Assembly: GCA_902810755.1 (NCBI GenBank)
Contig: CADDYT010000010.1
Span: 1-64,000 of the forward strand
Reading direction: 5' to 3'
DNA length: 64,000 nucleotides
DNA from: Chloroflexota bacterium
Lineage (GTDB): Bacteria; Chloroflexota; Ktedonobacteria; Ktedonobacterales; Ktedonobacteraceae
The position numbers and the translations under genes are program-made. Under the pieces are notes generated by a model. That model was not told the origin of the DNA. It did no database searches and worked only from the letters and a program-made list of their open reading frames with translations. Shown here piece by piece: positions 1 to 64,000 of this stretch (position 1 is the stretch's first letter; every line of letters starts with the position of its first letter).

Positions 1-3000
1 TCCCGTTGCCCACATAGCCGATGGCACCTCCCTGCTGCGTGATGGGGGTGCCATTGCTATAGTAGTGGCCTGTCGGGTCCGTGCGGCTCTCCGGGTTCTC
101 GCCCACATAGGCATAGGGATCCATGCCTTCGGCGTTGTTTTGCACGAGATCGGCTTGCGTGAAGCGACCGCTGAGCGGGTCGTAGTAGCGAGCGCCGAAG
201 TAGAGCAGGCCAGTTTCGCTGTCCAGGCGCTGGCCGGTGAAGTTGTAGTCGGTGGGCATCGTGCCTTTGCTATAGCGCGTGTTGCCATAGGGGGCGAACA
301 ACTGGACGGCAGTGACGCTGCCCGTGCTGGAAAGCGCGATGGTGGTGCTGCCCAGTTCATCGGAAAGCAGGTAGGAGAGCGTGTTACCCTGCCGCATGGC
401 GAGACGCTGCCCGGCGGCGCTGTAGTATTTCGTGATTGTGGTCGTACTGCCATTGATGACGGTTTCGGTAAAGCCATCAAAGGTGATGGTGTCGGTGATG
501 CCGTTGCTGTCGCTGGTGCGCTGCAGGACGCGGTTGCCTTCGTTGTCGTAGAGGAAGCTATCCGTGGCGGTGGTACCGTTGGGGGCCGTCCAGGTAGCGA
601 GACGGCCTTCGTTGTCGTAGGTCATGATGGCCCCGGTCGGGTTGCTGCCACCACAGGCGTGGGCCGTGGTGGTGTCGACGTTGCGGCAGGTCATGTTGCC
701 CATGTCGTCGTAGGTAGCGTACTTGTTGGGAATGCTGCTCAGGGTGTTGGCGGCATGCACGTGCCCATTGCTGTAGCTCACTGTGCCCATCGGGCCGCTG
801 GTCATGCGATCCAGGCTGTCGTAGCTGAAGCTTTGCTGGTAGGTGCTGCTGATGGTGGTTCCGCCGGGCGCGTTGCCGCAGTGATCGCCTCCCGTTGGCG
901 TTCCCGTGTCGCCGGCCCACATCAGCCGGTCGAGGGCATCGTAGCAGAAGCTTTGATTATCGATTTTCGTGCCGCCGCTCAGGGTGGGAATGGTGGTGTT
1001 GAGTTGCAGGATATTGCCCACGTTATCGTAGGTGCGCGTCTGGTTCCAGAAGGTCTGGCTGCCCAACGTGGCGCTGCTCGTTTGCAGGCGCTGGATGCCG
1101 TCATAGCTGTAGCTGGTGCTGAAGAGGGGCGTGGGAACGCTGTTCTTGGGGCCGGAGCCGCCGAGGGCCAGGCCGGAAAGCCCACCCCAGCTGGTGTAGC
1201 TGGCCTGACCCACCAGGAAATTGACGGGATCGGGGGTGGAGGGCGTGCCGAAGTAGGCCGACTGGAAGTAGCCGTTGACGTCGTAGGTGGAGGTGACGGT
1301 TTCCGGGGTGCTGCCGCCGTAGACTAGCTGCGTCAGTTCGCCCTGGTCATTGTAGGCCATGTTCATGGTCTGGACGGTAGTGGTGCTATCGGCGGTGACG
1401 GAAAGGCTGCTCTGGTCCAGCTGGCCGCGCTGGTCGTAGCCGGAGCAGCGCCAGCCGCTGCCCGCGCTGCTGCTGAAGGCTTCGGCGGTGACATGGCCGA
1501 TGGGATCGGAGGCGTAACTGCCCGTGGGAGCCACACAGCCGGAGGGGAAACTGAGGCCGGGGTTGCTGCTGGTGTCGTAGCTATCGTAGAAGTATTGCGC
1601 GTAGGCGCTGCTCTGGCAGGGATTGACTTGCGAGGAACTGGTGCCGCGACAGAGCGGGCGATCCAGCGCATCGTAGCTGGTATAGGTGCTCTGCTTGCGC
1701 GCATCGGTCTGGCTCAGTTGATTGTTATCGGCATCATAGGTGAATTTCCAGGCGGTGTCGCTGCTGCTGCTACAGGAGGCGGGCATGTTGCTGTTGGTGC
1801 AGGAACCCAGATCAGCGTCGTTGAAGCCGGTCAGTCGCTTGAGCGCGTCGTAGGTGGCGCTGTAGCTGGCCTGCACGGTGCCCGTACTATCGTAGGTCTG
1901 CGTCTGCGTGACATCGCCGAGCACATCGTAGCTGTAGCTGACGGTGCGCACCACGCTGTAGGGGCTGGCGGTGCCGCTAAAGAGCTGGCTGTAGCGCATT
2001 CGGCCCAGCGCATCGGTGTAGGTGATACTCTGGTGGTTGTAGGCGTCGAGGGTGATGGTTTGCTCGTAAGCATTGCTGCTCTCGCTGCTGATGCTGCTCA
2101 CGCCCTGGGCGACGGTATAGCTGATGCTGGTTTCCAGCACGATGGTGGTGGCATCGCTGTAGGTCACCGTTCCCAGCGAGCGGCCCAGCCCGTCATAGCT
2201 GGTGACGGTGCGCGCCCTGGTCAGGTCGGGAGCAAGATAGCCCTGCCCGCTGCTGACGGAGTACGGCAGGCTCTGGGTGGTTGGCCGGCCCATGCCGTCA
2301 TAGACGGTGTAGGTGAGGATCGCCTGCCCGCTGCTGGGACCTGGCTGCTGCGTCTCCACCAGGTGGCCCCAGCCATCAAACCACTGCTGCGTGGTGGACG
2401 TTGGCCCACCGACGGTATAGCGCACCGCCGTATCCAATTCCAGACAGGGGCCGGTGCCCCCGTTGGTGCAGTTATTGATGTAGGTATAGCTGATGGTCGG
2501 GTTGCTGCTGCTGTCACCGGGGCGAATGACCGCCGTCAAACGGCCCAGCACGTCGTATTGATAGCTGGTCACCTGCCCGTTGGCATCGGTCTGGGAGGTG
2601 AGCCATTCGCCGAAGCCCCCGCTGGCGCTACTATCATAGGCGGAACTGACCTGCTGATTTTTCGCGTTGACAACCTTGACGATATGGGCCGCCAGCGTAT
2701 CATAGGTGGCGCAGGTGCTATAGGTGTTTGAGCCGCTGGTGCAGCCCAGGTGATTATCTCCGTCGATGGTGGTGATCGGATTGCCACTGGCATCATAGCT
2801 GGCGTGGGTGGTAATCAGATTGGAACTACCTGTGCAGCCGCCCGAACCGGCAACGGTATACGCCTGCGATTGGGTCGCCCCGGGCAGCGTTGGGGCCGCA
2901 GTCACACTGCTGTTGGCCCCATAGATGAACTGGCTGCAAGCAACGGGCGTGCCACTCTGGGAGTTGGTGCCGTTCTGGGTCTGCACGATGGCGGGCAGGT

Positions 3001-6000
3001 CGGTCAGGTAGATGCCATTGCTGATATCATCGTGCGGGTAGAAGGTCTGGTGCGTGATGAAGTCGGTGCTGCCCAGATCGTTGCCGCTGAGGGCGATGTT
3101 GGTGGTGTTGCCATAGTCGTAGGCCGAGACGCCCTGATCGTCCGTGTCGTGCTGGTAGTCAATATGCTTGTGGACAACCCTGGCATCGGACAGGTAGCCG
3201 TTGATGTCGGTGACGCCATCGACCAGGTAGAGATCCTCGTGGGTCACGCGCGGGTCGCAGACCACCACCGGGTTGTTTTCGTCCAGTTCGCTGATGAGCT
3301 GGCTGCCGCCGGGATCAGAAGATGACCCGCCCGAATTTTGACTGGTGGCCACCCCGGTAGGTGGGCAGTTATGGGCGGAAATCCAGCTCTGCACCTGCAA
3401 GAGTTTGCCGCTGCTGTCGTAATCGTCTTCTTCCTGCTCGTGACCGGCCAGGGTCGCCGCCAGCACATTGCTGGAAGTATCGTTAAAATAGGAAGCCACC
3501 GAGCAGGTTTGCGGAGCAGGCAGATAGCAGGTGATGCTGCTGTCGGCCAGTCCCCAGCCCGGTGTCCCGGCATAGGTATGCAACTGGTAGGAGCCGTCGG
3601 GCTGTGTCACTTCCACCTGGTAGAAACTCATGAACTGGCCGTTGTAGTAATCGGCGTAGTCGGCATCATTTTGATTGCCCCAGGTGAAGCCCTGGTGACA
3701 GCTGGAGCAGGCCGTGCCGGGAAAGTTGGCGGGCAGATTCTGTTGCAGGTAATACTGGTACTGCCAGGTGGAGGAGGGTGTGGTGCTGGAGGTGGTATAG
3801 GCATCGATCTGTTTGACGACCAGGCGGCTCCAGCTCTGGTCGTCGGCGCGGCCACACTTGTCGGTTGAGGTCTCCTGCCCGTCGCAGGTGGTGGGATCAT
3901 TGATGGCTCCGCTGTCGACACCCTGCGTGTTGTTGCGCGCCTCCACCCAGGTAATGTTCTCATGCCAGCCGCGCCCGTTATCGATGGTGGAGAGGAAATA
4001 GGTGCTGTAGGTGCGCGACCACAGGTAGCAGTTGCCATTGCCATCTTTCGGCGACCAGCCAGCCGGGCTGCAGTTATTGGTGGGCGTGGCCAGCCGGTAG
4101 AGGTCTTCGTAGTGTTCGTTGCGCGAGATATAGCTCAGATTGACCACCGGCGGAGCCGAGGGTGAGGCGACGGTATTGCCGTTGGTGCCTTCCTCGACGA
4201 TCTTTGTCAGAATGAGATAGCCGGCAATGCTCTCGCTCTGCCCCGAGACCGGGTCGGTGATCGTTTGAGGTTTGTTCTGGTCGTAATAGAAGACATATTC
4301 GCGCAAGAGATTGCCCTGCACTTCGACTTTGAGATCTTTCAGGGCAAAGGTATTGAGAACCTTCGGCACCGGCAGGCCGCCAGAGCCGGAGAGATCAACC
4401 GGGTCATCACAGCGATAGTAATTGGTGCCAGCCCAGTTGAGGCAGGGGGAACTGGGATTGGTGATCTGGCTGTTGGGAATGATGCGGCTGGCATCAAAGA
4501 TGAGTTTGACCTGCGGATTCCAGCTGGAGCAACTGCTGCTGGCATTATGGCAGTTGGGATCATCGTATTCAATGGTGGAAAGCACGGCATCGCGCACCGA
4601 GCCATCGCTATTGGTATGATCCTGGTAGGTGACGTGAATCTGGTTGCCGTAGCGGTCAATGATGAGGTCCAGGTCCCAGCGCCAGACCACCGTGACCCCC
4701 GAGCTATCGATGTAAGTATGGCGGGAGTCGGAGGTGCAGCCAAATTCCTCGATCAGGCCGTTGGGCGTATGCACGCGCCAGCAGGGGAAGCCGCTGCTAT
4801 CAAGAAATTCGTTGACTTTGGCGTGGCTTTCCGGGGCGGTATGCCAGATGTAGGGCGAGGAAAAGCTGGAGGGATAAATTGGATCGCCAGTGGAGGCTTT
4901 GAGGTCCGGCGGGATGAGTTGCCCACTGATTCCGGTGGCATCGGTGATGGTCCAGACATTTTCCAGCCGGTTGGTCGTGCCAGGGGTGACGTTTTCCTGC
5001 GCCCAACTGATGGAGCCGAGCGAGAGGTTCCAGCCCTCGCCCACCCAGGGCGAGGCGGCTTGCAGGTTATGGCTCTCAGCCACCGAGCCACTGGTGTAGG
5101 TCATGGTCAGCGGTGGAGTCAAGCCACCAGAGCCAGGGGGGAGATCGAAAGGATAGGAATACATGAGGCCGCCGGAGTTGAGATCAACCTGGGAGGCCTG
5201 CGGGCTGCCCCAGTTGGCCTGCGGAGCCTGCGTGCCGAAGGTGATGGTGCTGGCAGGCAAGGGCTGGTTGCTGGCTGTGCCGCTGGCGGTCGCCCCCAGT
5301 GTGGTTGTGATGGTATAGACCAGGCCAGCCGGATCGGTGGTGGCATACAGCAGGCGGGAAGGATAGACGGGGTGATTGCTCCAGATGGGCGTGACGGTGC
5401 TGGTGAGGGTGGAAGCGTCCCCGCCACGCCAGATGGCATAGACTTTCTGCCCGCGCACCAGCAGCGCCTTTTGATCGGAGAGGAGGTGGAAGCTGATGAC
5501 AAGGGGATGAGCCAGCGAGAGCGTCGAGAGCAGCTTACCGGCGGCATCACGGAAGAGCAACTGATAGCTGCCAAAGAAGAGAAATTCGCTGGAGAGGCCG
5601 CCGGAGCCGGGCAGTACCTGGGAAATATTCAGGGTGATTGTGCCGCCAGCGGCCTGCACCTGCGCCTGGCTAACGCTTCCGGCGGCAATGCTGACTTCCA
5701 GGTGGCCATCGTTGCTCAGCACGTGCTGCGCCTGCGCGGTGAGGGAGAGCGTGAGCGGGGACATCGACACGCGCCAGTGATAGGGAGCCAGCTGAGGAGC
5801 GCCGGAACTGGGCTTGACCGTTTTTCCCAGATACGGCGGCTTGACGCGGGTCGGTTTGAGCCAGGAGGGAGGATGCAGAGGAGGATTGGGATTGCCCTGC
5901 GCGGCAGCCGAGGCGGTAGGAGCATGGGTGAGCGGCCAGGGGGCAACCTGCGCTGTGAAGAGAACCAGGAATAACAACAGGACGGTGAGCAACAAACGCC

Positions 6001-6043
6001 GAACAGAACGCAGACGATGTTGACCAGATACGGTCAGAAACAG
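1..6043 (-). CDS. RHS/YD-repeat secreted protein, 3' end outside window
   Basis: At least about 2,000 codons are visible on the minus strand and the gene runs off the left edge. A signal peptide is encoded just below 6,000 (RRLLLTVLLLFLVLFTAQVA). About 900 residues of Ser/Gly/Thr-rich sequence follow. From roughly 2,600 downwards come YD-type repeats such as YDVLGRLTAV and YDALDRLMW. The last visible residues, NAEGMDPYAYVGENPESRTD, are the RHS core-associated signature. In this family the core forms a shell and a variable, often toxic C-terminal tip follows it; that tip would lie beyond position 1, so toxin activity is inference. No ATG or GTG exists in frame after the TGA at 6077-6079; only CTG (6043) or TTG (5995) are available. 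A one-base slip in a C-run near 6060 would instead connect to a GTG at 6080. Confidence 0.9.
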   Translation of the reverse strand, partial: MFLTVSGQHRLRSVRRLLLTVLLLFLVLFTAQVAPWPLTHAPTASAAAQGNPNPPLHPPSWLKPTRVKPPYLGKTVKPSSGAPQLAPYHWRVSMSPLTLSLTAQAQHVLSNDGHLEVSIAAGSVSQAQVQAAGGTITLNISQVLPGSGGLSSEFLFFGSYQLLFRDAAGKLLSTLSLAHPLVISFHLLSDQKALLVRGQKVYAIWRGGDASTLTSTVTPIWSNHPVYPSRLLYATTDPAGLVYTITTTLGATASGTASNQPLPASTITFGTQAPQANWGSPQASQVDLNSGGLMYSYPFDLPPGSGGLTPPLTMTYTSGSVAESHNLQAASPWVGEGWNLSLGSISWAQENVTPGTTNRLENVWTITDATGISGQLIPPDLKASTGDPIYPSSFSSPYIWHTAPESHAKVNEFLDSSGFPCWRVHTPNGLIEEFGCTSDSRHTYIDSSGVTVVWRWDLDLIIDRYGNQIHVTYQDHTNSDGSVRDAVLSTIEYDDPNCHNASSSCSSWNPQVKLIFDASRIIPNSQITNPSSPCLNWAGTNYYRCDDPVDLSGSGGLPVPKVLNTFALKDLKVEVQGNLLREYVFYYDQNKPQTITDPVSGQSESIAGYLILTKIVEEGTNGNTVASPSAPPVVNLSYISRNEHYEDLYRLATPTNNCSPAGWSPKDGNGNCYLWSRTYSTYFLSTIDNGRGWHENITWVEARNNTQGVDSGAINDPTTCDGQETSTDKCGRADDQSWSRLVVKQIDAYTTSSTTPSSTWQYQYYLQQNLPANFPGTACSSCHQGFTWGNQNDADYADYYNGQFMSFYQVEVTQPDGSYQLHTYAGTPGWGLADSSITCYLPAPQTCSVASYFNDTSSNVLAATLAGHEQEEDDYDSSGKLLQVQSWISAHNCPPTGVATSQNSGGSSSDPGGSQLISELDENNPVVVCDPRVTHEDLYLVDGVTDINGYLSDARVVHKHIDYQHDTDDQGVSAYDYGNTTNIALSGNDLGSTDFITHQTFYPHDDISNGIYLTDLPAIVQTQNGTNSQSGTPVACSQFIYGANSSVTAAPTLPGATQSQAYTVAGSGGCTGSSNLITTHASYDASGNPITTIDGDNHLGCTSGSNTYSTCATYDTLAAHIVKVVNAKNQQVSSAYDSSASGGFGEWLTSQTDANGQVTSYQYDVLGRLTAVIRPGDSSSNPTISYTYINNCTNGGTGPCLELDTAVRYTVGGPTSTTQQWFDGWGHLVETQQPGPSSGQAILTYTVYDGMGRPTTQSLPYSVSSGQGYLAPDLTRARTVTSYDGLGRSLGTVTYSDATTIVLETSISYTVAQGVSSISSESSNAYEQTITLDAYNHQSITYTDALGRMRYSQLFSGTASPYSVVRTVSYSYDVLGDVTQTQTYDSTGTVQASYSATYDALKRLTGFNDADLGSCTNSNMPASCSSSSDTAWKFTYDADNNQLSQTDARKQSTYTSYDALDRPLCRGTSSSQVNPCQSSAYAQYFYDSYDTSSNPGLSFPSGCVAPTGSYASDPIGHVTAEAFSSSAGSGWRCSGYDQRGQLDQSSLSVTADSTTTVQTMNMAYNDQGELTQLVYGGSTPETVTSTYDVNGYFQSAYFGTPSTPDPVNFLVGQASYTSWGGLSGLALGGSGPKNSVPTPLFSTSYSYDGIQRLQTSSATLGSQTFWNQTRTYDNVGNILQLNTTIPTLSGGTKIDNQSFCYDALDRLMWAGDTGTPTGGDHCGNAPGGTTISSTYQQSFSYDSLDRMTSGPMGTVSYSNGHVHAANTLSSIPNKYATYDDMGNMTCRNVDTTTAHACGGSNPTGAIMTYDNEGRLATWTAPNGTTATDSFLYDNEGNRVLQRTSDSNGITDTITFDGFTETVINGSTTTITKYYSAAGQRLAMRQGNTLSYLLSDELGSTTIALSSTGSVTAVQLFAPYGNTRYSKGTMPTDYNFTGQRLDSETGLLYFGARYYDPLSGRFTQADLVQNNAEGMDPYAYVGENPESRTDPTGHYYSNGTPITQQGGAIGYVGNG

Positions 6044-6555
6044 ACGCGCAGAAGCCCTAGGGGTGTTCCTTTCTCTTCACAGAAAGTTGACCCACATGCT
6101 ATACTAGCCATGCGGGAAACGACCGCTCATGACGCTCTGCTGAAGGCGACCAAACTTTCCGGGGGCGTCATGACTCCTTTGCAAATACAACGGGATGGAC
6201 ACGACTGCTTAGCTCAAGGCGCAATCCTCCTCTGTGATAGCACACACAGGTTCTTCCCCACAAAAAGGACACCGGCACAGGAAACGCAGGGAACGCACGT
6301 AGGGACACCGGAACGAGCCGCAAGCCCCCTTTTCTCGCTCTGCCTGTCCAACTCGAAGATACCAGGAAGCACTGGATATCTTCAAAAATAACGCTTAGTT
6401 GTAATATACCAGAGTTTCTTAGAAAAAACAAGCATTTCTACCGAGAAAAACCCTCAGTATTTCTACCTATTTGGAACGCAGAAAGAAGCACACGAGAGAA
6501 AACATGTCCGCGAACACGACTCCCGCATTGATTGGCATAGTATTGAAAACGTTCT

Positions 6556-6598
6556 CGGGCATGTCATGCTGAGCGGGAGCGAGAGCATGACATGCCCG
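6556..6598. repeat. palindromic repeat, family A (TCATGCTGAGCG type)
   Basis: A 15-bp perfect inverted repeat (6556-6570 and 6584-6598) surrounds a 13-base loop containing GAGCGGGAGCGAG. It lies 12 bases past the stop of the beta-propeller gene, so it may also serve as its transcript end. The same core recurs at 10683, 19599, 21157, 43958 and 47415. The rest of 6081-6555 shows no gene or site I can support. Confidence 0.75.
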
Positions 6599-6610
6599 GC
6601 GATGCTCCCG

Positions 6611-7810
6611 CTATTCCCGTTTCTTCATCTTAAAGGTGCGGGCGCGGCTGTAGCGGCGGTAGAAGAGGATGGGGATGATGATGAGGGCGACAACCAGCAC
6701 GTAGGCCAGCACAGTGGCGACCGTCGTCCAGAAGGAGGCTTGCTGCGGCGTGGTGCCGATCACCGGCGGGTAGAGGCCCGTGATGATGAACTGTGGGTCG
6801 CCGCCGACGTGGATGGTGTTGATGAGTTGCCGCCCCGGAATGTCCAGCATGGCGACGTTGCCGCCGCTTAACGCCACAAAGCCCAGTTGTCCGTCGCTGG
6901 TAATGGCGATGGATTGTGGTTTGACGCCGAGGGGAATGGTGCGCGCTGGCTCGTGTGGCACAGACGCGCCCGTAATCAGGGGGGCGAGAACCTCGATCTG
7001 CTCTTTTTGCAGGTTGGGGACGTAGATCTCGTCGGTTACGGCGTCGTAATCCATCGTGCCGAACGGGCCATCGGAGATGAGCGGACCTGTCAGCTTGAGC
7101 GTGTTGAGATCGACGGCGTAGACCGCGCCCTGCCGGGTTGTGGTGTAGATGAAGGAGCCGGTAGGGATGGTGATATATTGCGGCCCGCCCGGAATGGCAA
7201 AGCTGCCAAGCTGCTTGCCGGTCGAGTCGTAGTAGACAAGATCGTTGTTTTCAGAGACCCAGAGCTGGTTGCCCGTCCCGCCGTTGTCGCCTGTGCCGAC
7301 GACCGCTACCATCATGCCATAGACGGGGCTTTTCAGCGTGATGGTCTGTTTGAGCGCGCAGGTGGTGTCACTGAGTCCGCTGATGCTATTTGCTCCGCTG
7401 CCTGCCGCGTAGAGCGTGTTCGTTCCGGGGTCAATTGTGAGCAGCGATGGCTGGCCCGCGACGGTGGCCGAGCAGATGGTCTGGCCCGTGCTGGCTGAGA
7501 GGATGGAGACGCGGTTGAGTCCCGGCTGCGAGACGTAGAGGAAACGCCCGTCCAGGCTGAGCAGGACGGTATGGGGGTTGCCTGCTACGGAAATGGTCTT
7601 TGTCACTTTCTGCTGCTGGATATCGATGACGCTGATGCCCTGCGCGGTTCCCGCCACGTAGGCCAGATTGGGCGCGCCGCCATCCGCCGAGGCATGGCCC
7701 GGAAAGACGAGCTCGGCCAGCAGCAACGCCAGCGCGATCCATGCTCCCCCGACTATGCGCGCAAACAGGGCAGGGCGGGAGGAAGCCTGTTTTGACGATG
7801 TATGCACCAT
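6611..7810 (-). CDS. YVTN/YncE-type beta-propeller protein with terminal membrane anchor
   Basis: 399 residues with AGAGAGG ahead of the ATG. A hydrophobic segment near residues 20-42 looks like an uncleaved signal or anchor. Residues 45-350 form a seven-bladed-propeller type sequence with YVTN-like strands (ISVIDIQQQKVTKTISVAG, GRFLYVSQPG). A second membrane helix (about 365-388, VLAYVLVVALIIIPILFYRR) precedes a short basic cytoplasmic tail, so the propeller is predicted to sit outside the membrane. Ligand or partner is unknown; these propellers usually act as scaffolds. The start is 13 bases after the stop of the lipoprotein gene upstream, which indicates one operon. Close relatives of the propeller are common, so the specific role remains open. 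Confidence 0.8.
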   Translation of the reverse strand: MVHTSSKQASSRPALFARIVGGAWIALALLLAELVFPGHASADGGAPNLAYVAGTAQGISVIDIQQQKVTKTISVAGNPHTVLLSLDGRFLYVSQPGLNRVSILSASTGQTICSATVAGQPSLLTIDPGTNTLYAAGSGANSISGLSDTTCALKQTITLKSPVYGMMVAVVGTGDNGGTGNQLWVSENNDLVYYDSTGKQLGSFAIPGGPQYITIPTGSFIYTTTRQGAVYAVDLNTLKLTGPLISDGPFGTMDYDAVTDEIYVPNLQKEQIEVLAPLITGASVPHEPARTIPLGVKPQSIAITSDGQLGFVALSGGNVAMLDIPGRQLINTIHVGGDPQFIITGLYPPVIGTTPQQASFWTTVATVLAYVLVVALIIIPILFYRRYSRARTFKMKKRE

Positions 7811-7823
7811 CTTTTCCTCTCTT

Positions 7824-8921
7824 CTATGCTTTCGGCGTGAGCGATGTCCATCCGGCCCCGCTGGCGTTCAGTATGTAGACGGCGGTAGGGTAGGAGAGCG
7901 CGAGATAGACCTGCGCCGGATTTGCCGGGTCGACCGCCATGTTGCTGAGGTTGCCGCTGATATGCGGCAACGCCTTCCAGGTATGGCCGCCATCGGTGCT
8001 GCGAAAGACGGTCAGGCCGGTCTTGCCATACACCGTCTGTGGCTGTGTGGGCGAGGGCGCGAGACCGGCGTAAGAGGTCTGGTTTACCAGTTGAAAGGTT
8101 TTGCCGCTATCCTGTGAGACGTAGATGCCGGAGTCGCCGGAGGCATAGATGGGAGTGCGCGGCCCTGCCATGTGCATCTCATAGATTTCGCCGCTAATAC
8201 CCTTGATGAGCTGCCAGTGTCCGCCGCCGTCGCTGCTACTGGCGATGCCGCCACTGCCATAGACGAGCAGGTGCCCCGGCTGGTTGGGAATGGCGACCAG
8301 GCCCAGGATATTGCTGAAGGGCAGCGTCCCCGTGCTGGAAAAATGTTTGCCGTCATCCAGGCTGACGCGCAGGCCCAGCGCGCCGAGGTCGGGCAGGTAG
8401 ATATAGACCTCATCCGGCGTGTCGTTGCCTGCCGCGACCATGTAGATAGAACTGGAGGTGACGCTGGCGGTGGCAATAGCCATCTGCCAGGTCTTCCCAT
8501 CGTCGGCGCTGGTGTAGAGGCCCAGCACTCCGGCATGAGGGATGGTGGCGGGCAGCGTCAGCACGTAGAGGCGCTGCGGATTGAGCGGGCTGGCAACCAG
8601 CGAGTAGGCCATCAAGCCCTGCATCGGCTGATTCGGGCCTGCCGCGACCATCTGCCAGCTTGTTCCCCCGTCGGCGGACCGGAAGATGCCATAATGCGTT
8701 GCCAGTATCAGCACGGAATCTGGCTGCGCTATCAGGGAGTGAACATGGTTCTGCGCGCTGCCAAAGCCGTTGACCGCTACAGGTGTTGGCGTACCCTGCG
8801 CGGCCTGCGTTCCGGAATCGAGGCTGCAAGCACTGAATAGAAATGCCATCAGGACAAGCAAGCCAGATATGAACAGGGCCATTCTCTTTCGTTTGCTGCT
8901 ATGAAAAAAAGCTGTTTGCAT
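7824..8921 (-). CDS. BNR/sialidase-like repeat lipoprotein
   Basis: 365 residues. The N-terminus has basic residues, a hydrophobic stretch (MALFISGLLVLMAFLFSAC) and a lipobox ending at the Cys of LFSAC, so it is a predicted lipoprotein. The body has several Asp-box style repeats (SADGGTSW, SADDGKTW, SSDGGGHW, SQDSGKTF, STDGGHTW), the hallmark of BNR/sortilin/photosystem-assembly propellers. No sialidase catalytic set is evident, so an enzymatic role is not claimed. GGAGAGACG precedes the ATG at 8921. It is followed within 13 bases by the beta-propeller gene, and both are probably cotranscribed. Confidence 0.8.
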   Translation of the reverse strand: MQTAFFHSSKRKRMALFISGLLVLMAFLFSACSLDSGTQAAQGTPTPVAVNGFGSAQNHVHSLIAQPDSVLILATHYGIFRSADGGTSWQMVAAGPNQPMQGLMAYSLVASPLNPQRLYVLTLPATIPHAGVLGLYTSADDGKTWQMAIATASVTSSSIYMVAAGNDTPDEVYIYLPDLGALGLRVSLDDGKHFSSTGTLPFSNILGLVAIPNQPGHLLVYGSGGIASSSDGGGHWQLIKGISGEIYEMHMAGPRTPIYASGDSGIYVSQDSGKTFQLVNQTSYAGLAPSPTQPQTVYGKTGLTVFRSTDGGHTWKALPHISGNLSNMAVDPANPAQVYLALSYPTAVYILNASGAGWTSLTPKA

Positions 8922-8960
8922 CGTCTCTCCGTTGTAATGATCTTCACTACCCCCGTCCCG

Positions 8961-9105
8961 CCTCGCTGCAGGCCACCCACATTCCCCAGGCCACCCACAT
9001 TCCCCAGGCCACCCGCCAGGGGTGGCCCTACTATACTACGGGCAGTTCGCATGGCTTCGTGTATAGTAGGGCCACCCCTGGCGGGTGGCCTGGGAGCCGG
9101 AGACG
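8961..9105. repeat. palindromic repeat, family B (GGCCACCCCTGGCGG type)
   Basis: Inverted copies of the core GCCACCCCTGGCGGGTGGCC flank a centre containing CTATACTA. A direct repeat of CCACCCACATTCCCCAGG lies at its left side. The element separates the copper-resistance gene from the BNR lipoprotein gene. Related copies are at 15708, 33252 and 40375. Confidence 0.75.
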
Positions 9106-9125
9106 GGACGGCTGGCTTTCCCACC

Positions 9126-10631
9126 CTAAAAGGGCGTATACAGTTTAACCTCTCCCTCGTGTAGCTTGTTGTCAGATGTGCGTATCTGGATGCGAATATC
9201 CCAGTTGCCCGCCATTTCCAGCTCGCCGGGCGCGCTGAAGTGGCCTTTGCCGTCCGGTTGCAGAGGGATGGTATCGGTTCCCATATCCATGTCCAGCATG
9301 TTGGTGAACAGGGTCACTTTCACGTTGGTCGTCGGCTGGTTCGTACTGTTATCGATGACGGTGACGGTAAAGACGTTGGTGCCGAAGGTGTTGGGATTGA
9401 CGTTGAGTGTCACCGTAAATTTGCCGTCGGCTGTCTGCACGGTTTTATTGAACGGGCCAGGTTTGCTGGTGGGCTGCTGAGCGGCGGTGGGCGGCGCGAG
9501 CGTGCCGGATAGCACACTCATCAGCCCGGCGCAGACGATGATGCCCACGCCCAGCAATGCGCCCCAGCGCAGGGAATTGCTTAATTGCCCTGTTCTCTTT
9601 GTCAGCCGCTCCTCGCGCAGTTTGACCTGGTGCCTGAGTCCACCGGTGCGTCCTTTGCCGGTCGCAGTTCTCTCGTCGCCCGTGTCGTTTGCCGGTTGGG
9701 CGCGTTTCATATTTGCTACCGGCTCTGGCGCCGCCTCAATAGCTTGCAGGCGCTGCAAGGCATGCTCGTATTTGCCCGTCTCTTTCTTCAGGCGCGGCAG
9801 CAGGCTGAAGATGGAGAAGGCGCTCAGGAAGACCAGGGCGATGGTGAGCAGTATTTTGACGATCAGTGTGCGGCCATACACGGTGCCGAACAGTTGCTGC
9901 GACGAGTAGAAATGTATCTGCGCGCTTGCCAGCCCGGTCACGGCCAGGATGACGATACCGACGATGACCCAGGGAGTGTTGTAAGGCAGGATGGTGGCGA
10001 GCGAACGCGCACGCTCTTGTAGAGACAGGCGGTGCAGGATGGGCAGGTAGCTGGTGACAATATACATCAGCCCGCCAACCCAGAGGGCCGAGGCTACCAG
10101 GTGCAGCCAGTCAACGGGGATGGCGAAGACCACCAGGTTGCTCCTGACATCTGCCGTCTGGCTCGACAGGCTCATGGCCAGAAAGAGCGCGAGGCCGAGC
10201 AGCAGATTGACCCACGCCAGCACTGTATTGATCGCGCGCGACCGCCGTTGCGGCCTGCTGAGCAGAAGATACAGGGCGATAAAGAATGCTAGCAGCAGAA
10301 TCGCTTCGAGCAACATCCAGAAACGGCCGCTGCGTCCCGTCGTTGCCAGCTTGACCAGCGTACCCGGATCGAAGGCTGCGCCACTGGCAGAGCTGATGTT
10401 CAGGGCCTGCGCTACCAGCACGCCGAGATTTGCCAGCAACAGCACCAGCAGCGTCCCTGCCGAGAAGAGGCGCTCGAAACGCTGTTGAATCGTGCTGGCG
10501 ATTGATCGCGTTTCCGGCGAAGCGTCTTCAGCCACCGGTTGCAACACGAACAGTTGCCAGAACTGCGCCCCAACCCAGAAAACTGCCCCCAGCTCGACCA
10601 GCGTGCTCATTGCGAAGGCGGTAATATTCAT
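9126..10631 (-). CDS. CopD-type copper resistance membrane protein with C-terminal FixH/YtkA-like domain
   Basis: 501 residues. Residues 1-275 contain about eight membrane helices, matching the CopD/YcnJ family of putative copper importers (for example the segment with VGGLMYIVTSYLPILHRLSL). A charged cytoplasmic-looking linker rich in Lys/Arg/Glu follows (about 276-345), then one more membrane helix (SLRWGALLGVGIIVCAGLMS). A secreted immunoglobulin-like domain of about 110 residues ends the protein, typical of YtkA/FixH copper-linked domains. This fused architecture is known in Gram-positive and Chloroflexota CopD proteins. Metal specificity is inferred from the family only. The start could also be the Met at codon 8. 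Confidence 0.82.
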   Translation of the reverse strand: MNITAFAMSTLVELGAVFWVGAQFWQLFVLQPVAEDASPETRSIASTIQQRFERLFSAGTLLVLLLANLGVLVAQALNISSASGAAFDPGTLVKLATTGRSGRFWMLLEAILLLAFFIALYLLLSRPQRRSRAINTVLAWVNLLLGLALFLAMSLSSQTADVRSNLVVFAIPVDWLHLVASALWVGGLMYIVTSYLPILHRLSLQERARSLATILPYNTPWVIVGIVILAVTGLASAQIHFYSSQQLFGTVYGRTLIVKILLTIALVFLSAFSIFSLLPRLKKETGKYEHALQRLQAIEAAPEPVANMKRAQPANDTGDERTATGKGRTGGLRHQVKLREERLTKRTGQLSNSLRWGALLGVGIIVCAGLMSVLSGTLAPPTAAQQPTSKPGPFNKTVQTADGKFTVTLNVNPNTFGTNVFTVTVIDNSTNQPTTNVKVTLFTNMLDMDMGTDTIPLQPDGKGHFSAPGELEMAGNWDIRIQIRTSDNKLHEGEVKLYTPF

Positions 10632-10682
10632 AATTGCTGTCTATTCCAATCTATCTCACATCTGTTTCGCGCTCTACTCATT

Positions 10683-10768
10683 CCGTGTCATGCTGAGCGC
10701 CGCAAAGCATTTGAGGAATCCGCTCCCGTCAGGCCAGCAGATGCTTCGCGGCGCTCAGCATGACACGG
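10683..10768. repeat. palindromic repeat, family A
   Basis: Arms 10683-10710 and 10741-10768 are nearly perfect inverted copies with the core TCATGCTGAGCGCCGC, around a 30-base centre. It lies between divergent genes. The remaining 10769-11035 shows no gene I can support; it should carry the promoter of the DUF929 gene. Confidence 0.75.
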
Positions 10769-11048
10769 AGAGTGGATGCGCTCTGAAAATGCCTACGCAC
10801 ACAGTTACAAAGGGGAGGCAAATTACATGACCCCTTGCCGGAAACATCCATCAGATAAAGCCTTCAAATACTATAACGTAGCATATAGCATGCGGTTTCT
10901 TTTGTCTATCGGGTAGAAGCCCTATTTTCCTCTTCAATGAGAAAACAGCGCACACAGGGAACGTATTTCTTGCGGGCAGAAATACTTGCCTGTGGTGGTA
11001 AAATGAGGGAGAGTAATCTCTGAAGTACGTACAGTGGAGAATCATACA

Positions 11049-12227
11049 ATGGCAAAGTCGAAACGGAAATCATCCCCGGCGCAGAGAGCGACGCCGACGA
11101 CAACACAGAAGGCAGCGGGGCAGCAATCGGCGACAAAGCAGGGAACATCCACCCAGAAGACACAGTCGCCTACCTCTGGCGGACAGAAAACATCGGCGGC
11201 CCAGCGACGCGAGGCATTGCGGTCACAGCAGGTGGCAAGCGCCGAGCGTAACCGGGCGAAAACACGCACCAGCCAGAGCCACACGAGAGGGCGCAAGCAG
11301 GCTTCTCCACCCGTCAGCCCGATTATCTGGGTCGCGGTTGCTCTGCTTGTCATCGCGGCGGTTGTCGCTATCTTTTTCTATCTCTCCAGGCAGCCAGCCA
11401 GCACCTCGTCATCGTCGAGCATCGCTATTAACGGGCGCAAACCCGCTCCCACCCAGGTGGTCAACCAGGTGACGAATGTCAGCCCATCGGTGCTGCAGGC
11501 CGTCGATATCGGCAATGTGACAACGAAGCCGATATACATTCCGAGCCAGCCTGCCCTCAACGGCCCGAACGGCAAGCCCGAATTTTTCTACTTTGGCGCG
11601 GAATACTGCCCCTATTGCGCCGCTCAACGCTGGTCTATGCTGGTCGCGCTCAGTCGCTTCGGTACCTTTAAGAATCTCAGCATTACCACCTCTTCGGCGA
11701 GTGATGTCTATGCCAGCACGCCCACCTTCTCGTTCTACGGCAGTAGCTACAGTAGTCCCTATATCGATTTTGTCTCCGTAGAGACCACGACCAATCAGCC
11801 CGACGGCAACGGCGGCTATGTCACGCTTGAGACGCCGACCGCCGACGAGCAACAGATCGTGAATAAGTACGATGCCCCGCCTTATACAGATCAGACGGGC
11901 AGTATTCCCTTCACCGATATCGGCAATCAGTATCTGATGATCGGCCCGGGGTATTCGCCGCAAGTCCTCGAAGGCAAAAACTGGCAGCAGATAGCCAGCG
12001 CGCTCTCAGATCCCAGTTCGCCGATTGCCCAGGGCATTATCGGCACGGCCAACTACCTGACCGCCGCGATCTGCATGACTACCAACCAGAAACCGGCCTC
12101 GGTCTGCCAGGCGGCTCCCATCCCTGCCATTGAGCAGACGCTCAACAAGACCTCGTTCAATGCTGGCAGCCCACAGCTTGCCGCCATCGGCAGTGGGCCT
12201 GTCGCTTATGTAAAGCGGCAGGATTAG
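11049..12227 (+). CDS. DUF929 family protein, thioredoxin-like, membrane anchored
   Basis: 392 residues from the ATG at 11049, chosen because GTGGAGA lies eight bases upstream; an in-frame GTG at 11034 is less likely. Residues 1-85 are a highly basic, Gln/Thr/Ser-rich cytoplasmic tail. One membrane helix follows ([19 protein letters not shown]), then an extracytoplasmic domain with [16 protein letters not shown]. The CPYC motif resembles a thioredoxin-type redox site and is characteristic of DUF929. The family has no proven function; a disulfide-exchange role outside the membrane is inference. A strong bidirectional terminator follows. Confidence 0.8.
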
Positions 12228-12240
12228 CAGGCCGCTCGCA

Positions 12241-12277
12241 GAAAGGCGGTGACGAACCAGGTTCGTCACCGCCTTTC
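12241..12277. terminator. bidirectional hairpin terminator
   Basis: A perfect 17-bp stem (12241-12257 and 12261-12277) with loop CAG lies between the convergent DUF929 gene and the 126-residue gene. The plus-strand right arm is followed by TCTTT. Confidence 0.8.
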
Positions 12278-12294
12278 TCTTTAGCGGAACATGC

Positions 12295-12675
12295 TTATTC
12301 GTGTTCCAGCTTCTTGATCTCCTGCTGATTCGGGTGCGGGCGGTGTTCCTTCGCTTCCATGTACGCCTTCTTCGGGTCGGGCGTGAAGGGAACGTTATCC
12401 TGCTCAAGACGCTTGAAATCGTGAACCATGTGGATGGCTTCCCCTGGTGTCAGGTGCCACTGGTTGGCCCCGTTTTTCTCCAGCCACTGCACCACCTGGC
12501 CCCAGCTGTGGAAATTCTCCTGCTTATAGACTTCCGCCACATCAGACTCGGCGTAGTCTTTCTCATCCTTCCTGTTCTGATCCTCGTCGGCAGCTCGCAG
12601 TGAAGGGCTGATGCCCTGGAAGCTCAGTTCTGGCCCCTGCTTTCCGGGCAGCGGGTTTTGCTGCTGATTTGCCAT
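12295..12675 (-). CDS. hypothetical soluble protein
   Basis: 126 residues, charged and hydrophilic, with no signal peptide or membrane segment. The N-terminal third is Gln/Asp/Glu-rich and looks disordered. The centre is folded-looking (HSWGQVVQWLEKNGANQWHL) and the C-terminus is basic. I do not recognise the family. GAAGGTGG lies a short distance upstream of the ATG. It converges with the DUF929 gene on a shared terminator. Confidence 0.6.
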   Translation of the reverse strand: MANQQQNPLPGKQGPELSFQGISPSLRAADEDQNRKDEKDYAESDVAEVYKQENFHSWGQVVQWLEKNGANQWHLTPGEAIHMVHDFKRLEQDNVPFTPDPKKAYMEAKEHRPHPNQQEIKKLEHE

Positions 12676-12791
12676 GTTATCGTATCCACCTTCTAGTGCT
12701 AAAGCGAAAGTTCAACAAATACAGTATACAAGAGTTTGAAATCTTCATATACTGTAACTATTCTGGACACGAAAGAGGAAATGGAGTAGTT

Positions 12792-15644
12792 TCATGGCAT
12801 GTTTTTGAGGTCCACAAGGCCATGTTCAAAGGCGAAGCGGGTGGCGGCGCTGCGTGAGGAGACGCCGATTTTAGCGTAGATGGAGCGCAGATGGGTATTG
12901 ACGGTACGCGGGCTGAGGACCAGTTGCTCGGCGATGCGCGCGTCGGGCAGGCCCTGAGCGACGAGGTGCAGCACATCGACTTCGCGGGCAGTCAATCCTG
13001 CCGGGTAGGCGGGTCGTTGCTTTACCGGAGCAGGTTCGTCTGGAGCGGGAACGGAGATGCGTGCCACCATGCTGAGGGCGAGTTTGAGCGTCATAGTGCG
13101 CCCGTAGGCCCAGCTTTCGTTGAAGGCGCGTTCGCCCAGCGTCTCGCGCAGCGTGGCTACCTCGTGTTCATGCCGGGCGAAAAAAGTAGGTGGCAGGGGA
13201 ATCTGCATCCAGTCGCGCAGGCCCTCGACGGTGCCGAGGAATTGCGCGGCTCGTTCGGGCAGGCCGATCTGGCGGCACAGCCAGGAGAACGTTTCGAGCG
13301 TGGAGAGCAGGCCCAGGCGATCTCCGACCTCTGAGGCAAGCTGCAAGCTCTGTTTGAGGAGGATGCATGCCTGTGCCGTATCTTCGCGCGCGCGCGCGAT
13401 GTCACCGAGGCCAAAGAGCGCGCCGGACATGCTCACGCGGTCGTTGATTTCGCGTGTGAGCGTCAGGCACTGCTCATAGTAGGCGGTGGCGGCCTCATAG
13501 TTGCCCTGATAGCGTTCCAGGTCGCCGAGGCCGAGCAGAAGTTGCGTGATGCCGGGCATATGGCCGATCTCGCGCACCAGCCGCAGGCTCTCTTTGAGCG
13601 AGCGTGCTGCCTGCCGCATATCGTTCTCGTAGATGGCGATCTGCCCCAGCCCGGTCAGCGCCACCGCCTGTATCTGCCGGTTGCCCAGCATAGCGGTCAG
13701 CGTCAGGCATTCCTCAAAGCGCGCCCGCGCGGCCTCGTAGTTGCCTTGCAGGCGCAGGATATCGCCGATGCCGGTCAGGCAGATGCTCTGGCTCCAGCGG
13801 TCGCCGCTCTCCTGAAAGAGCGAGAGGGCGCGCGTATAGAGAAAATGGGCTGTTTTGAGCTTACCCTGCAAACGCATGATGTTGCCGAGATGCACCTGCA
13901 CAGAAGCCTGCCCGTTCAGATCGCCCACCTCGCGCAGCAGCATCAGGCTGATATGGAAGCGCGTGCGGGCGCGGTCGAAATTGCACAGCCTGCTCTCAAT
14001 CTGCCCGTGAATGCTGTGCAGCGTGCCTCTGGCCCAGCGATCATCCGATTCCTTAAGGATGACCGAGCCGGCTTCGGCGAAGCTGCGCGCCGCCTCGCTA
14101 TTGCCCAGATAGAGTTCCAGCATGGCCAGCGCGCCACAGGCGAGGGCCTGCGTGCGCCGCGCGCCCACCTGTGCGGCCAGCCTGCGGCTCTCCTCGTGGC
14201 GCGCCCGTGCCAGCGCAAGATCGTTGCGCATGTGGGCCATGACGCCGGAGGCGTAGAGGACTCTGGCGCGTAAGGCCAGCAAGGGCGATGCCTCGCTGAG
14301 GGCCAGCACCTCTTCGAGCCAGTTGTGGCCCTCACTCAAGGAGCCGCGCACCTGCAAAAAGCCGCCCAGCGCGCTCGCCAGCCGCAGGGCCTGCTCAACC
14401 TCTTCGGCGGCGAGAACCCAACGCATGGCGGCCCGCAGATTGCCCGTCTCGCGATCCAGCCGGGCCAGAGCGGCTCGCTGGCCGCCGCCATACAGTTCAG
14501 GCTCAACCTCTTCGGCCAGCTGAAGATAGAACTGAGCGTGCCGCCGCTGCGCCTCCGCGCGCTCTCTGTGCTTTTCCAGGCTATCCAGCGCGTATTCGCG
14601 AATCGTTTCCAGCAACATGAAGCGCATCTCTCCCGGCGCTGCCTCCACCACGCGCACCAGACTTTTGTCGACCAGTGAGGTGAGCAATTCAAGCGTCCCG
14701 TCTTCGTCGACTCCATCTGCCGCGCCGATCGCAGCTGCCGCCTCCAGCGTCCAGTTGCCAACGAGGACGCCGAGCTGGCGGAAGAAACGCTGTTCGCTCT
14801 CAGAGAGTAGATCATAGCTCCAGTCGAGCGTCTTGCGCAGAGTTTGCTGGCGCGCAGGCAAATTGCGCGCCCCGCCGGTCAGAAAGCTCAGGCGGCTCTG
14901 CAAACGCGCCAGAATGGCCTGCGGCGTCAACAGCTTGATGCGTGCGGCAGCCAGTTCAATCGCCAGGGGCAGGCCGTCCAGTTGCACGCAAATTTCCGCC
15001 ACCGCCCGCGCATTCTCCTCCGTCAGCGCGAAGGAGGGCTTGACCGCCTGCGCCCGCTCCACAAAAAGCGTCACAGCAGCCGAAGCTATGGAAGATAACG
15101 CATCTTTCCCCTGCGCAGCAAGGTCAGGTAATGGCAGGGGCAGCACCTCAAACTCGCGTTCTCCATAGAGGTGCAGCGCCTCGCGGCTGGTGGCGAGAAC
15201 TTTCAGGTGTGGGGCCAGCGTGAGTAGATCGGCCAGTAGAGGGCCAGCCGCCAGCACATGCTCAAAGTTGTCCAGCAGCAGCAACAATGCTTTCTCGCGT
15301 ACATACGCCCGCAGCATCTCCAGCAGCGACTGGTGCGCCACCTCCTCAATGCCCAGCGCCTGCGCAATCGCGGGCAGCACCAGTTCCGGCTCGCGCAGGG
15401 GCGCCAGCGAGACAAAGCAGGCGCCGTCCTGGAACTCAGCCGCCAGCGCGCGCGCAACTTCCAGCGCCAGTCGCGTCTTGCCCACGCCGCCCGGCCCTGT
15501 CAGCGTCAGCAGTCGCACATCCTCACGCCGCAGCAGAACTGCCAGCGCGGCGATTTCGTCTGCGCGGCCAATTGTCACGTTCATCTCTACAGGCAGCGTC
15601 CACGAAACAGTATGCACTTCTGAAGAGGGATGAGAAATGGTCAT
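12792..15644 (-). CDS. LuxR-family regulator with NB-ARC-like ATPase and TPR repeats
   Basis: 950 residues. GPGGVGKT at 50-57 is a P-loop and LLLLLDNFEHV near 120-130 is the Walker B strand. GLPLAIELAAARIKLL and the LLTSLVDKSLV segment are the winged-helix region of STAND ATPases. Residues of about 350-800 are tetratricopeptide-like repeats (for example GNYEAARARFEECLTL, GNYEAATAYYEQCLTL). The C-terminal 65 residues are a LuxR helix-turn-helix (LTAREVDVLHLVAQGLPDAR, SPRTVNTHLRSIYAKIGVSS). In this family ATP and ligand-driven assembly controls DNA binding. No N-terminal SARP-type domain is present. Target genes cannot be read from the sequence. Confidence 0.92.
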   Translation of the reverse strand: MTISHPSSEVHTVSWTLPVEMNVTIGRADEIAALAVLLRREDVRLLTLTGPGGVGKTRLALEVARALAAEFQDGACFVSLAPLREPELVLPAIAQALGIEEVAHQSLLEMLRAYVREKALLLLLDNFEHVLAAGPLLADLLTLAPHLKVLATSREALHLYGEREFEVLPLPLPDLAAQGKDALSSIASAAVTLFVERAQAVKPSFALTEENARAVAEICVQLDGLPLAIELAAARIKLLTPQAILARLQSRLSFLTGGARNLPARQQTLRKTLDWSYDLLSESEQRFFRQLGVLVGNWTLEAAAAIGAADGVDEDGTLELLTSLVDKSLVRVVEAAPGEMRFMLLETIREYALDSLEKHRERAEAQRRHAQFYLQLAEEVEPELYGGGQRAALARLDRETGNLRAAMRWVLAAEEVEQALRLASALGGFLQVRGSLSEGHNWLEEVLALSEASPLLALRARVLYASGVMAHMRNDLALARARHEESRRLAAQVGARRTQALACGALAMLELYLGNSEAARSFAEAGSVILKESDDRWARGTLHSIHGQIESRLCNFDRARTRFHISLMLLREVGDLNGQASVQVHLGNIMRLQGKLKTAHFLYTRALSLFQESGDRWSQSICLTGIGDILRLQGNYEAARARFEECLTLTAMLGNRQIQAVALTGLGQIAIYENDMRQAARSLKESLRLVREIGHMPGITQLLLGLGDLERYQGNYEAATAYYEQCLTLTREINDRVSMSGALFGLGDIARAREDTAQACILLKQSLQLASEVGDRLGLLSTLETFSWLCRQIGLPERAAQFLGTVEGLRDWMQIPLPPTFFARHEHEVATLRETLGERAFNESWAYGRTMTLKLALSMVARISVPAPDEPAPVKQRPAYPAGLTAREVDVLHLVAQGLPDARIAEQLVLSPRTVNTHLRSIYAKIGVSSRSAATRFAFEHGLVDLKNMP

Positions 15645-15707
15645 CTTACCTTATCGCCTCTGCACCAGGATAGCCGCAAGGGTCATCCCCATAAGCGTTC
15701 ACTTCAG

Positions 15708-15845
15708 GCCGTCGCAGGCCAGCCGCCAGGGGTGGCCCCGGAGGCGTTCACTTCAGGCCGCCGCAGGCCACCCCTGGCGGCTGGCCTGCCTGGCGCTCGC
15801 ACGGGCTTAAGTTACCGCCTCTGGGGGTGGCCCTACTATATACGG
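15708..15845. repeat. palindromic repeat, family B
   Basis: Three core copies (AGGCCAGCCGCCAGGGGTGG and its complement) are separated by units reading GGCGTTCACTTCAGGCCG. It lies upstream of the LuxR gene. Nothing else supportable was seen between 15645 and 15991. Confidence 0.75.
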
Positions 15846-15991
15846 TAGCCAGTCCTGCTGATTATGTATCTCTACCGCTATCTTAGCAAAGATGAGAAAA
15901 AGGGCGCAAGCTTGAAGTCACGCTGCTCTCTTCGTGGCTTTCAGCGAGAACATCAAAGGGATCATCTCGCCGACCTGGTTGATAGATGGCT

Positions 15992-16198
15992 TTATTCATC
16001 CGGCACGTCTTCAATCAGTTCTGAAGATGGAACGCCCAACGCCTTTGCCAGCTTTTCCAGGGTCTTGATGGATATTTCACGATAGGGATCACGCCAGATG
16101 CCCTGTATCGTTTTGTAGTTAATATCAGCGATGCGAGAAAGTCTGAGCCTGCTCACGCCTTTTGCCTCTGCTATTTCCTTCACCCGTAGTCGTATCAT
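15992..16198 (-). CDS. small XRE-family DNA-binding protein
   Basis: 68 residues from the ATG at 16198, chosen because GGAGAGGA lies at a normal distance; an ATG six bases upstream overlaps that site. Almost the whole protein is one helix-turn-helix domain (VKEIAEAKGVSRLRLSRIAD, then IKTLEKLAKALGVPSSELIE). The type resembles Cro/CI-like regulators of toxin-antitoxin or phage origin, but no partner gene is adjacent. It is divergent from the 77-residue gene and could control the promoter between them; that is inference. Confidence 0.8.
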   Translation of the reverse strand: MIRLRVKEIAEAKGVSRLRLSRIADINYKTIQGIWRDPYREISIKTLEKLAKALGVPSSELIEDVPDE

Positions 16199-16247
16199 CG
16201 CCATTCCTCTCCAAAAGTCCTGTTCCCATTGTAGCAGAAGGGTAGCA

Positions 16248-16277
16248 TTGACAAAACTACGCTCGTGATAATACTAT
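16248..16277 (+). promoter_or_regulatory. sigma-70-type promoter
   Basis: TTGACA at 16248-16253 and TACTAT at 16272-16277 with an 18-base spacer, about 60 bases ahead of the gene starting at 16338. Confidence 0.55.
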
Positions 16278-16337
16278 CTTATATATCACCCTTATAATGG
16301 TACTGAGTGACAACAATGGAGAAAGGAAAGGGTCACG

Positions 16338-16571
16338 ATGAGCATGAGCGAGGTTGCCCGCATACGGGAACGGATTGAACTGGAGTGTCAGGCGTTGGCG
16401 GACATGCAACTGTTTTCCGCCACTGCCTCCCATCGCAGTATCAGGCGTCGTTATGACAACCTGGATTGTCACCGCGAGCGGTTGAGTGCGCTGGTGGGAG
16501 AGCAAGAGGCGACAAAGATCGTGGTGGATATTTATAATGAGCAGGTAGAGAACAATGGCGCTGTCTCCTGA
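16338..16571 (+). CDS. small hypothetical helical protein
   Basis: 77 residues, predicted all-helical and soluble (RIRERIELECQALADMQLFS). GGAAAGGG precedes the ATG and a good promoter lies at 16248. No family recognised. It is divergently placed from the small XRE regulator. Confidence 0.6.
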   Translation: MSMSEVARIRERIELECQALADMQLFSATASHRSIRRRYDNLDCHRERLSALVGEQEATKIVVDIYNEQVENNGAVS

Positions 16572-16661
16572 GAACTGCTCTTACCTCAGGCTGCGGCCCC
16601 TGTGCTAAAATAAAGCGACAGACTGGCGATGTTCCTGTTTTTAAGCGAGTAAGGGGTGTTT

Positions 16662-17504
16662 ATGAGCGGACTGGTATTTGCCTGTATAGCTCCCCACGGA
16701 AGCCTCGCCGTTCCTCTGCTGGGGGAAAGGGGGATGGAAAAGGCTCAGGCGACACGCGCGGCTCTGGAGGAACTTGGGCGGCGCATGGCGGCTGCACAAC
16801 CGGAGACGATCGTTGTAGTTACGCCTCACGGGCATAGAATAGATATGGCGTTTTCGCTGCTGAATAATATGCGCGTGCAGGGGACGCTCGGCCCTGAAGA
16901 GGACGGCAATGGCAATAGTTTGACGCTTTCTTTTGCAGTGGACAGGCAGCTTAACGCAGCTATTATCGAGGAAGCTCAGAAGATGGATGTTCCGGTTAAG
17001 AACGTCTACTATGCTGTAGATGACGATCCAGCATTTTCCATGCCGCTGGACTGGGGCGCGACGGTGCCACTTTACTTTATGGGCGCGATGTTCCGGCCAA
17101 AACCGCGAGCGGTGATCGCCTGTCCCGATAGAGGCAATATGGACTGGCAACTTTTCCCGAAATTTGGGAAAGCGATCCGGCTGGCGGCGGAGGCGACGGG
17201 AAGACGGGTGGGCTTGATTGCCAGCGCGGACATGGGACACGCGCACGATATTCACGGCCCCTATGGCTTCAATCCGGCTTCGGCTGAGTACGATGCCGCG
17301 AGCATCCAGGCCGTTCAGGATCAAGAGCCGGGACGTTTGTTGCAGTTTGACCTGGACTGGATGCAGCGCGCCGCCACCGATTCCTTTGGCCAGATACTCA
17401 ATCTGGCGGGGGCGATAGAGGGAACGGATTTTCGCGGCGAACTGCTCTCCTACGAGGTGCCGACGTATTTTGGCATGATGTGCGTGGCGTATGAGAAGCC
17501 TTAA
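16662..17504 (+). CDS. LigB-type extradiol dioxygenase superfamily protein
   Basis: 280 residues from the ATG at 16662; AAGGGG lies five bases upstream, so the GTG two codons earlier is less likely. The start CIAPHGSLAVPLL carries an early His, VVTPHGH a second, and IASADMGHAHDIHGPYGF a His-rich motif. These match the class III (LigB) extradiol dioxygenase fold, which binds iron through two His and one Glu. Several family branches (AMMECR-associated MEMO, DODA) share the fold, so the substrate is not assignable. It converges with the truncated deaminase gene; the two stops share bases at 17501-17504. Confidence 0.75.
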   Translation: MSGLVFACIAPHGSLAVPLLGERGMEKAQATRAALEELGRRMAAAQPETIVVVTPHGHRIDMAFSLLNNMRVQGTLGPEEDGNGNSLTLSFAVDRQLNAAIIEEAQKMDVPVKNVYYAVDDDPAFSMPLDWGATVPLYFMGAMFRPKPRAVIACPDRGNMDWQLFPKFGKAIRLAAEATGRRVGLIASADMGHAHDIHGPYGFNPASAEYDAASIQAVQDQEPGRLLQFDLDWMQRAATDSFGQILNLAGAIEGTDFRGELLSYEVPTYFGMMCVAYEKP

Positions 17505-18001
17505 CGCTCAAGCACCCGCTGTAGCTGGTTGCGGGCCAGTATCTTGCCGTTGCGAATGACATAATTCGGTGGAAGCTGGCGGCGCAGCACTTCACGGGGC
17601 GTGGAGGAGGTAAGGATGTTCAGGTCGGCTTTGCAGCCGGGGTCGAGGCCATAGGCGGGCAGGCGCAGGGCGCGGGCGGCGTTGTAGGTGACGAAATCGA
17701 AGGCGGCTGCAATCTCGCCGGACGCCGCCATGTGCGCGGTGTGGCAGATGTAGGAGACGACTTCTTGCTGGTCGTTGCGTCCGAAGGGATAGAACGGGTC
17801 GGCTACATCGTCCTGAGAGGAGAAGACGTTGACGCCGTGCTGCCAGAGCTGCTTGACGCGGGTAATGCCGCCCGCGTCTATCTCCTGTACTCCCTCTTCG
17901 GCAAGCTTCCCGGCGACAGCAGTAATGCGTTCACCAGTAATGCCAATATCCCAGGTTCCCGGTTGACCGCGCAGGCTTGCGTTGCGAATAATCAAGTCCA
18001 T
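17501..18001 (-). pseudogene. cytosine deaminase-like gene with internal in-frame deletion
   Basis: 166 residues where about 400 are expected. Residues 1-45 match the N-terminal beta-sandwich of CodA-like amidohydrolases (IIRNASLRGQPGTWDIGITG), and from ITRVKQLW on the sequence matches the last third (SSQDDVADPFYPFGRNDQQE, LPPNYVIRNGKILA). The two are joined at DAGG/ITRVK. The missing middle normally carries the metal-binding HxH pair and the later His residues; only the Asp of QDDVADP is left. The protein cannot be an active deaminase of this family, though the frame is open. Deletion between short GGC/GG-type identities is the likely cause. Confidence 0.8.
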
Positions 18002-18238
18002 AAGCGTCTCCTCTCAGGAATGCTCAACAAAACTCATGGATATCATGATATTCGCTTTGCTACTTCATATGCAAGCCATGAAAAACTGCGCTCTGGCATG
18101 TCATACTTTCGTTCCGGCTTTCGATGGGCCACCGCGTTGGCTGAACACTCAGTATGGCATCTCCGCTACAAACTCATACAGCGATGAAAGTAAGCCTGTT
18201 ACTCTCACCGCCGTATGGGTTAAATTGTTACTGCACAA

Positions 18239-19336
18239 TCAGCGCACTGCCGCGTCGGCCTGCTGGGCGAGCAGTTGCAGGGTGGCGAAGAACTCTTTGG
18301 ACTGGCCGATGAAGAGGCCATCATCGGTCAGGGCTTTGACCGCGCCCATCGCCGCGCCTGCCGTGCTGGTGGGGCGGACGATGGAGACGGGCGGGAACTT
18401 GCGACTGAGGAAGATGGTCGGTTCGGGCATGATCAGGTTGGTCTGGAAGTCCTCGCCGCCAAAGGGTGGGCTGTTGAGGTCGGGGAAGACCAGTCCATTG
18501 GTGGGGTCGGTCAGGGCGGGCGCGTTGCCGGCCTTGTCGTGCCACGTCTGGAAGTGAGCCGTCTCGGTCGGGCCGATGCTGAGCAGGATGCGCAGCACCT
18601 CGACATTGCTGACGCGCTGGGCCAGCGAGGGATAGAGGCTGGTGCCGCCCTGCTCGATGAATGCGAAATGGAAGCCCGCCGTGTTGGCGATGGCCTGGAT
18701 ATGTTTCTTCGGCGTCAGGTCGGCGTCGGAGCGAGGTATGGCCGGGAACTGCCCCTTACTCAAGCCGGGTACGGCCTGCGGGAAGGTGTCGCCGAAATCG
18801 GGATTCTTCGTGCGGCTGCGGTAGCGCGTCCACCAGCTGGTGTCTACCGTGAGCTGCATCAGGTTGGTGAGCCGCCCGATTTGCTGCGCGCCCGTCGCCT
18901 TGCTGCCCGGCAGGGTGCGAAACTTATCCAGATTGACGGGATCAACGCCTTTTGCCACCAGGTAGGCATTGATGAAAGTGAAGTGGCTCATCTCATCTTC
19001 GGTATTGTCATGGATATATTGTGGCATATCCCCGTCCAGCACCTGAAGGGCCTTGATGTAGGCCGGGCTGCCACTGCCGCCGGGGACTTCGCTATCCTGG
19101 ATGCCGCCCAGTTCGTTATATTGCTGCCACAGATCAGTCTCGATGATTTCGGCTGCCGCCAGGAAGCGCAGGATGGCCGCGTCTCCCTTTGTGAGGCCGC
19201 CGCTGTTGAACTCGGCAAAGGCCGGTAGCCCACCGGCTAGCAGTCCGGCGCCCACAGCGCCTGCTCCTGCTACTGCCAGCCCGCGCCGCAGGAATCGTCG
19301 GCGCCCGGTCGTGTCTCTCTGTACATGGTCAGTCAT
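18239..19336 (-). CDS. Tat-exported ferritin-like domain protein
   Basis: 365 residues from the ATG at 19336 (MTDHVQRD); an ATG seven codons upstream is possible. The N-terminus has a twin-arginine signal (GRRRFLRRGLAVAGAGAVGA) ending near AFA. The mature part resembles the DUF4439/ferritin-like group (LRFLAAAEIIETDLWQQYNE, NTEDEMSHFTFINAYL, SIGPTETAHFQTWHDKAG), with Glu and His placed as in two helical pairs of a di-iron site. Whether metal is bound is inference. The protein would act outside the membrane. It stands alone. Confidence 0.82.
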   Translation of the reverse strand: MTDHVQRDTTGRRRFLRRGLAVAGAGAVGAGLLAGGLPAFAEFNSGGLTKGDAAILRFLAAAEIIETDLWQQYNELGGIQDSEVPGGSGSPAYIKALQVLDGDMPQYIHDNTEDEMSHFTFINAYLVAKGVDPVNLDKFRTLPGSKATGAQQIGRLTNLMQLTVDTSWWTRYRSRTKNPDFGDTFPQAVPGLSKGQFPAIPRSDADLTPKKHIQAIANTAGFHFAFIEQGGTSLYPSLAQRVSNVEVLRILLSIGPTETAHFQTWHDKAGNAPALTDPTNGLVFPDLNSPPFGGEDFQTNLIMPEPTIFLSRKFPPVSIVRPTSTAGAAMGAVKALTDDGLFIGQSKEFFATLQLLAQQADAAVR

Positions 19337-19598
19337 AATGTAACCTGTTCTTTCCACGCCTCAAGGGCGTTTTGCGCACAATCTTTGCTTGATCGTGGCC
19401 GGTTTCAGCCGGAGTATGCGGTTTCCGGGTCGCGTACCCCATGCACGATGGATAGACATAATCTGTGGAGCGCCCCATGTTCGTAGCATGCTGTTGATGA
19501 ATACGGGGAGGAGTTACAGGAACATGAGCAGTAAATGACCGGTATGTGATCTTTTTTTCGGCAACTCGCTGCCTCATACTATTGAAAGGTAGTCCGGG

Positions 19599-19690
19599 GC
19601 CTGTCATGCTGAGGGCAGTGAAGCATCCGAGGCGGACTATGCCGCCCGGTTGGTCACCACAGATGCTTCGCTGCCCTCGGCATGACAGGC
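19599..19690. repeat. palindromic repeat, family A
   Basis: Arms 19599-19626 and 19663-19690 are inverted copies with two mismatches, core TCATGCTGAGGGCAG. The rest of 19337-19598 and 19691-19852 holds no gene I can support. Confidence 0.75.
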
Positions 19691-19852
19691 GCGAGACCGA
19701 TTCTCATGGCATACTGTACACAACAAAGGAGAGCGCAAGCGAAAAATACGTAGTGCGAATACGTAGTTTTGCGAATAAAGTTCAGATAAAATATGGTACA
19801 CTCTTTCATGGAAGAAGACCCACGAGATGCATGGCTTGTTAGCGGGAGGAAT

Positions 19853-20112
19853 ATGATGAGTTCAGCTCCCCTGCCCGGATACGATATGTTCATACAGCCG
19901 ATCGATGCAACGGCTGCCGTGACGCCGACTGCGCTGGCACGATATGGGCTAACCTGTATTGAGCGAGGATTGTACGCCGAGGGTGCTGTTTTCTTCGCGC
20001 TGCTGAGCGAGCGGCTGGCCCCCGGTCAGGGACCATTTCTTGCTACGCTCGATGCGCTGCGCAGCGCCATCGCGGGCTACCTGCACGCGCAAGACGCATT
20101 GCTGGAAGCGCC
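19853..20112 (+). pseudogene. 5' fragment of an unknown helical-repeat protein
   Basis: GGGAGGAAT directly precedes ATGATG at 19853. About 86 residues (PTALARYGLTCIERGLYAEG, LDALRSAIAGYLHAQDALLE) look like the start of a TPR-like protein. At about 20112 the sequence becomes the antisense of the DUF4255 gene, and the frame runs on to 20380 through meaningless sequence. I interpret this as a gene that lost its 3' part at a rearrangement junction. Confidence 0.55.
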
Positions 20113-20570
20113 GTCACGCCCGCGTTGCTGCCGTTACCCGTGCCCGGTGAGGACAGTGTGGCGCGAATTGTCTCGCGCGACAGCAGCGGCGTTTCATAGA
20201 AAAACTGGATGGCGTAGCCAGGCAAAATCTCGGCCTGCAAATCGCGCTCGCCATAGGCCGTCAAAAGGTAGTGCAGGTCAAGCGCCAGGGGCAGGTTTTC
20301 CCGCCGCTCCCCCGCAGAGGAAAGCGTACTGCCATGCCGCCAGCCGGAGTTGGGAGTCAGGCGATAGAGGTAGAGATTGAGCTGGTTGCGCTCCTCTGTC
20401 CCGTCGGCAAGCGCGCGGTCGGGCGGCAGAGCGGAAACCGTCACATCGCCCATGCCGGTGAGGGTCGGCTGCTGAACCAGCACATTGCCCAGCAGGTGCT
20501 TCAGGACTGCCGTCACCGATGCGATTGCCAGCGCGCTGCTCATGCTCTCTCCTTTATCTGCTGTCGTCAC
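20113..20570 (-). pseudogene. DUF4255 (Pvc16-type) injection-system protein, 3' truncated
   Basis: The minus-strand product starts with the DUF4255 pattern (ASVTAVLKHLLGNVLVQQ, GTEERNQLNLYLYRLTPNSG, LALDLHYLLTAYGERDLQAE, LSRETIRATL). Proteins of this family belong to contractile injection systems and phage-tail-like clusters, where they terminate or cap the sheath assembly. The usual last 40-50 residues are missing. The frame instead enters the antisense of the neighbouring fragment near 20112 and stops at 20043. No other sheath, tube or baseplate gene is nearby, so this is a relic. Confidence 0.65.
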
Positions 20571-20628
20571 TTCCGCCAGCCGCTCGCCGCCTTTTCCGGG
20601 CCTGGCGCGTCAATAATCTTTCAGCGCA

Positions 20629-20910
20629 TCACTTTATATCGGGCTGACCGGTTCCGGTTAGCAGGCAGACGTCGATAAAAGCGCGCAGGCCGGAGCCGCT
20701 CTGGAGGTAGACTTCGCGTCCACTGCTGATATGGCGAATCAGGCAACGTTCTATCTGATCTGTCTCATCGACCGAGACGCGGATCAGGAAACTGGCAGCA
20801 TCCAGCAACACCTCCTGGGCGGTGTCGGTGCGCACTACCTGCAGGTGTGTTGTTCCCGCCTGTCGGTCGCGCCAGCACTTCAGGACGATGGAAAACATAT
20901 TTTTAGCCAT
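20629..20910 (-). CDS. small hypothetical protein beside the DUF4255 relic
   Basis: 93 residues, soluble, beta-rich (FSIVLKCWRDRQAGTTHLQV, FLIRVSVDETDQIERCLIRH). AGAGGCACA lies just ahead of the ATG at 20910. It precedes the DUF4255 relic by 59 bases on the same strand, so it was probably in the same operon. Family not recognised. Confidence 0.5.
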   Translation of the reverse strand: MAKNMFSIVLKCWRDRQAGTTHLQVVRTDTAQEVLLDAASFLIRVSVDETDQIERCLIRHISSGREVYLQSGSGLRAFIDVCLLTGTGQPDIK

Positions 20911-21156
20911 TGTGCCTCTGTCAGAATAAAATGACGAAGCGGAAAAGCGCCTCGCCGAAGGCTGGCCGCGTTCCCTCTCGTTTCTCCACGTAGCTTCACT
21001 AACCGACCCGCACCTACCTCGTCTTGCTTGCCTGGAAGAAATGTAGTACGAACAGTTCTGTTTTTGTTCTGGCGAAGTTCTGGCAGAGTTCTATGTTTCT
21101 GTCGTTGAGAACCACAGGTTGAGGAGCCATGCGGCGCGGCAATGAGCTGTTAGCCC

Positions 21157-21240
21157 TGAGTGCAGCGAAGGGGAAGCATCCCCGGTAGCCAACCGGGCGA
21201 AATGGCTACCGGGGATGCTGAGCGCAGCGAAGCATGACAC
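21157..21240. repeat. palindromic repeat, family A variant
   Basis: GGATGCTGAGCGCAGCGAAG and a diverged inverted copy surround the perfect pair CCCCGGTAGCC/GGCTACCGGGG. It lies just past the end of the phospholipase D gene. The remainder of 20911-21275 shows no supportable gene. Confidence 0.65.
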
Positions 21241-21275
21241 GTCGGGGCCACGTTTTTCCGGCATGCTGGCAGGGT

Positions 21276-22592
21276 TTATAGCAAGACGCGCAGGGGAGAG
21301 AGGATGAATTCGCCCAGGCGGTTGTACCAGGGGCGGCGGTTCCACTCGTCAATTTTCAGTTCAAAAGCGTTTTGCGTGTCGCACTGGAAAAGTTCTTCCA
21401 TCTGCCGCGCCAGATCGCGGTCGTAGACCTCGACATTGATTTCGTAGTTGCCGACGGAACTGAGGCGGTCGAGGTTGGCAGTGCCGACGGTTGACCACTG
21501 GCCGTCGATGGTGCAGGTTTTGGCGTGCAGCATGTTGCGGTAGCCCCAGATGCGGATGCCTGCCTTCAGGCATTCGGTGAAGTAGCCCCGCGTGAGCCAG
21601 TCCACCACGACGTGGTTGGAGATCCAGGGAACCAGTATTTGCACATCAACCCCGCGTTGAGCCGCTGCTTTGAGAGAGTCAAGCAGCGAGCGGTCGGGGA
21701 CAAAGTAGGCGTTGGTCAGCCGGATTGTGTGTTCGGCGCGGTCAATCGCGTCGATGTACATGTCGCGGATGGGGAAGGTGAGGCGCATGGCATTGGTGCC
21801 GCGCAGGTTGATGAGCGGGTCGAAGCGACGCGGGTAGTGGCGCGTGATGCGCCGACGCGCGGGCTGCTGCCGGTTCCAGAAATCGACGAAGGACTGGGCC
21901 AGATCGGCGACGGCAGGCCCTTCGATGCGCAAGTGGGTATCGCGCCAGGCTATGGCGTACAGGCTGCCGATGTTAAAGCCGCCGATAAAGCCAATCTTGC
22001 CATCGACCACCAGCAGTTTGCGATGGTCCAGCGCGTAGCGTCGCAGGTCGAACAGTTGCCAGGGCCATTTAATGGGTTGATATTTCAATGCATGAACATT
22101 CGGCGGGAACTGCTTGAACGCTCGCGGCACGACGCCGTTGCCGAAGCTATCGAAGATGACATATACTTCTACGCCCTCGTTGGCCTTGCGCACCAGGTGT
22201 TCTTTGAAGCGTCGGCCAACAAGATCGTCTTTCCAGATATAGGTTTCCAGGTAAATGGTCTCCTGCGCCGCGTCAATTGCCGCAAGCATGGCGTTGTAGA
22301 GGTCGCGGCCATAATCATAGAGCTGCAAGCGGTTCTCGCCAACGTCGCTCAGGGCGTTTTCTCCGACGACCACCGGGCCGAAGCGCGGGTGGGGAAAGCC
22401 GCCCTTTTGCTGCTGCCTGCGCAGGATCGAGACTGCCTGCAATGTCAGCACGACAACCGCCTGCAATGCCAGCGTAATCCCCGTCGCTTCCAGCAGCAGG
22501 CGTCGCAGGGAAACACGCGGCCTGCGCAGGTTCCGCAAAAATCGCAGCAAGTGCTTAATATTCTCCTGTATTTGCTTCTGTCTCTCCACCAT
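21276..22592 (-). CDS. phospholipase D family protein, cardiolipin synthase-like
   Basis: 438 residues. An N-terminal basic segment is followed by a membrane helix near 48-70. Two HKD motifs are visible: one in LDHRKLLVVDGKIGFIGGFN and one in HAKTCTIDGQWSTVGTANLD. The two together form the active site of phospholipase D enzymes; cardiolipin synthases of this family join phosphatidyl groups at the inner membrane. The middle (LETYIWKDDLVGRRFKEHL) is typical of bacterial ClsA/ClsB-like proteins. The length is close to ClsB. The gene is transcribed alone, divergent from the hydrolase gene. Confidence 0.88.
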   Translation of the reverse strand: MVERQKQIQENIKHLLRFLRNLRRPRVSLRRLLLEATGITLALQAVVVLTLQAVSILRRQQQKGGFPHPRFGPVVVGENALSDVGENRLQLYDYGRDLYNAMLAAIDAAQETIYLETYIWKDDLVGRRFKEHLVRKANEGVEVYVIFDSFGNGVVPRAFKQFPPNVHALKYQPIKWPWQLFDLRRYALDHRKLLVVDGKIGFIGGFNIGSLYAIAWRDTHLRIEGPAVADLAQSFVDFWNRQQPARRRITRHYPRRFDPLINLRGTNAMRLTFPIRDMYIDAIDRAEHTIRLTNAYFVPDRSLLDSLKAAAQRGVDVQILVPWISNHVVVDWLTRGYFTECLKAGIRIWGYRNMLHAKTCTIDGQWSTVGTANLDRLSSVGNYEINVEVYDRDLARQMEELFQCDTQNAFELKIDEWNRRPWYNRLGEFILSPLRVLL

Positions 22593-22794
22593 TGTGTGAC
22601 CACTACCCCCTGTTGCAGAGAAATTGCTTAATCATTGCGAGATATGACTGCCTCCATCTATACTGTTTTTACAAGAGAGCGCCATTGTCTGTAGAGCAGC
22701 CACGATTATCATATCATAGCGGCTATTGTCTGACCATATGTTCGCGGGCAGGGGGCAAAAAAACGTTTCCCGGTACACTATGCCCGCCCGGCCA

Positions 22795-22823
22795 TTGTAC
22801 CCGGAAATGTCTCGTGCTATACT
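22795..22823 (+). promoter_or_regulatory. sigma-70-type promoter
   Basis: TTGTAC at 22795-22800, a 17-base spacer, and TATACT at 22818-22823 preceded by TGC (extended -10). It lies 55 bases ahead of the hydrolase start. Confidence 0.6.
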
Positions 22824-22878
22824 CGTCTGGTCTCATCATCTATTCGTCTATATTCGAGATCAGACAGGAGGCGAGCGT

Positions 22879-23817
22879 ATGAGTTATCAACCGGCGGCGC
22901 CGGGTGACTGGGGCAGCATGGAGGAGAAAGCGGGCGTCACGATTGCGAAAGAGGAGTTGCTGACAGCCGATGGTTGCCCGCATTTTTTGCGGAGCTGGCA
23001 CACAGGCAGCGCCGATGCCCTGCTTATCATGCACGGGCTGGGTGGTCATAGCGGCTGGTATATCGATATGGGTAATGCGTTGGCCGCGCAGGGGCTGAGC
23101 GTCTATGCGATGGATCATCGCGGCTTTGGCCGTTCGGGCGGCTTCCCCGGCCACATCGACGACTACCAGACGTTTCTGGATGATATCCAGTTTGTGCTGG
23201 CCGAAATTCGCCGCCGTCACCCGCAGGGCAATATCTACCTGCTCGGCCACAGCATGGGCGGCCTCTTCGCAGCCCACTTCGCCGCCGCGCACGCAGATAT
23301 GTTCAATGGGCTGATCCTGCTCAACCCCTGGATTGAGGATACGAGCAAGCTGCGCCTGTTCGACATCATCGCCATTCTCCTCGGCGGCCTTTTCAAATCG
23401 AAACATTACTGGACGACCGGCAATACGGCCACTATGACCACCAATCCGCCGGCCTTGCAGATGCTGAATGCCGACATCTACTGGCGCAAACAGGTGACCT
23501 CTTCTCTGCTCTTCCAGACGACGCGCATGCGCCTGGCTATGTCCTCGCTGGCGAAAGCCATTACGCTGCCTGTGCTGATCTTGCAGGCAGCGAACGATAA
23601 GGCTATCAAGATCGGGGCCAATCAGAAATTCTATGCGGCGCTGGCCAGCCCGGACAAGACCTGGAAAAGCTATCCCACCTACTGCCACGACAGCGAATTT
23701 GAGGCCGATCGCTCGCAGATGGATGCCGACATCCTGGCCTGGATACGCCAGCATTCCAGTTCCGCTGAAACGGCGGCGCAGAAGGCAGCAGGGACAGAAA
23801 ACGCGACGGAAATGTGA
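22879..23817 (+). CDS. alpha/beta hydrolase, monoacylglycerol lipase-like
   Basis: 312 residues from the ATG at 22879, supported by ACAGGAGGCG seven bases upstream and a promoter at 22795. LLIMHGLGGHSGWY gives the oxyanion-hole HG. LLGHSMGG holds the nucleophile Ser, LILQAANDKAIKIG the acid Asp, and YPTYCHDSEFEAD the His. The arrangement and the VYAMDHRGFGRSGG motif match monoacylglycerol lipases and lysophospholipases. No signal peptide, so it is cytoplasmic. The cap region (about 150-215) is hydrophobic. Substrate is not determinable. Confidence 0.88.
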   Translation: MSYQPAAPGDWGSMEEKAGVTIAKEELLTADGCPHFLRSWHTGSADALLIMHGLGGHSGWYIDMGNALAAQGLSVYAMDHRGFGRSGGFPGHIDDYQTFLDDIQFVLAEIRRRHPQGNIYLLGHSMGGLFAAHFAAAHADMFNGLILLNPWIEDTSKLRLFDIIAILLGGLFKSKHYWTTGNTATMTTNPPALQMLNADIYWRKQVTSSLLFQTTRMRLAMSSLAKAITLPVLILQAANDKAIKIGANQKFYAALASPDKTWKSYPTYCHDSEFEADRSQMDADILAWIRQHSSSAETAAQKAAGTENATEM

Positions 23818-23923
23818 TCTGGTTCTCTTGCTATTCATCCCTGTCACTGTTATAGTTATCACGCGCCAGCAGAGTAGACAATGAATACCGAGAACGCACA
23901 AAACAGACGAGGAGGTTTGTATT

Positions 23924-24472
23924 ATGAGTTATGACCCGAATCAGCCCTATGGACAGCCGCCTTACGGGCAGCCGCAATATCCGCCTACACAGTATGCGGG
24001 GCCGGGTGGCTATGGGCCACCGCCCCAGCAGCCACAGAAGAAATCCCGGCGCTGGCTCTGGATCACCCTGGGCATCATCGGCGGCATTATTGTGTTGGGC
24101 TGCGTGGGCTGCGGCATTACCGCCGCTCTGGGTGTCGGTTTCTTTGCCAGACAGATTGGGCCGACAGTTGTGGCCGATGAATACTATACCGCTCTCAAAG
24201 ATCAGGATTACGTGAAAGCTTACTCCTACTGGGATACCGGTAGCGTTACCTCTGTTCAGGGCCAGCAGGTGACGGAACAGACCTTTGCGGCCCTGGCGCA
24301 GGCTGTTGATACAACGAAAGGCTCTATCACCAGCTTCAGCGCAGTACCGGACTCGAACGACCCTTCCCTGGTGACGGTGACGGTGACACGTGGCAGTACG
24401 ACTTATGATGTCCAGCTTCAATTCCAGCAGGTGAATGGAAACTGGAAGATTGTCAAAGCCACCGGAATATGA
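23924..24472 (+). CDS. Pro/Tyr/Gln-rich membrane-anchored DUF4878-like protein
   Basis: 182 residues with GAGGAGG ahead of the ATG. Residues 1-38 are a PYGQPPYGQPQYPP-type low-complexity tail, cytoplasmic. A membrane helix follows (WLWITLGIIGGIIVLGCVGC), then an extracytoplasmic domain resembling the NTF2-like DUF4878 fold (ADEYYTALKDQDYVKAYSYW, GNWKIVKATGI). Such proteins are frequent in Actinobacteria and Chloroflexota; function unknown. The methyltransferase start lies 10 bases downstream. Confidence 0.75.
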   Translation: MSYDPNQPYGQPPYGQPQYPPTQYAGPGGYGPPPQQPQKKSRRWLWITLGIIGGIIVLGCVGCGITAALGVGFFARQIGPTVVADEYYTALKDQDYVKAYSYWDTGSVTSVQGQQVTEQTFAALAQAVDTTKGSITSFSAVPDSNDPSLVTVTVTRGSTTYDVQLQFQQVNGNWKIVKATGI

Positions 24473-24482
24473 TCTGACAGAT

Positions 24483-25277
24483 ATGAACAGCACAAACGAC
24501 GCGAAACGCGCCGATAGTTACGACGATTACGATGTGATCGCGCCATTTTATGATATAGAACACGCACAGTTCGACGAGGATCTGGATCTGTACCAGAACT
24601 ACGCCGAATTGTGCGGACCCGGCAGCCCGCTGCTGGAGCTGGCCTGTGGCAGCGGTCGCCTGCTGGTGCCGCTTGCCGCAGAGGGCTATACGCTGGTCGG
24701 CGTGGACAGCTCAGCCGCGATGCTCGCGCTGGCGCGGCAGAACGCGCAGGCAGCGGGTGTGCAGATTACGCTGGAGCAGCAGGATATGCGCTCGCTGCGC
24801 CTGCCGCAGAAATTCCATCTTGCCTTCTGCGCGCTTGGCTCGTTTGCCCACCTGACGACGCGCAAGGCGCAGCGAGAGGCGCTGGCTTCTGTGCGGGCGC
24901 ACATGGCCCCGCGCGGCACCTTCATTCTGGATATCAGCAACGAGGACGCGCGCTATATGGAGCGGCTGAGCGGGCAAGTCCTGCATCAGGGGACGTGGAA
25001 GCGCGAGAATGGCTCCCTGCTCACCCACTTTGTCAGTCCCGCCTCCTCTACCGGTCGCCATCTGCTGGAATTAACCCATTTCTACGATGAGCATCTCCAG
25101 GGCGGCCCGCTGCAGCGTACTATTGTTACAACCTATCTCTATCTTTTTGAACGCGGAGAAATGGAACTCTTGCTGGAAGGGGCAGGCTTTAGCGTGAAAG
25201 AGGTCTTCGGCGACTACAGTATGGGGCCGTTCACGCTGGAAAGCCCGCGCATGATCTTTATCGCCGAAGCCCGCTAA
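24483..25277 (+). CDS. class I SAM-dependent methyltransferase
   Basis: 264 residues from the ATG at 24483, which avoids overlap with the gene before it; an ATG at 24435 in the same frame is possible. LLELACGSGRLLVPLA is motif I, LVGVDSSAAMLALARQNA gives the acidic end of strand 2, and LEQQDMRSLRL supplies the adenine-side Asp. FHLAFCALGSFAHL is motif IV. Substrate is unknown. It is tightly spaced behind the DUF4878-like gene and probably cotranscribed. Confidence 0.85.
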   Translation: MNSTNDAKRADSYDDYDVIAPFYDIEHAQFDEDLDLYQNYAELCGPGSPLLELACGSGRLLVPLAAEGYTLVGVDSSAAMLALARQNAQAAGVQITLEQQDMRSLRLPQKFHLAFCALGSFAHLTTRKAQREALASVRAHMAPRGTFILDISNEDARYMERLSGQVLHQGTWKRENGSLLTHFVSPASSTGRHLLELTHFYDEHLQGGPLQRTIVTTYLYLFERGEMELLLEGAGFSVKEVFGDYSMGPFTLESPRMIFIAEAR

Positions 25278-25316
25278 TGCCTTTGCAGATAAGAGCTAGA
25301 AACAGGACACGAAGTT

Positions 25317-26069
25317 ATGGCAAACATCCCGGTTACAGCTCTGCACGAGTGGAATCTGACCCCGGACGAGGCTAAAGCCCTGCAGCGCACGCTGGCGCAG
25401 CGTGTGGTGCGCGAAGATCGCGTGGGCAAAGTCGAGCGCGTGGCAGGCGTGGATATGGCAATCAACGAGGAGAACGGCATGGCCCGTGCGGCAGTGGTGT
25501 TGCTCTCCTTCCCCGACCTGGAATTGCTTGAGCAGCATATCTATGAGGAGCCGGTGCGCATGCCTTATATCCCCGGCCTGCTCTCGTTCCGCGAAATTCC
25601 GGCTATCCTGGGCGCGTTCTCCCTGTTGAAAAAACGTCCCGACCTCGTGATGGTCGATGGGCAGGGCATTGCGCACCCGCGCCGCCTGGGCATCGCTTCC
25701 CATCTTGGTCTCTGGCTGCAATTGCCCACCATCGGCTGCGCCAAATCGATTCTGCGCGGCACCTATGATAGAGCGGCCCTCGGCGACCAGGTGGGCGACT
25801 GGGTGCCGCTGGTCGACAAAAGCCATCATAACGAGGTGCTGGGCGCGGCGCTGCGCACAAAAGCGCGCGTCAACCCGATGTTTATTTCTCTCGGCTATGG
25901 CATCACCCTGCAAACCAGCATCCATTACGTTCTGGCTTGCAGCCGGGGCTACCGCCTGCCCGAACCCACACGCCTGGCCGATAAACTCTCCAAAGACAAC
26001 GCCTGGCGCGAACCCGAACCCGAACCCGAACCTGAATCAGAAGCAAAGCAGGAGTCATTGTGGGAATAA
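25317..26069 (+). CDS. nfi: endonuclease V
   Basis: 250 residues. RVAGVDMAINEENGMARAAV carries the first catalytic Asp, the YIPGLLSFREIPAILGAFSL block is the family signature with the wedge Tyr and a catalytic Glu, and DLVMVDGQGIAHPRRLGIAS supplies the second Asp and the H-P loop. KSILRG follows as expected. The enzyme nicks DNA one base 3' of deaminated inosine. The C-terminus ends in an EPEPEPEPE run not found in the catalytic core and probably disordered. It is longer than the usual 220-230 residues by that tail. AGGA precedes the ATG. Confidence 0.93.
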   Translation: MANIPVTALHEWNLTPDEAKALQRTLAQRVVREDRVGKVERVAGVDMAINEENGMARAAVVLLSFPDLELLEQHIYEEPVRMPYIPGLLSFREIPAILGAFSLLKKRPDLVMVDGQGIAHPRRLGIASHLGLWLQLPTIGCAKSILRGTYDRAALGDQVGDWVPLVDKSHHNEVLGAALRTKARVNPMFISLGYGITLQTSIHYVLACSRGYRLPEPTRLADKLSKDNAWREPEPEPEPESEAKQESLWE

Positions 26070-26125
26070 GCGTGGGATTGGCAAGCAGCAACATTGACAG
26101 GCCGGATCGGTAACGGGTCTCGTAG

Positions 26126-26143
26126 GCCCCGGTCAACCGGGGC
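26126..26143. terminator. bidirectional hairpin between convergent genes
   Basis: An 8-bp perfect stem (26126-26133 and 26136-26143, GCCCCGGT) sits between the ends of the endonuclease V and FAD oxidoreductase genes. No strong T-run follows. Confidence 0.5.
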
Positions 26144-26153
26144 TTATGAGAGA

Positions 26154-27530
26154 TCAACCCGTCACTCGTTTCCACACCGCCTGTAAGGCCGAACTATAGA
26201 GACCGGGGTGTTTGCCGAGCAGGGCGCGCAGCAGGGAGAAGAAGTTGCTGTCCATACCGATGATGGGGACTTCGAGCAGGGCGCGTTGCAGCATCTGGTG
26301 GCCGACAGGGGAGCGGAAGAGGCCGTAGAGGGCATCGACATCCGCATTGGAACCCATGCGATCCAGCGCCCGGCGCAGCCAGTCTTCGATTTTGAGGTAG
26401 TGGCCCAGCCGCCCGGCCTGCGTCAGGTTGCGCTGGTAGGCTTTGATGGCTCCGCGCTCGCCGTTCAGCACTTCGGCGGCAACGGCATGAGCCGCCAGGC
26501 GCCCGCTGATCAGCGCGGGATAGATGCCGCCGCCGGTTGCTGCGCCGCACAGGCCAGCCGCGTCGCCGAGTAGCAGTGCGCGCCCCTGCGCATCATCGCG
26601 GTAGACCCGGCGCAACCGCCCGCCAACGGGAATCACGCCGCCCTTCTGCTGGATGATGCGCATGGCGCTCAGGTCGGCCATGTCCTGAAAAAGCGTTTGC
26701 GCCATGCGCAGCGACTTTGTAGGGTTGAAGGCGCGCGCATGCCCGGCCACGCCGAGGGCCGCGATCTCGTGGTGCGGGGCCAGCCAGACGCAGTAGCCCG
26801 GCGCAGCGTCGTGGTTCATGACGAGATAGAAGGTTGCTCTATCCAGCGCCACTCCTTCCACCAGCCATTCCGCACCGGCCAGGAAGCGCGTATTCTGTTC
26901 CAACCCCATGCTCTGTGCCACGCGCGAGCGCGCGCCATCGGCCCCGATCAAAAAGCGCGCCCGCACCGTCTCCTCTCGCGGCGTCCGCTGCTCTGGCTGC
27001 TTGCGCCGTTCTTGTGCGGCGCTCGTTTTCCCCCCATCCGTAGCCGCTTCACCGTCTCCGCCGCTGCTACCGCTTCCCAGACGGATACGCATGGTGCCGT
27101 CACCTTCTGCCGCCGCGTCCAGGAACATCGTGCCGGGCAGCAGCGTGACGCCGCGCCTCTCGGCCACTTCCGCCATCCAGCGCAGCATGCCCGGCACATC
27201 GGCCATGTAAAAACGGTAGGCGCGGCTGCTGATTTCAAGCGGTGTTCCCGTAGGCGGCGAGATTACCACCCGCCGTACCGCGTTCATCAAATACTCTGGC
27301 GGCACATCCAGAATATCCAGCACATCGCTGAACAGGACGCCTGTTGTGCGCACCACGCCGCCTATCACCGCGTCCCGTTCCACTATCAGCACGCGCATAC
27401 CCAGCGCCGCCGCCACTCCCGCGAAGCTCAGCCCCGCGAAACTCGCCCCCACCACCAGCACATCATAGATATCCTCTTTTCCGTGAGCAGAGACAGGTCC
27501 GTGTGTTGCGCCAGCTTCGGGTTCCGGCAT
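26154..27530 (-). CDS. FAD-dependent oxidoreductase, geranylgeranyl reductase-like
   Basis: 458 residues. YDVLVVGASFAGLSFAGVAA is the FAD-binding GxGxxG-type loop (here GASFAG), LIGADGARSRVAQSMGL the middle GD-type motif, and LLLGDAAGLCGAATGGGIYP the second GD motif of group A flavin monooxygenases and geranylgeranyl reductases. An extra 30-residue Ser/Gly/Lys/Arg-rich insertion near 165-200 is unusual. AAAGGAT precedes the ATG. Substrate could be an isoprenoid chain or an aromatic ring; the sequence does not decide. Confidence 0.83.
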   Translation of the reverse strand: MPEPEAGATHGPVSAHGKEDIYDVLVVGASFAGLSFAGVAAALGMRVLIVERDAVIGGVVRTTGVLFSDVLDILDVPPEYLMNAVRRVVISPPTGTPLEISSRAYRFYMADVPGMLRWMAEVAERRGVTLLPGTMFLDAAAEGDGTMRIRLGSGSSGGDGEAATDGGKTSAAQERRKQPEQRTPREETVRARFLIGADGARSRVAQSMGLEQNTRFLAGAEWLVEGVALDRATFYLVMNHDAAPGYCVWLAPHHEIAALGVAGHARAFNPTKSLRMAQTLFQDMADLSAMRIIQQKGGVIPVGGRLRRVYRDDAQGRALLLGDAAGLCGAATGGGIYPALISGRLAAHAVAAEVLNGERGAIKAYQRNLTQAGRLGHYLKIEDWLRRALDRMGSNADVDALYGLFRSPVGHQMLQRALLEVPIIGMDSNFFSLLRALLGKHPGLYSSALQAVWKRVTG

Positions 27531-27605
27531 AGTATTATCCTTTCGTCTGTATCGCTGAGAAGCGATGCGAACGTATCATAGCATTGAAGCGAGGCAGGAC
27601 AGCTT

Positions 27606-28058
27606 TTACCTTTCCGGCGGCGGAGGTGGCAGCTTAACCTCCATCCCTCCCATGCCCAGCGTGTGCGTGACTTCGCCTCCGTGATGCAGGTCATGCTCAA
27701 GGACATGCCAGATCACGAACGGGCGCGTAATCGGATATTTCGGCCCGATCCATGGTAGCACAATTTGCTCGGCCAGTTCCTCGTTTGTCCAGCGGGCAAG
27801 CGCATCCTCTATGAGCTTCCATGTTATCTCAAGCCCGGAAGCCAGTTCGGCTGCCGTGCGCGCCGACTGCACCTTCTCATCCCACTGCGTCAGCGGAGCA
27901 ATCTCGTCACCGCCCTCATGCAGCGCCTGATGCAGCCAGAAGGTGCGACCGGCGATGACGTGAGCAAGAATTTCGCCCACCGCGCGCAGGTTGGGCGCGA
28001 CGCGAAGAGCAAGGGGCATTAAGCTAGCATATGAAGATTCAACTGCTTTGATTATCAC
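27606..28058 (-). CDS. DinB-like four-helix protein
   Basis: 150 residues. APNLRAVGEILAHVIAGRTF and PFVIWHVLEHDLHHGGEVTH carry the three His positions typical of the DinB/YfiT metal-binding bundle. The first helix before PNLRAV is shorter than in most members, so the N-terminus may be truncated or the start misplaced. Members of this family include thiol-dependent transferases, but most are uncharacterised. It ends in a run of prolines. Confidence 0.75.
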   Translation of the reverse strand: MIIKAVESSYASLMPLALRVAPNLRAVGEILAHVIAGRTFWLHQALHEGGDEIAPLTQWDEKVQSARTAAELASGLEITWKLIEDALARWTNEELAEQIVLPWIGPKYPITRPFVIWHVLEHDLHHGGEVTHTLGMGGMEVKLPPPPPER

Positions 28059-28067
28059 AAACAGGTT

Positions 28068-28334
28068 TTAGCAGTACACATCTTTTCGCTCATCAATTGT
28101 TAAGAGAGTTATGGTCTGAGCGCGATCGTCGATAGTAGAGATGATCCGGTGATTGCCCACGCGCACACGGGACGTATCGGTATAGCCACGGCAACTTCTT
28201 GACTCCAAAGGGACGTGGATCTTCGCGTAGAGCCTCAATATGTTGGTCAACACGATTTGCTAGCTGCTGCGGCATCGCGTCGAGCTGTTTTTCCGCCTGC
28301 CTGGTTATAAGGCATGACGTAGCTCATCTACCAT
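28068..28334 (-). pseudogene. RelE-type toxin, frameshifted
   Basis: AGGAGG at 28343-28348 precedes an ATG at 28334, but that frame stops after nine residues (MVDELRHAL). A second frame carries ITRQAEKQLDAMPQQLANRV, then ALREDPRPFGVKKL. A third frame resumes with SRVRVGNHRIISTIDD and LTIDERKDVY. Placed end to end these are a RelE-family mRNA interferase, so at least two frame breaks exist, the second near 28190. No antitoxin gene is seen upstream. A sequencing error could explain one break but hardly both. Confidence 0.75.
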
Positions 28335-28541
28335 AGATCATTCCTCCTGTCTCACCATATTTTCTTAGAAGTATATCACAGTGATGCCATTCTCAAATAA
28401 GCCAAAGGTACTAGCGGCCTCGGATTTTTGAGCAACAGGCGGGCGAAAATACACGGAAAATGCGCCGGGTTGCGTTCAGACAAATTGAGAACGAATCGGT
28501 TGTGTTTTCTGATTGTAAGCTGGCGAGAAAAGGTTGTTGCG

Positions 28542-31500
28542 ATGAAGTTTCGTAGTGTTTATCCGGTAGTGCTGGTTCCACTGTTGTGTGTGGTGCTGGT
28601 GGCGACGCTGCTGGTGGCGCATGCGCCGTTCCCCTTTACGCAGGCCGCGTCCGATTCCGGGCGCGTGAAGCTGCCGAGCGGGGTGGAGGGCTTTACGAAG
28701 AAGAGCAGGATGATTACGCGGGCGGCGGCTGACCAGCCGGTAGAGCTTTCCATCGGGCTGAGCCTGCGCAACCAGGCGGGGCTGGATGCCTTCCTGCAAC
28801 AGGTCTCGACGCCGGGTTCACCGCTCTTCCACCACTATTTGAACCCGCAGACGTTCGCCGCGCTCTACGGGCCTTCCCCTGCTGAAGAGGCTGCTGTGAG
28901 CGGTTTCCTGCGGGCGCAGGGCTTCAAGATCACGCGCACCTATGCCAACCACCTGCTGATCGACGCGGTGGGGACGGTGGCGCAGGCGGAGCAGACCTTC
29001 CAGGTGCAGATCGATAACTATCAGGCGAGCAACGGGCGGCGGTTCTTTGCCAACGATACGGACCCTTCTGTGCCTGCAAGTATAGCCCCGTTCGTTGCCT
29101 CGGTCTCCGGGCTGGATAATGTGGTGCAATACGGGCGCGTGCCTACTACCCCCGGTTCGGCGGCTCTTAAGATGGGGGCGAATCAGGCGGGAATAGTCTG
29201 CCCGCAGCCGGGCGCGCCAACCGTGCCGACTTCGTACACGCCGCAGCAGATCGCCACTGCTTACAATTTTAACGCGCTCTACAATCAGGGCATTCTGGGC
29301 GAGGGGCAGACGGTTGGTCTTCTGGAACTGGATGGTTTCTCGCCCAACGATATCGCGACGTATAGCGCCTGCTTCGGGGGGAAATATACGAAGATTCAGA
29401 CCGTTGCCATTGATGGTTTTAGCGGGACGCCGGGGCCGAACGCGGCTGAGGTCGAGCTGGATATGGAGATGGTGCTGGGGCTGGCGCCCCGCCTGGCCTC
29501 GCTGCGCGTCTATGAGGCGGCCAACTCGCTCGCGGCCTACAACGATGCCTGGGCGCGTATTGTGGCCGATGACGTGCCGGTAGTGAGTACGAGCTGGGTT
29601 TTCTGCGAAGAGGGGCCGGGCATGACGAGCGAGGTGAAGCAGGAGAGTGTCTTTTTCCAGGCGGCGGCTGCGCAGGGCCAGACCGTCCTCGCGGCCAGCG
29701 GCGATCTGGGCGCGAGCGGCTGCTACGACCCGCGCACGAAGACCAACACCTTTCCCGCCGTGGATGATCCAGCTTCGCAGCCCTACGTAACGGGCGTGGG
29801 CGGCACGACGTTGCGCATCAACGCCGACAATAGCTATCAATCGGAGCAGGTATGGAATGATCGTGCCATCCAGAACGGGGCGAGCGGCGGCGGCCTGAGC
29901 CAGATATGGCACATGCCCTCGTGGCAGCAGGGGCCGGGCGTGGCAAATGCCTACACCACAGGTTTTCGCGAGGTGCCGGATGTCGCCGTCAATGCTGACC
30001 CGCAAACGGGCTATGACGTGTATTGCAGCGTGGGCAACTGCGCCTTCAACGGCGGCTGGATGGTGATGGGCGGCACCTCGGCAGCCGCGCCGGTCTGGGC
30101 AGCGATGGTGGCGCTGGCGAACGAGGCCGCCGTCAAGGGCAACAGCTTTATGCTGGGCTTCCTCAATCCAAGCCTGTATGATATCAACTATGGTGCGGCA
30201 GGCACATCCTATACCAGCGCGTTCCATGATGTGGTGCCGGTGGCGGGCGGCGTGAACAACAACGATTATGTCGATAGCGGCAATACTTATCCCGCCGCCA
30301 GCATGTACGATCTGGCGACGGGCCTGGGTTCGTTCGATGCGTACAATCTGGCGCAGAATTTGATCACACTGGGGAAATCGGCGGTCATCCAGACGACGCC
30401 GACCAGCACGACGTGGTACTTTGCCGAGGGGCGTGTGGGCGCGGATTTCGCGGAATACCTGACGCTGGAGAATCCGAATGTGCAGGATGCGCAGGTGCGC
30501 GTGCAGTATTTGCTGGAGGGCAGCAGCAGCGGCCCGGCCATCATGCATACCGTTCCGGCGCAGAGCCGCCTGACCGTTAGCGTCAACGGCGACCTGCACA
30601 TTCCTTATACAGGCAAGGGGCAGTCGCTCTCGATGCTGGTCATCTCGACCAACGGCGTGGGCATTGTAGCCGAGCGGCCCATGTACTTCTCCTGGCACGG
30701 CATCAATAGCGGTACCGACGCTCTCGGCGCGACGAAGCCGGGGCAGGATTTCTACTTTGCCGACGTGGAGTCCGCGCGCAACTACACCAGCTATATCACC
30801 ATCCTCAACCCGCCGGGCGGCCAGACGGCCAACGTGACGGTCTCGTACTACGCAAACGGGCGGCAGGCGGGAAGCTCGACCCTGGCTGTGCCATCCGGGC
30901 AGCGCGGCACCACAACGCCGCTGGCCCTGCACCTGACGGTCAACTGCGCGGTACATGTGCATTCCGATCAGCCGGTGGTGGTCGAGCGGCCCATGTACTT
31001 TAGCACCTCGCGCTCGAATATCAACGGCCCGGTGACGGGCGCGACCACGCTGGTGGGCGCGCAGGCTCCAGATACCGACTGGCTCTTTGCCGAGGGCTAC
31101 ACCGGCCCAAACTTCCACGAATACCTGGTGCTGGCAAACTTCAATTCGACGCCGACCACCGCGACGGTTAAGCTGGAATATAGCAACGGGAACGTCGATA
31201 CCAGAGTGGTGCCTGTGCCGGCATTGTCGCAGTTCCTCTTCGATGTGAACATGGCTTCGACCATCTTCGGGCAGGGGACGCCAGAGGTCTCGGCTGAGGT
31301 GACGGCCAGCGCGCCCATCGTGGTGCAGCGACAGGAATATTTCCGCTTTAACGGCGCCAACACAGCAGGGGTGGCAACTCCGATTCCCGGCGGTACGGAT
31401 GTGATGGGCCAGCCCGGCCCGGCAAAGACGACGTATAGCTTCGCCGAAGGCTACACGACCAACAGCTTCAATGAGTTCCTGACGTTGCAGAACCCCAACA

Positions 31501-31766
31501 CGGCGAGCGAGCAGGTGGCGGTCACGCTTTACCTGGCGCATGGCATCACCACGCAAAAGATCGTGAACGTTGGCGCGCAGAGCCGCGTCACTGTTAGCAT
31601 TAACAGCCTCGTCACGCCTGTTGCGCAGGGCAACGCCATCGCGGGCTACGAAGTCGCCATGTCCGTGCAGGCGCTGAGCGGCACCATCGTGGCCGAGCGT
31701 CCCATGTACTTCGATTACCACAATGTCTCTCCGGGCGGGACCGATGTGGTGGGTTTTACGGGGTAG
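28542..31766 (+). CDS. S53 (sedolisin/pro-kumamolisin) peptidase with C-terminal beta repeats
   Basis: 1,074 residues from the ATG at 28542 with AAAGG upstream. A signal peptide (VYPVVLVPLLCVVLVATLLV) is followed by a pro-domain with LFHHYLNPQTFAALYGPSPA. In the catalytic domain, AEVELDMEM gives the Glu and Asp four residues apart (about 303 and 307), LAASGDLGASGC the oxyanion Asp (about 388), and GGTSAAAPVWAAM the Ser (about 512). Secreted acid-active endopeptidase is the family role. The last 450 residues are four beta-sandwich repeats of about 110 residues, each opening with WYFAEG, FYFADV, WLFAEG or YSFAEG and closing with VERPMYF-like sequence; they probably bind polymer or the cell surface. 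Confidence 0.93.
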   Translation: MKFRSVYPVVLVPLLCVVLVATLLVAHAPFPFTQAASDSGRVKLPSGVEGFTKKSRMITRAAADQPVELSIGLSLRNQAGLDAFLQQVSTPGSPLFHHYLNPQTFAALYGPSPAEEAAVSGFLRAQGFKITRTYANHLLIDAVGTVAQAEQTFQVQIDNYQASNGRRFFANDTDPSVPASIAPFVASVSGLDNVVQYGRVPTTPGSAALKMGANQAGIVCPQPGAPTVPTSYTPQQIATAYNFNALYNQGILGEGQTVGLLELDGFSPNDIATYSACFGGKYTKIQTVAIDGFSGTPGPNAAEVELDMEMVLGLAPRLASLRVYEAANSLAAYNDAWARIVADDVPVVSTSWVFCEEGPGMTSEVKQESVFFQAAAAQGQTVLAASGDLGASGCYDPRTKTNTFPAVDDPASQPYVTGVGGTTLRINADNSYQSEQVWNDRAIQNGASGGGLSQIWHMPSWQQGPGVANAYTTGFREVPDVAVNADPQTGYDVYCSVGNCAFNGGWMVMGGTSAAAPVWAAMVALANEAAVKGNSFMLGFLNPSLYDINYGAAGTSYTSAFHDVVPVAGGVNNNDYVDSGNTYPAASMYDLATGLGSFDAYNLAQNLITLGKSAVIQTTPTSTTWYFAEGRVGADFAEYLTLENPNVQDAQVRVQYLLEGSSSGPAIMHTVPAQSRLTVSVNGDLHIPYTGKGQSLSMLVISTNGVGIVAERPMYFSWHGINSGTDALGATKPGQDFYFADVESARNYTSYITILNPPGGQTANVTVSYYANGRQAGSSTLAVPSGQRGTTTPLALHLTVNCAVHVHSDQPVVVERPMYFSTSRSNINGPVTGATTLVGAQAPDTDWLFAEGYTGPNFHEYLVLANFNSTPTTATVKLEYSNGNVDTRVVPVPALSQFLFDVNMASTIFGQGTPEVSAEVTASAPIVVQRQEYFRFNGANTAGVATPIPGGTDVMGQPGPAKTTYSFAEGYTTNSFNEFLTLQNPNTASEQVAVTLYLAHGITTQKIVNVGAQSRVTVSINSLVTPVAQGNAIAGYEVAMSVQALSGTIVAERPMYFDYHNVSPGGTDVVGFTG

Positions 31767-31992
31767 CATCAACGGTGACAGGCAGGCAGACTCTGGCGAG
31801 GAATGAGCGAATGATCTGAGCCAGAGCGGCGGGCGAGTCGTAGTTGGTGGCGTGGATGCCGCCTTTGATGACGGCAAGCTCGCCGCGTGGCAGCAGGGTG
31901 GCGGCTTCCTCGCACCATTTTTGTGGGGCGATGGTGTCGCGGGAGCCACACACAACGAGTACGGGTACCTGTATTGTTGGCAGCCGAGCGGT
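31756..31992 (-). pseudogene. alpha/beta hydrolase C-terminal remnant
   Basis: Directly behind the stop of the 2-hydroxyacid dehydrogenase, and in the same frame after TGA and TAG, the minus strand encodes ARLPTIQVPVLVVCGSRDTI then PRGELAVIKGGIHATNYDSP. This is the acid Asp and His end of an alpha/beta hydrolase without any of the preceding 180 residues. Its 3' end overlaps the end of the S53 peptidase gene. It has no start codon of its own except GTG at 31953. Confidence 0.7.
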
Positions 31993-31995
31993 CTA

Positions 31996-32979
31996 TCATA
32001 CGTAAGCTTCCCGCCGTATTCTTCCTCTCACCGGCTGGCCCGCGAGAAAATGGATGATGTTTTCGGCTGCCTGGCGCATAGCTGCGGGCATTGTGCCGGG
32101 AACTATGCCGGAATTGTGTGGGGAACCCAGCACATTGGGCAGGTCGAGGAAGGGATATTCCATGCGAAAATGGCCGTGCATAAACGGCTCTGTCCACCAG
32201 GCATCGATGCCGACCAGAAAATCGGGGTGGCTCTTCGCGTGGTTATAGAGAGCTTCCTCGTCGATGATGGCGCCGCGTGCGACGTTGATGAGGATGGCAT
32301 CGGGCTTCATCCATTCCAGTTGCTGCCTGCCGATCAGCCCTCTGGTCTCTTTTGTGAGCGGCAGCGAGACTACCACCACGTCGCTGGCGCGCAGCACCTG
32401 CTCTAAGTCGCGCAGCGTGCCGATGAAGTCCACCGGCTCGGAAGTGACGCCGCTGGAATTGATGGCGTAGATATGCATATGGAAGGCGCGCATGAGGTGG
32501 GCGGTTGCCTGCCCGATGCCGCCGAAGCCAAGAATGCCAGCCGTCGCGCCATCGAGCAGGCGGTTGGGCGTAAACTGGTCAAATTCGCCGTGCTTCAGCT
32601 TCTCATTTTGCAGGCACAGCCGTTTCGCCAGCGCCAGCGTCATCGCCATCACATGTTCGGCCATCGGCACGGCATACGCGCCGGGATTGCTGGCGATGAC
32701 GGTCTGCGCGGGCAGCTCCGCGAACGGCATGTGATCGGCCCCGGCAGAGACGAGCTGGATAAGCCTGACATGCTGCAAGTAGGGGTATTCCTGCGGCGAA
32801 ATTTCTCGCGGAAAGTTCCACGAAAGCAGGATATCGGCATGTTCCAGCGTCTCTTCGCGCTGCTCAGACGGCAGTTCGGCGAGAAAAATGAGTCTGCCAT
32901 CGTTGCCGAGCAGGCTTTGTAGCAAGGCTTTTATATCAGGGGGAGCCTGAAAGGTCACAACGATATCTGGTTTGGCCAT
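31996..32979 (-). CDS. D-isomer-specific 2-hydroxyacid dehydrogenase family protein
   Basis: 327 residues with GAAGGAG ahead of the ATG. AGILGFGGIGQATAHLMRAF is the NAD-binding GxGxxG loop, ILINVARGAIIDEEAL carries the catalytic Arg region, IDAWWTEP the Glu/Asp segment, and NVLGSPHNSG the catalytic His. It oxidises or reduces a 2-hydroxyacid/2-ketoacid pair with NAD(P). Specificity is unknown. The gene stands between the S53 peptidase and a repeat-rich gap. Confidence 0.9.
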   Translation of the reverse strand: MAKPDIVVTFQAPPDIKALLQSLLGNDGRLIFLAELPSEQREETLEHADILLSWNFPREISPQEYPYLQHVRLIQLVSAGADHMPFAELPAQTVIASNPGAYAVPMAEHVMAMTLALAKRLCLQNEKLKHGEFDQFTPNRLLDGATAGILGFGGIGQATAHLMRAFHMHIYAINSSGVTSEPVDFIGTLRDLEQVLRASDVVVVSLPLTKETRGLIGRQQLEWMKPDAILINVARGAIIDEEALYNHAKSHPDFLVGIDAWWTEPFMHGHFRMEYPFLDLPNVLGSPHNSGIVPGTMPAAMRQAAENIIHFLAGQPVRGRIRREAYV

Positions 32980-33251
32980 CTGTATCTCCTTCTGTATATC
33001 GCTCTCCCGCCTGCATCACCACAAGGGCTTCTTTTGCCAGATCGATGTTTCCTGGCAAACTGGACGCAGTGCAGATCAACCCATCTCTCTACACCTACTA
33101 TATCACGCAAGGCTGGCAACGTTTTCGCAATGGAAGCAAGAAAAAACCGGGTAATGGTATAAAATCTCTCTCCCATGCACTGCTTTCTCTGATTGGCCGT
33201 CCAGGTGGTGGTCAGGCATAGAAAATGTCCTCTGGCCTGCCGGATTCCTCT

Positions 33252-33625
33252 TATACGACCCGGCACCGCAGGCCACCCCCATAGGCGTTCACTTAAGGCC
33301 GCCACAGGCCAGCCGCCAGGGGTGGCCCTCAGAAGCGTTCACTTAAGCCCGTGCGAGCGCGCCGCAGGCCAGCCGCCAGGGGTGGCCCTACTCTATACGG
33401 GCGGCTCGTGCCCCCTGGGGAGCCGTCGTCTAGAGACCGCCGCAGGCCAGCCGCCCGCCACAGGCCAGCCGCCAGGGGTGGCCCTACTCTATACGGGCGG
33501 CTCGTGCCCCCTGGGGAGCCGTCGTATATAGTAGGGCCACCCCTGGCGGCTGGCCTGCCTGGCGCTGGCACGGGCTTAAGTGAACGCCTATGGGGGTGGC
33601 CCTTGCGGGTGGCCTGTGCCGGGGA
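33252..33625. repeat. composite family B repeat cluster with 65-bp direct duplication
   Basis: At least six copies of the AGGCCAGCCGCCAGGGGTGG core in both orientations, interleaved with GGCGTTCACTTAAG units. A 65-bp block at 33365-33429 is repeated exactly at 33461-33525. No coding sequence is supported in 32980-33710. Confidence 0.8.
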
Positions 33626-33640
33626 GCCGGCATACGGCAT

Positions 33641-33685
33641 GACGATGATTTCTCATAGCATGGCATGCTATGAGAAATCATCGTC
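33641..33685. terminator. long perfect hairpin past the phosphoesterase gene
   Basis: Arms 33641-33662 and 33664-33685 are 22-bp perfect inverted copies with a single-base centre (G). It lies 26 bases past the stop of the phosphoesterase gene. There is no T-run, so it may act in RNA stability or be a palindromic element rather than an intrinsic terminator. Confidence 0.55.
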
Positions 33686-33710
33686 GACCTGTCATGCCCG
33701 AAGCTCTCTC

Positions 33711-35156
33711 CTATGGCGTTGAAGCCGGGCCGGGGGCGGGATGGAGTGGGAGTACGACCGGCGGGCGCGGTGACTGCGAGAAGTCGAAGTCGTTGAGCAG
33801 GTTGCCCAGGATGGGGACGTTCTCGCGCACGGTGGGGCGCGGGTCTGGACGGCCATCGGTCTTCGGGTCGAGGCGCTGGCCGTTCAGGAAGTCGTCTTCG
33901 ATGAACTTCAGGTAGGCATCGAAGCTGAGCGTCTGGTGGTCGATGTAGCCCTTTCTGGCGTAGGGGCTGATGACAAGTCCGGGAACGCGCAGGCCGTAGC
34001 CATTTTCATCCACCTGCGGCGGGACAACGTGGTCATAGAAGCCGCCCCAGTCGTCCCAGGCCAGGAAGATGGCGCTGCTGCTCCAGTCCGGCCCCTGCAT
34101 GACCGCGTTAATCAGGCTGGTGACATAGGCCTGGCCCACGCTGACAAGGGCGGGCGGATGCTCGCTGTCCCGTCCGTTGGGGACAATCCAGGAGACGGAG
34201 GGCAGAGTACCCTGTTTGGCCGCGTTCAAGAAGTTCTGCACGGGCTGGATATTGGCAAGCTGACCGTCCTGCCTGACATCGACGAAGCCGGGGAGTGGAT
34301 TCCAGATGCCGGGTACGCTGGCCTTCTGCTTTGGCGGAGTGCAAACCATCTGGTCATCGGCGCAGTCCGGCTGCGTACCCTGATCCAGGTAGTAGTTCCA
34401 GCTCACATTGTGTTTGTACAGCAGGTAGGTGAGGTCGGTCCAGGCGTAAAGCGCGCCGCCCGGTTGCCCGGCTCTGGCAGCCTGCGCAGTCGTATATGGC
34501 CCCTTGATGTTGTTCTGGCAGCTATTCGGATCATCGCTGGCGCATTTCGCGGACCACGCCGAGACCATGTAGAGGTGGGCGGGCAGGCTCCAGGAGGCAT
34601 CGGACTCAAACATGTGATCCTGCAGGACGAAATCCTGTGCGTAGGTCCAGTAGTTGGGGATTTCGCGCGCATCGTGATAGCCCATGACATCAACGCTCTT
34701 TGTATTAGTACAGATGGGGTTGGTGACATCCTTGCAGCTCTTACGCCCACGTTCTGCCTGGCCGATGAAGCCATCCATCTTCCCGTTGTCGATGTCGGCG
34801 GTGGCGTTGGCTTCCCCGTGCGGGCCGCCACCGTTGAGATTCTGCGGGTCGTGATAGGGTTTGACGCATTGCTGTGTGGCCGGGTCGGGGACGCAGACGG
34901 TTGGCACGCCGTTCTGCATGGGAATGCCGTCGGCCCCCGGAAATGTCCCGAAGTAGCTGTCGAACGAGCGATTCTCCTGCATAATCACAATGATATGCTT
35001 GATTTTGTGGATATCGCCGTTATTCTGGCCGGGAGTTTGTGGGCCGTTGGCACAGGCCGCCAGCATCGTTGTGGCAAGGATGACAGAAAAGGCAATCGAT
35101 GGTAGTTGCCTGAACTGCTCGAAACGTCTACACAGATGTGCATGAGGCTGCCTCAT
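33711..35156 (-). CDS. phosphoesterase family lipoprotein (phospholipase C/acid phosphatase type)
   Basis: 481 residues. A signal peptide ends in LAAC, so it is a predicted lipoprotein. [20 protein letters not shown] is the conserved start of the PF04185 phosphoesterase domain, with Glu-Asn as metal and nucleophile region. [37 protein letters not shown] and [17 protein letters not shown] are the remaining signature blocks, with Asp-Asp and His ligands. The family includes phospholipase C and acid phosphatases; which one is not decided. GGAGAG precedes the ATG. Confidence 0.9.
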
Positions 35157-35317
35157 GGGTGTGTCTCTCCTCTGTATTTATGCTATGCTCTCTCGATCTG
35201 CGTGCATACATATGATATACGAGGAGTATACGCGCCTTTCCTCAAGAAGAATTCAAGGTTTGCTCAAAATCGGGGCAAGATTTGCGGCAGAGTAAGCTTG
35301 AACAGGCGTATGTGCCA

Positions 35318-36943
35318 TCAACTCCACCCGATAGCATCGACATAGACCGGCGTGCTGACCGGGGTGGGCATGGAGGTGCCGAACTGGATGCCGAGCTGGC
35401 GCGGAGGGCTGCTGGCGCCGGTGGGGATGGTAAAGGTCAGGCGTGTCCAGGTGCCGGGGGTAAGCGTGATGTTGTTGCCGGTGAGCCAGTGGTAGCTGTT
35501 GTCCATGATGAAGAGTTTTGCTGTGAGGGTGACGGAATTGGCGGGCAGGTAGATGGAGGCGCTGAGCGTCTGCCCCGGCTGCGGGTAGGAGGAGAGTTGG
35601 GAGCCGCCGATGCTGATGTAGGGGTAGTCGTGGCTGCTGAGGTTGTTGAGCGTGACCTGCAAGGAGTGCTTGCCGTCCAGCGCGAGGCTGCTACTATTCT
35701 GAAGTTGCGCGATCTGCGAACCGTGAGCGTTCCACCCATCGGTGCCTCCGTCCTCAAAGGAGAAGGTGAGGTGAGTGGATGATGGAGGCGTGGAGGCTGG
35801 CGTTGCGGTCGCGCCAGGGGTGGGCTGGTCTGTGGGGATGACGGTGCCGGTCACGGGTGCGGGCTGGTGGCCCTGGACGATGATTTGCTCGTAGAGCGAC
35901 TGGAAGGCGCTACCCTGCGGCGTGAGCGTGTTATTGCCGTCGATAAGGTTGATGGCGGTGTTGGTGCAGGCGTATTGCATGGAGGCGAAGACGCGGTTGG
36001 CCGCCAGCGTTTGCAGCGCCTTTTCCGTCCAGGCGGAGAGGAAGGCCGGGTTGTTGTTTTTGCCGTCGTTGGCAACGGCGTTGGGCGCGTAGTTCCATTC
36101 GGTAATCATGATGGGCAGGAGTTTGCCGATGGTCGCGACCATCGCGGCACGGGCGTCGCCGATGTGCTTTGTCCAGTTATCGATGTGGGCGAGGCAGGTG
36201 GCGTTGGGCCAGGAGTCGTCACAGGTGTACTCGTGCCAGCTTATCGCGTCGGGCTGCGGGCTGGCATTCTTTAAGAAGGTGACGAGGTAATTGTGGTTGT
36301 ATTGAAAGTTGACGGGGCCGATAAACTGGCCGTGCAGGGCAATCTTTTTCAACTGCGGGATGACGGCGTTCCACGAGGTCACAAATTGATCGGCGCCCAC
36401 GCCATGCAGGTCGGATTCGTTGTCGAATTCGTAGTAGACGACGCTGTGGCCGAAGATGGCGTTCATATTCTGCACGATCTGGATATCGGAGGCCAGCGTG
36501 TTCTGATCGTCCGGCCCGTGCAATACGATGAGCGGGGCCGCGCCCGTGCTTTTAATGAGTTGCGCGGCACGCATCTCGACTGCGTTGGAGAGGCTGCTAC
36601 GAAAAGGCATGCGAATGATGCCGGGATGGATGCGCTGGAGCAGGCTGAGCGTGGCCGTAGAATTGAGAACCTGATCGTTGCTGTCGAAGAGGCTGAGATT
36701 GGTGCCAAAAAGCAGGGGAGAGACCGGGCCGCTCACCGTAATGGGTGTCCCATACGCCTGTGTCCCGGTTGTCGCGGTGGGAGACGTTTCTGACCGGTTG
36801 CCGCCGGAGGGATGCTGTAAGATAGTCCAGGTGCCAGCGCCAACGACAATGATGACCAGTAACAGACCGAACCATGTGAGCAAAATGGAGCGCGTCAAAT
36901 GCTTGCTCGTCCCTTGCCCGCCTTTCCCCGCTTGCCGTGCCAT
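35318..36943 (-). CDS. secreted glycoside hydrolase-like (clan A) protein with C-terminal carbohydrate-binding-like domain
   Basis: 541 residues. A membrane helix (LTWFGLLLVIIVVGAGTWTI) anchors it. The domain of about 75-340 looks like a TIM-barrel glycosidase: YYEFDNESDLHGVG supplies the Asn-Glu acid/base pair and PIMITEWNYAPN the nucleophile Glu, as in GH39/GH5-type enzymes. A Pro/Thr-rich linker follows (PTPGATATPASTPPS), then a 150-residue jelly-roll domain (LTFSFEDGGTDGWNAHGSQI) like a carbohydrate-binding module. Substrate unknown. AAGGAG lies nine bases before the ATG. Confidence 0.78.
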   Translation of the reverse strand: MARQAGKGGQGTSKHLTRSILLTWFGLLLVIIVVGAGTWTILQHPSGGNRSETSPTATTGTQAYGTPITVSGPVSPLLFGTNLSLFDSNDQVLNSTATLSLLQRIHPGIIRMPFRSSLSNAVEMRAAQLIKSTGAAPLIVLHGPDDQNTLASDIQIVQNMNAIFGHSVVYYEFDNESDLHGVGADQFVTSWNAVIPQLKKIALHGQFIGPVNFQYNHNYLVTFLKNASPQPDAISWHEYTCDDSWPNATCLAHIDNWTKHIGDARAAMVATIGKLLPIMITEWNYAPNAVANDGKNNNPAFLSAWTEKALQTLAANRVFASMQYACTNTAINLIDGNNTLTPQGSAFQSLYEQIIVQGHQPAPVTGTVIPTDQPTPGATATPASTPPSSTHLTFSFEDGGTDGWNAHGSQIAQLQNSSSLALDGKHSLQVTLNNLSSHDYPYISIGGSQLSSYPQPGQTLSASIYLPANSVTLTAKLFIMDNSYHWLTGNNITLTPGTWTRLTFTIPTGASSPPRQLGIQFGTSMPTPVSTPVYVDAIGWS

Positions 36944-37345
36944 ATCTCAACGAACTCCTTCCTATGTATCTATAACTGCCTCTGTATAATACAGAACGAT
37001 CAATGTTGGGCAGTCATGCTATTGAAAACAAACGCGCGCGGATATGTCATGCTGCAAGATAATAGCACGTACTCTATAGATCGGCCTGGTTTCGGATCGG
37101 AAGATGGTACCTTTGCGCTATGATGTGGTGAAGGCGCCTGCTTTCAGAGCAAGTCATGAGGGTTTCTTGAGTTTTTCTTGAACTCTCTCTGCTAGAATAG
37201 AGGCAAGGGAACACCAAACCTTGCGAATACCTCATGGGGAGGTGTGCAGAGACATACAGGGTCGCAAGGGTTCCCGGTTTTCTGGATGGGCCGACAGTTG
37301 ACGGCAGTGCGAGCGCGAGGAGAGAGAGCGCGGAGGCAATGCGTT

Positions 37346-39076
37346 ATGAATGTGAATAATCAAGATGATGATCTCTATAATCAACCGACGGAGCCGAGGC
37401 GGAAACTGGATGTGACGGGGCGACCTGTTGGCGCGAGCGAAATGGGGAATAGCGGAGGCATGAGGGCAGCGTCTGTGGCTGCGAGGCCGGGGCCGACGCC
37501 ACTGGCGGCGCCGACGGGACCGGTGAGCGGACAGGTGATTCCGCCAACGCCCTATCCGCAGCAGGGCCGGAAACAGGCCGGGCGGCCAGTATCGCGGCGC
37601 AAGCTGCTGGGTGCGGCGTTGCTGGGAATGGCCGGACTGGGGGCCGTTGGTGTCGCGGGCGGAGTCGCGCTGAACCTGGCGGAGAACGGCGGAGTCGCGA
37701 GCCTGTTCCATACAGCGGCCAGCAACGCGCAGACGGGACACCTGCTGCGGCGAGCCGGGTTTGGCGCGAGTCCTGCCGAGATGCAGATGTATAAGAGTCT
37801 GGGTTTTGAGGGGGCCGTTGATCGCTTGCTCAATTACCAGCAGGTTTCGGATGATGCGCTGGAGAGTCGGCTGAAGGCGCTCAATCTGAATTTGAACAGA
37901 CCGACCGACCAGCAACGCTGGTGGCTGTTGCGTATGGCGTGGACGCAGCGCCCGCTGCTGGAGAAGATGACGCTGTTCTGGCATGGTGTACTGACGAGCA
38001 GTTTTCGCAAGGTGGGCGGCAAAAACTTTTTCATGCGCATGATTAATCAGAACCAGTTTCTGCGCGCGCACGCCTTTGATACCTTTGATAACATCCTGCT
38101 CGGCATTACCGCCGACCCCGCCATGCTCTTTTACCTTGACCTGACCAAAAGCCGGAAGAATCACCCGAATGAGAACTATGCGCGTGAGTTGATGGAATTG
38201 TTCACGCTCGGACTGGGACACTATACGCAGCAGGACGTGTCGGAAGGTGCGGCGGCCCTGACCGGCTGGCATGTCGATGGGCTGACTTCGCGCTATATCC
38301 CTGCCGACCATAATAATCTTGTCAAGCATTACCTGGGGCAGACAGGCAATTTCGATTATAGAGACGTGGTGCGCATTCTGACAAACCATCCGGCCACACC
38401 CTGGTTTCTCTCGCGTAAGCTGTTCACCTTCTTCGTCTATGAGAATCCGAGTACCGACGATTTGAAGCCGCTGGTGGATAGTTATGTGGAGAGCGGCCAC
38501 AATATGGGCGCGGTCATGCGCACGTTGCTGCTCTCGCCGCAGTTTTCGTCGCCGAAGGCGTACCGGGCGCGTATCAAATCGCCGACAGAGTTTGTGGTGG
38601 GGGCGTATCGCGCGCTGGAATTGCAGGGCAGCGGGCTGGCTTTGCCGACGATGACGACGCTGATGGGCCAGGCATTGTTTGACCCGCCCAACGTGGCCGG
38701 CTGGCCGGGCGATAAGGTGAGCGCGCTCTGGCTCAATAGCGGCACCTGGATGACGCGCCTGAACTATATCGATCTCCTGCTGGTGCGCAGTGGCGCTATC
38801 GGGAAAGAGCAGGCGCAGCCGCTCGACCTGCAATCGGTGGTGAACGCGAATCACATTGATTCGCCGGAGAAATTTGTAGATTATTACGCCTCGTTCCTGC
38901 TGGATGGCACGCTGGATAGCGACCGGCGCTCGCTGCTGGTGGACTACTTCAGCACACCGGATGTGAGCCGGGGCGGGGGGCAGGTCACGCTGACCAGCGG
39001 CAAGAGCTACCCGCTCAACCGCGTGCGTGGCACCCTGTACCTGATGATGGCCTCGCCGGAGTACCAGTTGAATTAG
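37346..39076 (+). CDS. DUF1800 family exported protein
   Basis: 576 residues from the ATG at 37346 with GGAGG upstream. A 75-residue Pro/Gly-rich tail precedes a twin-arginine-like signal (SRRKLLGAALLGMAGLGAVG). The DUF1800 domain starts at HLLRRAGFGASPAEM and includes KMTLFWHGVLTSSFRKV, HPNENYARELMELFTLGLGH and VAGWPG. The family is paired with DUF1501 across bacteria and neither has a proven function; a role in a periplasmic or surface complex is often suggested. It is 19 bases upstream of the DUF1501 gene. In the 400 bases before it I see no further gene. Confidence 0.9.
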   Translation: MNVNNQDDDLYNQPTEPRRKLDVTGRPVGASEMGNSGGMRAASVAARPGPTPLAAPTGPVSGQVIPPTPYPQQGRKQAGRPVSRRKLLGAALLGMAGLGAVGVAGGVALNLAENGGVASLFHTAASNAQTGHLLRRAGFGASPAEMQMYKSLGFEGAVDRLLNYQQVSDDALESRLKALNLNLNRPTDQQRWWLLRMAWTQRPLLEKMTLFWHGVLTSSFRKVGGKNFFMRMINQNQFLRAHAFDTFDNILLGITADPAMLFYLDLTKSRKNHPNENYARELMELFTLGLGHYTQQDVSEGAAALTGWHVDGLTSRYIPADHNNLVKHYLGQTGNFDYRDVVRILTNHPATPWFLSRKLFTFFVYENPSTDDLKPLVDSYVESGHNMGAVMRTLLLSPQFSSPKAYRARIKSPTEFVVGAYRALELQGSGLALPTMTTLMGQALFDPPNVAGWPGDKVSALWLNSGTWMTRLNYIDLLLVRSGAIGKEQAQPLDLQSVVNANHIDSPEKFVDYYASFLLDGTLDSDRRSLLVDYFSTPDVSRGGGQVTLTSGKSYPLNRVRGTLYLMMASPEYQLN

Positions 39077-39095
39077 TCCGAAAGGGAAAGAGAAG

Positions 39096-40358
39096 ATGAG
39101 ACTTTCACGCAGAGCGTTGATCAAAGATGGTTTGCTGGTGGTGTCGGCAGGCATGGTGATGCCGACCATTTTCAGTCGCGGGGTGGCTTCGGCGCGGGCC
39201 ATGTCGCAGGAAGGCTCGCGTTTCGCACAGGCGGCGAGCGAGCGCACGCTAATCGTTGTGCAGATGGCGGGCGGCAACGACGGCTTGAACACGGTCATTC
39301 CCTTTACCGACCCGCTCTACCACCAGATGCGTCCCACGCTGGCGATCCCCGACACGCAGGTGCTGATGCTGGATACGCGGCTGGGCCTGCACCCGAACCT
39401 GAAGGCGTTGCAGCCGCTATGGGAGCAGGGACACCTGGCGATTGTCGAGGGCGTGGGCTATCCCAACCAGAGCCTGTCGCACTTTCAGGCGATGGATATC
39501 TGGCAGACGCTTGATCTGAGCGGCAACGGCACTGAGGGCTGGCTGGGCAAGCTGGTCTCCGGCTGGGTGGATCAGGATGGTCACCCGTTCAAGGCGCTGG
39601 ACGTGGGCGTGCAGACCGCGCAGGCCCTGCAATCGATCAGCACGCCCGTGCCGACGGTTGCCAGCGTGAATTCATATCGCGTCTATCCCGATCCTACCGA
39701 CAGGGATGCGAGCAACGCGCGCATGCAGGCGCTGATGAAGCTCTATAGCTCATATCCGAAGACCTCACCCTATGCCGCGCTGCTGGACACGACGGCCCTC
39801 AACGCGCAGGATGGTTCGTCCCAGTTGTTGCAGGCAGACGCGACCTACAAGCCTGCCGTGACCTATCCAGCGGGAGCGTTTGCCGAGGGGCTGAAAATCC
39901 TGGCGGAGGCGATTGTGCAGGGGCTGGGCCTGCGCGTGGGCTACGTGACGCTCGGCGGCTTCGACACGCATGCCAACCAGCAGGCGACGCATGCCGCGCT
40001 GATGCAAACGCTGGCCGAGGGCCTCTCCGCCTTCTACACCGATCTGGACGCGCATGGCAAGGCCGATAACGTGGTGGTCATGACGTGGTCGGAGTTCGGA
40101 CGGCGCGTGGAAGAGAACGGCAGTCTGGGAACCGATCACGGGACAGCCGCGCCCATGTTCGTGCTGGGCAAGCCGATCAATAAAGGCATTTACGGCGAGC
40201 CGCCGAGCCTGAGCAATCTGGATAGCAATGGCAACCTGAAATACACCGTCGATTTCCGCTCGGTCTACGCCACCGTGCTGGATCGCTGGCTTGGCGCCTC
40301 CTCCAAAGACGTGCTGGGCGGCTCCTACGGCTCGCAGAACTTCTTGCCGCAGCCGTAA
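39096..40358 (+). CDS. DUF1501 family Tat-exported protein
   Basis: 420 residues with AAAGGGAAAGAGAAG before the ATG. The start (RLSRRALIKDGLLVVSAGMV) is a Tat-like signal. The body has LIVVQMAGGNDGLNTVIPF, DTRLGLHPNLKAL and YVTLGGFDTHANQQATHAAL, all DUF1501 signatures related to the alkaline-phosphatase/sulfatase superfamily fold, with Asp/His candidates for metal binding. Obligate neighbour of DUF1800; the two form one operon and very likely one export-linked function. Confidence 0.9.
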   Translation: MRLSRRALIKDGLLVVSAGMVMPTIFSRGVASARAMSQEGSRFAQAASERTLIVVQMAGGNDGLNTVIPFTDPLYHQMRPTLAIPDTQVLMLDTRLGLHPNLKALQPLWEQGHLAIVEGVGYPNQSLSHFQAMDIWQTLDLSGNGTEGWLGKLVSGWVDQDGHPFKALDVGVQTAQALQSISTPVPTVASVNSYRVYPDPTDRDASNARMQALMKLYSSYPKTSPYAALLDTTALNAQDGSSQLLQADATYKPAVTYPAGAFAEGLKILAEAIVQGLGLRVGYVTLGGFDTHANQQATHAALMQTLAEGLSAFYTDLDAHGKADNVVVMTWSEFGRRVEENGSLGTDHGTAAPMFVLGKPINKGIYGEPPSLSNLDSNGNLKYTVDFRSVYATVLDRWLGASSKDVLGGSYGSQNFLPQP

Positions 40359-40374
40359 CCAGAAAAGACTACCC

Positions 40375-40475
40375 GCCCCAGGCCACCCGCAAGGGATGGC
40401 CCTGCTATACTACGGTCATCGGTGAACGAAAGTGACGTGTATAGTGGGGTCGCCCTCTGCGGGTGGCCTGTGTGC
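40375..40475. repeat. palindromic repeat, family B variant
   Basis: CAGGCCACCCGCAAGGGATG and an inverted, diverged copy (CGCCCTCTGCGGGTGGCCTG) surround a centre with CTATACTACGG. It follows the DUF1501 gene by 16 bases. Confidence 0.7.
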
Positions 40476-40655
40476 TGTTTACAACCACTCCGTTCTTTTC
40501 TGCATCCTGAAAGCCTTTATAGCCGTGATAAATTCAGAGGGAAGGTACAGGTTTTCCCGGTGGTGGCAGGGATATTTTCCCGGTTGAAAAAGGCCGGGAA
40601 GGAGGGATTTCGAGAACATACTCGCAGGTATATGCTGAGGATATAGAAAGAGAAA

Positions 40656-41762
40656 ATGATTACGAGTGAACTAAAGATTCTTCTTATTGATAATAGCCCG
40701 GAAGATCGCGAGCTTTTGCGGCGCCAGCTCATGCAAGACTCTGAATACTCCTATCATTTTTTTGAGGAGGAGACAGGCAGACGAGGACTGGAGATGTGTG
40801 AAGTTATCCATCCCGATTGTATCTTGCTGGATTACGGGTTGCCGGATATCAATGGGCTGCAGTTTCTGGCCGAACTGCTAGATGGGGCGCACACGATGCC
40901 TTTTCCGGTCGTTATGCTGACCAGGGGAGATGAGGCTGTGGCGATGCAGGCTATGAAGAGGGGAGCGCAGGATTACCTGGTCAAAGGGAAAATGACGCCG
41001 GAAAGCCTGCACCGTGCGGTTCACAACGCCATCGAGCGGGTGGATATGTTGCGCACGATGGATGAGCAGCAGCGCGACCTGGAGAAAAAGAATCAGGAAT
41101 TGCAGGCGTTTGCCTACGCGCTGGCGCATGACCTGCGGGCGCCGTTGCGCGCCATCAGGGGGTTCGGTCAAATTCTTGCCGAGGGACAAATGGAGAGGCT
41201 GGATGAAGAAGGGCAACACTGTGTGCAGAACATCCTGAAGGCAAGTATACAGATGGATCACCTGATCGATGATCTACTCAGCTATACGAAGATTGAACAT
41301 CGGGCCGTGCGCCACGAGCAGATCGCGCTGGATGTGCTGGTGATGCAGATTGTCAGGAGTTTGCTGGCGCGGCTGAGTGATAGGGAGGTGGAGGTAACGG
41401 TGCCGGGGAACCTGCCGGTGATCAACGGCGATCCGACGCTTATCAGCCAGATTTTCATCAATTTGATTGATAACGCGCTGACGTATCGGCGTCCCGACGT
41501 GAAGCTGGAGGTGGCGATAAGCTGCGAGATTGAGCCAGGGGCGTATGTTATTCGCGTCAGGGATAATGGTATTGGTATCGCACCAAGACACTATGAGCAG
41601 ATTTTTAACATCTTTCAGCGCCTTCATGGGGAAGAAACGTATCCAGGTACAGGCATCGGGCTGGCGATTGTGAAGAAATCGGCGGAATTGATGGATGGGG
41701 AGGTCTGGGTGGAATCTGTGGAAGGTGAAGGCAGCACGTTTTGCGTGCGCATTCCACAGTGA
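40656..41762 (+). CDS. response regulator-histidine kinase fusion
   Basis: 368 residues. A receiver domain comes first (LKILLIDNSPEDRELLRR, phosphoacceptor Asp in ILLDYGLPDINGLQF, Lys in QDYLVKGKMT). A short coiled coil (MDEQQRDLEKKNQELQAF) leads into a HisKA domain with H-box AYALAHDLRAPLRAI. The ATPase domain shows FINLIDNALTYR (N box), RVRDNGIGIA (G1) and GTGIGLAIVKKSAE (G2). No membrane segment, so the signal arrives through the receiver. The architecture resembles phytochrome-partner and circadian-type kinases. It lies 82 bases upstream of another receiver-kinase gene. Confidence 0.92.
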   Translation: MITSELKILLIDNSPEDRELLRRQLMQDSEYSYHFFEEETGRRGLEMCEVIHPDCILLDYGLPDINGLQFLAELLDGAHTMPFPVVMLTRGDEAVAMQAMKRGAQDYLVKGKMTPESLHRAVHNAIERVDMLRTMDEQQRDLEKKNQELQAFAYALAHDLRAPLRAIRGFGQILAEGQMERLDEEGQHCVQNILKASIQMDHLIDDLLSYTKIEHRAVRHEQIALDVLVMQIVRSLLARLSDREVEVTVPGNLPVINGDPTLISQIFINLIDNALTYRRPDVKLEVAISCEIEPGAYVIRVRDNGIGIAPRHYEQIFNIFQRLHGEETYPGTGIGLAIVKKSAELMDGEVWVESVEGEGSTFCVRIPQ

Positions 41763-41844
41763 GCCGGGTGGCAAGCGATATTGGATGAGGGAGTGTGGGG
41801 ATGCCTCAGGTGTCTCTGCATAAGATGAAATCTGGAGCAAGACA

Positions 41845-43803
41845 GTGAAATTTCTGATTATTGATGATAATGCTGCTGATAGAGAATTGATGGTCCGGCG
41901 GCTGCACAGGGAGTTTCCTGACTCTCAATTTGTGACGGTTGGCCACCAGCAGGCCCTGGACGATGCTATCGCGCAGGGAGATTTTCAGATTGTCCTGACC
42001 GACTATCAATTGCACTGGTCAGATGGTCTGACTATTCTCGCGCTCATCAAAGAGAAGTTTCCTGATGTACCCGTACTTATGGTTACGGGTACGGGTAGCG
42101 AAGAGGTGGCTGTAGAGGGTCTGCGCTCCGGTCTGAGCAATTATATTCTCAAGAAGCACATGGATCAGTTGCCTTTCGCCGTGCGGGAAAGCCTGGAGAA
42201 TGCGCGCCTGCGCAGGCAATATGACACGGCTATCGAGCAATTGCGGGCTTCCGAGGAACGCTACCGCGAGCTGTTCGAGCAGGGCCTGACCGCCGTCTTC
42301 GTGCTGTCGCCGGGTGGGCATCTGCTGACCTGCAATCCTGCCTTCGCCCGTATTTTCGGCTTCGAGAATGTGCAAGAGGCGCTACAGGCGGATATACGCT
42401 CGCTGTATCCCGATGAGCGGGTTTACGCGGCCTTTCTTGCTCGCTTGCAGCAGCAGCGACGGCTGGAAAATGATGAGATGAAGATGTGTCGCCGCAGCGG
42501 AGAGCCGGTGTATGTCATCGCCAACGCCGTCGGGAGCTTTGACGAGGATGGCCGCTTGCTGGAGGTAAAGGGCTATCTTTTCGACAACACGGAGCGCAAA
42601 CGGCTGGAGGAGCAGATAGTGCAGGCACAGAAGATGGAGAGCGTGGGCCAGTTGGTCAGCGGCATCGCCCATGATTTCAATAATATGCTGGGCGGTATCC
42701 TGGGTCACAGCGAACGCTGCCTCGCCAGAGTGACGGAGACGCACCCGCTTTACGAGGGGCTGTACCATATCCGCGAAATCGCCCAGCGAGCGGCGCGGGT
42801 GACGCGACAACTGCTGGCATTCTCGCGCCGCCAGGTGCTTGAGCAGCGTGATCTGGATGTCAACGTGGTTATCGCCGATATGCTGAACTTCATCGATAAG
42901 ATATTGAAGGATCAGATTGAGATTCTCTTTATTCCCGGACCGGGATTGCATGCGGTGCGCGCGGATGCCACGCAGATCGAGCAGGCATTGCTCAACCTCT
43001 GTATCAATGCTCGTGATGCTATGCCAGAAGGGGGCAAACTGACCATTCGGACGTGCAATGTCCGCGTCGATGAGATGTTTTGTCGCAAACACCGGCAGGC
43101 GCAGCCGGGAGAGTATGTTTTGCTCTCGGTGGAGGATACCGGTCTGGGCATGGATGACGATGTTCTCCTGCACATCTTCGAGCCGTTCTTCACGACGAAG
43201 GAGTTTGGCAAGGGAACCGGTCTGGGGCTGGCGATGGTGCATGGCATTGTCGGGCAGCATAACGGCTTCATCGATGTGAGAAGCAAGATGGGTGAAGGTA
43301 CGACCTTCGATATCTACCTGCCCTCACAGGGCTATGCAATCGCGAAGCAGGATGGTTATGGCACGAGCTTGAATACAGAACGTGCTATGCAGGCGGTATT
43401 GCCCGTATCCGCGCCCGCGAAGCAACAAAATGGACATCGCCCTGTAACCATTCTGGTGGTGGAAGATGATCCCGACCTGCGCTATCTCATGGAAGAGGTG
43501 CTGAGGGACGATGGCTATAGCGTTGTGAGCGCGGGTGATGGCGAGGAGGGTTTACTGTTGTTCCAGCAAAACGCCTCTTTCATTGCTCTGGTGGTGGCCG
43601 ATGTGGTGACGCCAAAGATGAAGGGGAAGGAATTGCACGAACACGTCAGGAAAATCAGCCCGCTCACCCGCTTCCTCTTTGTCAGCGGCTATGAGGCGAG
43701 CCAGTTGAGCCGCAACTTTGTGCTGGAAAGCGGCATCAACTTTCTCCAGAAGCCTTTTGATCTCGACGAACTGGTGGCAAAAGTTCGCGAAGTGCTGGGG
43801 TGA
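41845..43803 (+). CDS. hybrid sensor kinase: receiver-PAS-HisKA-ATPase-receiver
   Basis: 652 residues with a GTG start, chosen because GGAG lies nine bases upstream and the domain begins at once ([18 protein letters not shown]). Receiver 1 has its Asp in [17 protein letters not shown] domain follows (about 130-250, [20 protein letters not shown]). The HisKA box is [20 protein letters not shown], the ATPase boxes are [24 protein letters not shown] and [15 protein letters not shown] second receiver ends the protein ([16 protein letters not shown], Asp in [14 protein letters not shown]). Cytoplasmic. Likely a phosphorelay with the kinase just upstream; no output gene is adjacent. Confidence 0.92.
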
Positions 43804-43957
43804 ACAAACCCCGATCTTTTGCTATAATACTCCTGAGCAACTACAGCGCGGTTCATCATAGAGCGAGCTGGCGAGGGCCGGGGCGAGCCTGGTGGTCGCC
43901 TTGCAGCTCAATCCTTACCAACATCGCTTTAGAAAGTTCAGGATAGGTTATCGTGGG

Positions 43958-44046
43958 CATGTCATTCTGAGCGGAGCGAAGAATCTCAGGTGGGCCAGGA
44001 CGACCGGTGGGTGGCGAGAGATTCTGAGCGGAGCAAAGAATGACAT
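43958..44046. repeat. palindromic repeat, family A (ATTCTGAGCGGAGC variant)
   Basis: The ends CATGTCATTCT and AGAATGACATG are inverted copies; two GATTCTGAGCGGAGC-type cores face each other within. An extended -10 like element (TGCTATAAT) lies upstream at 43820-43828. Confidence 0.7.
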
Positions 44047-44068
44047 GTGAGGGGACGTTTTCAATATC

Positions 44069-44599
44069 ATGCAAATAGAGATCAGAAAGTGGTTGAAATC
44101 GCCGCGCGTGCGCACGGGTCTGGGCGTTGCCATCATCGCTGTGCTGGTGGTGTGTACCTTCCTCTTCGCGCCGAAGGAGGAGGACCCCAACGTCGGGCTG
44201 GTTAATGACCCGACTACGCCAACTGTTGGCATTACCAATCTGCTGGCAACGCTGACGGTCAATCGTGGCGTGCAGGTGCAGGGAGTGAAGATGACGGTGA
44301 CGCGGGTGCAGGAGGCGACAGCATTTTCCGATGACCGCAAGCGCGGCGGCAGCTATATCGTGCGCGTCTCCATGCAGACGGTCAATACCGGGCAGAATAC
44401 CGTCGGAATTCGTTATGATAGCATCGCTCGCCTGCTGTTGCCGGATGGCGAGGTGGTTGTGCCGAAGCTGGTGAACCTTTCGCCCGCCGCGCTGCCGCAG
44501 GTGCAGCAGGATGGTTATATCGATTTTGCCCTGTCGAATCAGGTTGATCTTTCATCGCTTCGCCTGCGCCTGGGCAACGAGACGATTGCCTTTGGCTGA
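44069..44599 (+). CDS. membrane-anchored DUF4352-like protein
   Basis: 176 residues. A basic N-terminus and one membrane helix (VRTGLGVAIIAVLVVCTFLF) precede an extracytoplasmic immunoglobulin-like domain (VKMTVTRVQEATAFSDDRKR, SYIVRVSMQTVNTGQNTVGI, YDSIARLLLPDGEVVVPKLV), resembling DUF4352/telomeric-repeat-type domains. No ribosome site stands out. Function unknown. It converges on the next gene with five bases between stops. Confidence 0.65.
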   Translation: MQIEIRKWLKSPRVRTGLGVAIIAVLVVCTFLFAPKEEDPNVGLVNDPTTPTVGITNLLATLTVNRGVQVQGVKMTVTRVQEATAFSDDRKRGGSYIVRVSMQTVNTGQNTVGIRYDSIARLLLPDGEVVVPKLVNLSPAALPQVQQDGYIDFALSNQVDLSSLRLRLGNETIAFG

Positions 44600-44604
44600 T
44601 GCGC

Positions 44605-45162
44605 TCAATCCTCTTCGCGTTCCGGCACGCCGACCTGTTCGATGCGGTGCTGCACATCGGCCATTGCCTGCCGCCAGGGTGTACTGGCGGGCTGCTCTGC
44701 CGCTTGCTGCGCCTGCACCAGGTCTTCAAGCGCGAGGTAATATTCGACCAGCACGCGCTCGCCGCTGGTGTGCGTCACGCATTCTTCCAGCAGGGTTTGA
44801 GCCTCTTCGTAGGCACTGCGTCTCTGCTGCGCGGTTAGCATGGCCTGCCGGGCGCGTTGCAGTTGCTCTTCCTGTTCCTTCTCTCTACGCCTGCGCGATA
44901 TGAACCGCTGTCCATGCGATTCGTTGAGGGCAGGCGCGGCGAGAGTCTCTTGCAGAGCCAGCGCGGCCTCACCTTCTTCAATAATCGTCTCCTGGCGGCG
45001 GCGTTCGAGCCATGCGCGCACGGCATGCAGTCTGACAAGGATGCTCGCGCTTTCCGGCAGGCGCAGTTGCTCGTCCGCCAGCAGTTCATCGCTACCCGCT
45101 TGCTCAACTTCCCCCGCTTCCCACTCGTTTTTCTCTGTGTTAAACCATTCGTCGTTCTGCAT
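44605..45162 (-). CDS. hypothetical charged coiled-coil protein
   Basis: 185 residues, soluble, very rich in Glu, Gln and Arg. The middle (ISRRRREKEQEEQLQRARQA) is a predicted coiled coil, and the C-terminal third (SGERVLVEYYLALEDLVQAQ) is helical. No recognisable domain. It lies alone, bordered by a hairpin upstream. Confidence 0.6.
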   Translation of the reverse strand: MQNDEWFNTEKNEWEAGEVEQAGSDELLADEQLRLPESASILVRLHAVRAWLERRRQETIIEEGEAALALQETLAAPALNESHGQRFISRRRREKEQEEQLQRARQAMLTAQQRRSAYEEAQTLLEECVTHTSGERVLVEYYLALEDLVQAQQAAEQPASTPWRQAMADVQHRIEQVGVPEREED

Positions 45163-45187
45163 AAGATTGTGTATCCTTCAGACAAAG

Positions 45188-45225
45188 CAATAGAGGCGGC
45201 GCGAATGCTCGCGCCACCTCTATTG
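45188..45225. terminator. hairpin terminator after the symporter gene
   Basis: CAATAGAGGCGGCGCG (45188-45203) and CGCGCCACCTCTATTG (45210-45225) form a 16-bp stem with one mismatch. It lies 40 bases past the symporter stop on the minus strand. Confidence 0.65.
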
Positions 45226-45265
45226 TATCATGCCCTGTCCGTAGTGAACGGACGCGGAACGGAGA

Positions 45266-46852
45266 TTAGCCCAGGGCTTCTTTCAGGCTCTCTTCCGGCA
45301 GGGTCGGAGCCTCTTCTACGTCGTAATCTTCCGTTCTGGTCTTATCCTGGCCGCTGCGCAGGCCGATGGCGTTGAAGATGGGCGTCAGGATGATCGCCAG
45401 GATGAGGTTCAGAATGATCATCGAGAAGGCGATGTACATGCCGGGGAAGCTGAAGCCGCCGATGGAGATGACATAGACCGATTTCAGCCCGGCCAGGTAG
45501 AAGAAGATGGTACCGAGTACCTCGGAGACCGCCCAGCCGATGAGCAAGGCCCAGCGGTTGAACCAGTTGGTGTACAGGCCCAGGAAGACCGCCGGCAGGG
45601 TCTGGAGAATCCAGATGCCGCCGAGCAACTGGAAGTTAATCACCTGCGCCGTTGGAATGTAGACGATGAAGAGGACGGCGCCAAACTTCAGGACGAGCGA
45701 GGCCCACTTGGCAACCTCAGACTCCGCCCGATCTGAAGCGTTGGGGCTGATGTACTCTTTGAAGATGTTGCGTGTGAACAGGTTCGCGGCGGCAATCGAC
45801 ATCACGGAGGCGGGAACCAGCGCGCCAATCGAGATGGCGGCGAAGGCGAAGCCCGCGAACCAGGCCGGGAACTGCTGGAGGATGAGCGCAGGGACGGCTC
45901 CGTTGGCGCCGAAGGCGGCCAGCGGCTTCACTTTCGCGGCAATAGCCATGTAGCCGGTCAGAGCCAGCAGAGCGAGCATGAGTGAATAGATAGGCAGCAG
46001 CGCGGTGTTGCGCTTGACCACGTTCTTGCTATTGCTGCTCAGCACGCTGGTCAGCGAGTGCGGATAGAGGAACAGCGCGAGCGCAGAGCCGAGGGCCAGC
46101 GTGACATACGGCCAGACCTGTTTGGAGGTCAGGAATTCGGTGAATGTGGGTGTGCTGAGCTGCTTGGCGTGAGCGGCAGCAAAAATCGGCCCAAAACCGC
46201 CCAGATTGGATGGTATGACGACGAGGATAACGATCAGCGTGATGAAGATCATGATGTCCTTCACCATCGCGATCATGGCGGGGGCGCGCAGGCCGCTGGT
46301 GTAGGTGTAGGCCGCCAGGATCAGGAAGGCGATCAGCAGCGGCAGGTCGAGCTTGAAGCCGCCGAGTGACAATGAGAGCGGAATGCCCAGCGCGGCCAGC
46401 GAGACCTGAATACCGAACATTTGCAAGGCGATATAGGGCAGCGTGGCGGCGATGCCGGTGACGGCCATTGCCAGGGCCAGCGTCTTGCTGCCGAAGCGGT
46501 CCTTCACGAAGTCGGAAGCGGTCACGTAGCCGTTGCGCTTACAGACGGACCAGAAGCGGGGCATGAGGACGTAGATGATGGGATAGACCAGGATAGTGTA
46601 GGGGACCGCGAACCAGCCGTTGAGAACGCCCAGCCCGAACATGGCGGCGGGAACGGCAATAAAGGTGTATGCGGTATACAGGTCACCGCCGAGCAGGAAC
46701 CAGGTGACGAGCGTGCCGAAACGCCGCCCGGCCAGACCCCATTCGCTGATGAGGGCGAGATTACCGCGCCGCCAGCGCGCCGCGACAAAGCCCAGCACTG
46801 TGACGAGCAGGAAGAAAATGATGAAGACGGTAAATGCGACGCCATTAAACAT
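45266..46852 (-). CDS. sodium:solute symporter, monocarboxylate/MctP-like
   Basis: 528 residues with about 13 membrane helices. EWGLAGRRFGTLVTWFLLGG is the sodium-solute symporter start signature, with NGYVTASDFVKDRFGSK as the conserved loop. The pairing with a small DUF3311 protein is typical of MctP-like monocarboxylate (lactate, pyruvate, acetate) uptake systems; the exact substrate is inference. CGAGGGAGAAG precedes the ATG. The charged C-terminal tail (EDYDVEEAPTLPEESLKEAL) is cytoplasmic. Confidence 0.88.
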   Translation of the reverse strand: MFNGVAFTVFIIFFLLVTVLGFVAARWRRGNLALISEWGLAGRRFGTLVTWFLLGGDLYTAYTFIAVPAAMFGLGVLNGWFAVPYTILVYPIIYVLMPRFWSVCKRNGYVTASDFVKDRFGSKTLALAMAVTGIAATLPYIALQMFGIQVSLAALGIPLSLSLGGFKLDLPLLIAFLILAAYTYTSGLRAPAMIAMVKDIMIFITLIVILVVIPSNLGGFGPIFAAAHAKQLSTPTFTEFLTSKQVWPYVTLALGSALALFLYPHSLTSVLSSNSKNVVKRNTALLPIYSLMLALLALTGYMAIAAKVKPLAAFGANGAVPALILQQFPAWFAGFAFAAISIGALVPASVMSIAAANLFTRNIFKEYISPNASDRAESEVAKWASLVLKFGAVLFIVYIPTAQVINFQLLGGIWILQTLPAVFLGLYTNWFNRWALLIGWAVSEVLGTIFFYLAGLKSVYVISIGGFSFPGMYIAFSMIILNLILAIILTPIFNAIGLRSGQDKTRTEDYDVEEAPTLPEESLKEALG

Positions 46853-46949
46853 GAATTCTTCTCCCTCGTAACATCAACTGAAGAGACCGACATGCATCAT
46901 GCATGCCATACAACAGAATGGACCGTTGCATGTCCTGACCGGTTTCAGA

Positions 46950-47150
46950 CTAAGCTCCCAGGAAATAGATCGTAGCCGTCAGAATGGCGGTGAGGATAAT
47001 CCAGAGCAGCGAATACCAGTACAGGAAGGGTATGCCGATGAATGTCGGATCGGCATGGTTGTAGAACGGTGTGTACAACATGGCGATAAAGGGAATGATG
47101 AGAAGGATGAGAAGCCACCGTCGACCGCTTCTCCGGGGTTGGGATGCCAT
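46950..47150 (-). CDS. DUF3311 small membrane protein
   Basis: 66 residues from the ATG at 47150, which is nine bases from AAAGGAG; an ATG two codons earlier is too close. It has two membrane helices (WLLILLIIPFIAMLYTPFYN and FLYWYSLLWIILTAILTATI), as in DUF3311. This family is the standard small partner of sodium-solute symporters, encoded just upstream as here (97 bases). It is likely to stabilise or modulate the transporter. Confidence 0.85.
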   Translation of the reverse strand: MASQPRRSGRRWLLILLIIPFIAMLYTPFYNHADPTFIGIPFLYWYSLLWIILTAILTATIYFLGA

Positions 47151-47414
47151 AGACATTACTCCTTTCGCCTGTCCCCTGCCTGTGGGAACAGTTGCTATGA
47201 AATGATGACAGGCACGAAAAGAACTGTGACTGGCTGCCGCTTATACTGTACGCTATCTTCAACCATGATGTCAATGCTTGAGACAGGAGCTTTTTGCAGG
47301 ATAAACGGCCTATTCTCATACTACCAGCAAGGTGTAAACATCCTGTAAACGAACGTGTGAGATTTGTAAACGAAAGCATAAACATTTTCTCCTTTCCATA
47401 AACATGATCGCGTA

Positions 47415-47552
47415 CCATGTCATGCTGAGCGGGAGCGAAGCATCTAATCTTGCCACACGGACCATGTCATGCTGAGCGCAGCGAAGCATCTCTGCCTGCC
47501 AGGCGAACGGTCTGGCTCCCCAGAGATGCTTCGCTGCGCTCAGCATGACATG
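47415..47552. repeat. palindromic repeat, family A, one and a half copies
   Basis: A half copy at 47415-47446 is followed by a perfect 32-bp inverted repeat (47463-47494 and 47521-47552) with core TCATGCTGAGCGCAGCGAAG. The rest of 47151-47667 shows no supportable gene. Confidence 0.8.
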
Positions 47553-47667
47553 TCGACGATGCTTTTTTATGGCATGACATGCCTCGTGCCGATTGAGGGG
47601 GTCTGTTAACGAGTCTCTTTCGTTTCGTCTAATCAGGTAGTGGTAGTAGTGGAGGAAGGGAGAGAGC

Positions 47668-48639
47668 ATGAGCGAGTCTTTAGCGGGTTCGCGCATTCTT
47701 GATGGGCGGTATGTGCTGCTGCGTTTGCTCTACAGGCGTTCGCGCGTGAATCTCTATCTGGGGTGGCGATTGCCGCGAGAGGGCGGAAACCGGCAGAGCG
47801 GGCTGGTGGCTGTGCGCGAACTGGTGCTGGATGGGCTGCCTGCGGGGGCGCACGCGCGGGTGGAGCAGGCGGCATGGGAGGAGTTTCTTTCGCCGGGCGT
47901 GGTCAGCGCGCTGCGCCTGCCCGCAGCCGGGGCCACCGAACGCCTGTGGACAGGGGCAGAACAGGGGCGGCACTATCTGGTGATGCGCCTGTTTGAGGGT
48001 CAGGCAGCAGGCTCCTTTGTTATGCCGCTTGCCGACCTGCTGCAACAACCTCGCTGGCCGCGCTGGCTGGACACGCAGGTTGCCGTTGCCTGGACAATTC
48101 AGCTTGCTCGCGTCATTGCTCGCCTGCACCGCCAGGGAACGATGCTGGCTGATCTTGACCCCTTAACGATCATCATAGATGCAAGCGACAGGACAATGCG
48201 GGCGACATGGTCTCCCCTGTTGCTCGCCTGCTGGCCACCTTCCCCGTGTTTCTGGGCCGAACGCGAGTGTGTGCAGGTATACTTTCCGCTACGTTTCCGG
48301 CGAGAGAGCGCCTTTGCTGCACCTGAGTTGCTAAGCAGGCTCTATGATGAGCGTGCCGATGTCTACGCGCTCGGCGCCATCCTCTACCTGCTGCTGACCG
48401 GACACGCGCCGGTCTCGGCCTCGCGGCGCCTGCTCTATGCGCGCAGGCGTAGCGTCGGGCTGGAGCTGGTCTCGCCGCGCTTTTTTTGTCCCGCGCTTCC
48501 TCCTGCATTAGAGGAAATCGTTTTGCGCGCCCTTGCCCTGGAGCCGCGCGAACGCTATCCCTCGGTTTTTGCGCTGGCCGAGGCACTGGAAGCGGTAGAG
48601 AAAGACCTTGACAGCCCGCTTGCTAGATTGTATACTTAG
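47668..48639 (+). CDS. degenerate Ser/Thr protein kinase (pseudokinase)
   Basis: 323 residues with kinase-like layout. LDGRYVLLRLLYRRSRVNLY aligns with a Gly-rich loop that lacks the glycines. VAVREL stands where VAIK is expected, so the ATP-binding Lys is Arg. LADLDPLTIII replaces the catalytic HRDLKPxN, keeping Asp but losing Lys and Asn. No DFG is seen. The later region (APELLSRLYDERADVYALGA, LEPRERYPSVFALAEALE) is well conserved. It is therefore probably a binding or scaffold protein rather than an active kinase. It ends 101 bases before the interrupted portal gene. Confidence 0.8.
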   Translation: MSESLAGSRILDGRYVLLRLLYRRSRVNLYLGWRLPREGGNRQSGLVAVRELVLDGLPAGAHARVEQAAWEEFLSPGVVSALRLPAAGATERLWTGAEQGRHYLVMRLFEGQAAGSFVMPLADLLQQPRWPRWLDTQVAVAWTIQLARVIARLHRQGTMLADLDPLTIIIDASDRTMRATWSPLLLACWPPSPCFWAERECVQVYFPLRFRRESAFAAPELLSRLYDERADVYALGAILYLLLTGHAPVSASRRLLYARRRSVGLELVSPRFFCPALPPALEEIVLRALALEPRERYPSVFALAEALEAVEKDLDSPLARLYT

Positions 48640-48669
48640 AGCAAGCTACCGGTAATACGATAGCTTGCT
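48640..48669 (+). terminator. hairpin after the pseudokinase gene
   Basis: AGCAAGCTA (48640-48648) and TAGCTTGCT (48661-48669) form a 9-bp stem followed by TCTCT. It directly follows the stop at 48639. Confidence 0.5.
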
Positions 48670-48739
48670 TCTCTGACTGTCCCGCTGAATGTGTACCGCT
48701 CGAACCTTCCTCGTCTGGTTGATACAGGAGTTGCAAACT

Positions 48740-49287
48740 ATGCCCTTTCCGTTTGTCGCGTTTTTACGCCGATTTTTTCCCGAACCCTCACTTTCGTCTT
48801 CTGCCCCGTCTGGACGCATTCAGGAGCAGATTAATCCAACAGCCATTGCCTCTTCTCCCACGCAAGAGGACTGGTACTGGGGAAGATTGGCAACTGGAGG
48901 AGAGGAAGACTATTACTGGCGTAGGATCAGCGATAACTGGTACATCAAAGATGTAATTCCATCAACTTATCTGGAGTTACATAACACCTGCTATGAGGCG
49001 TATAACGCGAATCCGCTGGCGTTTGCCATTATTGAGATTACGACGAGCTTTGTGATGGGGAAGGGGGTGACGGTGGCGGCGACGGAGCCGGAGGTGCAGC
49101 GCGTGCTGATGGATTTCTGGCATGATCCCGATAATCATATGGAGACGCGGGTGTATGCGTTGTGTACGGAGTTGTCGCTGTATGGCGAGCAGTTTATCCG
49201 TTTCTTCGTCAATCGCTTCGATGGGCGCGTGAAGATCCGGCAGATTGACCCGTCGTTGATCGACCAGATTGAGACCGATCCCGATGA
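48740..49287 (+). CDS. phage-type portal protein, 5' part, interrupted by the integrative element
   Basis: Start ATG at 48740 with AGGAG nine bases upstream; the first 182 codons belong to the portal gene. NPLAFAIIEITTSFVMGKGV and LSLYGEQFIRFFVNRFDGRV, then RQIDPSLIDQIETDPDD, are portal-protein features; the portal is the dodecameric ring through which DNA enters a capsid. At the core GA (49286-49287) the frame enters the element and stops after VGSSVAT at 49312. Joined to 63278 the frame continues without a gap. No terminase gene lies upstream; the pseudokinase gene is the immediate neighbour, so this may be a domesticated or gene-transfer-agent-like locus rather than a full prophage. Confidence 0.85.
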
Positions 49288-50870
49288 TGTCGGGTCTTCG
49301 GTCGCCACATAGTTGCAATCAGCGTGCCAGGTGCCTCTTCATATTCCCTAAAGCCCTCGATAAAGCGCAGCAAGGGTAAAAAGACAGGCCGAGGAGTAAT
49401 GGCTGCAATCTGTTGTGCCTCCAGATCATAGGAGATACCATTCGGTTCAAGGAGATGAATCACCATCTCACGCTGCTCATCAACGGTAGCAACACTCCAT
49501 AGTGCCACTATTGTCGGAAGCTGCTCACCAGCCGCCAAGACTTCCTCTATCTTTACTCCACCTACCACTGGTGATTCTAAACTACGCAGCGCCAGTTCTA
49601 CCGCAGCCATCTCGCTCTCGAACTCTCTATCATCGATATAACCTTCCCTATGTTGCTTGAGAATGCGACTGCGTTTTAACGTAAGACGTTCTTTCTCCCG
49701 TTGGACAGATTCTGCATCGAAGCCTGCCTGACTGGCAGATTCCATGATTTTCTGCCGTACCATGTCACGCCATGAAGGAGGTAGCTGAAGCCCTTGTAAT
49801 AACTCTCCAAACTGTTGTGTTACCCGCTCTTTTCTCACGTGAAGAGAACCGCCTGTAGGGCAATCTAAACGACGAGCTTTTGCCATGTCCTTGTAGTATG
49901 AGTACTTTCCACCGCCATAACCCTTACAAGGCAGGTTTGTACCGCAGTAGGCGCATTCGAGATAGCCGGAGAAAGCATACACATGGGCCTTTGCAGCACG
50001 ATGAGGTGCATTATAGTTTACTTTTGCACCAAGACGTATCCGTTGCCACTCTTCATAAGTGAAAGCCGCTATATGTTGCCCCCTGTGTCGCTGACCGCGA
50101 TACACAACCGTTCCTCTGTCATCATCAGGAGCGTAAGCAGCATAGAATACGTTGCCAGTAATCGCATTGATAGTAGGAGCGGTAAAAGGTCGCTCACCAA
50201 ATCGTTTGCTACTGATACGGTATCCGGCTGCATTCACAGCATCAGCTATCTGGTCAGCACTCATCCCCTTCATGCGTAGCTCACCGATCATTCGCAAACC
50301 GGGAAAAGTGTCAGGATTAGGCTCTGGAGGTGTCCTCTTTCCTGTATGGCGATATCCGAAAGGAATATCGCCATTGAATAACCCTTGAGCAGCACGTTCA
50401 CCTTTGCCCTTACTAACATGCTTCGCGAGCATATCAGAAAAATAGGCCGCAAATGCTGCCAGGATAGTGAGTTGCAGTTTTCCCTCTGGGGAGGAGTAAT
50501 CAATGTGTTCGGAGAGAGAAACAAATGCTGTGCGATGCTCAGCCAGAATACGAAAGCTTTGCAGGGTTACCATAACATTACGAGACCAGCGATCTAAGGT
50601 ATGCACTATCACCACCTGAACACGACCAGTCTCAATATCCTTAAGAAGTTGCCGAAATCCAGGACGTTTAGCAATCTGCTCACTTCGAGCACTGCGCTCG
50701 TCATCTTCATAGAACACCGGAGCAGGCAGCCCACGGCGCATACACTCTTCAGTGATAGCTCTCTTCTGAGCGTCGATGCTGAAGTTATCCGCCTGCATAC
50801 GGCTGGAACGACGGACATAGCCAGCTACAACCACCGACGAAGGTTCAGAACGATCACGCCGCAGGTTCAT
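49209..50870 (-). CDS. large serine recombinase (integrated, shortened form)
   Basis: 553 residues from the ATG at 50870, chosen because GAGG lies six bases upstream; an ATG four codons earlier exists. GYVRRSSRMQADNFSIDAQK is the resolvase-type catalytic region with Ser22. VVIVHTLDRWSRNV and LTILAAFAAYFSDMLAKHVS complete that domain. The recombinase domain follows (PFGYRHTGKR to about 280). The zinc-ribbon region has YLECAYCGTNLPCKG and RRLDCPTGG, then a coiled coil. These proteins join attP and attB. The last 25 codons (below 49287) are antisense portal DNA, not element DNA. In the circle the frame would instead continue into the tail at 62479-63276, giving 793 residues. Confidence 0.93.
   Translation of the reverse strand: MNLRRDRSEPSSVVVAGYVRRSSRMQADNFSIDAQKRAITEECMRRGLPAPVFYEDDERSARSEQIAKRPGFRQLLKDIETGRVQVVIVHTLDRWSRNVMVTLQSFRILAEHRTAFVSLSEHIDYSSPEGKLQLTILAAFAAYFSDMLAKHVSKGKGERAAQGLFNGDIPFGYRHTGKRTPPEPNPDTFPGLRMIGELRMKGMSADQIADAVNAAGYRISSKRFGERPFTAPTINAITGNVFYAAYAPDDDRGTVVYRGQRHRGQHIAAFTYEEWQRIRLGAKVNYNAPHRAAKAHVYAFSGYLECAYCGTNLPCKGYGGGKYSYYKDMAKARRLDCPTGGSLHVRKERVTQQFGELLQGLQLPPSWRDMVRQKIMESASQAGFDAESVQREKERLTLKRSRILKQHREGYIDDREFESEMAAVELALRSLESPVVGGVKIEEVLAAGEQLPTIVALWSVATVDEQREMVIHLLEPNGISYDLEAQQIAAITPRPVFLPLLRFIEGFREYEEAPGTLIATMWRPKTRHHRDRSQSGRSTTGQSAGSSRAHRSD
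49268..49305. other. attL, left attachment site
   Basis: The portal half-site 49268-49285, the core GA (49286-49287) and the element half-site 49288-49305 (ends CTTCGGTCGC). The element half is an inverted match in 14 of 18 positions to the half at 63258-63275. Confidence 0.8.
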
Positions 50871-51036
50871 ACGCCACCTCATTCTCTTGAGCGACTGATG
50901 TTAACGGTAAAGAGAGCAAAGCCAGAATACGAGCATCTTGCTCAGCAACAGCCCGCTTCAAAATGCGAGCCAGCAACGCGCAGAACGCCACCACATCGGA
51001 CGAAAGTGCTTCCACTTTCTCAGTTTCGTTTGCCAT
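50854..51036 (-). CDS. small hypothetical helical protein
   Basis: 60 residues, helical (SSDVVAFCALLARILKRAVA, EQDARILALLSLPL). It overlaps the start of the recombinase gene by 17 bases, indicating translational coupling, so it may be an accessory or regulator of recombination. GGGGAGACAT precedes the ATG. No family recognised. Confidence 0.6.
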   Translation of the reverse strand: MANETEKVEALSSDVVAFCALLARILKRAVAEQDARILALLSLPLTSVAQENEVAYEPAA

Positions 51037-51175
51037 ATGTCTCCCCTATTCTAGCATATCTACAGGCAAATTGGTACATCTGACCTAGACGATGCACTCC
51101 ATTGAACAGCAAACAAAAAAAGCCAGAAGCAAAAGCTACTGACTATCACGGAAGAGCTTTATTTGTCTGTTTGAT

Positions 51176-51769
51176 TCAATACCCAGGCCGAAAAGCACGC
51201 GCCACGTGTTGCCAGCAGATCACCTCAAAGGTATTAGCAAGGAGACCAGAAACCAGCATCGCAAAGGGCGAACTACGCTGAAACCGGGCAGAAGGTATAT
51301 CCATCCACATCTCAAACATTTCCCTCATCCAGTCCTTGAGCAGATCAGCGCAAGCGTACACGCTCGGCGATAGGTGCAGCAGCACAGAAAACTGCTGTTG
51401 CCACTCTGGATAACTCACGATGCTCTGGTAGAGAGTGAGCGTAAAAAGATTGTCGGTGGTCATCGTTTCCCCAACCAGCAACCGTACCAGCACATCCCAA
51501 TCGACAGAGGCCAGGGCCGAGCCGACCAGATCGGAAGCCAGCAAGCGCATCGCATCATCCTGTGACCAGTCACGGCCAGCATAGCCCGTTAACCAGTTTT
51601 CCAGCGCCATCTTCACCCACATCTGCACGCGCCAACCCGCCGCTCCATCGTTAGCGGCATCGGCCACCAAGCCCGTGATCTCGTGCATCAACGCCTGCTC
51701 ATTGCTCAGGTGCAGATGCACGAGCCAGGTAAACTTATTTTCCCAACCGTTATATGCGTTCAGTCGCAA
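51176..51769 (-). CDS. element protein with phage-type YNGW..TW motif
   Basis: 197 residues from a TTG at 51769, six bases after AAGGGGG; a GTG at 51793 inside the replication gene is the other candidate. The start LNAYNGWENKFTWLVHLHLS resembles a small phage-protein family with NGWxNxxTWxV motifs. The rest is helical (WRVQMWVKMALENWLTGYAG). Function unknown. It follows the replication initiator directly and is likely cotranscribed with it. Confidence 0.6.
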   Translation of the reverse strand: MRLNAYNGWENKFTWLVHLHLSNEQALMHEITGLVADAANDGAAGWRVQMWVKMALENWLTGYAGRDWSQDDAMRLLASDLVGSALASVDWDVLVRLLVGETMTTDNLFTLTLYQSIVSYPEWQQQFSVLLHLSPSVYACADLLKDWMREMFEMWMDIPSARFQRSSPFAMLVSGLLANTFEVICWQHVARAFRPGY

Positions 51770-51780
51770 GCAACACCCCC

Positions 51781-52911
51781 TTAACCGGCCCACCGACGTT
51801 CGCCACGTTGATAGGCCCAGATGCTAATCACACGTCCTGACATCTGTCGTTGCCCTTCACGAAGATCAATCAATGCCTCTAACAGCGCCTTGCGCCGCCG
51901 CCGCTTATACTCTTTGATGTCCTGGGTGAACTCTTCCCGCTCTACCAGCGTCCACGACGACCGCCTTACCAGTTGTCTTTGTCCCTCTTCTGGCCTGTCA
52001 GCCGCCTCTTGCCCACTTTCGCCAGAACCAACCACAGCAGGAACACTTTCTGTTTGCGCCCCCTCTGACACAGCCTGACCATCGGCCTGTTCCATCACGT
52101 TCTGTTCCAGTTCAGAGAACAGACGCGCCCGCAGCGTCGTCACCGATTCGGGGAAAAAATGCCGGGAATAGCGAATGCGCCGCGCTTTGCTGACCAGTTC
52201 CGCCGTGTAGGTTTGCCGTTCCTCAACCACATGCCCTTCGTTATCGACAGTGATACCGACTCGTTCCCGCTTCTCAGTGCGAACGCCCTTTTCGCTTCTG
52301 GTCAGGCTTTTGGTGAGGTACTTAGTCACATAACCGATCACCTGCGGCTTGCGAATACCCTCCACATCAACGATATAAGCAACGCCATGGCGCGCCGAGC
52401 GCCAGCCTTCTTTGAGGATGTCGTGAGGAATATAGGTTGCACCTTTGACCAGCAGATGCCAGTGAAAGCCGTTCTCTTCAAAGTCGCTATGCCGTTCCAG
52501 TACCGCGAAGTATTCCACCGGATACGCCTCACGCGCCCCCACATGATGCGGCCCACGACCTTTTGAGCCACGGCGTAGGTATTGCAGGAACGTCGTGAGA
52601 GCGCGAGCCGCTTCCTCTACTGTATGACCCGCTTTCGTCAGCGTGATGAACAGGGTCGGTTCAGCAGCCTTGACCAGTTGCCGCCACTGATCCACTTTGC
52701 GCGGCCCACAGTAGAGACAATCCCACCGATTGCAACGAGCGCGAACGATCTCACCTGTTTCCTGATCGATGAAGACATGACGCAGCGCCCAGGGGTCGGG
52801 ACAGAACAGCAGGCTATCAACCCCATGCTTCTCTGCCATATCCGCCTGTTTCTCTAGTGAGAACACCTGCCAGGAGTGCCGCTCCACCTTCAAAGTCCCT
52901 GCATGTTCCAT
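51781..52911 (-). CDS. HUH-type rolling-circle replication initiator
   Basis: 376 residues from the ATG at 52911, supported by AGAGAGGTG upstream. CNRWDCLYCGPRK (about 60-72) is a zinc-knuckle-like motif, LFITLTK (87-93) is motif 1, GFHWHLLVKG with H150 and H152 is the HUH metal motif, and YVTKYLTKS with Y194 and Y198 is the catalytic motif 3. The C-terminal 120 residues are charged and helical. Such proteins nick one strand at an origin and stay linked to its 5' end. The presence of two Tyr suggests the two-Tyr (phage/plasmid) class. A candidate origin hairpin lies upstream at 53346. Confidence 0.85.
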   Translation of the reverse strand: MEHAGTLKVERHSWQVFSLEKQADMAEKHGVDSLLFCPDPWALRHVFIDQETGEIVRARCNRWDCLYCGPRKVDQWRQLVKAAEPTLFITLTKAGHTVEEAARALTTFLQYLRRGSKGRGPHHVGAREAYPVEYFAVLERHSDFEENGFHWHLLVKGATYIPHDILKEGWRSARHGVAYIVDVEGIRKPQVIGYVTKYLTKSLTRSEKGVRTEKRERVGITVDNEGHVVEERQTYTAELVSKARRIRYSRHFFPESVTTLRARLFSELEQNVMEQADGQAVSEGAQTESVPAVVGSGESGQEAADRPEEGQRQLVRRSSWTLVEREEFTQDIKEYKRRRRKALLEALIDLREGQRQMSGRVISIWAYQRGERRWAG

Positions 52912-52939
52912 TGGCACACCTCTCTGAGTCCTTAGCCAC

Positions 52940-53263
52940 CTACTTCCAGACACACTCCACACATTCAATTGCATCAGCAACCCCGAAAAGCCTTTTGACC
53001 TCTTCCCTCATCGGCCAAGCATGGTCAGGACAGCAAGCCCGACCACAGATATGACAAACCAGCAGCCCTTCATCACGCTCACAGTAGCAGCAACGCTCAG
53101 GAACCATTTCTCTGCATGACCGTTGATAGCAGTCCTCACAGAGCCGTGTCCCTGTCAGAGTAAACAGCCATTCCGCTCTGCCATGACAGCACAAACTGTC
53201 ACAGTCCACACCAGCAGCGTTCTCATATGGCGCGAACCACGCCGACCAGTCCGAGTTTGCCAT
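52940..53263 (-). CDS. Cys-rich zinc-finger-like protein
   Basis: 107 residues from the ATG at 53263, seven bases after a near-perfect AAGGAGGTG. Paired Cys motifs run through it (CDSLCCHGRAEW, LCEDCYQRSC, ERCCYCERDE, VCHICGRACCPDH, IECVECVWK), suggesting two or three bound zinc ions in a treble-clef or B-box arrangement. It sits 28 bases upstream of the replication initiator and may assist it. Family not recognised. Confidence 0.7.
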   Translation of the reverse strand: MANSDWSAWFAPYENAAGVDCDSLCCHGRAEWLFTLTGTRLCEDCYQRSCREMVPERCCYCERDEGLLVCHICGRACCPDHAWPMREEVKRLFGVADAIECVECVWK

Positions 53264-53345
53264 CGGCATCACCTCCTTGTGCCAATTCAAAGTCGGCTAC
53301 ATGGTACTTGTGTGACTTACGCTTATAAGGGTCAAGGGAAAGGCC

Positions 53346-53403
53346 CGGCGGTTTGTACGTCGTCCGGCGGGGCCCCTCCCCCACCGGCGCGTACAAACCG
53401 CCG
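53346..53403. repeat. 14-bp inverted repeat, candidate replication origin
   Basis: CGGCGGTTTGTACG (53346-53359) and CGTACAAACCGCCG (53390-53403) are perfect inverted copies around a 30-base GC-rich loop. The block lies in the 320-base gap between the primase gene and the Cys-rich/Rep genes, where rolling-circle origins are often found. It could also be a terminator or an oriT. No gene is supported in 53264-53584. Confidence 0.55.
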
Positions 53404-53584
53404 CCGCCGAGACGACAAGGGGCCAGCCAGCGCGCGAGCGGCACAGAAAAGAGCAACAGGACAGACAACCGCGAGAGAAAAACCGAGAGATGGGGGTGGG
53501 CAGGGGTAGGTGAAGCAAGCAGCAGCCCCGGAACTGGTCACTGGTACGCCCCACCCCCACAGGGAACGTGAGCAGCCGGGAAGG

Positions 53585-54541
53585 CTACCAGTTGCCGCGC
53601 AGGACACGTTGCCACATCTCTTGCGCCGAGCAGCCGTGAGAGAGGCAGAGAAAGTCAAACAGGTTGCCCGCACGGCCCCAGGTGTAGCAGTACCAGTGCG
53701 GGTCCGCGCCGCCGAAGACCTGGAAGCTGGGGCGCACATCACCGCGATAGTGATGCTCTTTGAAGGGGCAGCGACCGACGCCGCGCCGATCTAGCGAGAC
53801 ATAGCGCCCGATCACCTCAAAGATGTCTTGCGACTGGCACCATTGCCGTATCGTCAGGTCATACTCAGGTGTTCGACTCGCCCCGCAAATGGGCAGAATC
53901 CACCCCTCATTTTGAGGTGCTTGCGCTAATGGCAAGCTATCAACCGGCACCGTCACCCGCTCGACATGGGCCGTCGCCCACAGACAGCAATCGGCGACCG
54001 TTTCCCCCACCGGCGCCAGTTCGCCCACCTCATTGCATGTCAAGAAGGGATACCAGCCGCCGCTTTTGCGATGCACGCCCAATGGCAAGCGCACCAGCGC
54101 CCCCACGCCATCACTGGCAAGCCCATCTTGCTTCGGGTACAACTCGACACCGTAGGCTTGCGCATAGGGCAGCAGCCAGGCGCGCACCTGCGAGGCAGGC
54201 GTTGGCTCTCGCAGGTGCAGCCATAAGTGACCGCCGCGCCGACTGGCTTCTAACAGCGTTGGCATGCCCTGCTCTCGCAGGAGCGCGGCCAGCGAGAGCA
54301 GAACATCCAGCCCGTTGTCACTATCGGCATCGAAGACCGCGAAGGCGCAGGTGCTGTGCCGGTCAAGCAGATAGCTACCGAGGGTGTAACGCCCCATCAA
54401 ATGCGCGGTGAGGCGTTCCAGGGTAAGTGGCCCTCTGGCATGGCGGTAGGAACCATCGGCCTGCTGGACGGCGTAGGTGTCCCAACAGTGGATGAACAGC
54501 GAGGCGTAGACTTGCACGATCTCGCTGGTGATCCCGTACAT
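53585..54541 (-). CDS. archaeo-eukaryotic-type primase with C-terminal CHC2-like zinc region
   Basis: 318 residues. CAFAVFDADSDNGLDV gives the catalytic Asp71 and Asp73, LLEASRRGGHLWLHL holds His105, and ALVRLPLGVHRKSGGW the phosphate-binding basic motif, all in the style of TOTE/plasmid primases. The C-terminus resembles the bacterial DnaG zinc finger (CPFKEHHYRGDVRPSFQVF, YCYTWGRAGNLFDF), but the fourth Cys is Trp288. The order, primase first and zinc region last, is unusual. The start follows the stop of the Toprim gene by two bases. It probably primes DNA synthesis for the element. Confidence 0.82.
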   Translation of the reverse strand: MYGITSEIVQVYASLFIHCWDTYAVQQADGSYRHARGPLTLERLTAHLMGRYTLGSYLLDRHSTCAFAVFDADSDNGLDVLLSLAALLREQGMPTLLEASRRGGHLWLHLREPTPASQVRAWLLPYAQAYGVELYPKQDGLASDGVGALVRLPLGVHRKSGGWYPFLTCNEVGELAPVGETVADCCLWATAHVERVTVPVDSLPLAQAPQNEGWILPICGASRTPEYDLTIRQWCQSQDIFEVIGRYVSLDRRGVGRCPFKEHHYRGDVRPSFQVFGGADPHWYCYTWGRAGNLFDFLCLSHGCSAQEMWQRVLRGNW

Positions 54542-54543
54542 GC

Positions 54544-55875
54544 CTACGAGACTTCCTGTTCATAGCCTGAGAGCAGCGGCTTGCCCTGGAACTGCTTGTA
54601 GGCAGCAAGCTGTTCGAGGTAGTCGCGCTCGGAGTTGTAGAGACCCTCGCCCACCTCGTTGCCCCAGGCTGCCTGTGGCAGAGGATAGTAGGCCAGATCA
54701 GGAGCCGAGAGGGCCAGTTCCTGACCAATGGCTTGCCATACGGCTTGCACGCGCTGGCTGTAGCCCTGCACCCGCCCCTCGAACTCTTGTCGCAGGGTCT
54801 CATGTTCGGCTTGCAGGGCTTGCAGATCGTCGGCATAGCGGCCAACCACCTGTTGCCAGGTCAGATTCAGGTCCTGCTCTAACGTCGCTCGTACCTGCTG
54901 CGTGCGCTCTTCCAACGTGGTGTCAAAGTAGCACTCGATGTAGTGACTCAGCACGCTTTGCAGTTCGCCGGGGTAGAGCGCCTCAAGGGCGTCAAGCTCG
55001 ACGGCCCCTTCGCCGTAGCGATCTTCAAAGCCTTGCCGCCGCCGCTCGGTCTCTTTGATCGGAGTGCGGGGCAGACCGTAGTGACGCACCTGCTCGAGGG
55101 TGAGAACGACCGGGAAGACGCGCACATCGACGGAGAGGCCCAGGGTACGCACAAAGTATTCGATTTTGCGCGAGACGGCCACCGGCATCGATTGCCCGGC
55201 AGGGTCGAAATCGGAGACGTAGAAGATGCGCGCCGGTTTCCTGGCTTGCTGTAAGCGGAAGGCTAAGGCCAGCGTGGCCGTGATCGACAGTTCGCCCAGG
55301 CCCGTTTGCAGGTTGGCCCCGTAGTGCTGGCAGAGGGGAGCCAGCACATCATTCATGGTCGATTTCTCACACCAGATTTCCAGGTGATAGCCCTGTTGCG
55401 GTTTATAGCCACTGATCCGGTAGGAGGGCAGCGTTGGAAAGTCGGGAAAGCTCAGATCAGACTGCCACAGATTGCGACTGACGGAGACTTCCGGTTCGTA
55501 GACGCTGCTCGTGGCAAAGACCACCGGGTCGGGGTTGCGCCGGTCATCAAAGGCCGCCGGGTCGACCAGCCGCAGGTAGCGCGCCGCTTTGGAGGCCAGG
55601 TTGAGGATGTTCCAGCACTCTTCCGTATTCTCATACGGCTTGCCATTGGGCAAGGCGATGGGAGGGCGCTGGCTGATAATCTGGTAATGGACGCGGCGGA
55701 TATGCACGTGGCCGCTATAGCCGAAGGCGTGCCACAACTGCGCGAACCATTCGGCCAGCGCCCAATCCGAAGGCGTGCCGGTATAAAACGGGTCATTTTG
55801 CGGAGCCAGGGCGATCAGGTCAGTGACGCGCTGCCCACTGGCTTTTGCCATCTGTTTAATCTGTTCATAATCCAT
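54544..55875 (-). CDS. Toprim-domain protein related to Topo VI A/Spo11
   Basis: 443 residues. IRRVHYQIISQRPP near 59-72 recalls the winged-helix tyrosine motif of the Topo VI A/Spo11 family, with Tyr64 as candidate. HLEIWCEKSTMNDVLAPLCQ supplies Glu170 and FYVSDFDPAGQSM supplies Asp222 and Asp224, the Toprim metal ligands. VFPVVLTLEQVRHYGLPRTP is also family-like. The last 110 residues are coiled-coil. Strand cleavage is inference and depends on Tyr64. No Topo VI B (GHKL) partner is present. It is coupled to the primase gene downstream. Confidence 0.7.
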   Translation of the reverse strand: MDYEQIKQMAKASGQRVTDLIALAPQNDPFYTGTPSDWALAEWFAQLWHAFGYSGHVHIRRVHYQIISQRPPIALPNGKPYENTEECWNILNLASKAARYLRLVDPAAFDDRRNPDPVVFATSSVYEPEVSVSRNLWQSDLSFPDFPTLPSYRISGYKPQQGYHLEIWCEKSTMNDVLAPLCQHYGANLQTGLGELSITATLALAFRLQQARKPARIFYVSDFDPAGQSMPVAVSRKIEYFVRTLGLSVDVRVFPVVLTLEQVRHYGLPRTPIKETERRRQGFEDRYGEGAVELDALEALYPGELQSVLSHYIECYFDTTLEERTQQVRATLEQDLNLTWQQVVGRYADDLQALQAEHETLRQEFEGRVQGYSQRVQAVWQAIGQELALSAPDLAYYPLPQAAWGNEVGEGLYNSERDYLEQLAAYKQFQGKPLLSGYEQEVS

Positions 55876-55959
55876 GCCTGTTCACCTCATGCAGACAAAG
55901 AGAGCCTGCCTTGCCCCCAGACAAGACAGGCCCGAGCAACGAAGAAACCACCTCACTGG

Positions 55960-56085
55960 CTAGTGCGGGTGACGCTGGAAGTGTCGCCATTGATGCCGGT
56001 TGGCAAACTGGACGCTTTGCCCACTGGCGAGTGCCTGGCGAATGGCCTCCGCCTCGGCTTTGCGCAAGCGCCGCCCGGCAGGCAC
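55960..56085 (-). CDS. small basic protein coupled to the membrane protein gene
   Basis: 41 residues starting with GTG at 56085, which overlaps the TAG stop of the preceding gene as TAGTG. The product is basic and helical (GRRLRKAEAEAIRQALASGQ, SVQFANRHQWRHFQRHPH). The stop-start overlap is the main evidence; there is no strong ribosome site. It fills the gap before the Toprim gene. Confidence 0.4.
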   Translation of the reverse strand: MPAGRRLRKAEAEAIRQALASGQSVQFANRHQWRHFQRHPH

Positions 56086-56813
56086 TACGAGGAGCGCCCC
56101 TGCACCGGAGCGAAAGGGACTGCCACCCCTGCTTTATTCGTCGTCCCCATTGCTGCCGGAGCCGGAGTCTGTGCTTGATAGCCTTGCGGATAGCTTGCCA
56201 ATGGAGGAGGAGCACTCACCGGAGCCGCGCCAGCCGTGGGCATGGTATTCCACTTGGGTTGCCCTTTACCCGCAGCAGGCCCGGAGAACAAGGGACTGGC
56301 AGGAACGCCCGGCGGGGAAGCCGGACGAGGAGCGAAACCCGCACCGTGTTTGGAACGTTCCAAATCCATATCGACGACGGCCAGCAGCACCGAGACCAGC
56401 GGGATAATCGCCAGCACCACATAGGTCAGGCCGGTCAACACCGTGCGCTGGACGAGCGGAACAGCAGAGAGCCAGGTCGCATGCTGGATGACCGCCGCCG
56501 CCAGGGCATAGTTACAGAAGACCTCGACCAGTTCGACCACCAGGCAAATGGGAGCATAGGCCCAGATGCGTTCTTTGTTCATCAGCCGCAACGCCAGGCC
56601 GCGACTGACGAAGTAGCCCAGCACGCCGAAGCCAATAGCGATCATCCAGGTGATGGCCGACTGCAGGTAGTCTACCCCATCCAGAGGGGCGAAGAACCAG
56701 CGAATGGCATGAGCCGAGGCCAGCGAGAAGCCCAGAGAGACCACGCGCAGCACCAGGTGTTCAAAGCGGCGCACCCACACCTGCTGACCGCTCAACCCGC
56801 CAAACAGTTGCAT
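56085..56813 (-). CDS. polytopic membrane protein with Pro/Ala-rich tail
   Basis: 242 residues with AAGGGGGTG six bases before the ATG. About four or five membrane helices occupy residues 20-145 (SAITWMIAIGFGVLGYFVSR, LVVELVEVFCNYALAAAVIQ, GLTYVVLAIIPLVSVLLAVV). The last 90 residues are Pro/Ala/Gly-rich and cytoplasmic or extracellular. No transporter or secretion motif is visible. On a mobile element this could be an entry-exclusion or secretion-like component, but nothing supports a choice. Confidence 0.65.
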   Translation of the reverse strand: MQLFGGLSGQQVWVRRFEHLVLRVVSLGFSLASAHAIRWFFAPLDGVDYLQSAITWMIAIGFGVLGYFVSRGLALRLMNKERIWAYAPICLVVELVEVFCNYALAAAVIQHATWLSAVPLVQRTVLTGLTYVVLAIIPLVSVLLAVVDMDLERSKHGAGFAPRPASPPGVPASPLFSGPAAGKGQPKWNTMPTAGAAPVSAPPPLASYPQGYQAQTPAPAAMGTTNKAGVAVPFAPVQGRSS

Positions 56814-56830
56814 GCATCACCCCCTTGCGA

Positions 56831-57181
56831 TTACGCCGCCGCCGCGACGGCAGCCAACTGGCAGACCAGGGTCAGGAAGGAGCCTTTGCCCTTGATCCGG
56901 CGCACCTGAAGGGCGATGTGCGTCATCTTGGGCGGCAATTCGGCCTGCAATTGCTGCGCCACCTGCGCCAGCACGTCGGCAGGCTGGCCCTGTTTCTTGA
57001 GGTCGCGCAGCTGATCGAGGGAAGGAATGCCCTCACTGAGCTGGCACTCGTACTTTTCGTCGGTCTCGCTATCCAGCACCGTCAATCGCACCGAGTAGCC
57101 CGGTTTGGGCTGGCCGGTCATCTGGTCATAAAAGGTGCTTTCCACCACCTGACTGTTCAAGACCAATCCTTGCAGTAACAT
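56831..57181 (-). CDS. small element protein, possibly ssDNA-binding
   Basis: 116 residues from the ATG at 57181 with AAAGGGATG upstream. The sequence is beta-rich in the first half (LVLNSQVVESTFYDQMTGQP, YSVRLTVLDSETDEKYECQL) and helical later (AQVAQQLQAELPPKMTHIAL). Size, position among replication genes and strand pattern would suit a filamentous-phage-type single-strand DNA-binding protein, but this is inference without a diagnostic motif. Confidence 0.5.
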   Translation of the reverse strand: MLLQGLVLNSQVVESTFYDQMTGQPKPGYSVRLTVLDSETDEKYECQLSEGIPSLDQLRDLKKQGQPADVLAQVAQQLQAELPPKMTHIALQVRRIKGKGSFLTLVCQLAAVAAAA

Positions 57182-57265
57182 CGTTTCATCCCTTTCTTGC
57201 TTGTGCTTGTACACACACGTTGACAACAATGCATCAAAAAGAGGCCCATCAGAACACGCAGATCG

Positions 57266-57766
57266 CTAGTCGTCTTCCTCTTCCAGACAGGAGCCATCCA
57301 ACCAGTAGGGCGTAAAAGTCTGCGACGTGGTGGGAATGCCGTAAGGACGAGTCGGAGCAAGAGCCTCGGCCTCACAGGGCCTGACATCCTCACGGCCCCC
57401 GTAAATGAAGTCGTGACGCACCCCTGAGGCCCGTTGAAAGCCCGCTGCGCGCACAAAGGCCAGATCAGCACTCACCAACCCTGGACGCCGACGACCGCAC
57501 GTTAACACCTCATCCGGCCTCATCTGCAACGCCGCCTGTACGTAGGAGCGAAACAGACGGCGTTGCTCGGTCGCTGGAAGCGGTTGGCCGCGCGTATTGC
57601 GAAAGTCTTGCGGGGTCAGGTATTGCACATCTAACGGGTGCAATAGCGGCAGCCCTTGCCGCGCCCGCCAGCGCGCACTGAAAGCCGCCCAGCTGGCAAG
57701 ACCGGCCAGACGCTGGTGCGCAAATTCGGCATTGTAACGTCGGAAATTGCAGTGACTCGGATTCAT
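57266..57766 (-). CDS. hypothetical element protein
   Basis: 166 residues, basic in the first half (FARRYN-like start NPSHCNFRRYNAEFAHQR) and acidic at the end (LDGSCLEEEDD). The ATG at 57766 overlaps the TGA of the gene before it (ATGA), so translation is probably coupled. No recognisable domain. The next gene downstream is 84 bases away. Confidence 0.6.
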   Translation of the reverse strand: MNPSHCNFRRYNAEFAHQRLAGLASWAAFSARWRARQGLPLLHPLDVQYLTPQDFRNTRGQPLPATEQRRLFRSYVQAALQMRPDEVLTCGRRRPGLVSADLAFVRAAGFQRASGVRHDFIYGGREDVRPCEAEALAPTRPYGIPTTSQTFTPYWLDGSCLEEEDD

Positions 57767-57987
57767 GGCCGCAGCACCTCAGCCACTTCCAGGGGATGGG
57801 CCAGAGCATCGCTGGCGATCCAGTGCAAGTCCTGCACCAGTTCGGCCAGTTGTGCATCACCCACGATGCAGGCCGCTTCATAGAGCGGAACCGTCAACGC
57901 CACCACCTGTGACCACTCCCCTGCCTCAAGAGCTACATTGATGGTGTCAATCAACCCATCCAGGTCAACATGCGTTGGTGAAGACAT
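57763..57987 (-). CDS. small acidic hypothetical protein
   Basis: 74 residues from the ATG at 57987 with GAGGGGAAG eight bases upstream. Helical and acidic (VDLDGLIDTINVALEAGEWS, DAQLAELVQDLHWIASDALA). It overlaps the neighbouring genes on both sides, which supports a tightly coupled operon. Family unknown. Confidence 0.6.
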   Translation of the reverse strand: MSSPTHVDLDGLIDTINVALEAGEWSQVVALTVPLYEAACIVGDAQLAELVQDLHWIASDALAHPLEVAEVLRP

Positions 57988-58207
57988 CAGCAGCTTCCCC
58001 TCTCTCAGCGCAGTCATTCCCCGGCTGCATAAGCCCCCTGGCCTCTTCACAGAGCAGGGAGGGCAGCTCAGACGGAGCCGAGGCAACACAGTGCCGACAG
58101 ACGCCGATATAACCACAGCCACAGAGGCAAACGAAGTAGCCAGCCCCCACACGTTCAATGCAATGCCGTGTGTAGGCCAGCCGCAGACGCAGTTCCGCAG
58201 AAAGCAT
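57965..58207 (-). CDS. small Cys-rich protein
   Basis: 80 residues with AAAGGGAACACC before the ATG at 58207. A compact CLCGCGYIGVCRHC motif suggests one zinc site. The rest is helical and acidic. It overlaps the start of the next gene by 23 bases. Function unknown; similar in style to the larger Cys-rich protein at 52940. Confidence 0.6.
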   Translation of the reverse strand: MLSAELRLRLAYTRHCIERVGAGYFVCLCGCGYIGVCRHCVASAPSELPSLLCEEARGLMQPGNDCAERGEAADVFTNAC

Positions 58208-58275
58208 GGTGTTCCCTTTCTCTCTCAGCGAAAGCCGAGGCCATCGACCATCAGGAGCCAGACACGGGAAACGGG

Positions 58276-58755
58276 CTACGCGGTCTCATCAGGCGGACGC
58301 GAGTCATCAAAGACCAGCCCCCACTCCTGACAGAGCCGCGCCACCTGTTTGCGAACGTCCTGAGCCTGCCGCAAGAGCCGTTGCTGCTGTTGTTGGGCAT
58401 GAGCGTAGAGCGGCTGATAGAGGGCCGCTTTCTCCGTCAGGCCGAACTCGCGCAGCCAGGAGATGCTGTGTTGCCAGTGCCAGCACGCCTGATTGATCGC
58501 CCGTTGCATGCTCTCAAACCACGCGACGGCGGCAGCGGTCAGTTCTTCGACACCCGAACACAGCGACCATAGCCCTTGCTGATAGCTGTAGCGCCACTCC
58601 TGTTCCTGGCAGACGGCTTCAATGGCATGGGTAACGGCATACAGTTCCGCTTTCACCGTTGCCTGTGCGACAAAGGCCAGCCAGGGGGCAAGCACCTCCT
58701 GAAACGAAGGTTGCGCTTGCTCAAAAGGCATGGCCCCATCAATGGTTTGGACCAT
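58276..58755 (-). CDS. hypothetical helical element protein
   Basis: 159 residues with AGAAGGGGGAAAG ahead of the ATG. All-helical, rich in Gln, Ala and Trp (AVTHAIEAVCQEQEWRYSYQ, AHAQQQQQRLLRQAQDVRKQ), with a probable coiled coil near 120-145. No domain recognised. In the same operon direction as the replication genes. Confidence 0.6.
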   Translation of the reverse strand: MVQTIDGAMPFEQAQPSFQEVLAPWLAFVAQATVKAELYAVTHAIEAVCQEQEWRYSYQQGLWSLCSGVEELTAAAVAWFESMQRAINQACWHWQHSISWLREFGLTEKAALYQPLYAHAQQQQQRLLRQAQDVRKQVARLCQEWGLVFDDSRPPDETA

Positions 58756-58767
58756 CTTTCCCCCTTC

Positions 58768-58875
58768 TTAAAACCCATGCTGCAAGGTGTTCAGGGCCGT
58801 CGGGCCGAGGACAACCAGCCAGGTCACGAACATCACCGCCGCAATCAGCAGCCAGATCACCGTTTTCTTGCCCAT
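58768..58875 (-). CDS. 35-residue single-span membrane peptide
   Basis: MGKKTVIWLLIAAVMFVTWL then a short tail; AAAGGAGTGCG lies upstream of the ATG at 58875. One membrane helix. The strong ribosome site and tight fit between neighbours argue for a real gene. Confidence 0.55.
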   Translation of the reverse strand: MGKKTVIWLLIAAVMFVTWLVVLGPTALNTLQHGF

Positions 58876-58977
58876 ATCGCACTCCTTTCGCACGTATGGC
58901 TTGCCAATAAAAAAGGACACCCAACACGTGAGTATCCCAACCAGCAACACTTGAACAAACTACGAGGTCGCGTCACG

Positions 58978-59124
58978 CTAATGCGGCATGCTTATCAGGT
59001 ACAGGAAGCCGATCAGACAGGCCAGACCGATGAGCCAGCCCAGACAGCACAGTTTCCCACGCAGACGAAAGAGCAGCAGGAACACAACCAGGGCAACCAT
59101 AAACAATACCGGAGCAAACCTCAT
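58978..59124 (-). CDS. 48-residue two-span membrane peptide
   Basis: Starts at the ATG at 59124 after AAAAGGAGTAATG. Two hydrophobic segments (VLFMVALVVFLLLF and LGWLIGLACLIGFLYLI) are separated by RLRGK. It pairs with the 35-residue membrane peptide 102 bases downstream. Function unknown; small membrane proteins of this type on mobile elements can be holin- or toxin-like, which is only a possibility. Confidence 0.55.
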   Translation of the reverse strand: MRFAPVLFMVALVVFLLLFRLRGKLCCLGWLIGLACLIGFLYLISMPH

Positions 59125-59158
59125 CTCATTACTCCTTTTCTCTAAGCTGCCTCATGGC

Positions 59159-59292
59159 TAGCTAACGCGATGTGCAACTTTTTTTCGGCGCGCTTGAAAA
59201 GTGAACCTGAAAGTAACCGAAGAAGTCATGCAAGAAAGCTAATTGGCTTCGCAAGCGTCGACGCAAAAGAAAGTTGCACATCGCGTTAGCTA
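59159..59292. repeat. 134-bp element with 23-bp perfect terminal inverted repeats
   Basis: Arms 59159-59181 and 59270-59292 (TAGCTAACGCGATGTGCAAC and its complement) are identical over 23 bases. The right arm touches the stop codon of the 48-residue gene at 59293. It has the shape of a small non-autonomous transposable element (MITE) or of a protein-binding site pair. No open frame inside. Confidence 0.75.
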
Positions 59293-59439
59293 TCAGACAA
59301 CTTGGTATATCTCGAAACGCTGGCATTCGGTGCGCATCAAGGCACGAGCCAGTTTCGTCGGTCGATTTTTGCGCACGACCTCAACGGTTTCGCAAACACC
59401 ATTGAGCAGGTAGTACACAATCTGCCAGGTATGTAGCAT
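59293..59439 (-). CDS. small hypothetical protein, 48 residues
   Basis: Starts at the ATG at 59439 after TTGAGGGGGTGATG. The product is MLHTWQIVYYLLNGVCETVE then a basic, helical segment with RPTKLARALMRTECQRFEIY. Its stop lies exactly at the edge of the 134-bp repeat element. It follows the sigma factor gene by 79 bases. Family unknown. Confidence 0.55.
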   Translation of the reverse strand: MLHTWQIVYYLLNGVCETVEVVRKNRPTKLARALMRTECQRFEIYQVV

Positions 59440-59518
59440 CTCATCACCCCCTCAAACGTGGCAGAAAAAAAGGATACTCGTTTGAGTATCCCAACGTTGC
59501 AGCATGAAAGAGCCAGAC

Positions 59519-60346
59519 TCAACTCGCTTGAAGCAAGACACGACGCAAGCGGGTGCGAGCGCGGCGATCAAGCTCCTGAACTCTGTTCAGTCCCATGCCG
59601 AGCAAACGCGCTGTCTCTTGCTGTGTGTATGCCCGACCATCGCCAAAGCCGTAGCGCGTCAGAATCACAGTACGTTCACGCTCGGTTAAGCATTCCAGCA
59701 TCTCTTCCAGCGTCGACAGGTCATCATCTACAGTGGTAGCAGTATCTTCAATGGCCTCCGCGAGCGTCATACCCTCATCGTCATCAATGGGAGTATCCAG
59801 GCTCATCACCTGCTGTTGCTCTTGCAACACCAGCAATTCCAACACGTTGCCCTCAGTCGTTCCCATCTCAGCCGCCGTTTCACAGATCGTCGGTTCGCGA
59901 CCGAGCAAACTATACAACGCATCATTGACAGCTTTCATTTGCTTGAGAGCGCGAGCCTTATGCCAGGGCAGCCTGATTGTACCTTCATAGCGCCAGCGGG
60001 CAGTCAGCATGGAAATGCGTATCCACGCGAAGGCAAAGGTACCGAACGAAGTCTCTTCCCTGCGTCCATCGTACTTTGCCAGTGCCTGAAGGAGTGCGAC
60101 ATTGCCCTCTTGCACGAGGTCGAGAAGCTCCAACGTCTTACAATTTCGCACAAATCGTTTTGCCAGAGCGAGGACAAGCGGTTGATAGCCAGCGACCAGG
60201 CGATCACGGGCTTGCTGGCTATCAATTCCCTGTTCCATGCAGAGAAATAGCTGTGTTTCCTCTTCACCTGTCAACTGTGGCGTCCGCCGTACCTCGCTCA
60301 TGAACTGCTCGAAAGCTCCCAACGGGACATCCTGCATCTGTTCCAT
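59519..60346 (-). CDS. element-encoded sigma-70 family factor
   Basis: 275 residues with AAAGGGAG before the ATG. LVAGYQPLVLALAKRFV and LELLDLVQEGNVALLQALAK are region 2.1-2.2, TSFGTFAFAWIRISMLTARW regions 2.3-2.4, GREPTICETAAEMG region 3 and LTERERTVILTRYGFGDGRA, then TQQETARLLGMGLNRVQELD, region 4. It is group-3-like: short, without region 1.1. It lies at the head of the minus-strand gene block, 214 bases from the divergent XRE-NUDIX regulator, and probably directs RNA polymerase to element promoters. Confidence 0.9.
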   Translation of the reverse strand: MEQMQDVPLGAFEQFMSEVRRTPQLTGEEETQLFLCMEQGIDSQQARDRLVAGYQPLVLALAKRFVRNCKTLELLDLVQEGNVALLQALAKYDGRREETSFGTFAFAWIRISMLTARWRYEGTIRLPWHKARALKQMKAVNDALYSLLGREPTICETAAEMGTTEGNVLELLVLQEQQQVMSLDTPIDDDEGMTLAEAIEDTATTVDDDLSTLEEMLECLTERERTVILTRYGFGDGRAYTQQETARLLGMGLNRVQELDRRARTRLRRVLLQAS

Positions 60347-60430
60347 AAATCCATCTCCCTTTGTTCACCTGAACGCTTCAGCTTCCTCAGACATTGCCAC
60401 CACAAAACAGCACTCTATTGGCTCCTGATG

Positions 60431-60439
60431 TGCTATAAT
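60431..60439 (+). promoter_or_regulatory. extended -10 promoter
   Basis: TGCTATAAT at 60431-60439 is a consensus extended -10; no good -35 is present. It points to the XRE-NUDIX gene at 60561 and lies in the divergent gap with the sigma gene. Confidence 0.5.
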
Positions 60440-60496
60440 GTCTCGGCGATCTACTTTAATTATTGTTCAGAAAGATGGGAATAACTGAGACACAAC

Positions 60497-60556
60497 GGGA
60501 CAAAATGGGACAAACCGTTAGCGGCAAACAGGGCCACTTGCAACAAAATGGGAAAG
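60497..60556 (+). promoter_or_regulatory. repeated GGGACAAA operator-like boxes
   Basis: ACGGGACAAAATGGGACAAA at 60498-60517 holds two GGGACAAA units 10 bases apart, and AAAATGGGAAAG recurs at 60545-60556, just before the start codon. Spacing of one helical turn suggests a binding site for the XRE regulator itself; that is inference. Confidence 0.4.
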
Positions 60557-60560
60557 ACGC

Positions 60561-62162
60561 ATGAGAGATTTTGGCATCTTCCTCTCTAACTTACGGAGCA
60601 GCGCCGGACTCTCTTTAGAAGAGCTATCCAGGCTGGTTGACAGCAGTAAGAGCGCGCTTTCACGACTGGAAAACAACGAAGTACCGCAGCCCTTCAAAGG
60701 ATCTGTACGCAAGTTGATTATTGCCCTGGCAGAGATTCTCTGTACATCGAAGGCGGAAACGAAGCACTACCTTGAATTAGCAGGCATGAACCAGGCACTT
60801 CTGACAGAGACCGAGAAAATCCAACTCGGCTTTACCCCGGCCATTCCCGCCAGTTCGGCTGAAGAAGTCATCACACTTGAACGGCTAGAGAGCATCTATA
60901 CCCAGTTGCTTCAGCAATTAGAAGCGCGGGAAACGGCATTAGGTATCAGCAACTCACCGCCGAACTTGAAACTGAAGATTCAGGAATACGCCAATCTACT
61001 TCAGGAAATCCAGAAAAGACTTGACAAGATTTACAACAGGCAGGTAACATCAGAACTTGACGAAGCCCCAGAGGTACAAATCTACCATGCAGAGGCGTTA
61101 GAAGGGAAAATTGTCGTGGGATATCAATATGGTGAAAATCTGAATAAGGTGCTGAGTAGCTACAATCTCTACTCACTCGCATCACCGAATGCACGCTGGT
61201 TAATGCAGCTTGCCGACGTAGAACGTTTCGCCGTTGACGATTGCATCATTCTCACCAACAGTCATGATTTTGAGGGATGGGATCGTCACGAAATCAAGAC
61301 GACCATTCTCAGCACATCATTACCCGTTCCAGAAGACCTGGAAAAGCTCAGACTGGAAAAACTTCCAGGCATTGAGAAGGATTACTTCAACTCGTCCCAC
61401 TACCGACTCTCATCCTATACGCCATCCTTCAGCGATCTTGACCGCCTGGAAGTCGTGTTAGCCCCTTTAAGCTTTCACGACTACTACAGCCTGATACCCT
61501 ACCTTGATGAGCCATTATTGACGACGATAGACGGTACAAAAATCTCCATTCGCCAGAAATACGGCAACACTGCGCTCACCTATAGCTCAACAGATCGTGG
61601 AACATCCCTCATCCCGGCACCGATCAGCATTCAATGCATCGTTGTGACCAGAGACAACCAGATTTTACTCATGCGCCGATCTTCATCCGTTGCTTTCTAC
61701 CCCAATCACTGGTCAGCATCCTTTGAGGAAACGATGAACGCGCCCGGTACCGACCGCAAAGGCAATCCTTCACGTTCGGCTGATTCCGACTTCTTTGCTG
61801 GAGCCATCCGGGGCTTAGATGAAGAGTTTGCCCTTTCTCCTGATGCAGTTGAGAGCATCAAAGTGCTATCCCTCAACATCGAATACCTTACCCTGTCGGT
61901 TGATGTCATCACAGCCATCAAACTCAATCTGGATGCTGAAGAGATCAGGCAAAGCTGGCTCCTGAAAGCCTGGGATAGAGACGAAGCCTCAAAATTCGGC
62001 CTCTTATCTACCGACCTGAACGCCGTCGTAAACAAGCTCTTCAGCAGAACGCTCTGGCACCCAACCGCCAGAATGCGCCTCATCCAGTTCCTTTTCCACA
62101 CTTACGGCGTTGATGAAGTTGCAAAAGAGATCAAAGCGAAGAAAGATACTTTGCAAGTCTGA
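60561..62162 (+). CDS. XRE-HTH and NUDIX-like regulator
   Basis: 533 residues. An XRE helix-turn-helix comes first (FLSNLRSSAGLSLEELSRLV, then SKSALSRLENNEVPQPFKGS). A helical linker (about 100-165) and an unrecognised mixed domain (about 165-340) follow. From 350 the sequence resembles a NUDIX hydrolase (ISIQCIVVTRDNQILLMRRS), with FAGAIRGLDEEFALS near 413 standing in for the REUxEE part of the NUDIX box. HTH plus NUDIX suggests a repressor sensing a nucleotide or related metabolite. It is the only long plus-strand gene in the element and is divergent from the sigma factor, as an immunity-type regulator would be. Confidence 0.78.
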   Translation: MRDFGIFLSNLRSSAGLSLEELSRLVDSSKSALSRLENNEVPQPFKGSVRKLIIALAEILCTSKAETKHYLELAGMNQALLTETEKIQLGFTPAIPASSAEEVITLERLESIYTQLLQQLEARETALGISNSPPNLKLKIQEYANLLQEIQKRLDKIYNRQVTSELDEAPEVQIYHAEALEGKIVVGYQYGENLNKVLSSYNLYSLASPNARWLMQLADVERFAVDDCIILTNSHDFEGWDRHEIKTTILSTSLPVPEDLEKLRLEKLPGIEKDYFNSSHYRLSSYTPSFSDLDRLEVVLAPLSFHDYYSLIPYLDEPLLTTIDGTKISIRQKYGNTALTYSSTDRGTSLIPAPISIQCIVVTRDNQILLMRRSSSVAFYPNHWSASFEETMNAPGTDRKGNPSRSADSDFFAGAIRGLDEEFALSPDAVESIKVLSLNIEYLTLSVDVITAIKLNLDAEEIRQSWLLKAWDRDEASKFGLLSTDLNAVVNKLFSRTLWHPTARMRLIQFLFHTYGVDEVAKEIKAKKDTLQV

Positions 62163-62170
62163 ACAAAATA

Positions 62171-62383
62171 ATGTCGAAAATCGTAGCAGTCATTCTAAGC
62201 ACGCTTGGTGTCATCACCATTGTATCGGCGATTATCTGGTTTGTCTTCTACCTGAAAGGGAAGCAGTTCGCCTTACGAGATCGCCTCCAAAAAGCCGACG
62301 CTATTGTCGTCCTGGCCGGCACTCGTGGCAACATCCAGTACCTTGACGGCAAAATCTGTACTGCCCCCCTTAGGTTGGAATAA
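62171..62383 (+). pseudogene. YdcF/DUF218 membrane protein, truncated
   Basis: The first 62 residues match a DUF218 start: a membrane helix (VILSTLGVITIVSAIIWFVF) then ADAIVVLAGTRGNIQYLDGK. A full family member needs about 200 residues. The frame is lost after DGKI and ends nine codons later. It follows the XRE-NUDIX gene by eight bases. The 95 bases after it hold nothing recognisable. The break suggests a past deletion near the right end of the element. Confidence 0.6.
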
Positions 62384-62478
62384 GAAGATGTTATTGGAAC
62401 AGGTGTTTTCTCTCATTATACCACAATCGATCATCGAAAGTGGGCATGAACCGATCCTGTGGGGGCACTACAAACACT

Positions 62479-63276
62479 TTACTTTTCATCTTCGTTCTGT
62501 TTATAAGCCAGATACACTACTCTCCTGACGGTTGCCTGTGAAACATGATAGCTCTTGGCAATTTCGAGGAAAGTTTCACCTTGTTTCCTCCGCTGTAAAA
62601 TCACAGACCACTCAGAAGGAGGTAGCTTCATATGAAGGTGAGGAAAACGTTCTGGAGCCTGTAGAGTCCTTCTAGCCTCTTTTTCCAGACGCCGCACTGA
62701 TGTCTCTGAAACGCCATAATCTTTCGCGATTTGGTTGAATGTATCGCCCCGGTCGATTCGTTTCAAGATAACAGACCACTCAGAGGGAGGGATATTACAC
62801 CTGTAGCGAGGGGGACGTTCAGAAGCGTTGAATACCTTCCTCGCAGCTTTCTCTACTCGCTGAACAGCTTTCCTTGATACTGCATACTCCCTTGCAATCT
62901 GGCTAAGCGATTCCCCCTGGTCGATGCGTTGCAGTATCGCAGGCCACTCAGAAGGAGGTATCTTCCACTGGGAATGCTGGCGTCGGTCAGGAACGCCCAG
63001 GGCCTGGCGAGCGGCTTTTTCCGCGTTTCTGATGGTCGTATAGCTGACTCCGTATGCCTTTGCCACCTCTCGCAGTGGTTCCCCCTGGTCAATGCGCTCT
63101 AAGAGAGCGGGCCACACCGAGGGGGGGACTTTCCAGCGGGGATTAATCGGCCCTGGAAGGTTTTGGGGCGGAAAGACGCGCTGGAACTTCTCAGGCGGAG
63201 TAAAGGGAATGTCTTCGCCATCGGGGAACAGCTTTTCAGGTGGAATGCGACTTATGCGCGACCGATGGTTCGACAG
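62479..63276 (-). CDS. detached C-terminal HTH-repeat tail of the serine recombinase
   Basis: An open frame on the minus strand from attR to the TAA at 62479, with no ATG or GTG above 63117. It starts LSNHRSRISRIPPEKLFPDG and then carries four helix-turn-helix repeats of about 53 residues, each opening with (K)(I/V/L)PPSEW and holding LLERIDQGEPLREVAKAYGV, ILQRIDQGESLSQIAREYAV, ILKRIDRGDTFNQIAKDYGV and ILQRRKQGETFLEIAKSYHV. Its first codon (CTG, 63276-63274) is in phase with recombinase codon 528 when the element ends are joined. In the integrated state it is probably silent; initiation at GTG 63117 would drop half of repeat one. Confidence 0.85.
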   Translation of the reverse strand: MSNHRSRISRIPPEKLFPDGEDIPFTPPEKFQRVFPPQNLPGPINPRWKVPPSVWPALLERIDQGEPLREVAKAYGVSYTTIRNAEKAARQALGVPDRRQHSQWKIPPSEWPAILQRIDQGESLSQIAREYAVSRKAVQRVEKAARKVFNASERPPRYRCNIPPSEWSVILKRIDRGDTFNQIAKDYGVSETSVRRLEKEARRTLQAPERFPHLHMKLPPSEWSVILQRRKQGETFLEIAKSYHVSQATVRRVVYLAYKQNEDEK

Positions 63277-63295
63277 ATATCGAGACGCCGCTGCG
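63258..63295. other. attR, right attachment site
   Basis: Element half-site 63258-63275 (starts GCGACCGATGG), core GA (63276-63277) and portal half-site 63278-63295. Confidence 0.8.
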
Positions 63296-64000
63296 TTTCC
63301 ACCGTCGTCCGATCGGGCCGAGCGCGACGCTGCCGGGCAGCCCTCCGCTCATCTCGCGCACGGATGAGCAGCACCCGGATGGCGAGTGGTTCAAGGCCGG
63401 TGAGGAGGTGGTGCAGTTCACCATCAACAAGGTGAGCAATGCCAAACGCGGCAAGAGCGATCTGGCGACACTGCTGCCCTGGCTGCGCCGCTACAAAGAC
63501 TGGCTGACGGACCGCGTGCGCATCAACAAGTACAAGGGCGCGTTTCTGTGGGATGTCGTGCTGACGGGCGCGGACAGGAAGGCGGTCGAACGCAAGCGCA
63601 TGGAGTATTCGTACCCGCCGGAGCCGGGCAGCGTCATCATTCACAACGAGGCGGAGCAGTGGTCGGCGATCAAGCCGGAGATCAATGCCAGCGAGGCGGC
63701 GGAGGATGGCAGGGCCATAAAATTAATGGTGGCAGTGGGCGCGCAGCTGCCCGAACACTTTCTTTCAGATGGCGATAACAGCAATCTGGCGACGGCGAAG
63801 GAGATGGGGTTGCCAACATTCCTGAAATTCCAGCGCCGCCAGTACGTCATGCGGGCCATGTTGCGCGCCATCCTGGATCGCGTGCTGCTCGAAGCGCGCA
63901 GGGCCGGGCGGCTGCGCGACGATATCGATACGCATTACGACATTCTCTTCCCTGAAATCGACGTGGCCGACCACCAGACGCTGGCCAGCGCCACACAGAT
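63276..64000 (+). CDS. phage-type portal protein, 3' part, continues past the window
   Basis: From the core GA the frame reads D-IETPLRFHRRPIGPSATLP and stays open to the edge (241 codons). KRGKSDLATLLPWLRRYKDW, INKYKGAFLWDVVLTGADRK, PGSVIIHNEAEQWSAIKPEI, LPEHFLSDGDNSNLATAKEM and FLKFQRRQYVMRAM are strong portal-protein blocks. There is no start codon or ribosome site at its head, so the split gene cannot make a portal while the element is in place. With the 182 left codons the rebuilt protein exceeds 420 residues and is incomplete at the window edge. Confidence 0.87.

Follow-up and report, generated by a model that had tools for sequence, protein, structure and literature searches.

The integrated element and the divided portal gene

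The window, a 64,000-nt stretch of a Ktedonobacteraceae contig (CADDYT010000010.1), holds an integrated element that divides a gene for a phage-type portal protein (Table 1). Each end of the element can be moved by up to three bases, since GAT at 49286-49288 is identical to GAT at 63276-63278, and the crossover point is bounded only to this common trinucleotide. Among relatives, the two portal halves directly adjoin at exactly this insertion point in all 33 loci that hold both, and in all 33 they join in frame, so that the element-free portal gene is intact. Judged from these loci, excision would restore an intact host gene. Portal matches occur in 25 of the 47 Ktedonobacteria genomes, and two more serine recombinases, in genomes G004 and G031, split the portal gene at a codon other than this one. 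The portal was also considered as part of a prophage in the window, a reading that was dropped; the surrounding ORFs look ordinary chromosomal, most of them by eye only. The element's host is a soil-type bacterium. An Rfam search of positions 40000-64000 gave no match.

Table 1. Positions of the element, its attachment sites and its coding features in the window.
Feature	Position	Strand	Basis
Portal gene, 5' part (attB left half)	48689..49288	+	PHROG 10963 portal, 7.4e-11
Host-coded C-terminal residues, 25-26 codons + stop	49209..49287	-	antisense to portal gene
Large serine recombinase, integrated short form, 557 aa	49209..50882	-	Pfam Resolvase, PHROG 95, Foldseek
attL, about 50 bp around core GA 49286-49287	49263..49312		end comparison, attP symmetry
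Integrated element, 13,990 bp	49289..63278		ends movable by up to 3 bases (common GAT)
60-aa ORF overlapping recombinase start	50854..51036	-	tblastn in relatives
Rep-like replication protein	51781..52980	-	Pfam REP_ORF2-G2P, 4.8e-10
Primase-like protein	53585..54541	-	AEP-TOTE and CHC2 zinc finger
Topoisomerase-like protein	54544..55875	-	PHROG 6247, 6.2e-25
Sigma-70 family factor	59519..60346	-	profile search
HTH (XRE-type) regulator, 533 aa	60561..62162	+	Pfam HTH_31, 4e-8
Tail of HTH repeats, C-terminal in the 797-codon circle form and separated from its start when integrated	62479..63278	-	Pfam, frame joining, fused homologues
HTH repeat 4	62485..62619	-	AlphaFold model
HTH repeat 3	62665..62787	-	AlphaFold model
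HTH repeat 2	62833..62955	-	AlphaFold model
HTH repeat 1, three helices	62998..63123	-	AlphaFold model, Pfam
attR, about 50 bp around core 63276-63277	63252..63301		end comparison, attP symmetry
Portal gene, 3' part, continues past window end	63279..64000	+	PHROG 10963 portal, 2.8e-24

The element is integrative and probably plasmid-like; its Rep-like protein scores 21.4 bits with the pSAM2-type RepSA profile (cut-off 34). The 60-aa ORF just upstream of the recombinase is conserved, tblastn placing a match close to the start of the recombinase gene in 9 of the 13 distinct loci (16 given less 3 second copies of the same place), and is a candidate accessory or directionality factor. The attL and attR were given a width that we take over from known serine integrases. 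The predicted attP is an inverted repeat in which 14 of 22 arm positions pair, a level attained at 3 of 13,930 centres within the element, and its centre TC (GA on the plus strand) lies at 49286-49287, where the initial annotation had placed the core. No comparable symmetry is found in attB (3/15), while the attP of L001 pairs at 10 of 22 arm positions. A search for repeats as possible binding sites of the HTH array found no clear array near the element ends.

Short and long forms of the recombinase

The recombinase of the window has 557 residues when read from the first ATG and 553 from the second (P0001). Its N-terminal catalytic domain matches Pfam Resolvase (PF00239, 1e-29), the protein matches the PHROG 95 integrase (1.2e-72), and Y18, R20 and S22, which belong to the YxRxS motif of the serine recombinase catalytic domain, are invariant across 19 aligned members. 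The Pfam Recombinase domain and zinc ribbon score below their cut-offs in this protein (20.4 against 21.1 bits and 17.9 against 25.3 bits, respectively); the former cut-off (PF07508) is passed by the relatives P0016, P0019 and P0069. The top Foldseek matches are the full-length integrases of SPbeta and Bxb1, with low TM-scores of about 0.2, and the full-length SPbeta integrase aligned to profile positions 13-504. The confidence of the predicted structure drops from 85-88 through 50 to about 33 past residue 520, the att junction lies at residue 528, and the core model is weak at residues 146-188 and 244-295. Because the folded core stops just before the junction, the short form looks complete in this model, with the catalytic and later domains 5' of the junction. 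Beyond it the frame crosses the left boundary and ends in antisense portal DNA, as had been described before, and matching antisense-portal C-termini were found in 6 of 7 relatives compared. The tail of P0070 had no significant match to the portal, as 192 of 1000 shuffles were equally good.

When the ends of the element are joined in silico, recombinase and tail form a single frame of 797 codons that stays open to the stop at 62479. This bears out the earlier claim that the two lie in the same phase; the lengths then given, 793 and 553 residues, apply from the second ATG, and the first gives 797 and 557. With the right end shortened by 1 or 2 bases, a stop follows after 8 or 13 codons; the full join runs for 266. 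Of 12,490 joins made at random inside the element, 441 give equally long open frames, so the long frame is by itself only moderately improbable and the decision falls to the relatives. The tail contains four Sigma70_r4/HTH_23 stretches in Pfam, in agreement with the four HTH repeats of the initial annotation, and the repeats were delimited in an AlphaFold model (m3b754092da64) with a mean pLDDT of 75 and an alignment of six sequences only. In the integrated element the tail frame is free of stops from 63348 on and has no ATG, GTG or TTG ahead of the HTH repeats, which upholds the initial annotation in this respect; its first in-frame start is GTG 63117, inside repeat 1, and six further ATG, GTG or TTG codons lie deeper in the tail.

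Related elements in Ktedonobacteria

The attP-in-gene arrangement was found repeatedly in Ktedonobacteria, and natural full-length enzymes exist that bear one or four HTH repeats. The long homologue P0016 has 803 residues, shares 51% identity with the joined query across 97% of the latter and has four repeats when counted by eye; joined HTH tails are present in seven more of the 120 relatives read. A further search for long forms added just two proteins, each lacking part of its N-terminus. Viral contigs yielded no close relative with a single-recombinase query and one distant locus with an alignment query, and phage and plasmid searches yielded distant integrases only. In other relatives the C-terminus of the recombinase is coded by tRNA-Asp or portal sequence read in antisense. 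Neither the motif nor a tail of this kind was found in 40 of the 120, so the att-spanning end is not universal in the wider family, and 25 of the 120 have other ends after NRR that are only partly explained.

At tRNA-Asp, which the recombinase overlaps antisense in 6 of the 10 closest loci, the host-coded end consists of 8 residues antisense to the tRNA gene. The junction-side codons of the tRNA-targeting relatives, CGG AAC CGA CGG (RNRR), also read as the tRNA 3' end in antisense, so that integration rebuilds the tRNA. A related 17.8-kb element in Thermogemmatispora carboxidivorans (G004) is absent at the same site in its close relative G040, with flank identities of 98.7% and 94.7%. Tail and recombinase lie at opposite ends of this insert and agree in frame at the common motif, but a premature stop in the catalytic domain makes this recombinase copy inactive as it stands. 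The element of T. aurantia has its attL in tRNA-Asp at 565903 and its tail frame at 595492; an empty tRNA-Asp site for it was sought in G040, where the site is occupied by the same element. For the tmRNA-targeting relatives, no attR was found in the contigs searched. Together, the natural full-length homologues, the occupied and empty pair and the antisense tRNA-Asp and portal C-termini strongly support what had been proposed from the window: an attP inside the gene, a long form in the circle and a short one when integrated.

Near-identical cores bear different tails. The cores of P0014, with an HTH end, and P0028, with a tRNA end, are 97.7% identical, and those of P0078 and P0024, which also differ in their ends, are 95.4% identical. 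P0127 and P0128 agree at 278 of 281 core positions and 58 of 94 tail positions, and P0069 and P0087 at 527 of 531 and 40 of 93. The att site therefore seems to be a tail-exchange joint as well, at which related elements, on the strength of these alignments, seem to trade HTH tails. The tails differ in length and repeat number between relatives. Five free HTH tails were found besides that of the window. In P0126 unrelated residues precede the linker, as expected of a cut-off tail at attR, while P0124 (260 aa, 5.8-kb contig) starts with Met and could be a separate free-standing HTH gene. Apart from this candidate, homologues with the recombinase and the HTH protein as separate genes were not seen in the loci read.

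Proposed role of the HTH tail

It is very probable, in our view, that this is an integrative element whose serine recombinase gene holds attP in a linker past the folded core, and that integration swaps an HTH tail for a host-coded end. In the circle, the gene would read through attP into the HTH-repeat module and give the long form. This form would perform attP x attB recombination, with the HTH array adding DNA contacts for site finding or synapsis. As the boundaries and the empty sites show, crossover at the att core leaves the HTH module at the opposite end of the element, where its repeats are preceded by no common start codon, and joins the folded core to the short host-coded end. The short form would retain catalysis and lose the help of the array, which would bias it away from re-integration and leave it for excision together with a separate directionality factor. 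As a by-product, crossovers between elements at att would provide one core with different HTH modules, as the core and tail comparisons suggest. The tail as an integration aid that is lost on integration is the favoured reading of the sequences. Against the explanation as a whole stand the lack of symmetry in attB and the weaker pairing in the attP of L001, the relatives without such an end or with other ends after NRR, the premature stop in the G004 recombinase, the Pfam domains below cut-off and the weak stretches of the core model, the graveyards at tRNA-Asp, P0124 as a possible free-standing gene and the 60-aa ORF as another possible direction control. We entertain more tentatively that direction is set by the gene's own rearrangement, the circle encoding an integration form with the HTH array and the chromosome an excision form without it, with att as a joint for swapping HTH modules and a core change from GG to TC accompanying the move from tRNA-Asp to portal. 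The initial annotation had supposed that the two forms might replace a separate directionality factor, for which role the 60-aa ORF is a rival candidate.

A rather unlikely alternative is that the tail is needed for any recombination, so that integration would disable the enzyme and excision would need the long form of another element, acting in trans. This would formally parallel the archaeal SSV-type integrases, which are proposed to be disabled by integration and to rely on an in-trans copy for excision (PMC8371274). Large element graveyards at tRNA-Asp suggest that many copies never leave, and also that the integrated short form does not prevent further integration; pairs with one core and different tails would fit a resident core acquiring the tail of a second element. 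However, the folded core lies 5' of the junction, and the integrated cores of two strain pairs have changed at 5 synonymous and 0 nonsynonymous codons and at 5 and 1. Pooled changed codons are 10 synonymous to 1 nonsynonymous in cores and 6 to 7 in tails (Fisher p = 0.033), on 24 codons from three strains in non-independent pairs, one tail being from another element than the cores; the single like-for-like comparison of core and tail gives p = 0.17.

Less probable still is that attP lies in the gene because the element must bear the tRNA 3' end, the HTH modules being hitch-hiking regulators. The double use of the RNRR codons would be explained in this way, and the variability of the tails and the lack of the att-spanning end in the 40 relatives noted above would be in keeping with it; the in-frame HTH tail is nevertheless retained across diverged members and two target types, and the portal-type element keeps the design though it has no tRNA to rebuild. 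That the cut-off tail is translated from attR as a free repressor or excision factor, from GTG 63117, a later start or a host start, appears improbable. P0124 and P0126 are tails annotated as ORFs that begin with Met, an in-frame host ATG precedes the tail in T. aurantia, and the window tail offers seven in-frame ATG, GTG or TTG codons, but all of these fall within HTH repeats, the first one cutting into repeat 1, and the tails look relaxed between strains, on the small codon numbers given above. A chance in-frame join with an unrelated HTH ORF, to which the random joins lend some room, is contradicted by homologues that are naturally fused and have the same linker, and by the occupied and empty pair, and its probability is negligible.

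Returning to the favoured reading, in which the tail aids integration and is lost by it, several known systems can be compared. The int gene of phage Mx8, a bacterial integrase gene like this one, reportedly contains attP and has its C-terminus altered by integration; it is said to be of the tyrosine type, without an HTH array and confined to a single phage. Integrases of the SPbeta SprA/YokA type have attP outside the coding frame, and the archaeal SSV-type integrases have tRNA targets. The core of the window recombinase resembles, in sequence profile and, at low TM-scores, in predicted fold, large serine integrases such as SPbeta SprA/YokA (PDB 9dxh, 9iu2), which, unlike the circle form, have no HTH tail. 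The closest precedent is found in the archaeal suicidal integrases (SSV1, pTN3, pT26-2), in which attP likewise lies within the integrase gene, integration dividing that gene, and for which chimeric integrases arising by part exchange have been proposed (PMC8371274). By that account they are of the tyrosine type and their catalytic part is split from the N-terminal part, whereas the bacterial enzyme has a Resolvase domain and no tyrosine catalytic domain, keeps its core whole and loses only the HTH module. The initial annotation had called the serine-type case undescribed, and no serine equivalent was found in the literature searched, but it had left this archaeal precedent unnamed. In a man-made fusion of a serine integrase to a directionality factor, the fused module sets direction (PMC5737554); here the module is natural and is lost rather than gained on integration. 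The fdxN/XisF element and the gin element in gerE also split a protein gene that excision would restore (PMC5595907). The window recombinase scores 108.4 with the XisF model, far below the cut-off of 375.

Serine integrases are widely used as tools, and what decides their direction is a key issue. A natural family in which integration rewrites the enzyme's own C-terminus would offer a direct test of direction, with two forms of one protein and one difference between them. Bacterial serine enzymes would thereby join the archaeal tyrosine enzymes as self-splitting integrases, and the family would show a joint change of modules and target sites. It would likewise call for caution with annotated members of 520-560 aa, many of which would be integrated forms with host-coded ends.

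Element Ends and the Predicted Circular Gene

The last 25-26 codons of the recombinase gene are antisense DNA of the portal gene, and at the right element end a minus-strand frame with four helix-turn-helix (HTH) repeats, the tail, starts at the boundary. This frame has no ATG, GTG or TTG ahead of the repeats; its earliest start, a GTG at 63117, falls within repeat 1, and six more follow. GAT is common to both element ends. When the ends are joined, recombinase and tail are read as a single frame of 797 codons, or of 793 from the second ATG, which bears out the in-phase, 793-residue circle-encoded enzyme proposed in the initial annotation; the other two phases reach stops after 8 and 13 codons. 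Since 441 of 12,490 random joins within the element are open for as long, the window alone is suggestive only, and proof of the arrangement comes from the relatives. It is very likely right that attP, the site on the circle, lies inside the recombinase gene.

The predicted attP is an inverted repeat with 14 of 22 positions paired around a central TC (plus-strand GA at 49286-49287, the same two bases that annotation had named as the core), and equal symmetry occurs at 3 of the element's 13,930 centres. Unlike attP, the empty portal site attB is symmetric at only 3 of 15 positions. Host DNA around the element carries chromosome-like ORFs, as judged by eye.

Features of the element in the window
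Feature	Position	Strand	Remark
Integrated element	49289-63278		13,990 bp
Large serine recombinase gene	49209-50882	minus	crosses left element boundary
60-aa ORF	50854-51036	minus	conserved; overlaps recombinase start; core motif like VxAFCxLLARI
Inverted repeat, 27 nt	59159-59292		intergenic; 96% complementary, 80-nt spacing; might serve as replication origin or in regulation
Three direct repeats like ACAAAATGGGACAAA	60490-60558		directly before HTH regulator gene; possible operator

Relatives With Alternative C-Terminal Ends

The joined protein matched 225 relatives in a search, and the 120 listed were assigned to classes by pattern and by eye. Among these 120, 34 end in the antisense tRNA-Asp type (DSNPRSSA and alike), eight in the portal type (one being the window's own) and eight in HTH repeats, while five carry the HTH linker but are incomplete, 25 have other ends after NRR and 40 have none of these end types. 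At 803 aa, P0016 is full length as it occurs in nature; it bears four HTH repeats and is 51% identical to the joined query over 97% of the latter's length. The linker of another relative, P0019 (NRRATNHRSHLALIPLEKLFP), is similar to the window's predicted junction, TRHLSNHRSRISRIPPEKLFP. When portal-type tails were compared with the predicted antisense portal (best of 31 loci), six of the seven relatives were beaten by just 0-2 of 1000 shuffles; the tail of the seventh, P0070, had no significant match to antisense portal in those loci, with 192 of 1000 shuffles as good.

Searching with the tail only yielded six proteins, the window's own included. One of them, P0122, starts with VASQY ahead of the linker, where an intact portal predicts AASQY, and therefore seems from its sequence to mark the right boundary of a further portal insertion. 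P0126 has unrelated residues at its start and then the linker, and P0124 could be an HTH gene in its own right. Thirteen of the 25 other NRR ends (P0008, P0020, P0066 and P0085 among them) fit a loose shared-peptide pattern, e.g., RDRQT or HQWD. Because RDRQT, read from the DNA, is the tRNA-Asp anticodon arm translated in another frame, some of these ends may be altered tRNA-Asp sites.

Scanning genome contigs yielded 27 loci, and a recombinase match at 1e-20 was present in 21 of the 47 genomes of the class. In six of the ten closest loci the recombinase end overlaps an opposite-strand tRNA-Asp(GTC) gene; the codons CGG AAC CGA CGG lie within the tRNA 3' end, and the element therefore rebuilds the tRNA. 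The T. aurantia recombinase terminates within tRNA-Asp at 565903, and the tail frame begins 29.6 kb away, at 595492. T. carboxidivorans (G004) has a 17.8-kb element between 3958439 and 3976278, in the order tail to recombinase, that is missing from its close relative G040 (flank identity 98.7% and 94.7%); the crossover falls inside AGCGGAACCGACGGGC, and both element ends share one frame at the common motif. This recombinase has a premature stop in its catalytic domain, so the element documents insertion and not a working enzyme. On the 3,432-bp contig L001, recombinase and a single HTH are naturally joined in one gene; its attP is paired at 10 of 22 positions and reads CGAC GGG CA TCGAAC against CGAC ATC TG TCGAAC in the window; with one example of each, the att core appears to differ along with the target. 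Separately, tmRNA read antisense supplies the C-termini of distant Chloroflexota serine recombinases (L011, L014, L018, L019 and L028, of which one comes from a viral contig), where the att site likewise seems to overlap the end of the gene.

Phage Mx8 is a bacterial case of the tyrosine type. No serine recombinase of this kind was found in the literature searched, a set that leaves out most subscription papers, and passages from PMC12884075 and PMC9689679 describe no such case.

The Portal Gene as a Target

The two portal halves were searched separately in 39 portal loci (30 from genomes and 9 from viral contigs; 31 tested first and the other 8 at a recheck). Both halves are present in 33, in every one of which residue 200 of the first abuts residue 1 of the second without a gap; the other six hold the second half only, from residue 152 onward. 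The insertion site falls within the conserved portal codons IETDP(D/E/N)D|IE. A portal match was present in 25 of the 47 genomes, and a capsid-protease fusion gene lies near the portal in both genomes examined with PHROGs; the portal neighbours in another genome, G025, are not phage-like by eye. At L121 and L132, portal and capsid-protease fusion genes of Ktedonobacteria genomes are close together, possibly as a domesticated phage-head locus. The portal gene seems to be a hot spot for integration. Two other serine recombinases (L125:16331-18367 and L131:12412-14478, both minus strand) end in the same gene at another codon; their inserts measure roughly 41.6 and 224 kb. At its C-terminus, the first has an HTH_17/MerR stretch that weakly matches excisionase-like PHROGs. 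In K. racemifer and G037, too, the portal seems to be split.

Probable Tail Exchange and the Two Protein Forms

Near-identical protein cores, the part before the att junction, can carry different ends: those of P0014 (HTH end) and P0028 (tRNA end) are 97.7% identical, and those of P0078 and P0024 95.4%. Twelve pairs combine a core identity of 95% or more with presence of the motif in both members; six of them have at most four of the next ten residues in common. One of the six (P0063/P0084) is an artefact, its tails being only two residues long, and the single protein P0065 takes part in three. P0127 and P0128, both N-terminally incomplete, agree at 278 of 281 core and 58 of 94 tail residues, and P0069 and P0087 at 527 of 531 and 40 of 93. 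Crossovers between elements would be expected to leave such divergence, with its onset at the att point.

Codon changes between three Thermogemmatispora-like strains gave synonymous:nonsynonymous counts of 5:0 and 5:1 in the core and 2:2 and 4:5 in the tail. A selection difference is suggestive only, because the pooled comparison (p = 0.033) combines non-independent pairs with a second tail from another element, and the like-for-like test gives p = 0.17.

Graveyards of decayed elements (L133-L157), with tails, lie upstream of tRNA-Asp. Near this gene, K. racemifer (280 kb; G005 C10 2380001-2660000) has one full-length close relative and 14 tail traces, two of them possibly one broken tail, and Ktedonobacter SOSP1-85 (215 kb; G002 C1 1795001-2010000) has one full-length close relative, whose end falls short of the att motif, and eight tail traces. 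By manual count, a decayed core runs directly into a tail at three places in the former and four in the latter. Repeated insertion beside earlier copies would explain the graveyards, which suggests that the short, integrated form of the enzyme confers no immunity.

In a model of the 553-residue short form, confidence is 85-92 at residues 441-520 and then falls to 50 and to about 33, the junction being residue 528. Only this fall was used, because the model overall is poor (mean pLDDT 69.6, pTM 0.41, weak at 146-188 and 244-295). Since confidence falls near the junction and the full-length SPbeta integrase aligns with profile positions 13-504, no catalytic or site-binding domain should be missing from the short form. 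In its own model, the tail forms four units of three helices each. This HTH array might assist attP x attB recombination, and its loss could shift the balance to the integrated state or to excision. The 60-aa ORF, matched in 9 of 13 distinct loci, is a candidate directionality factor.
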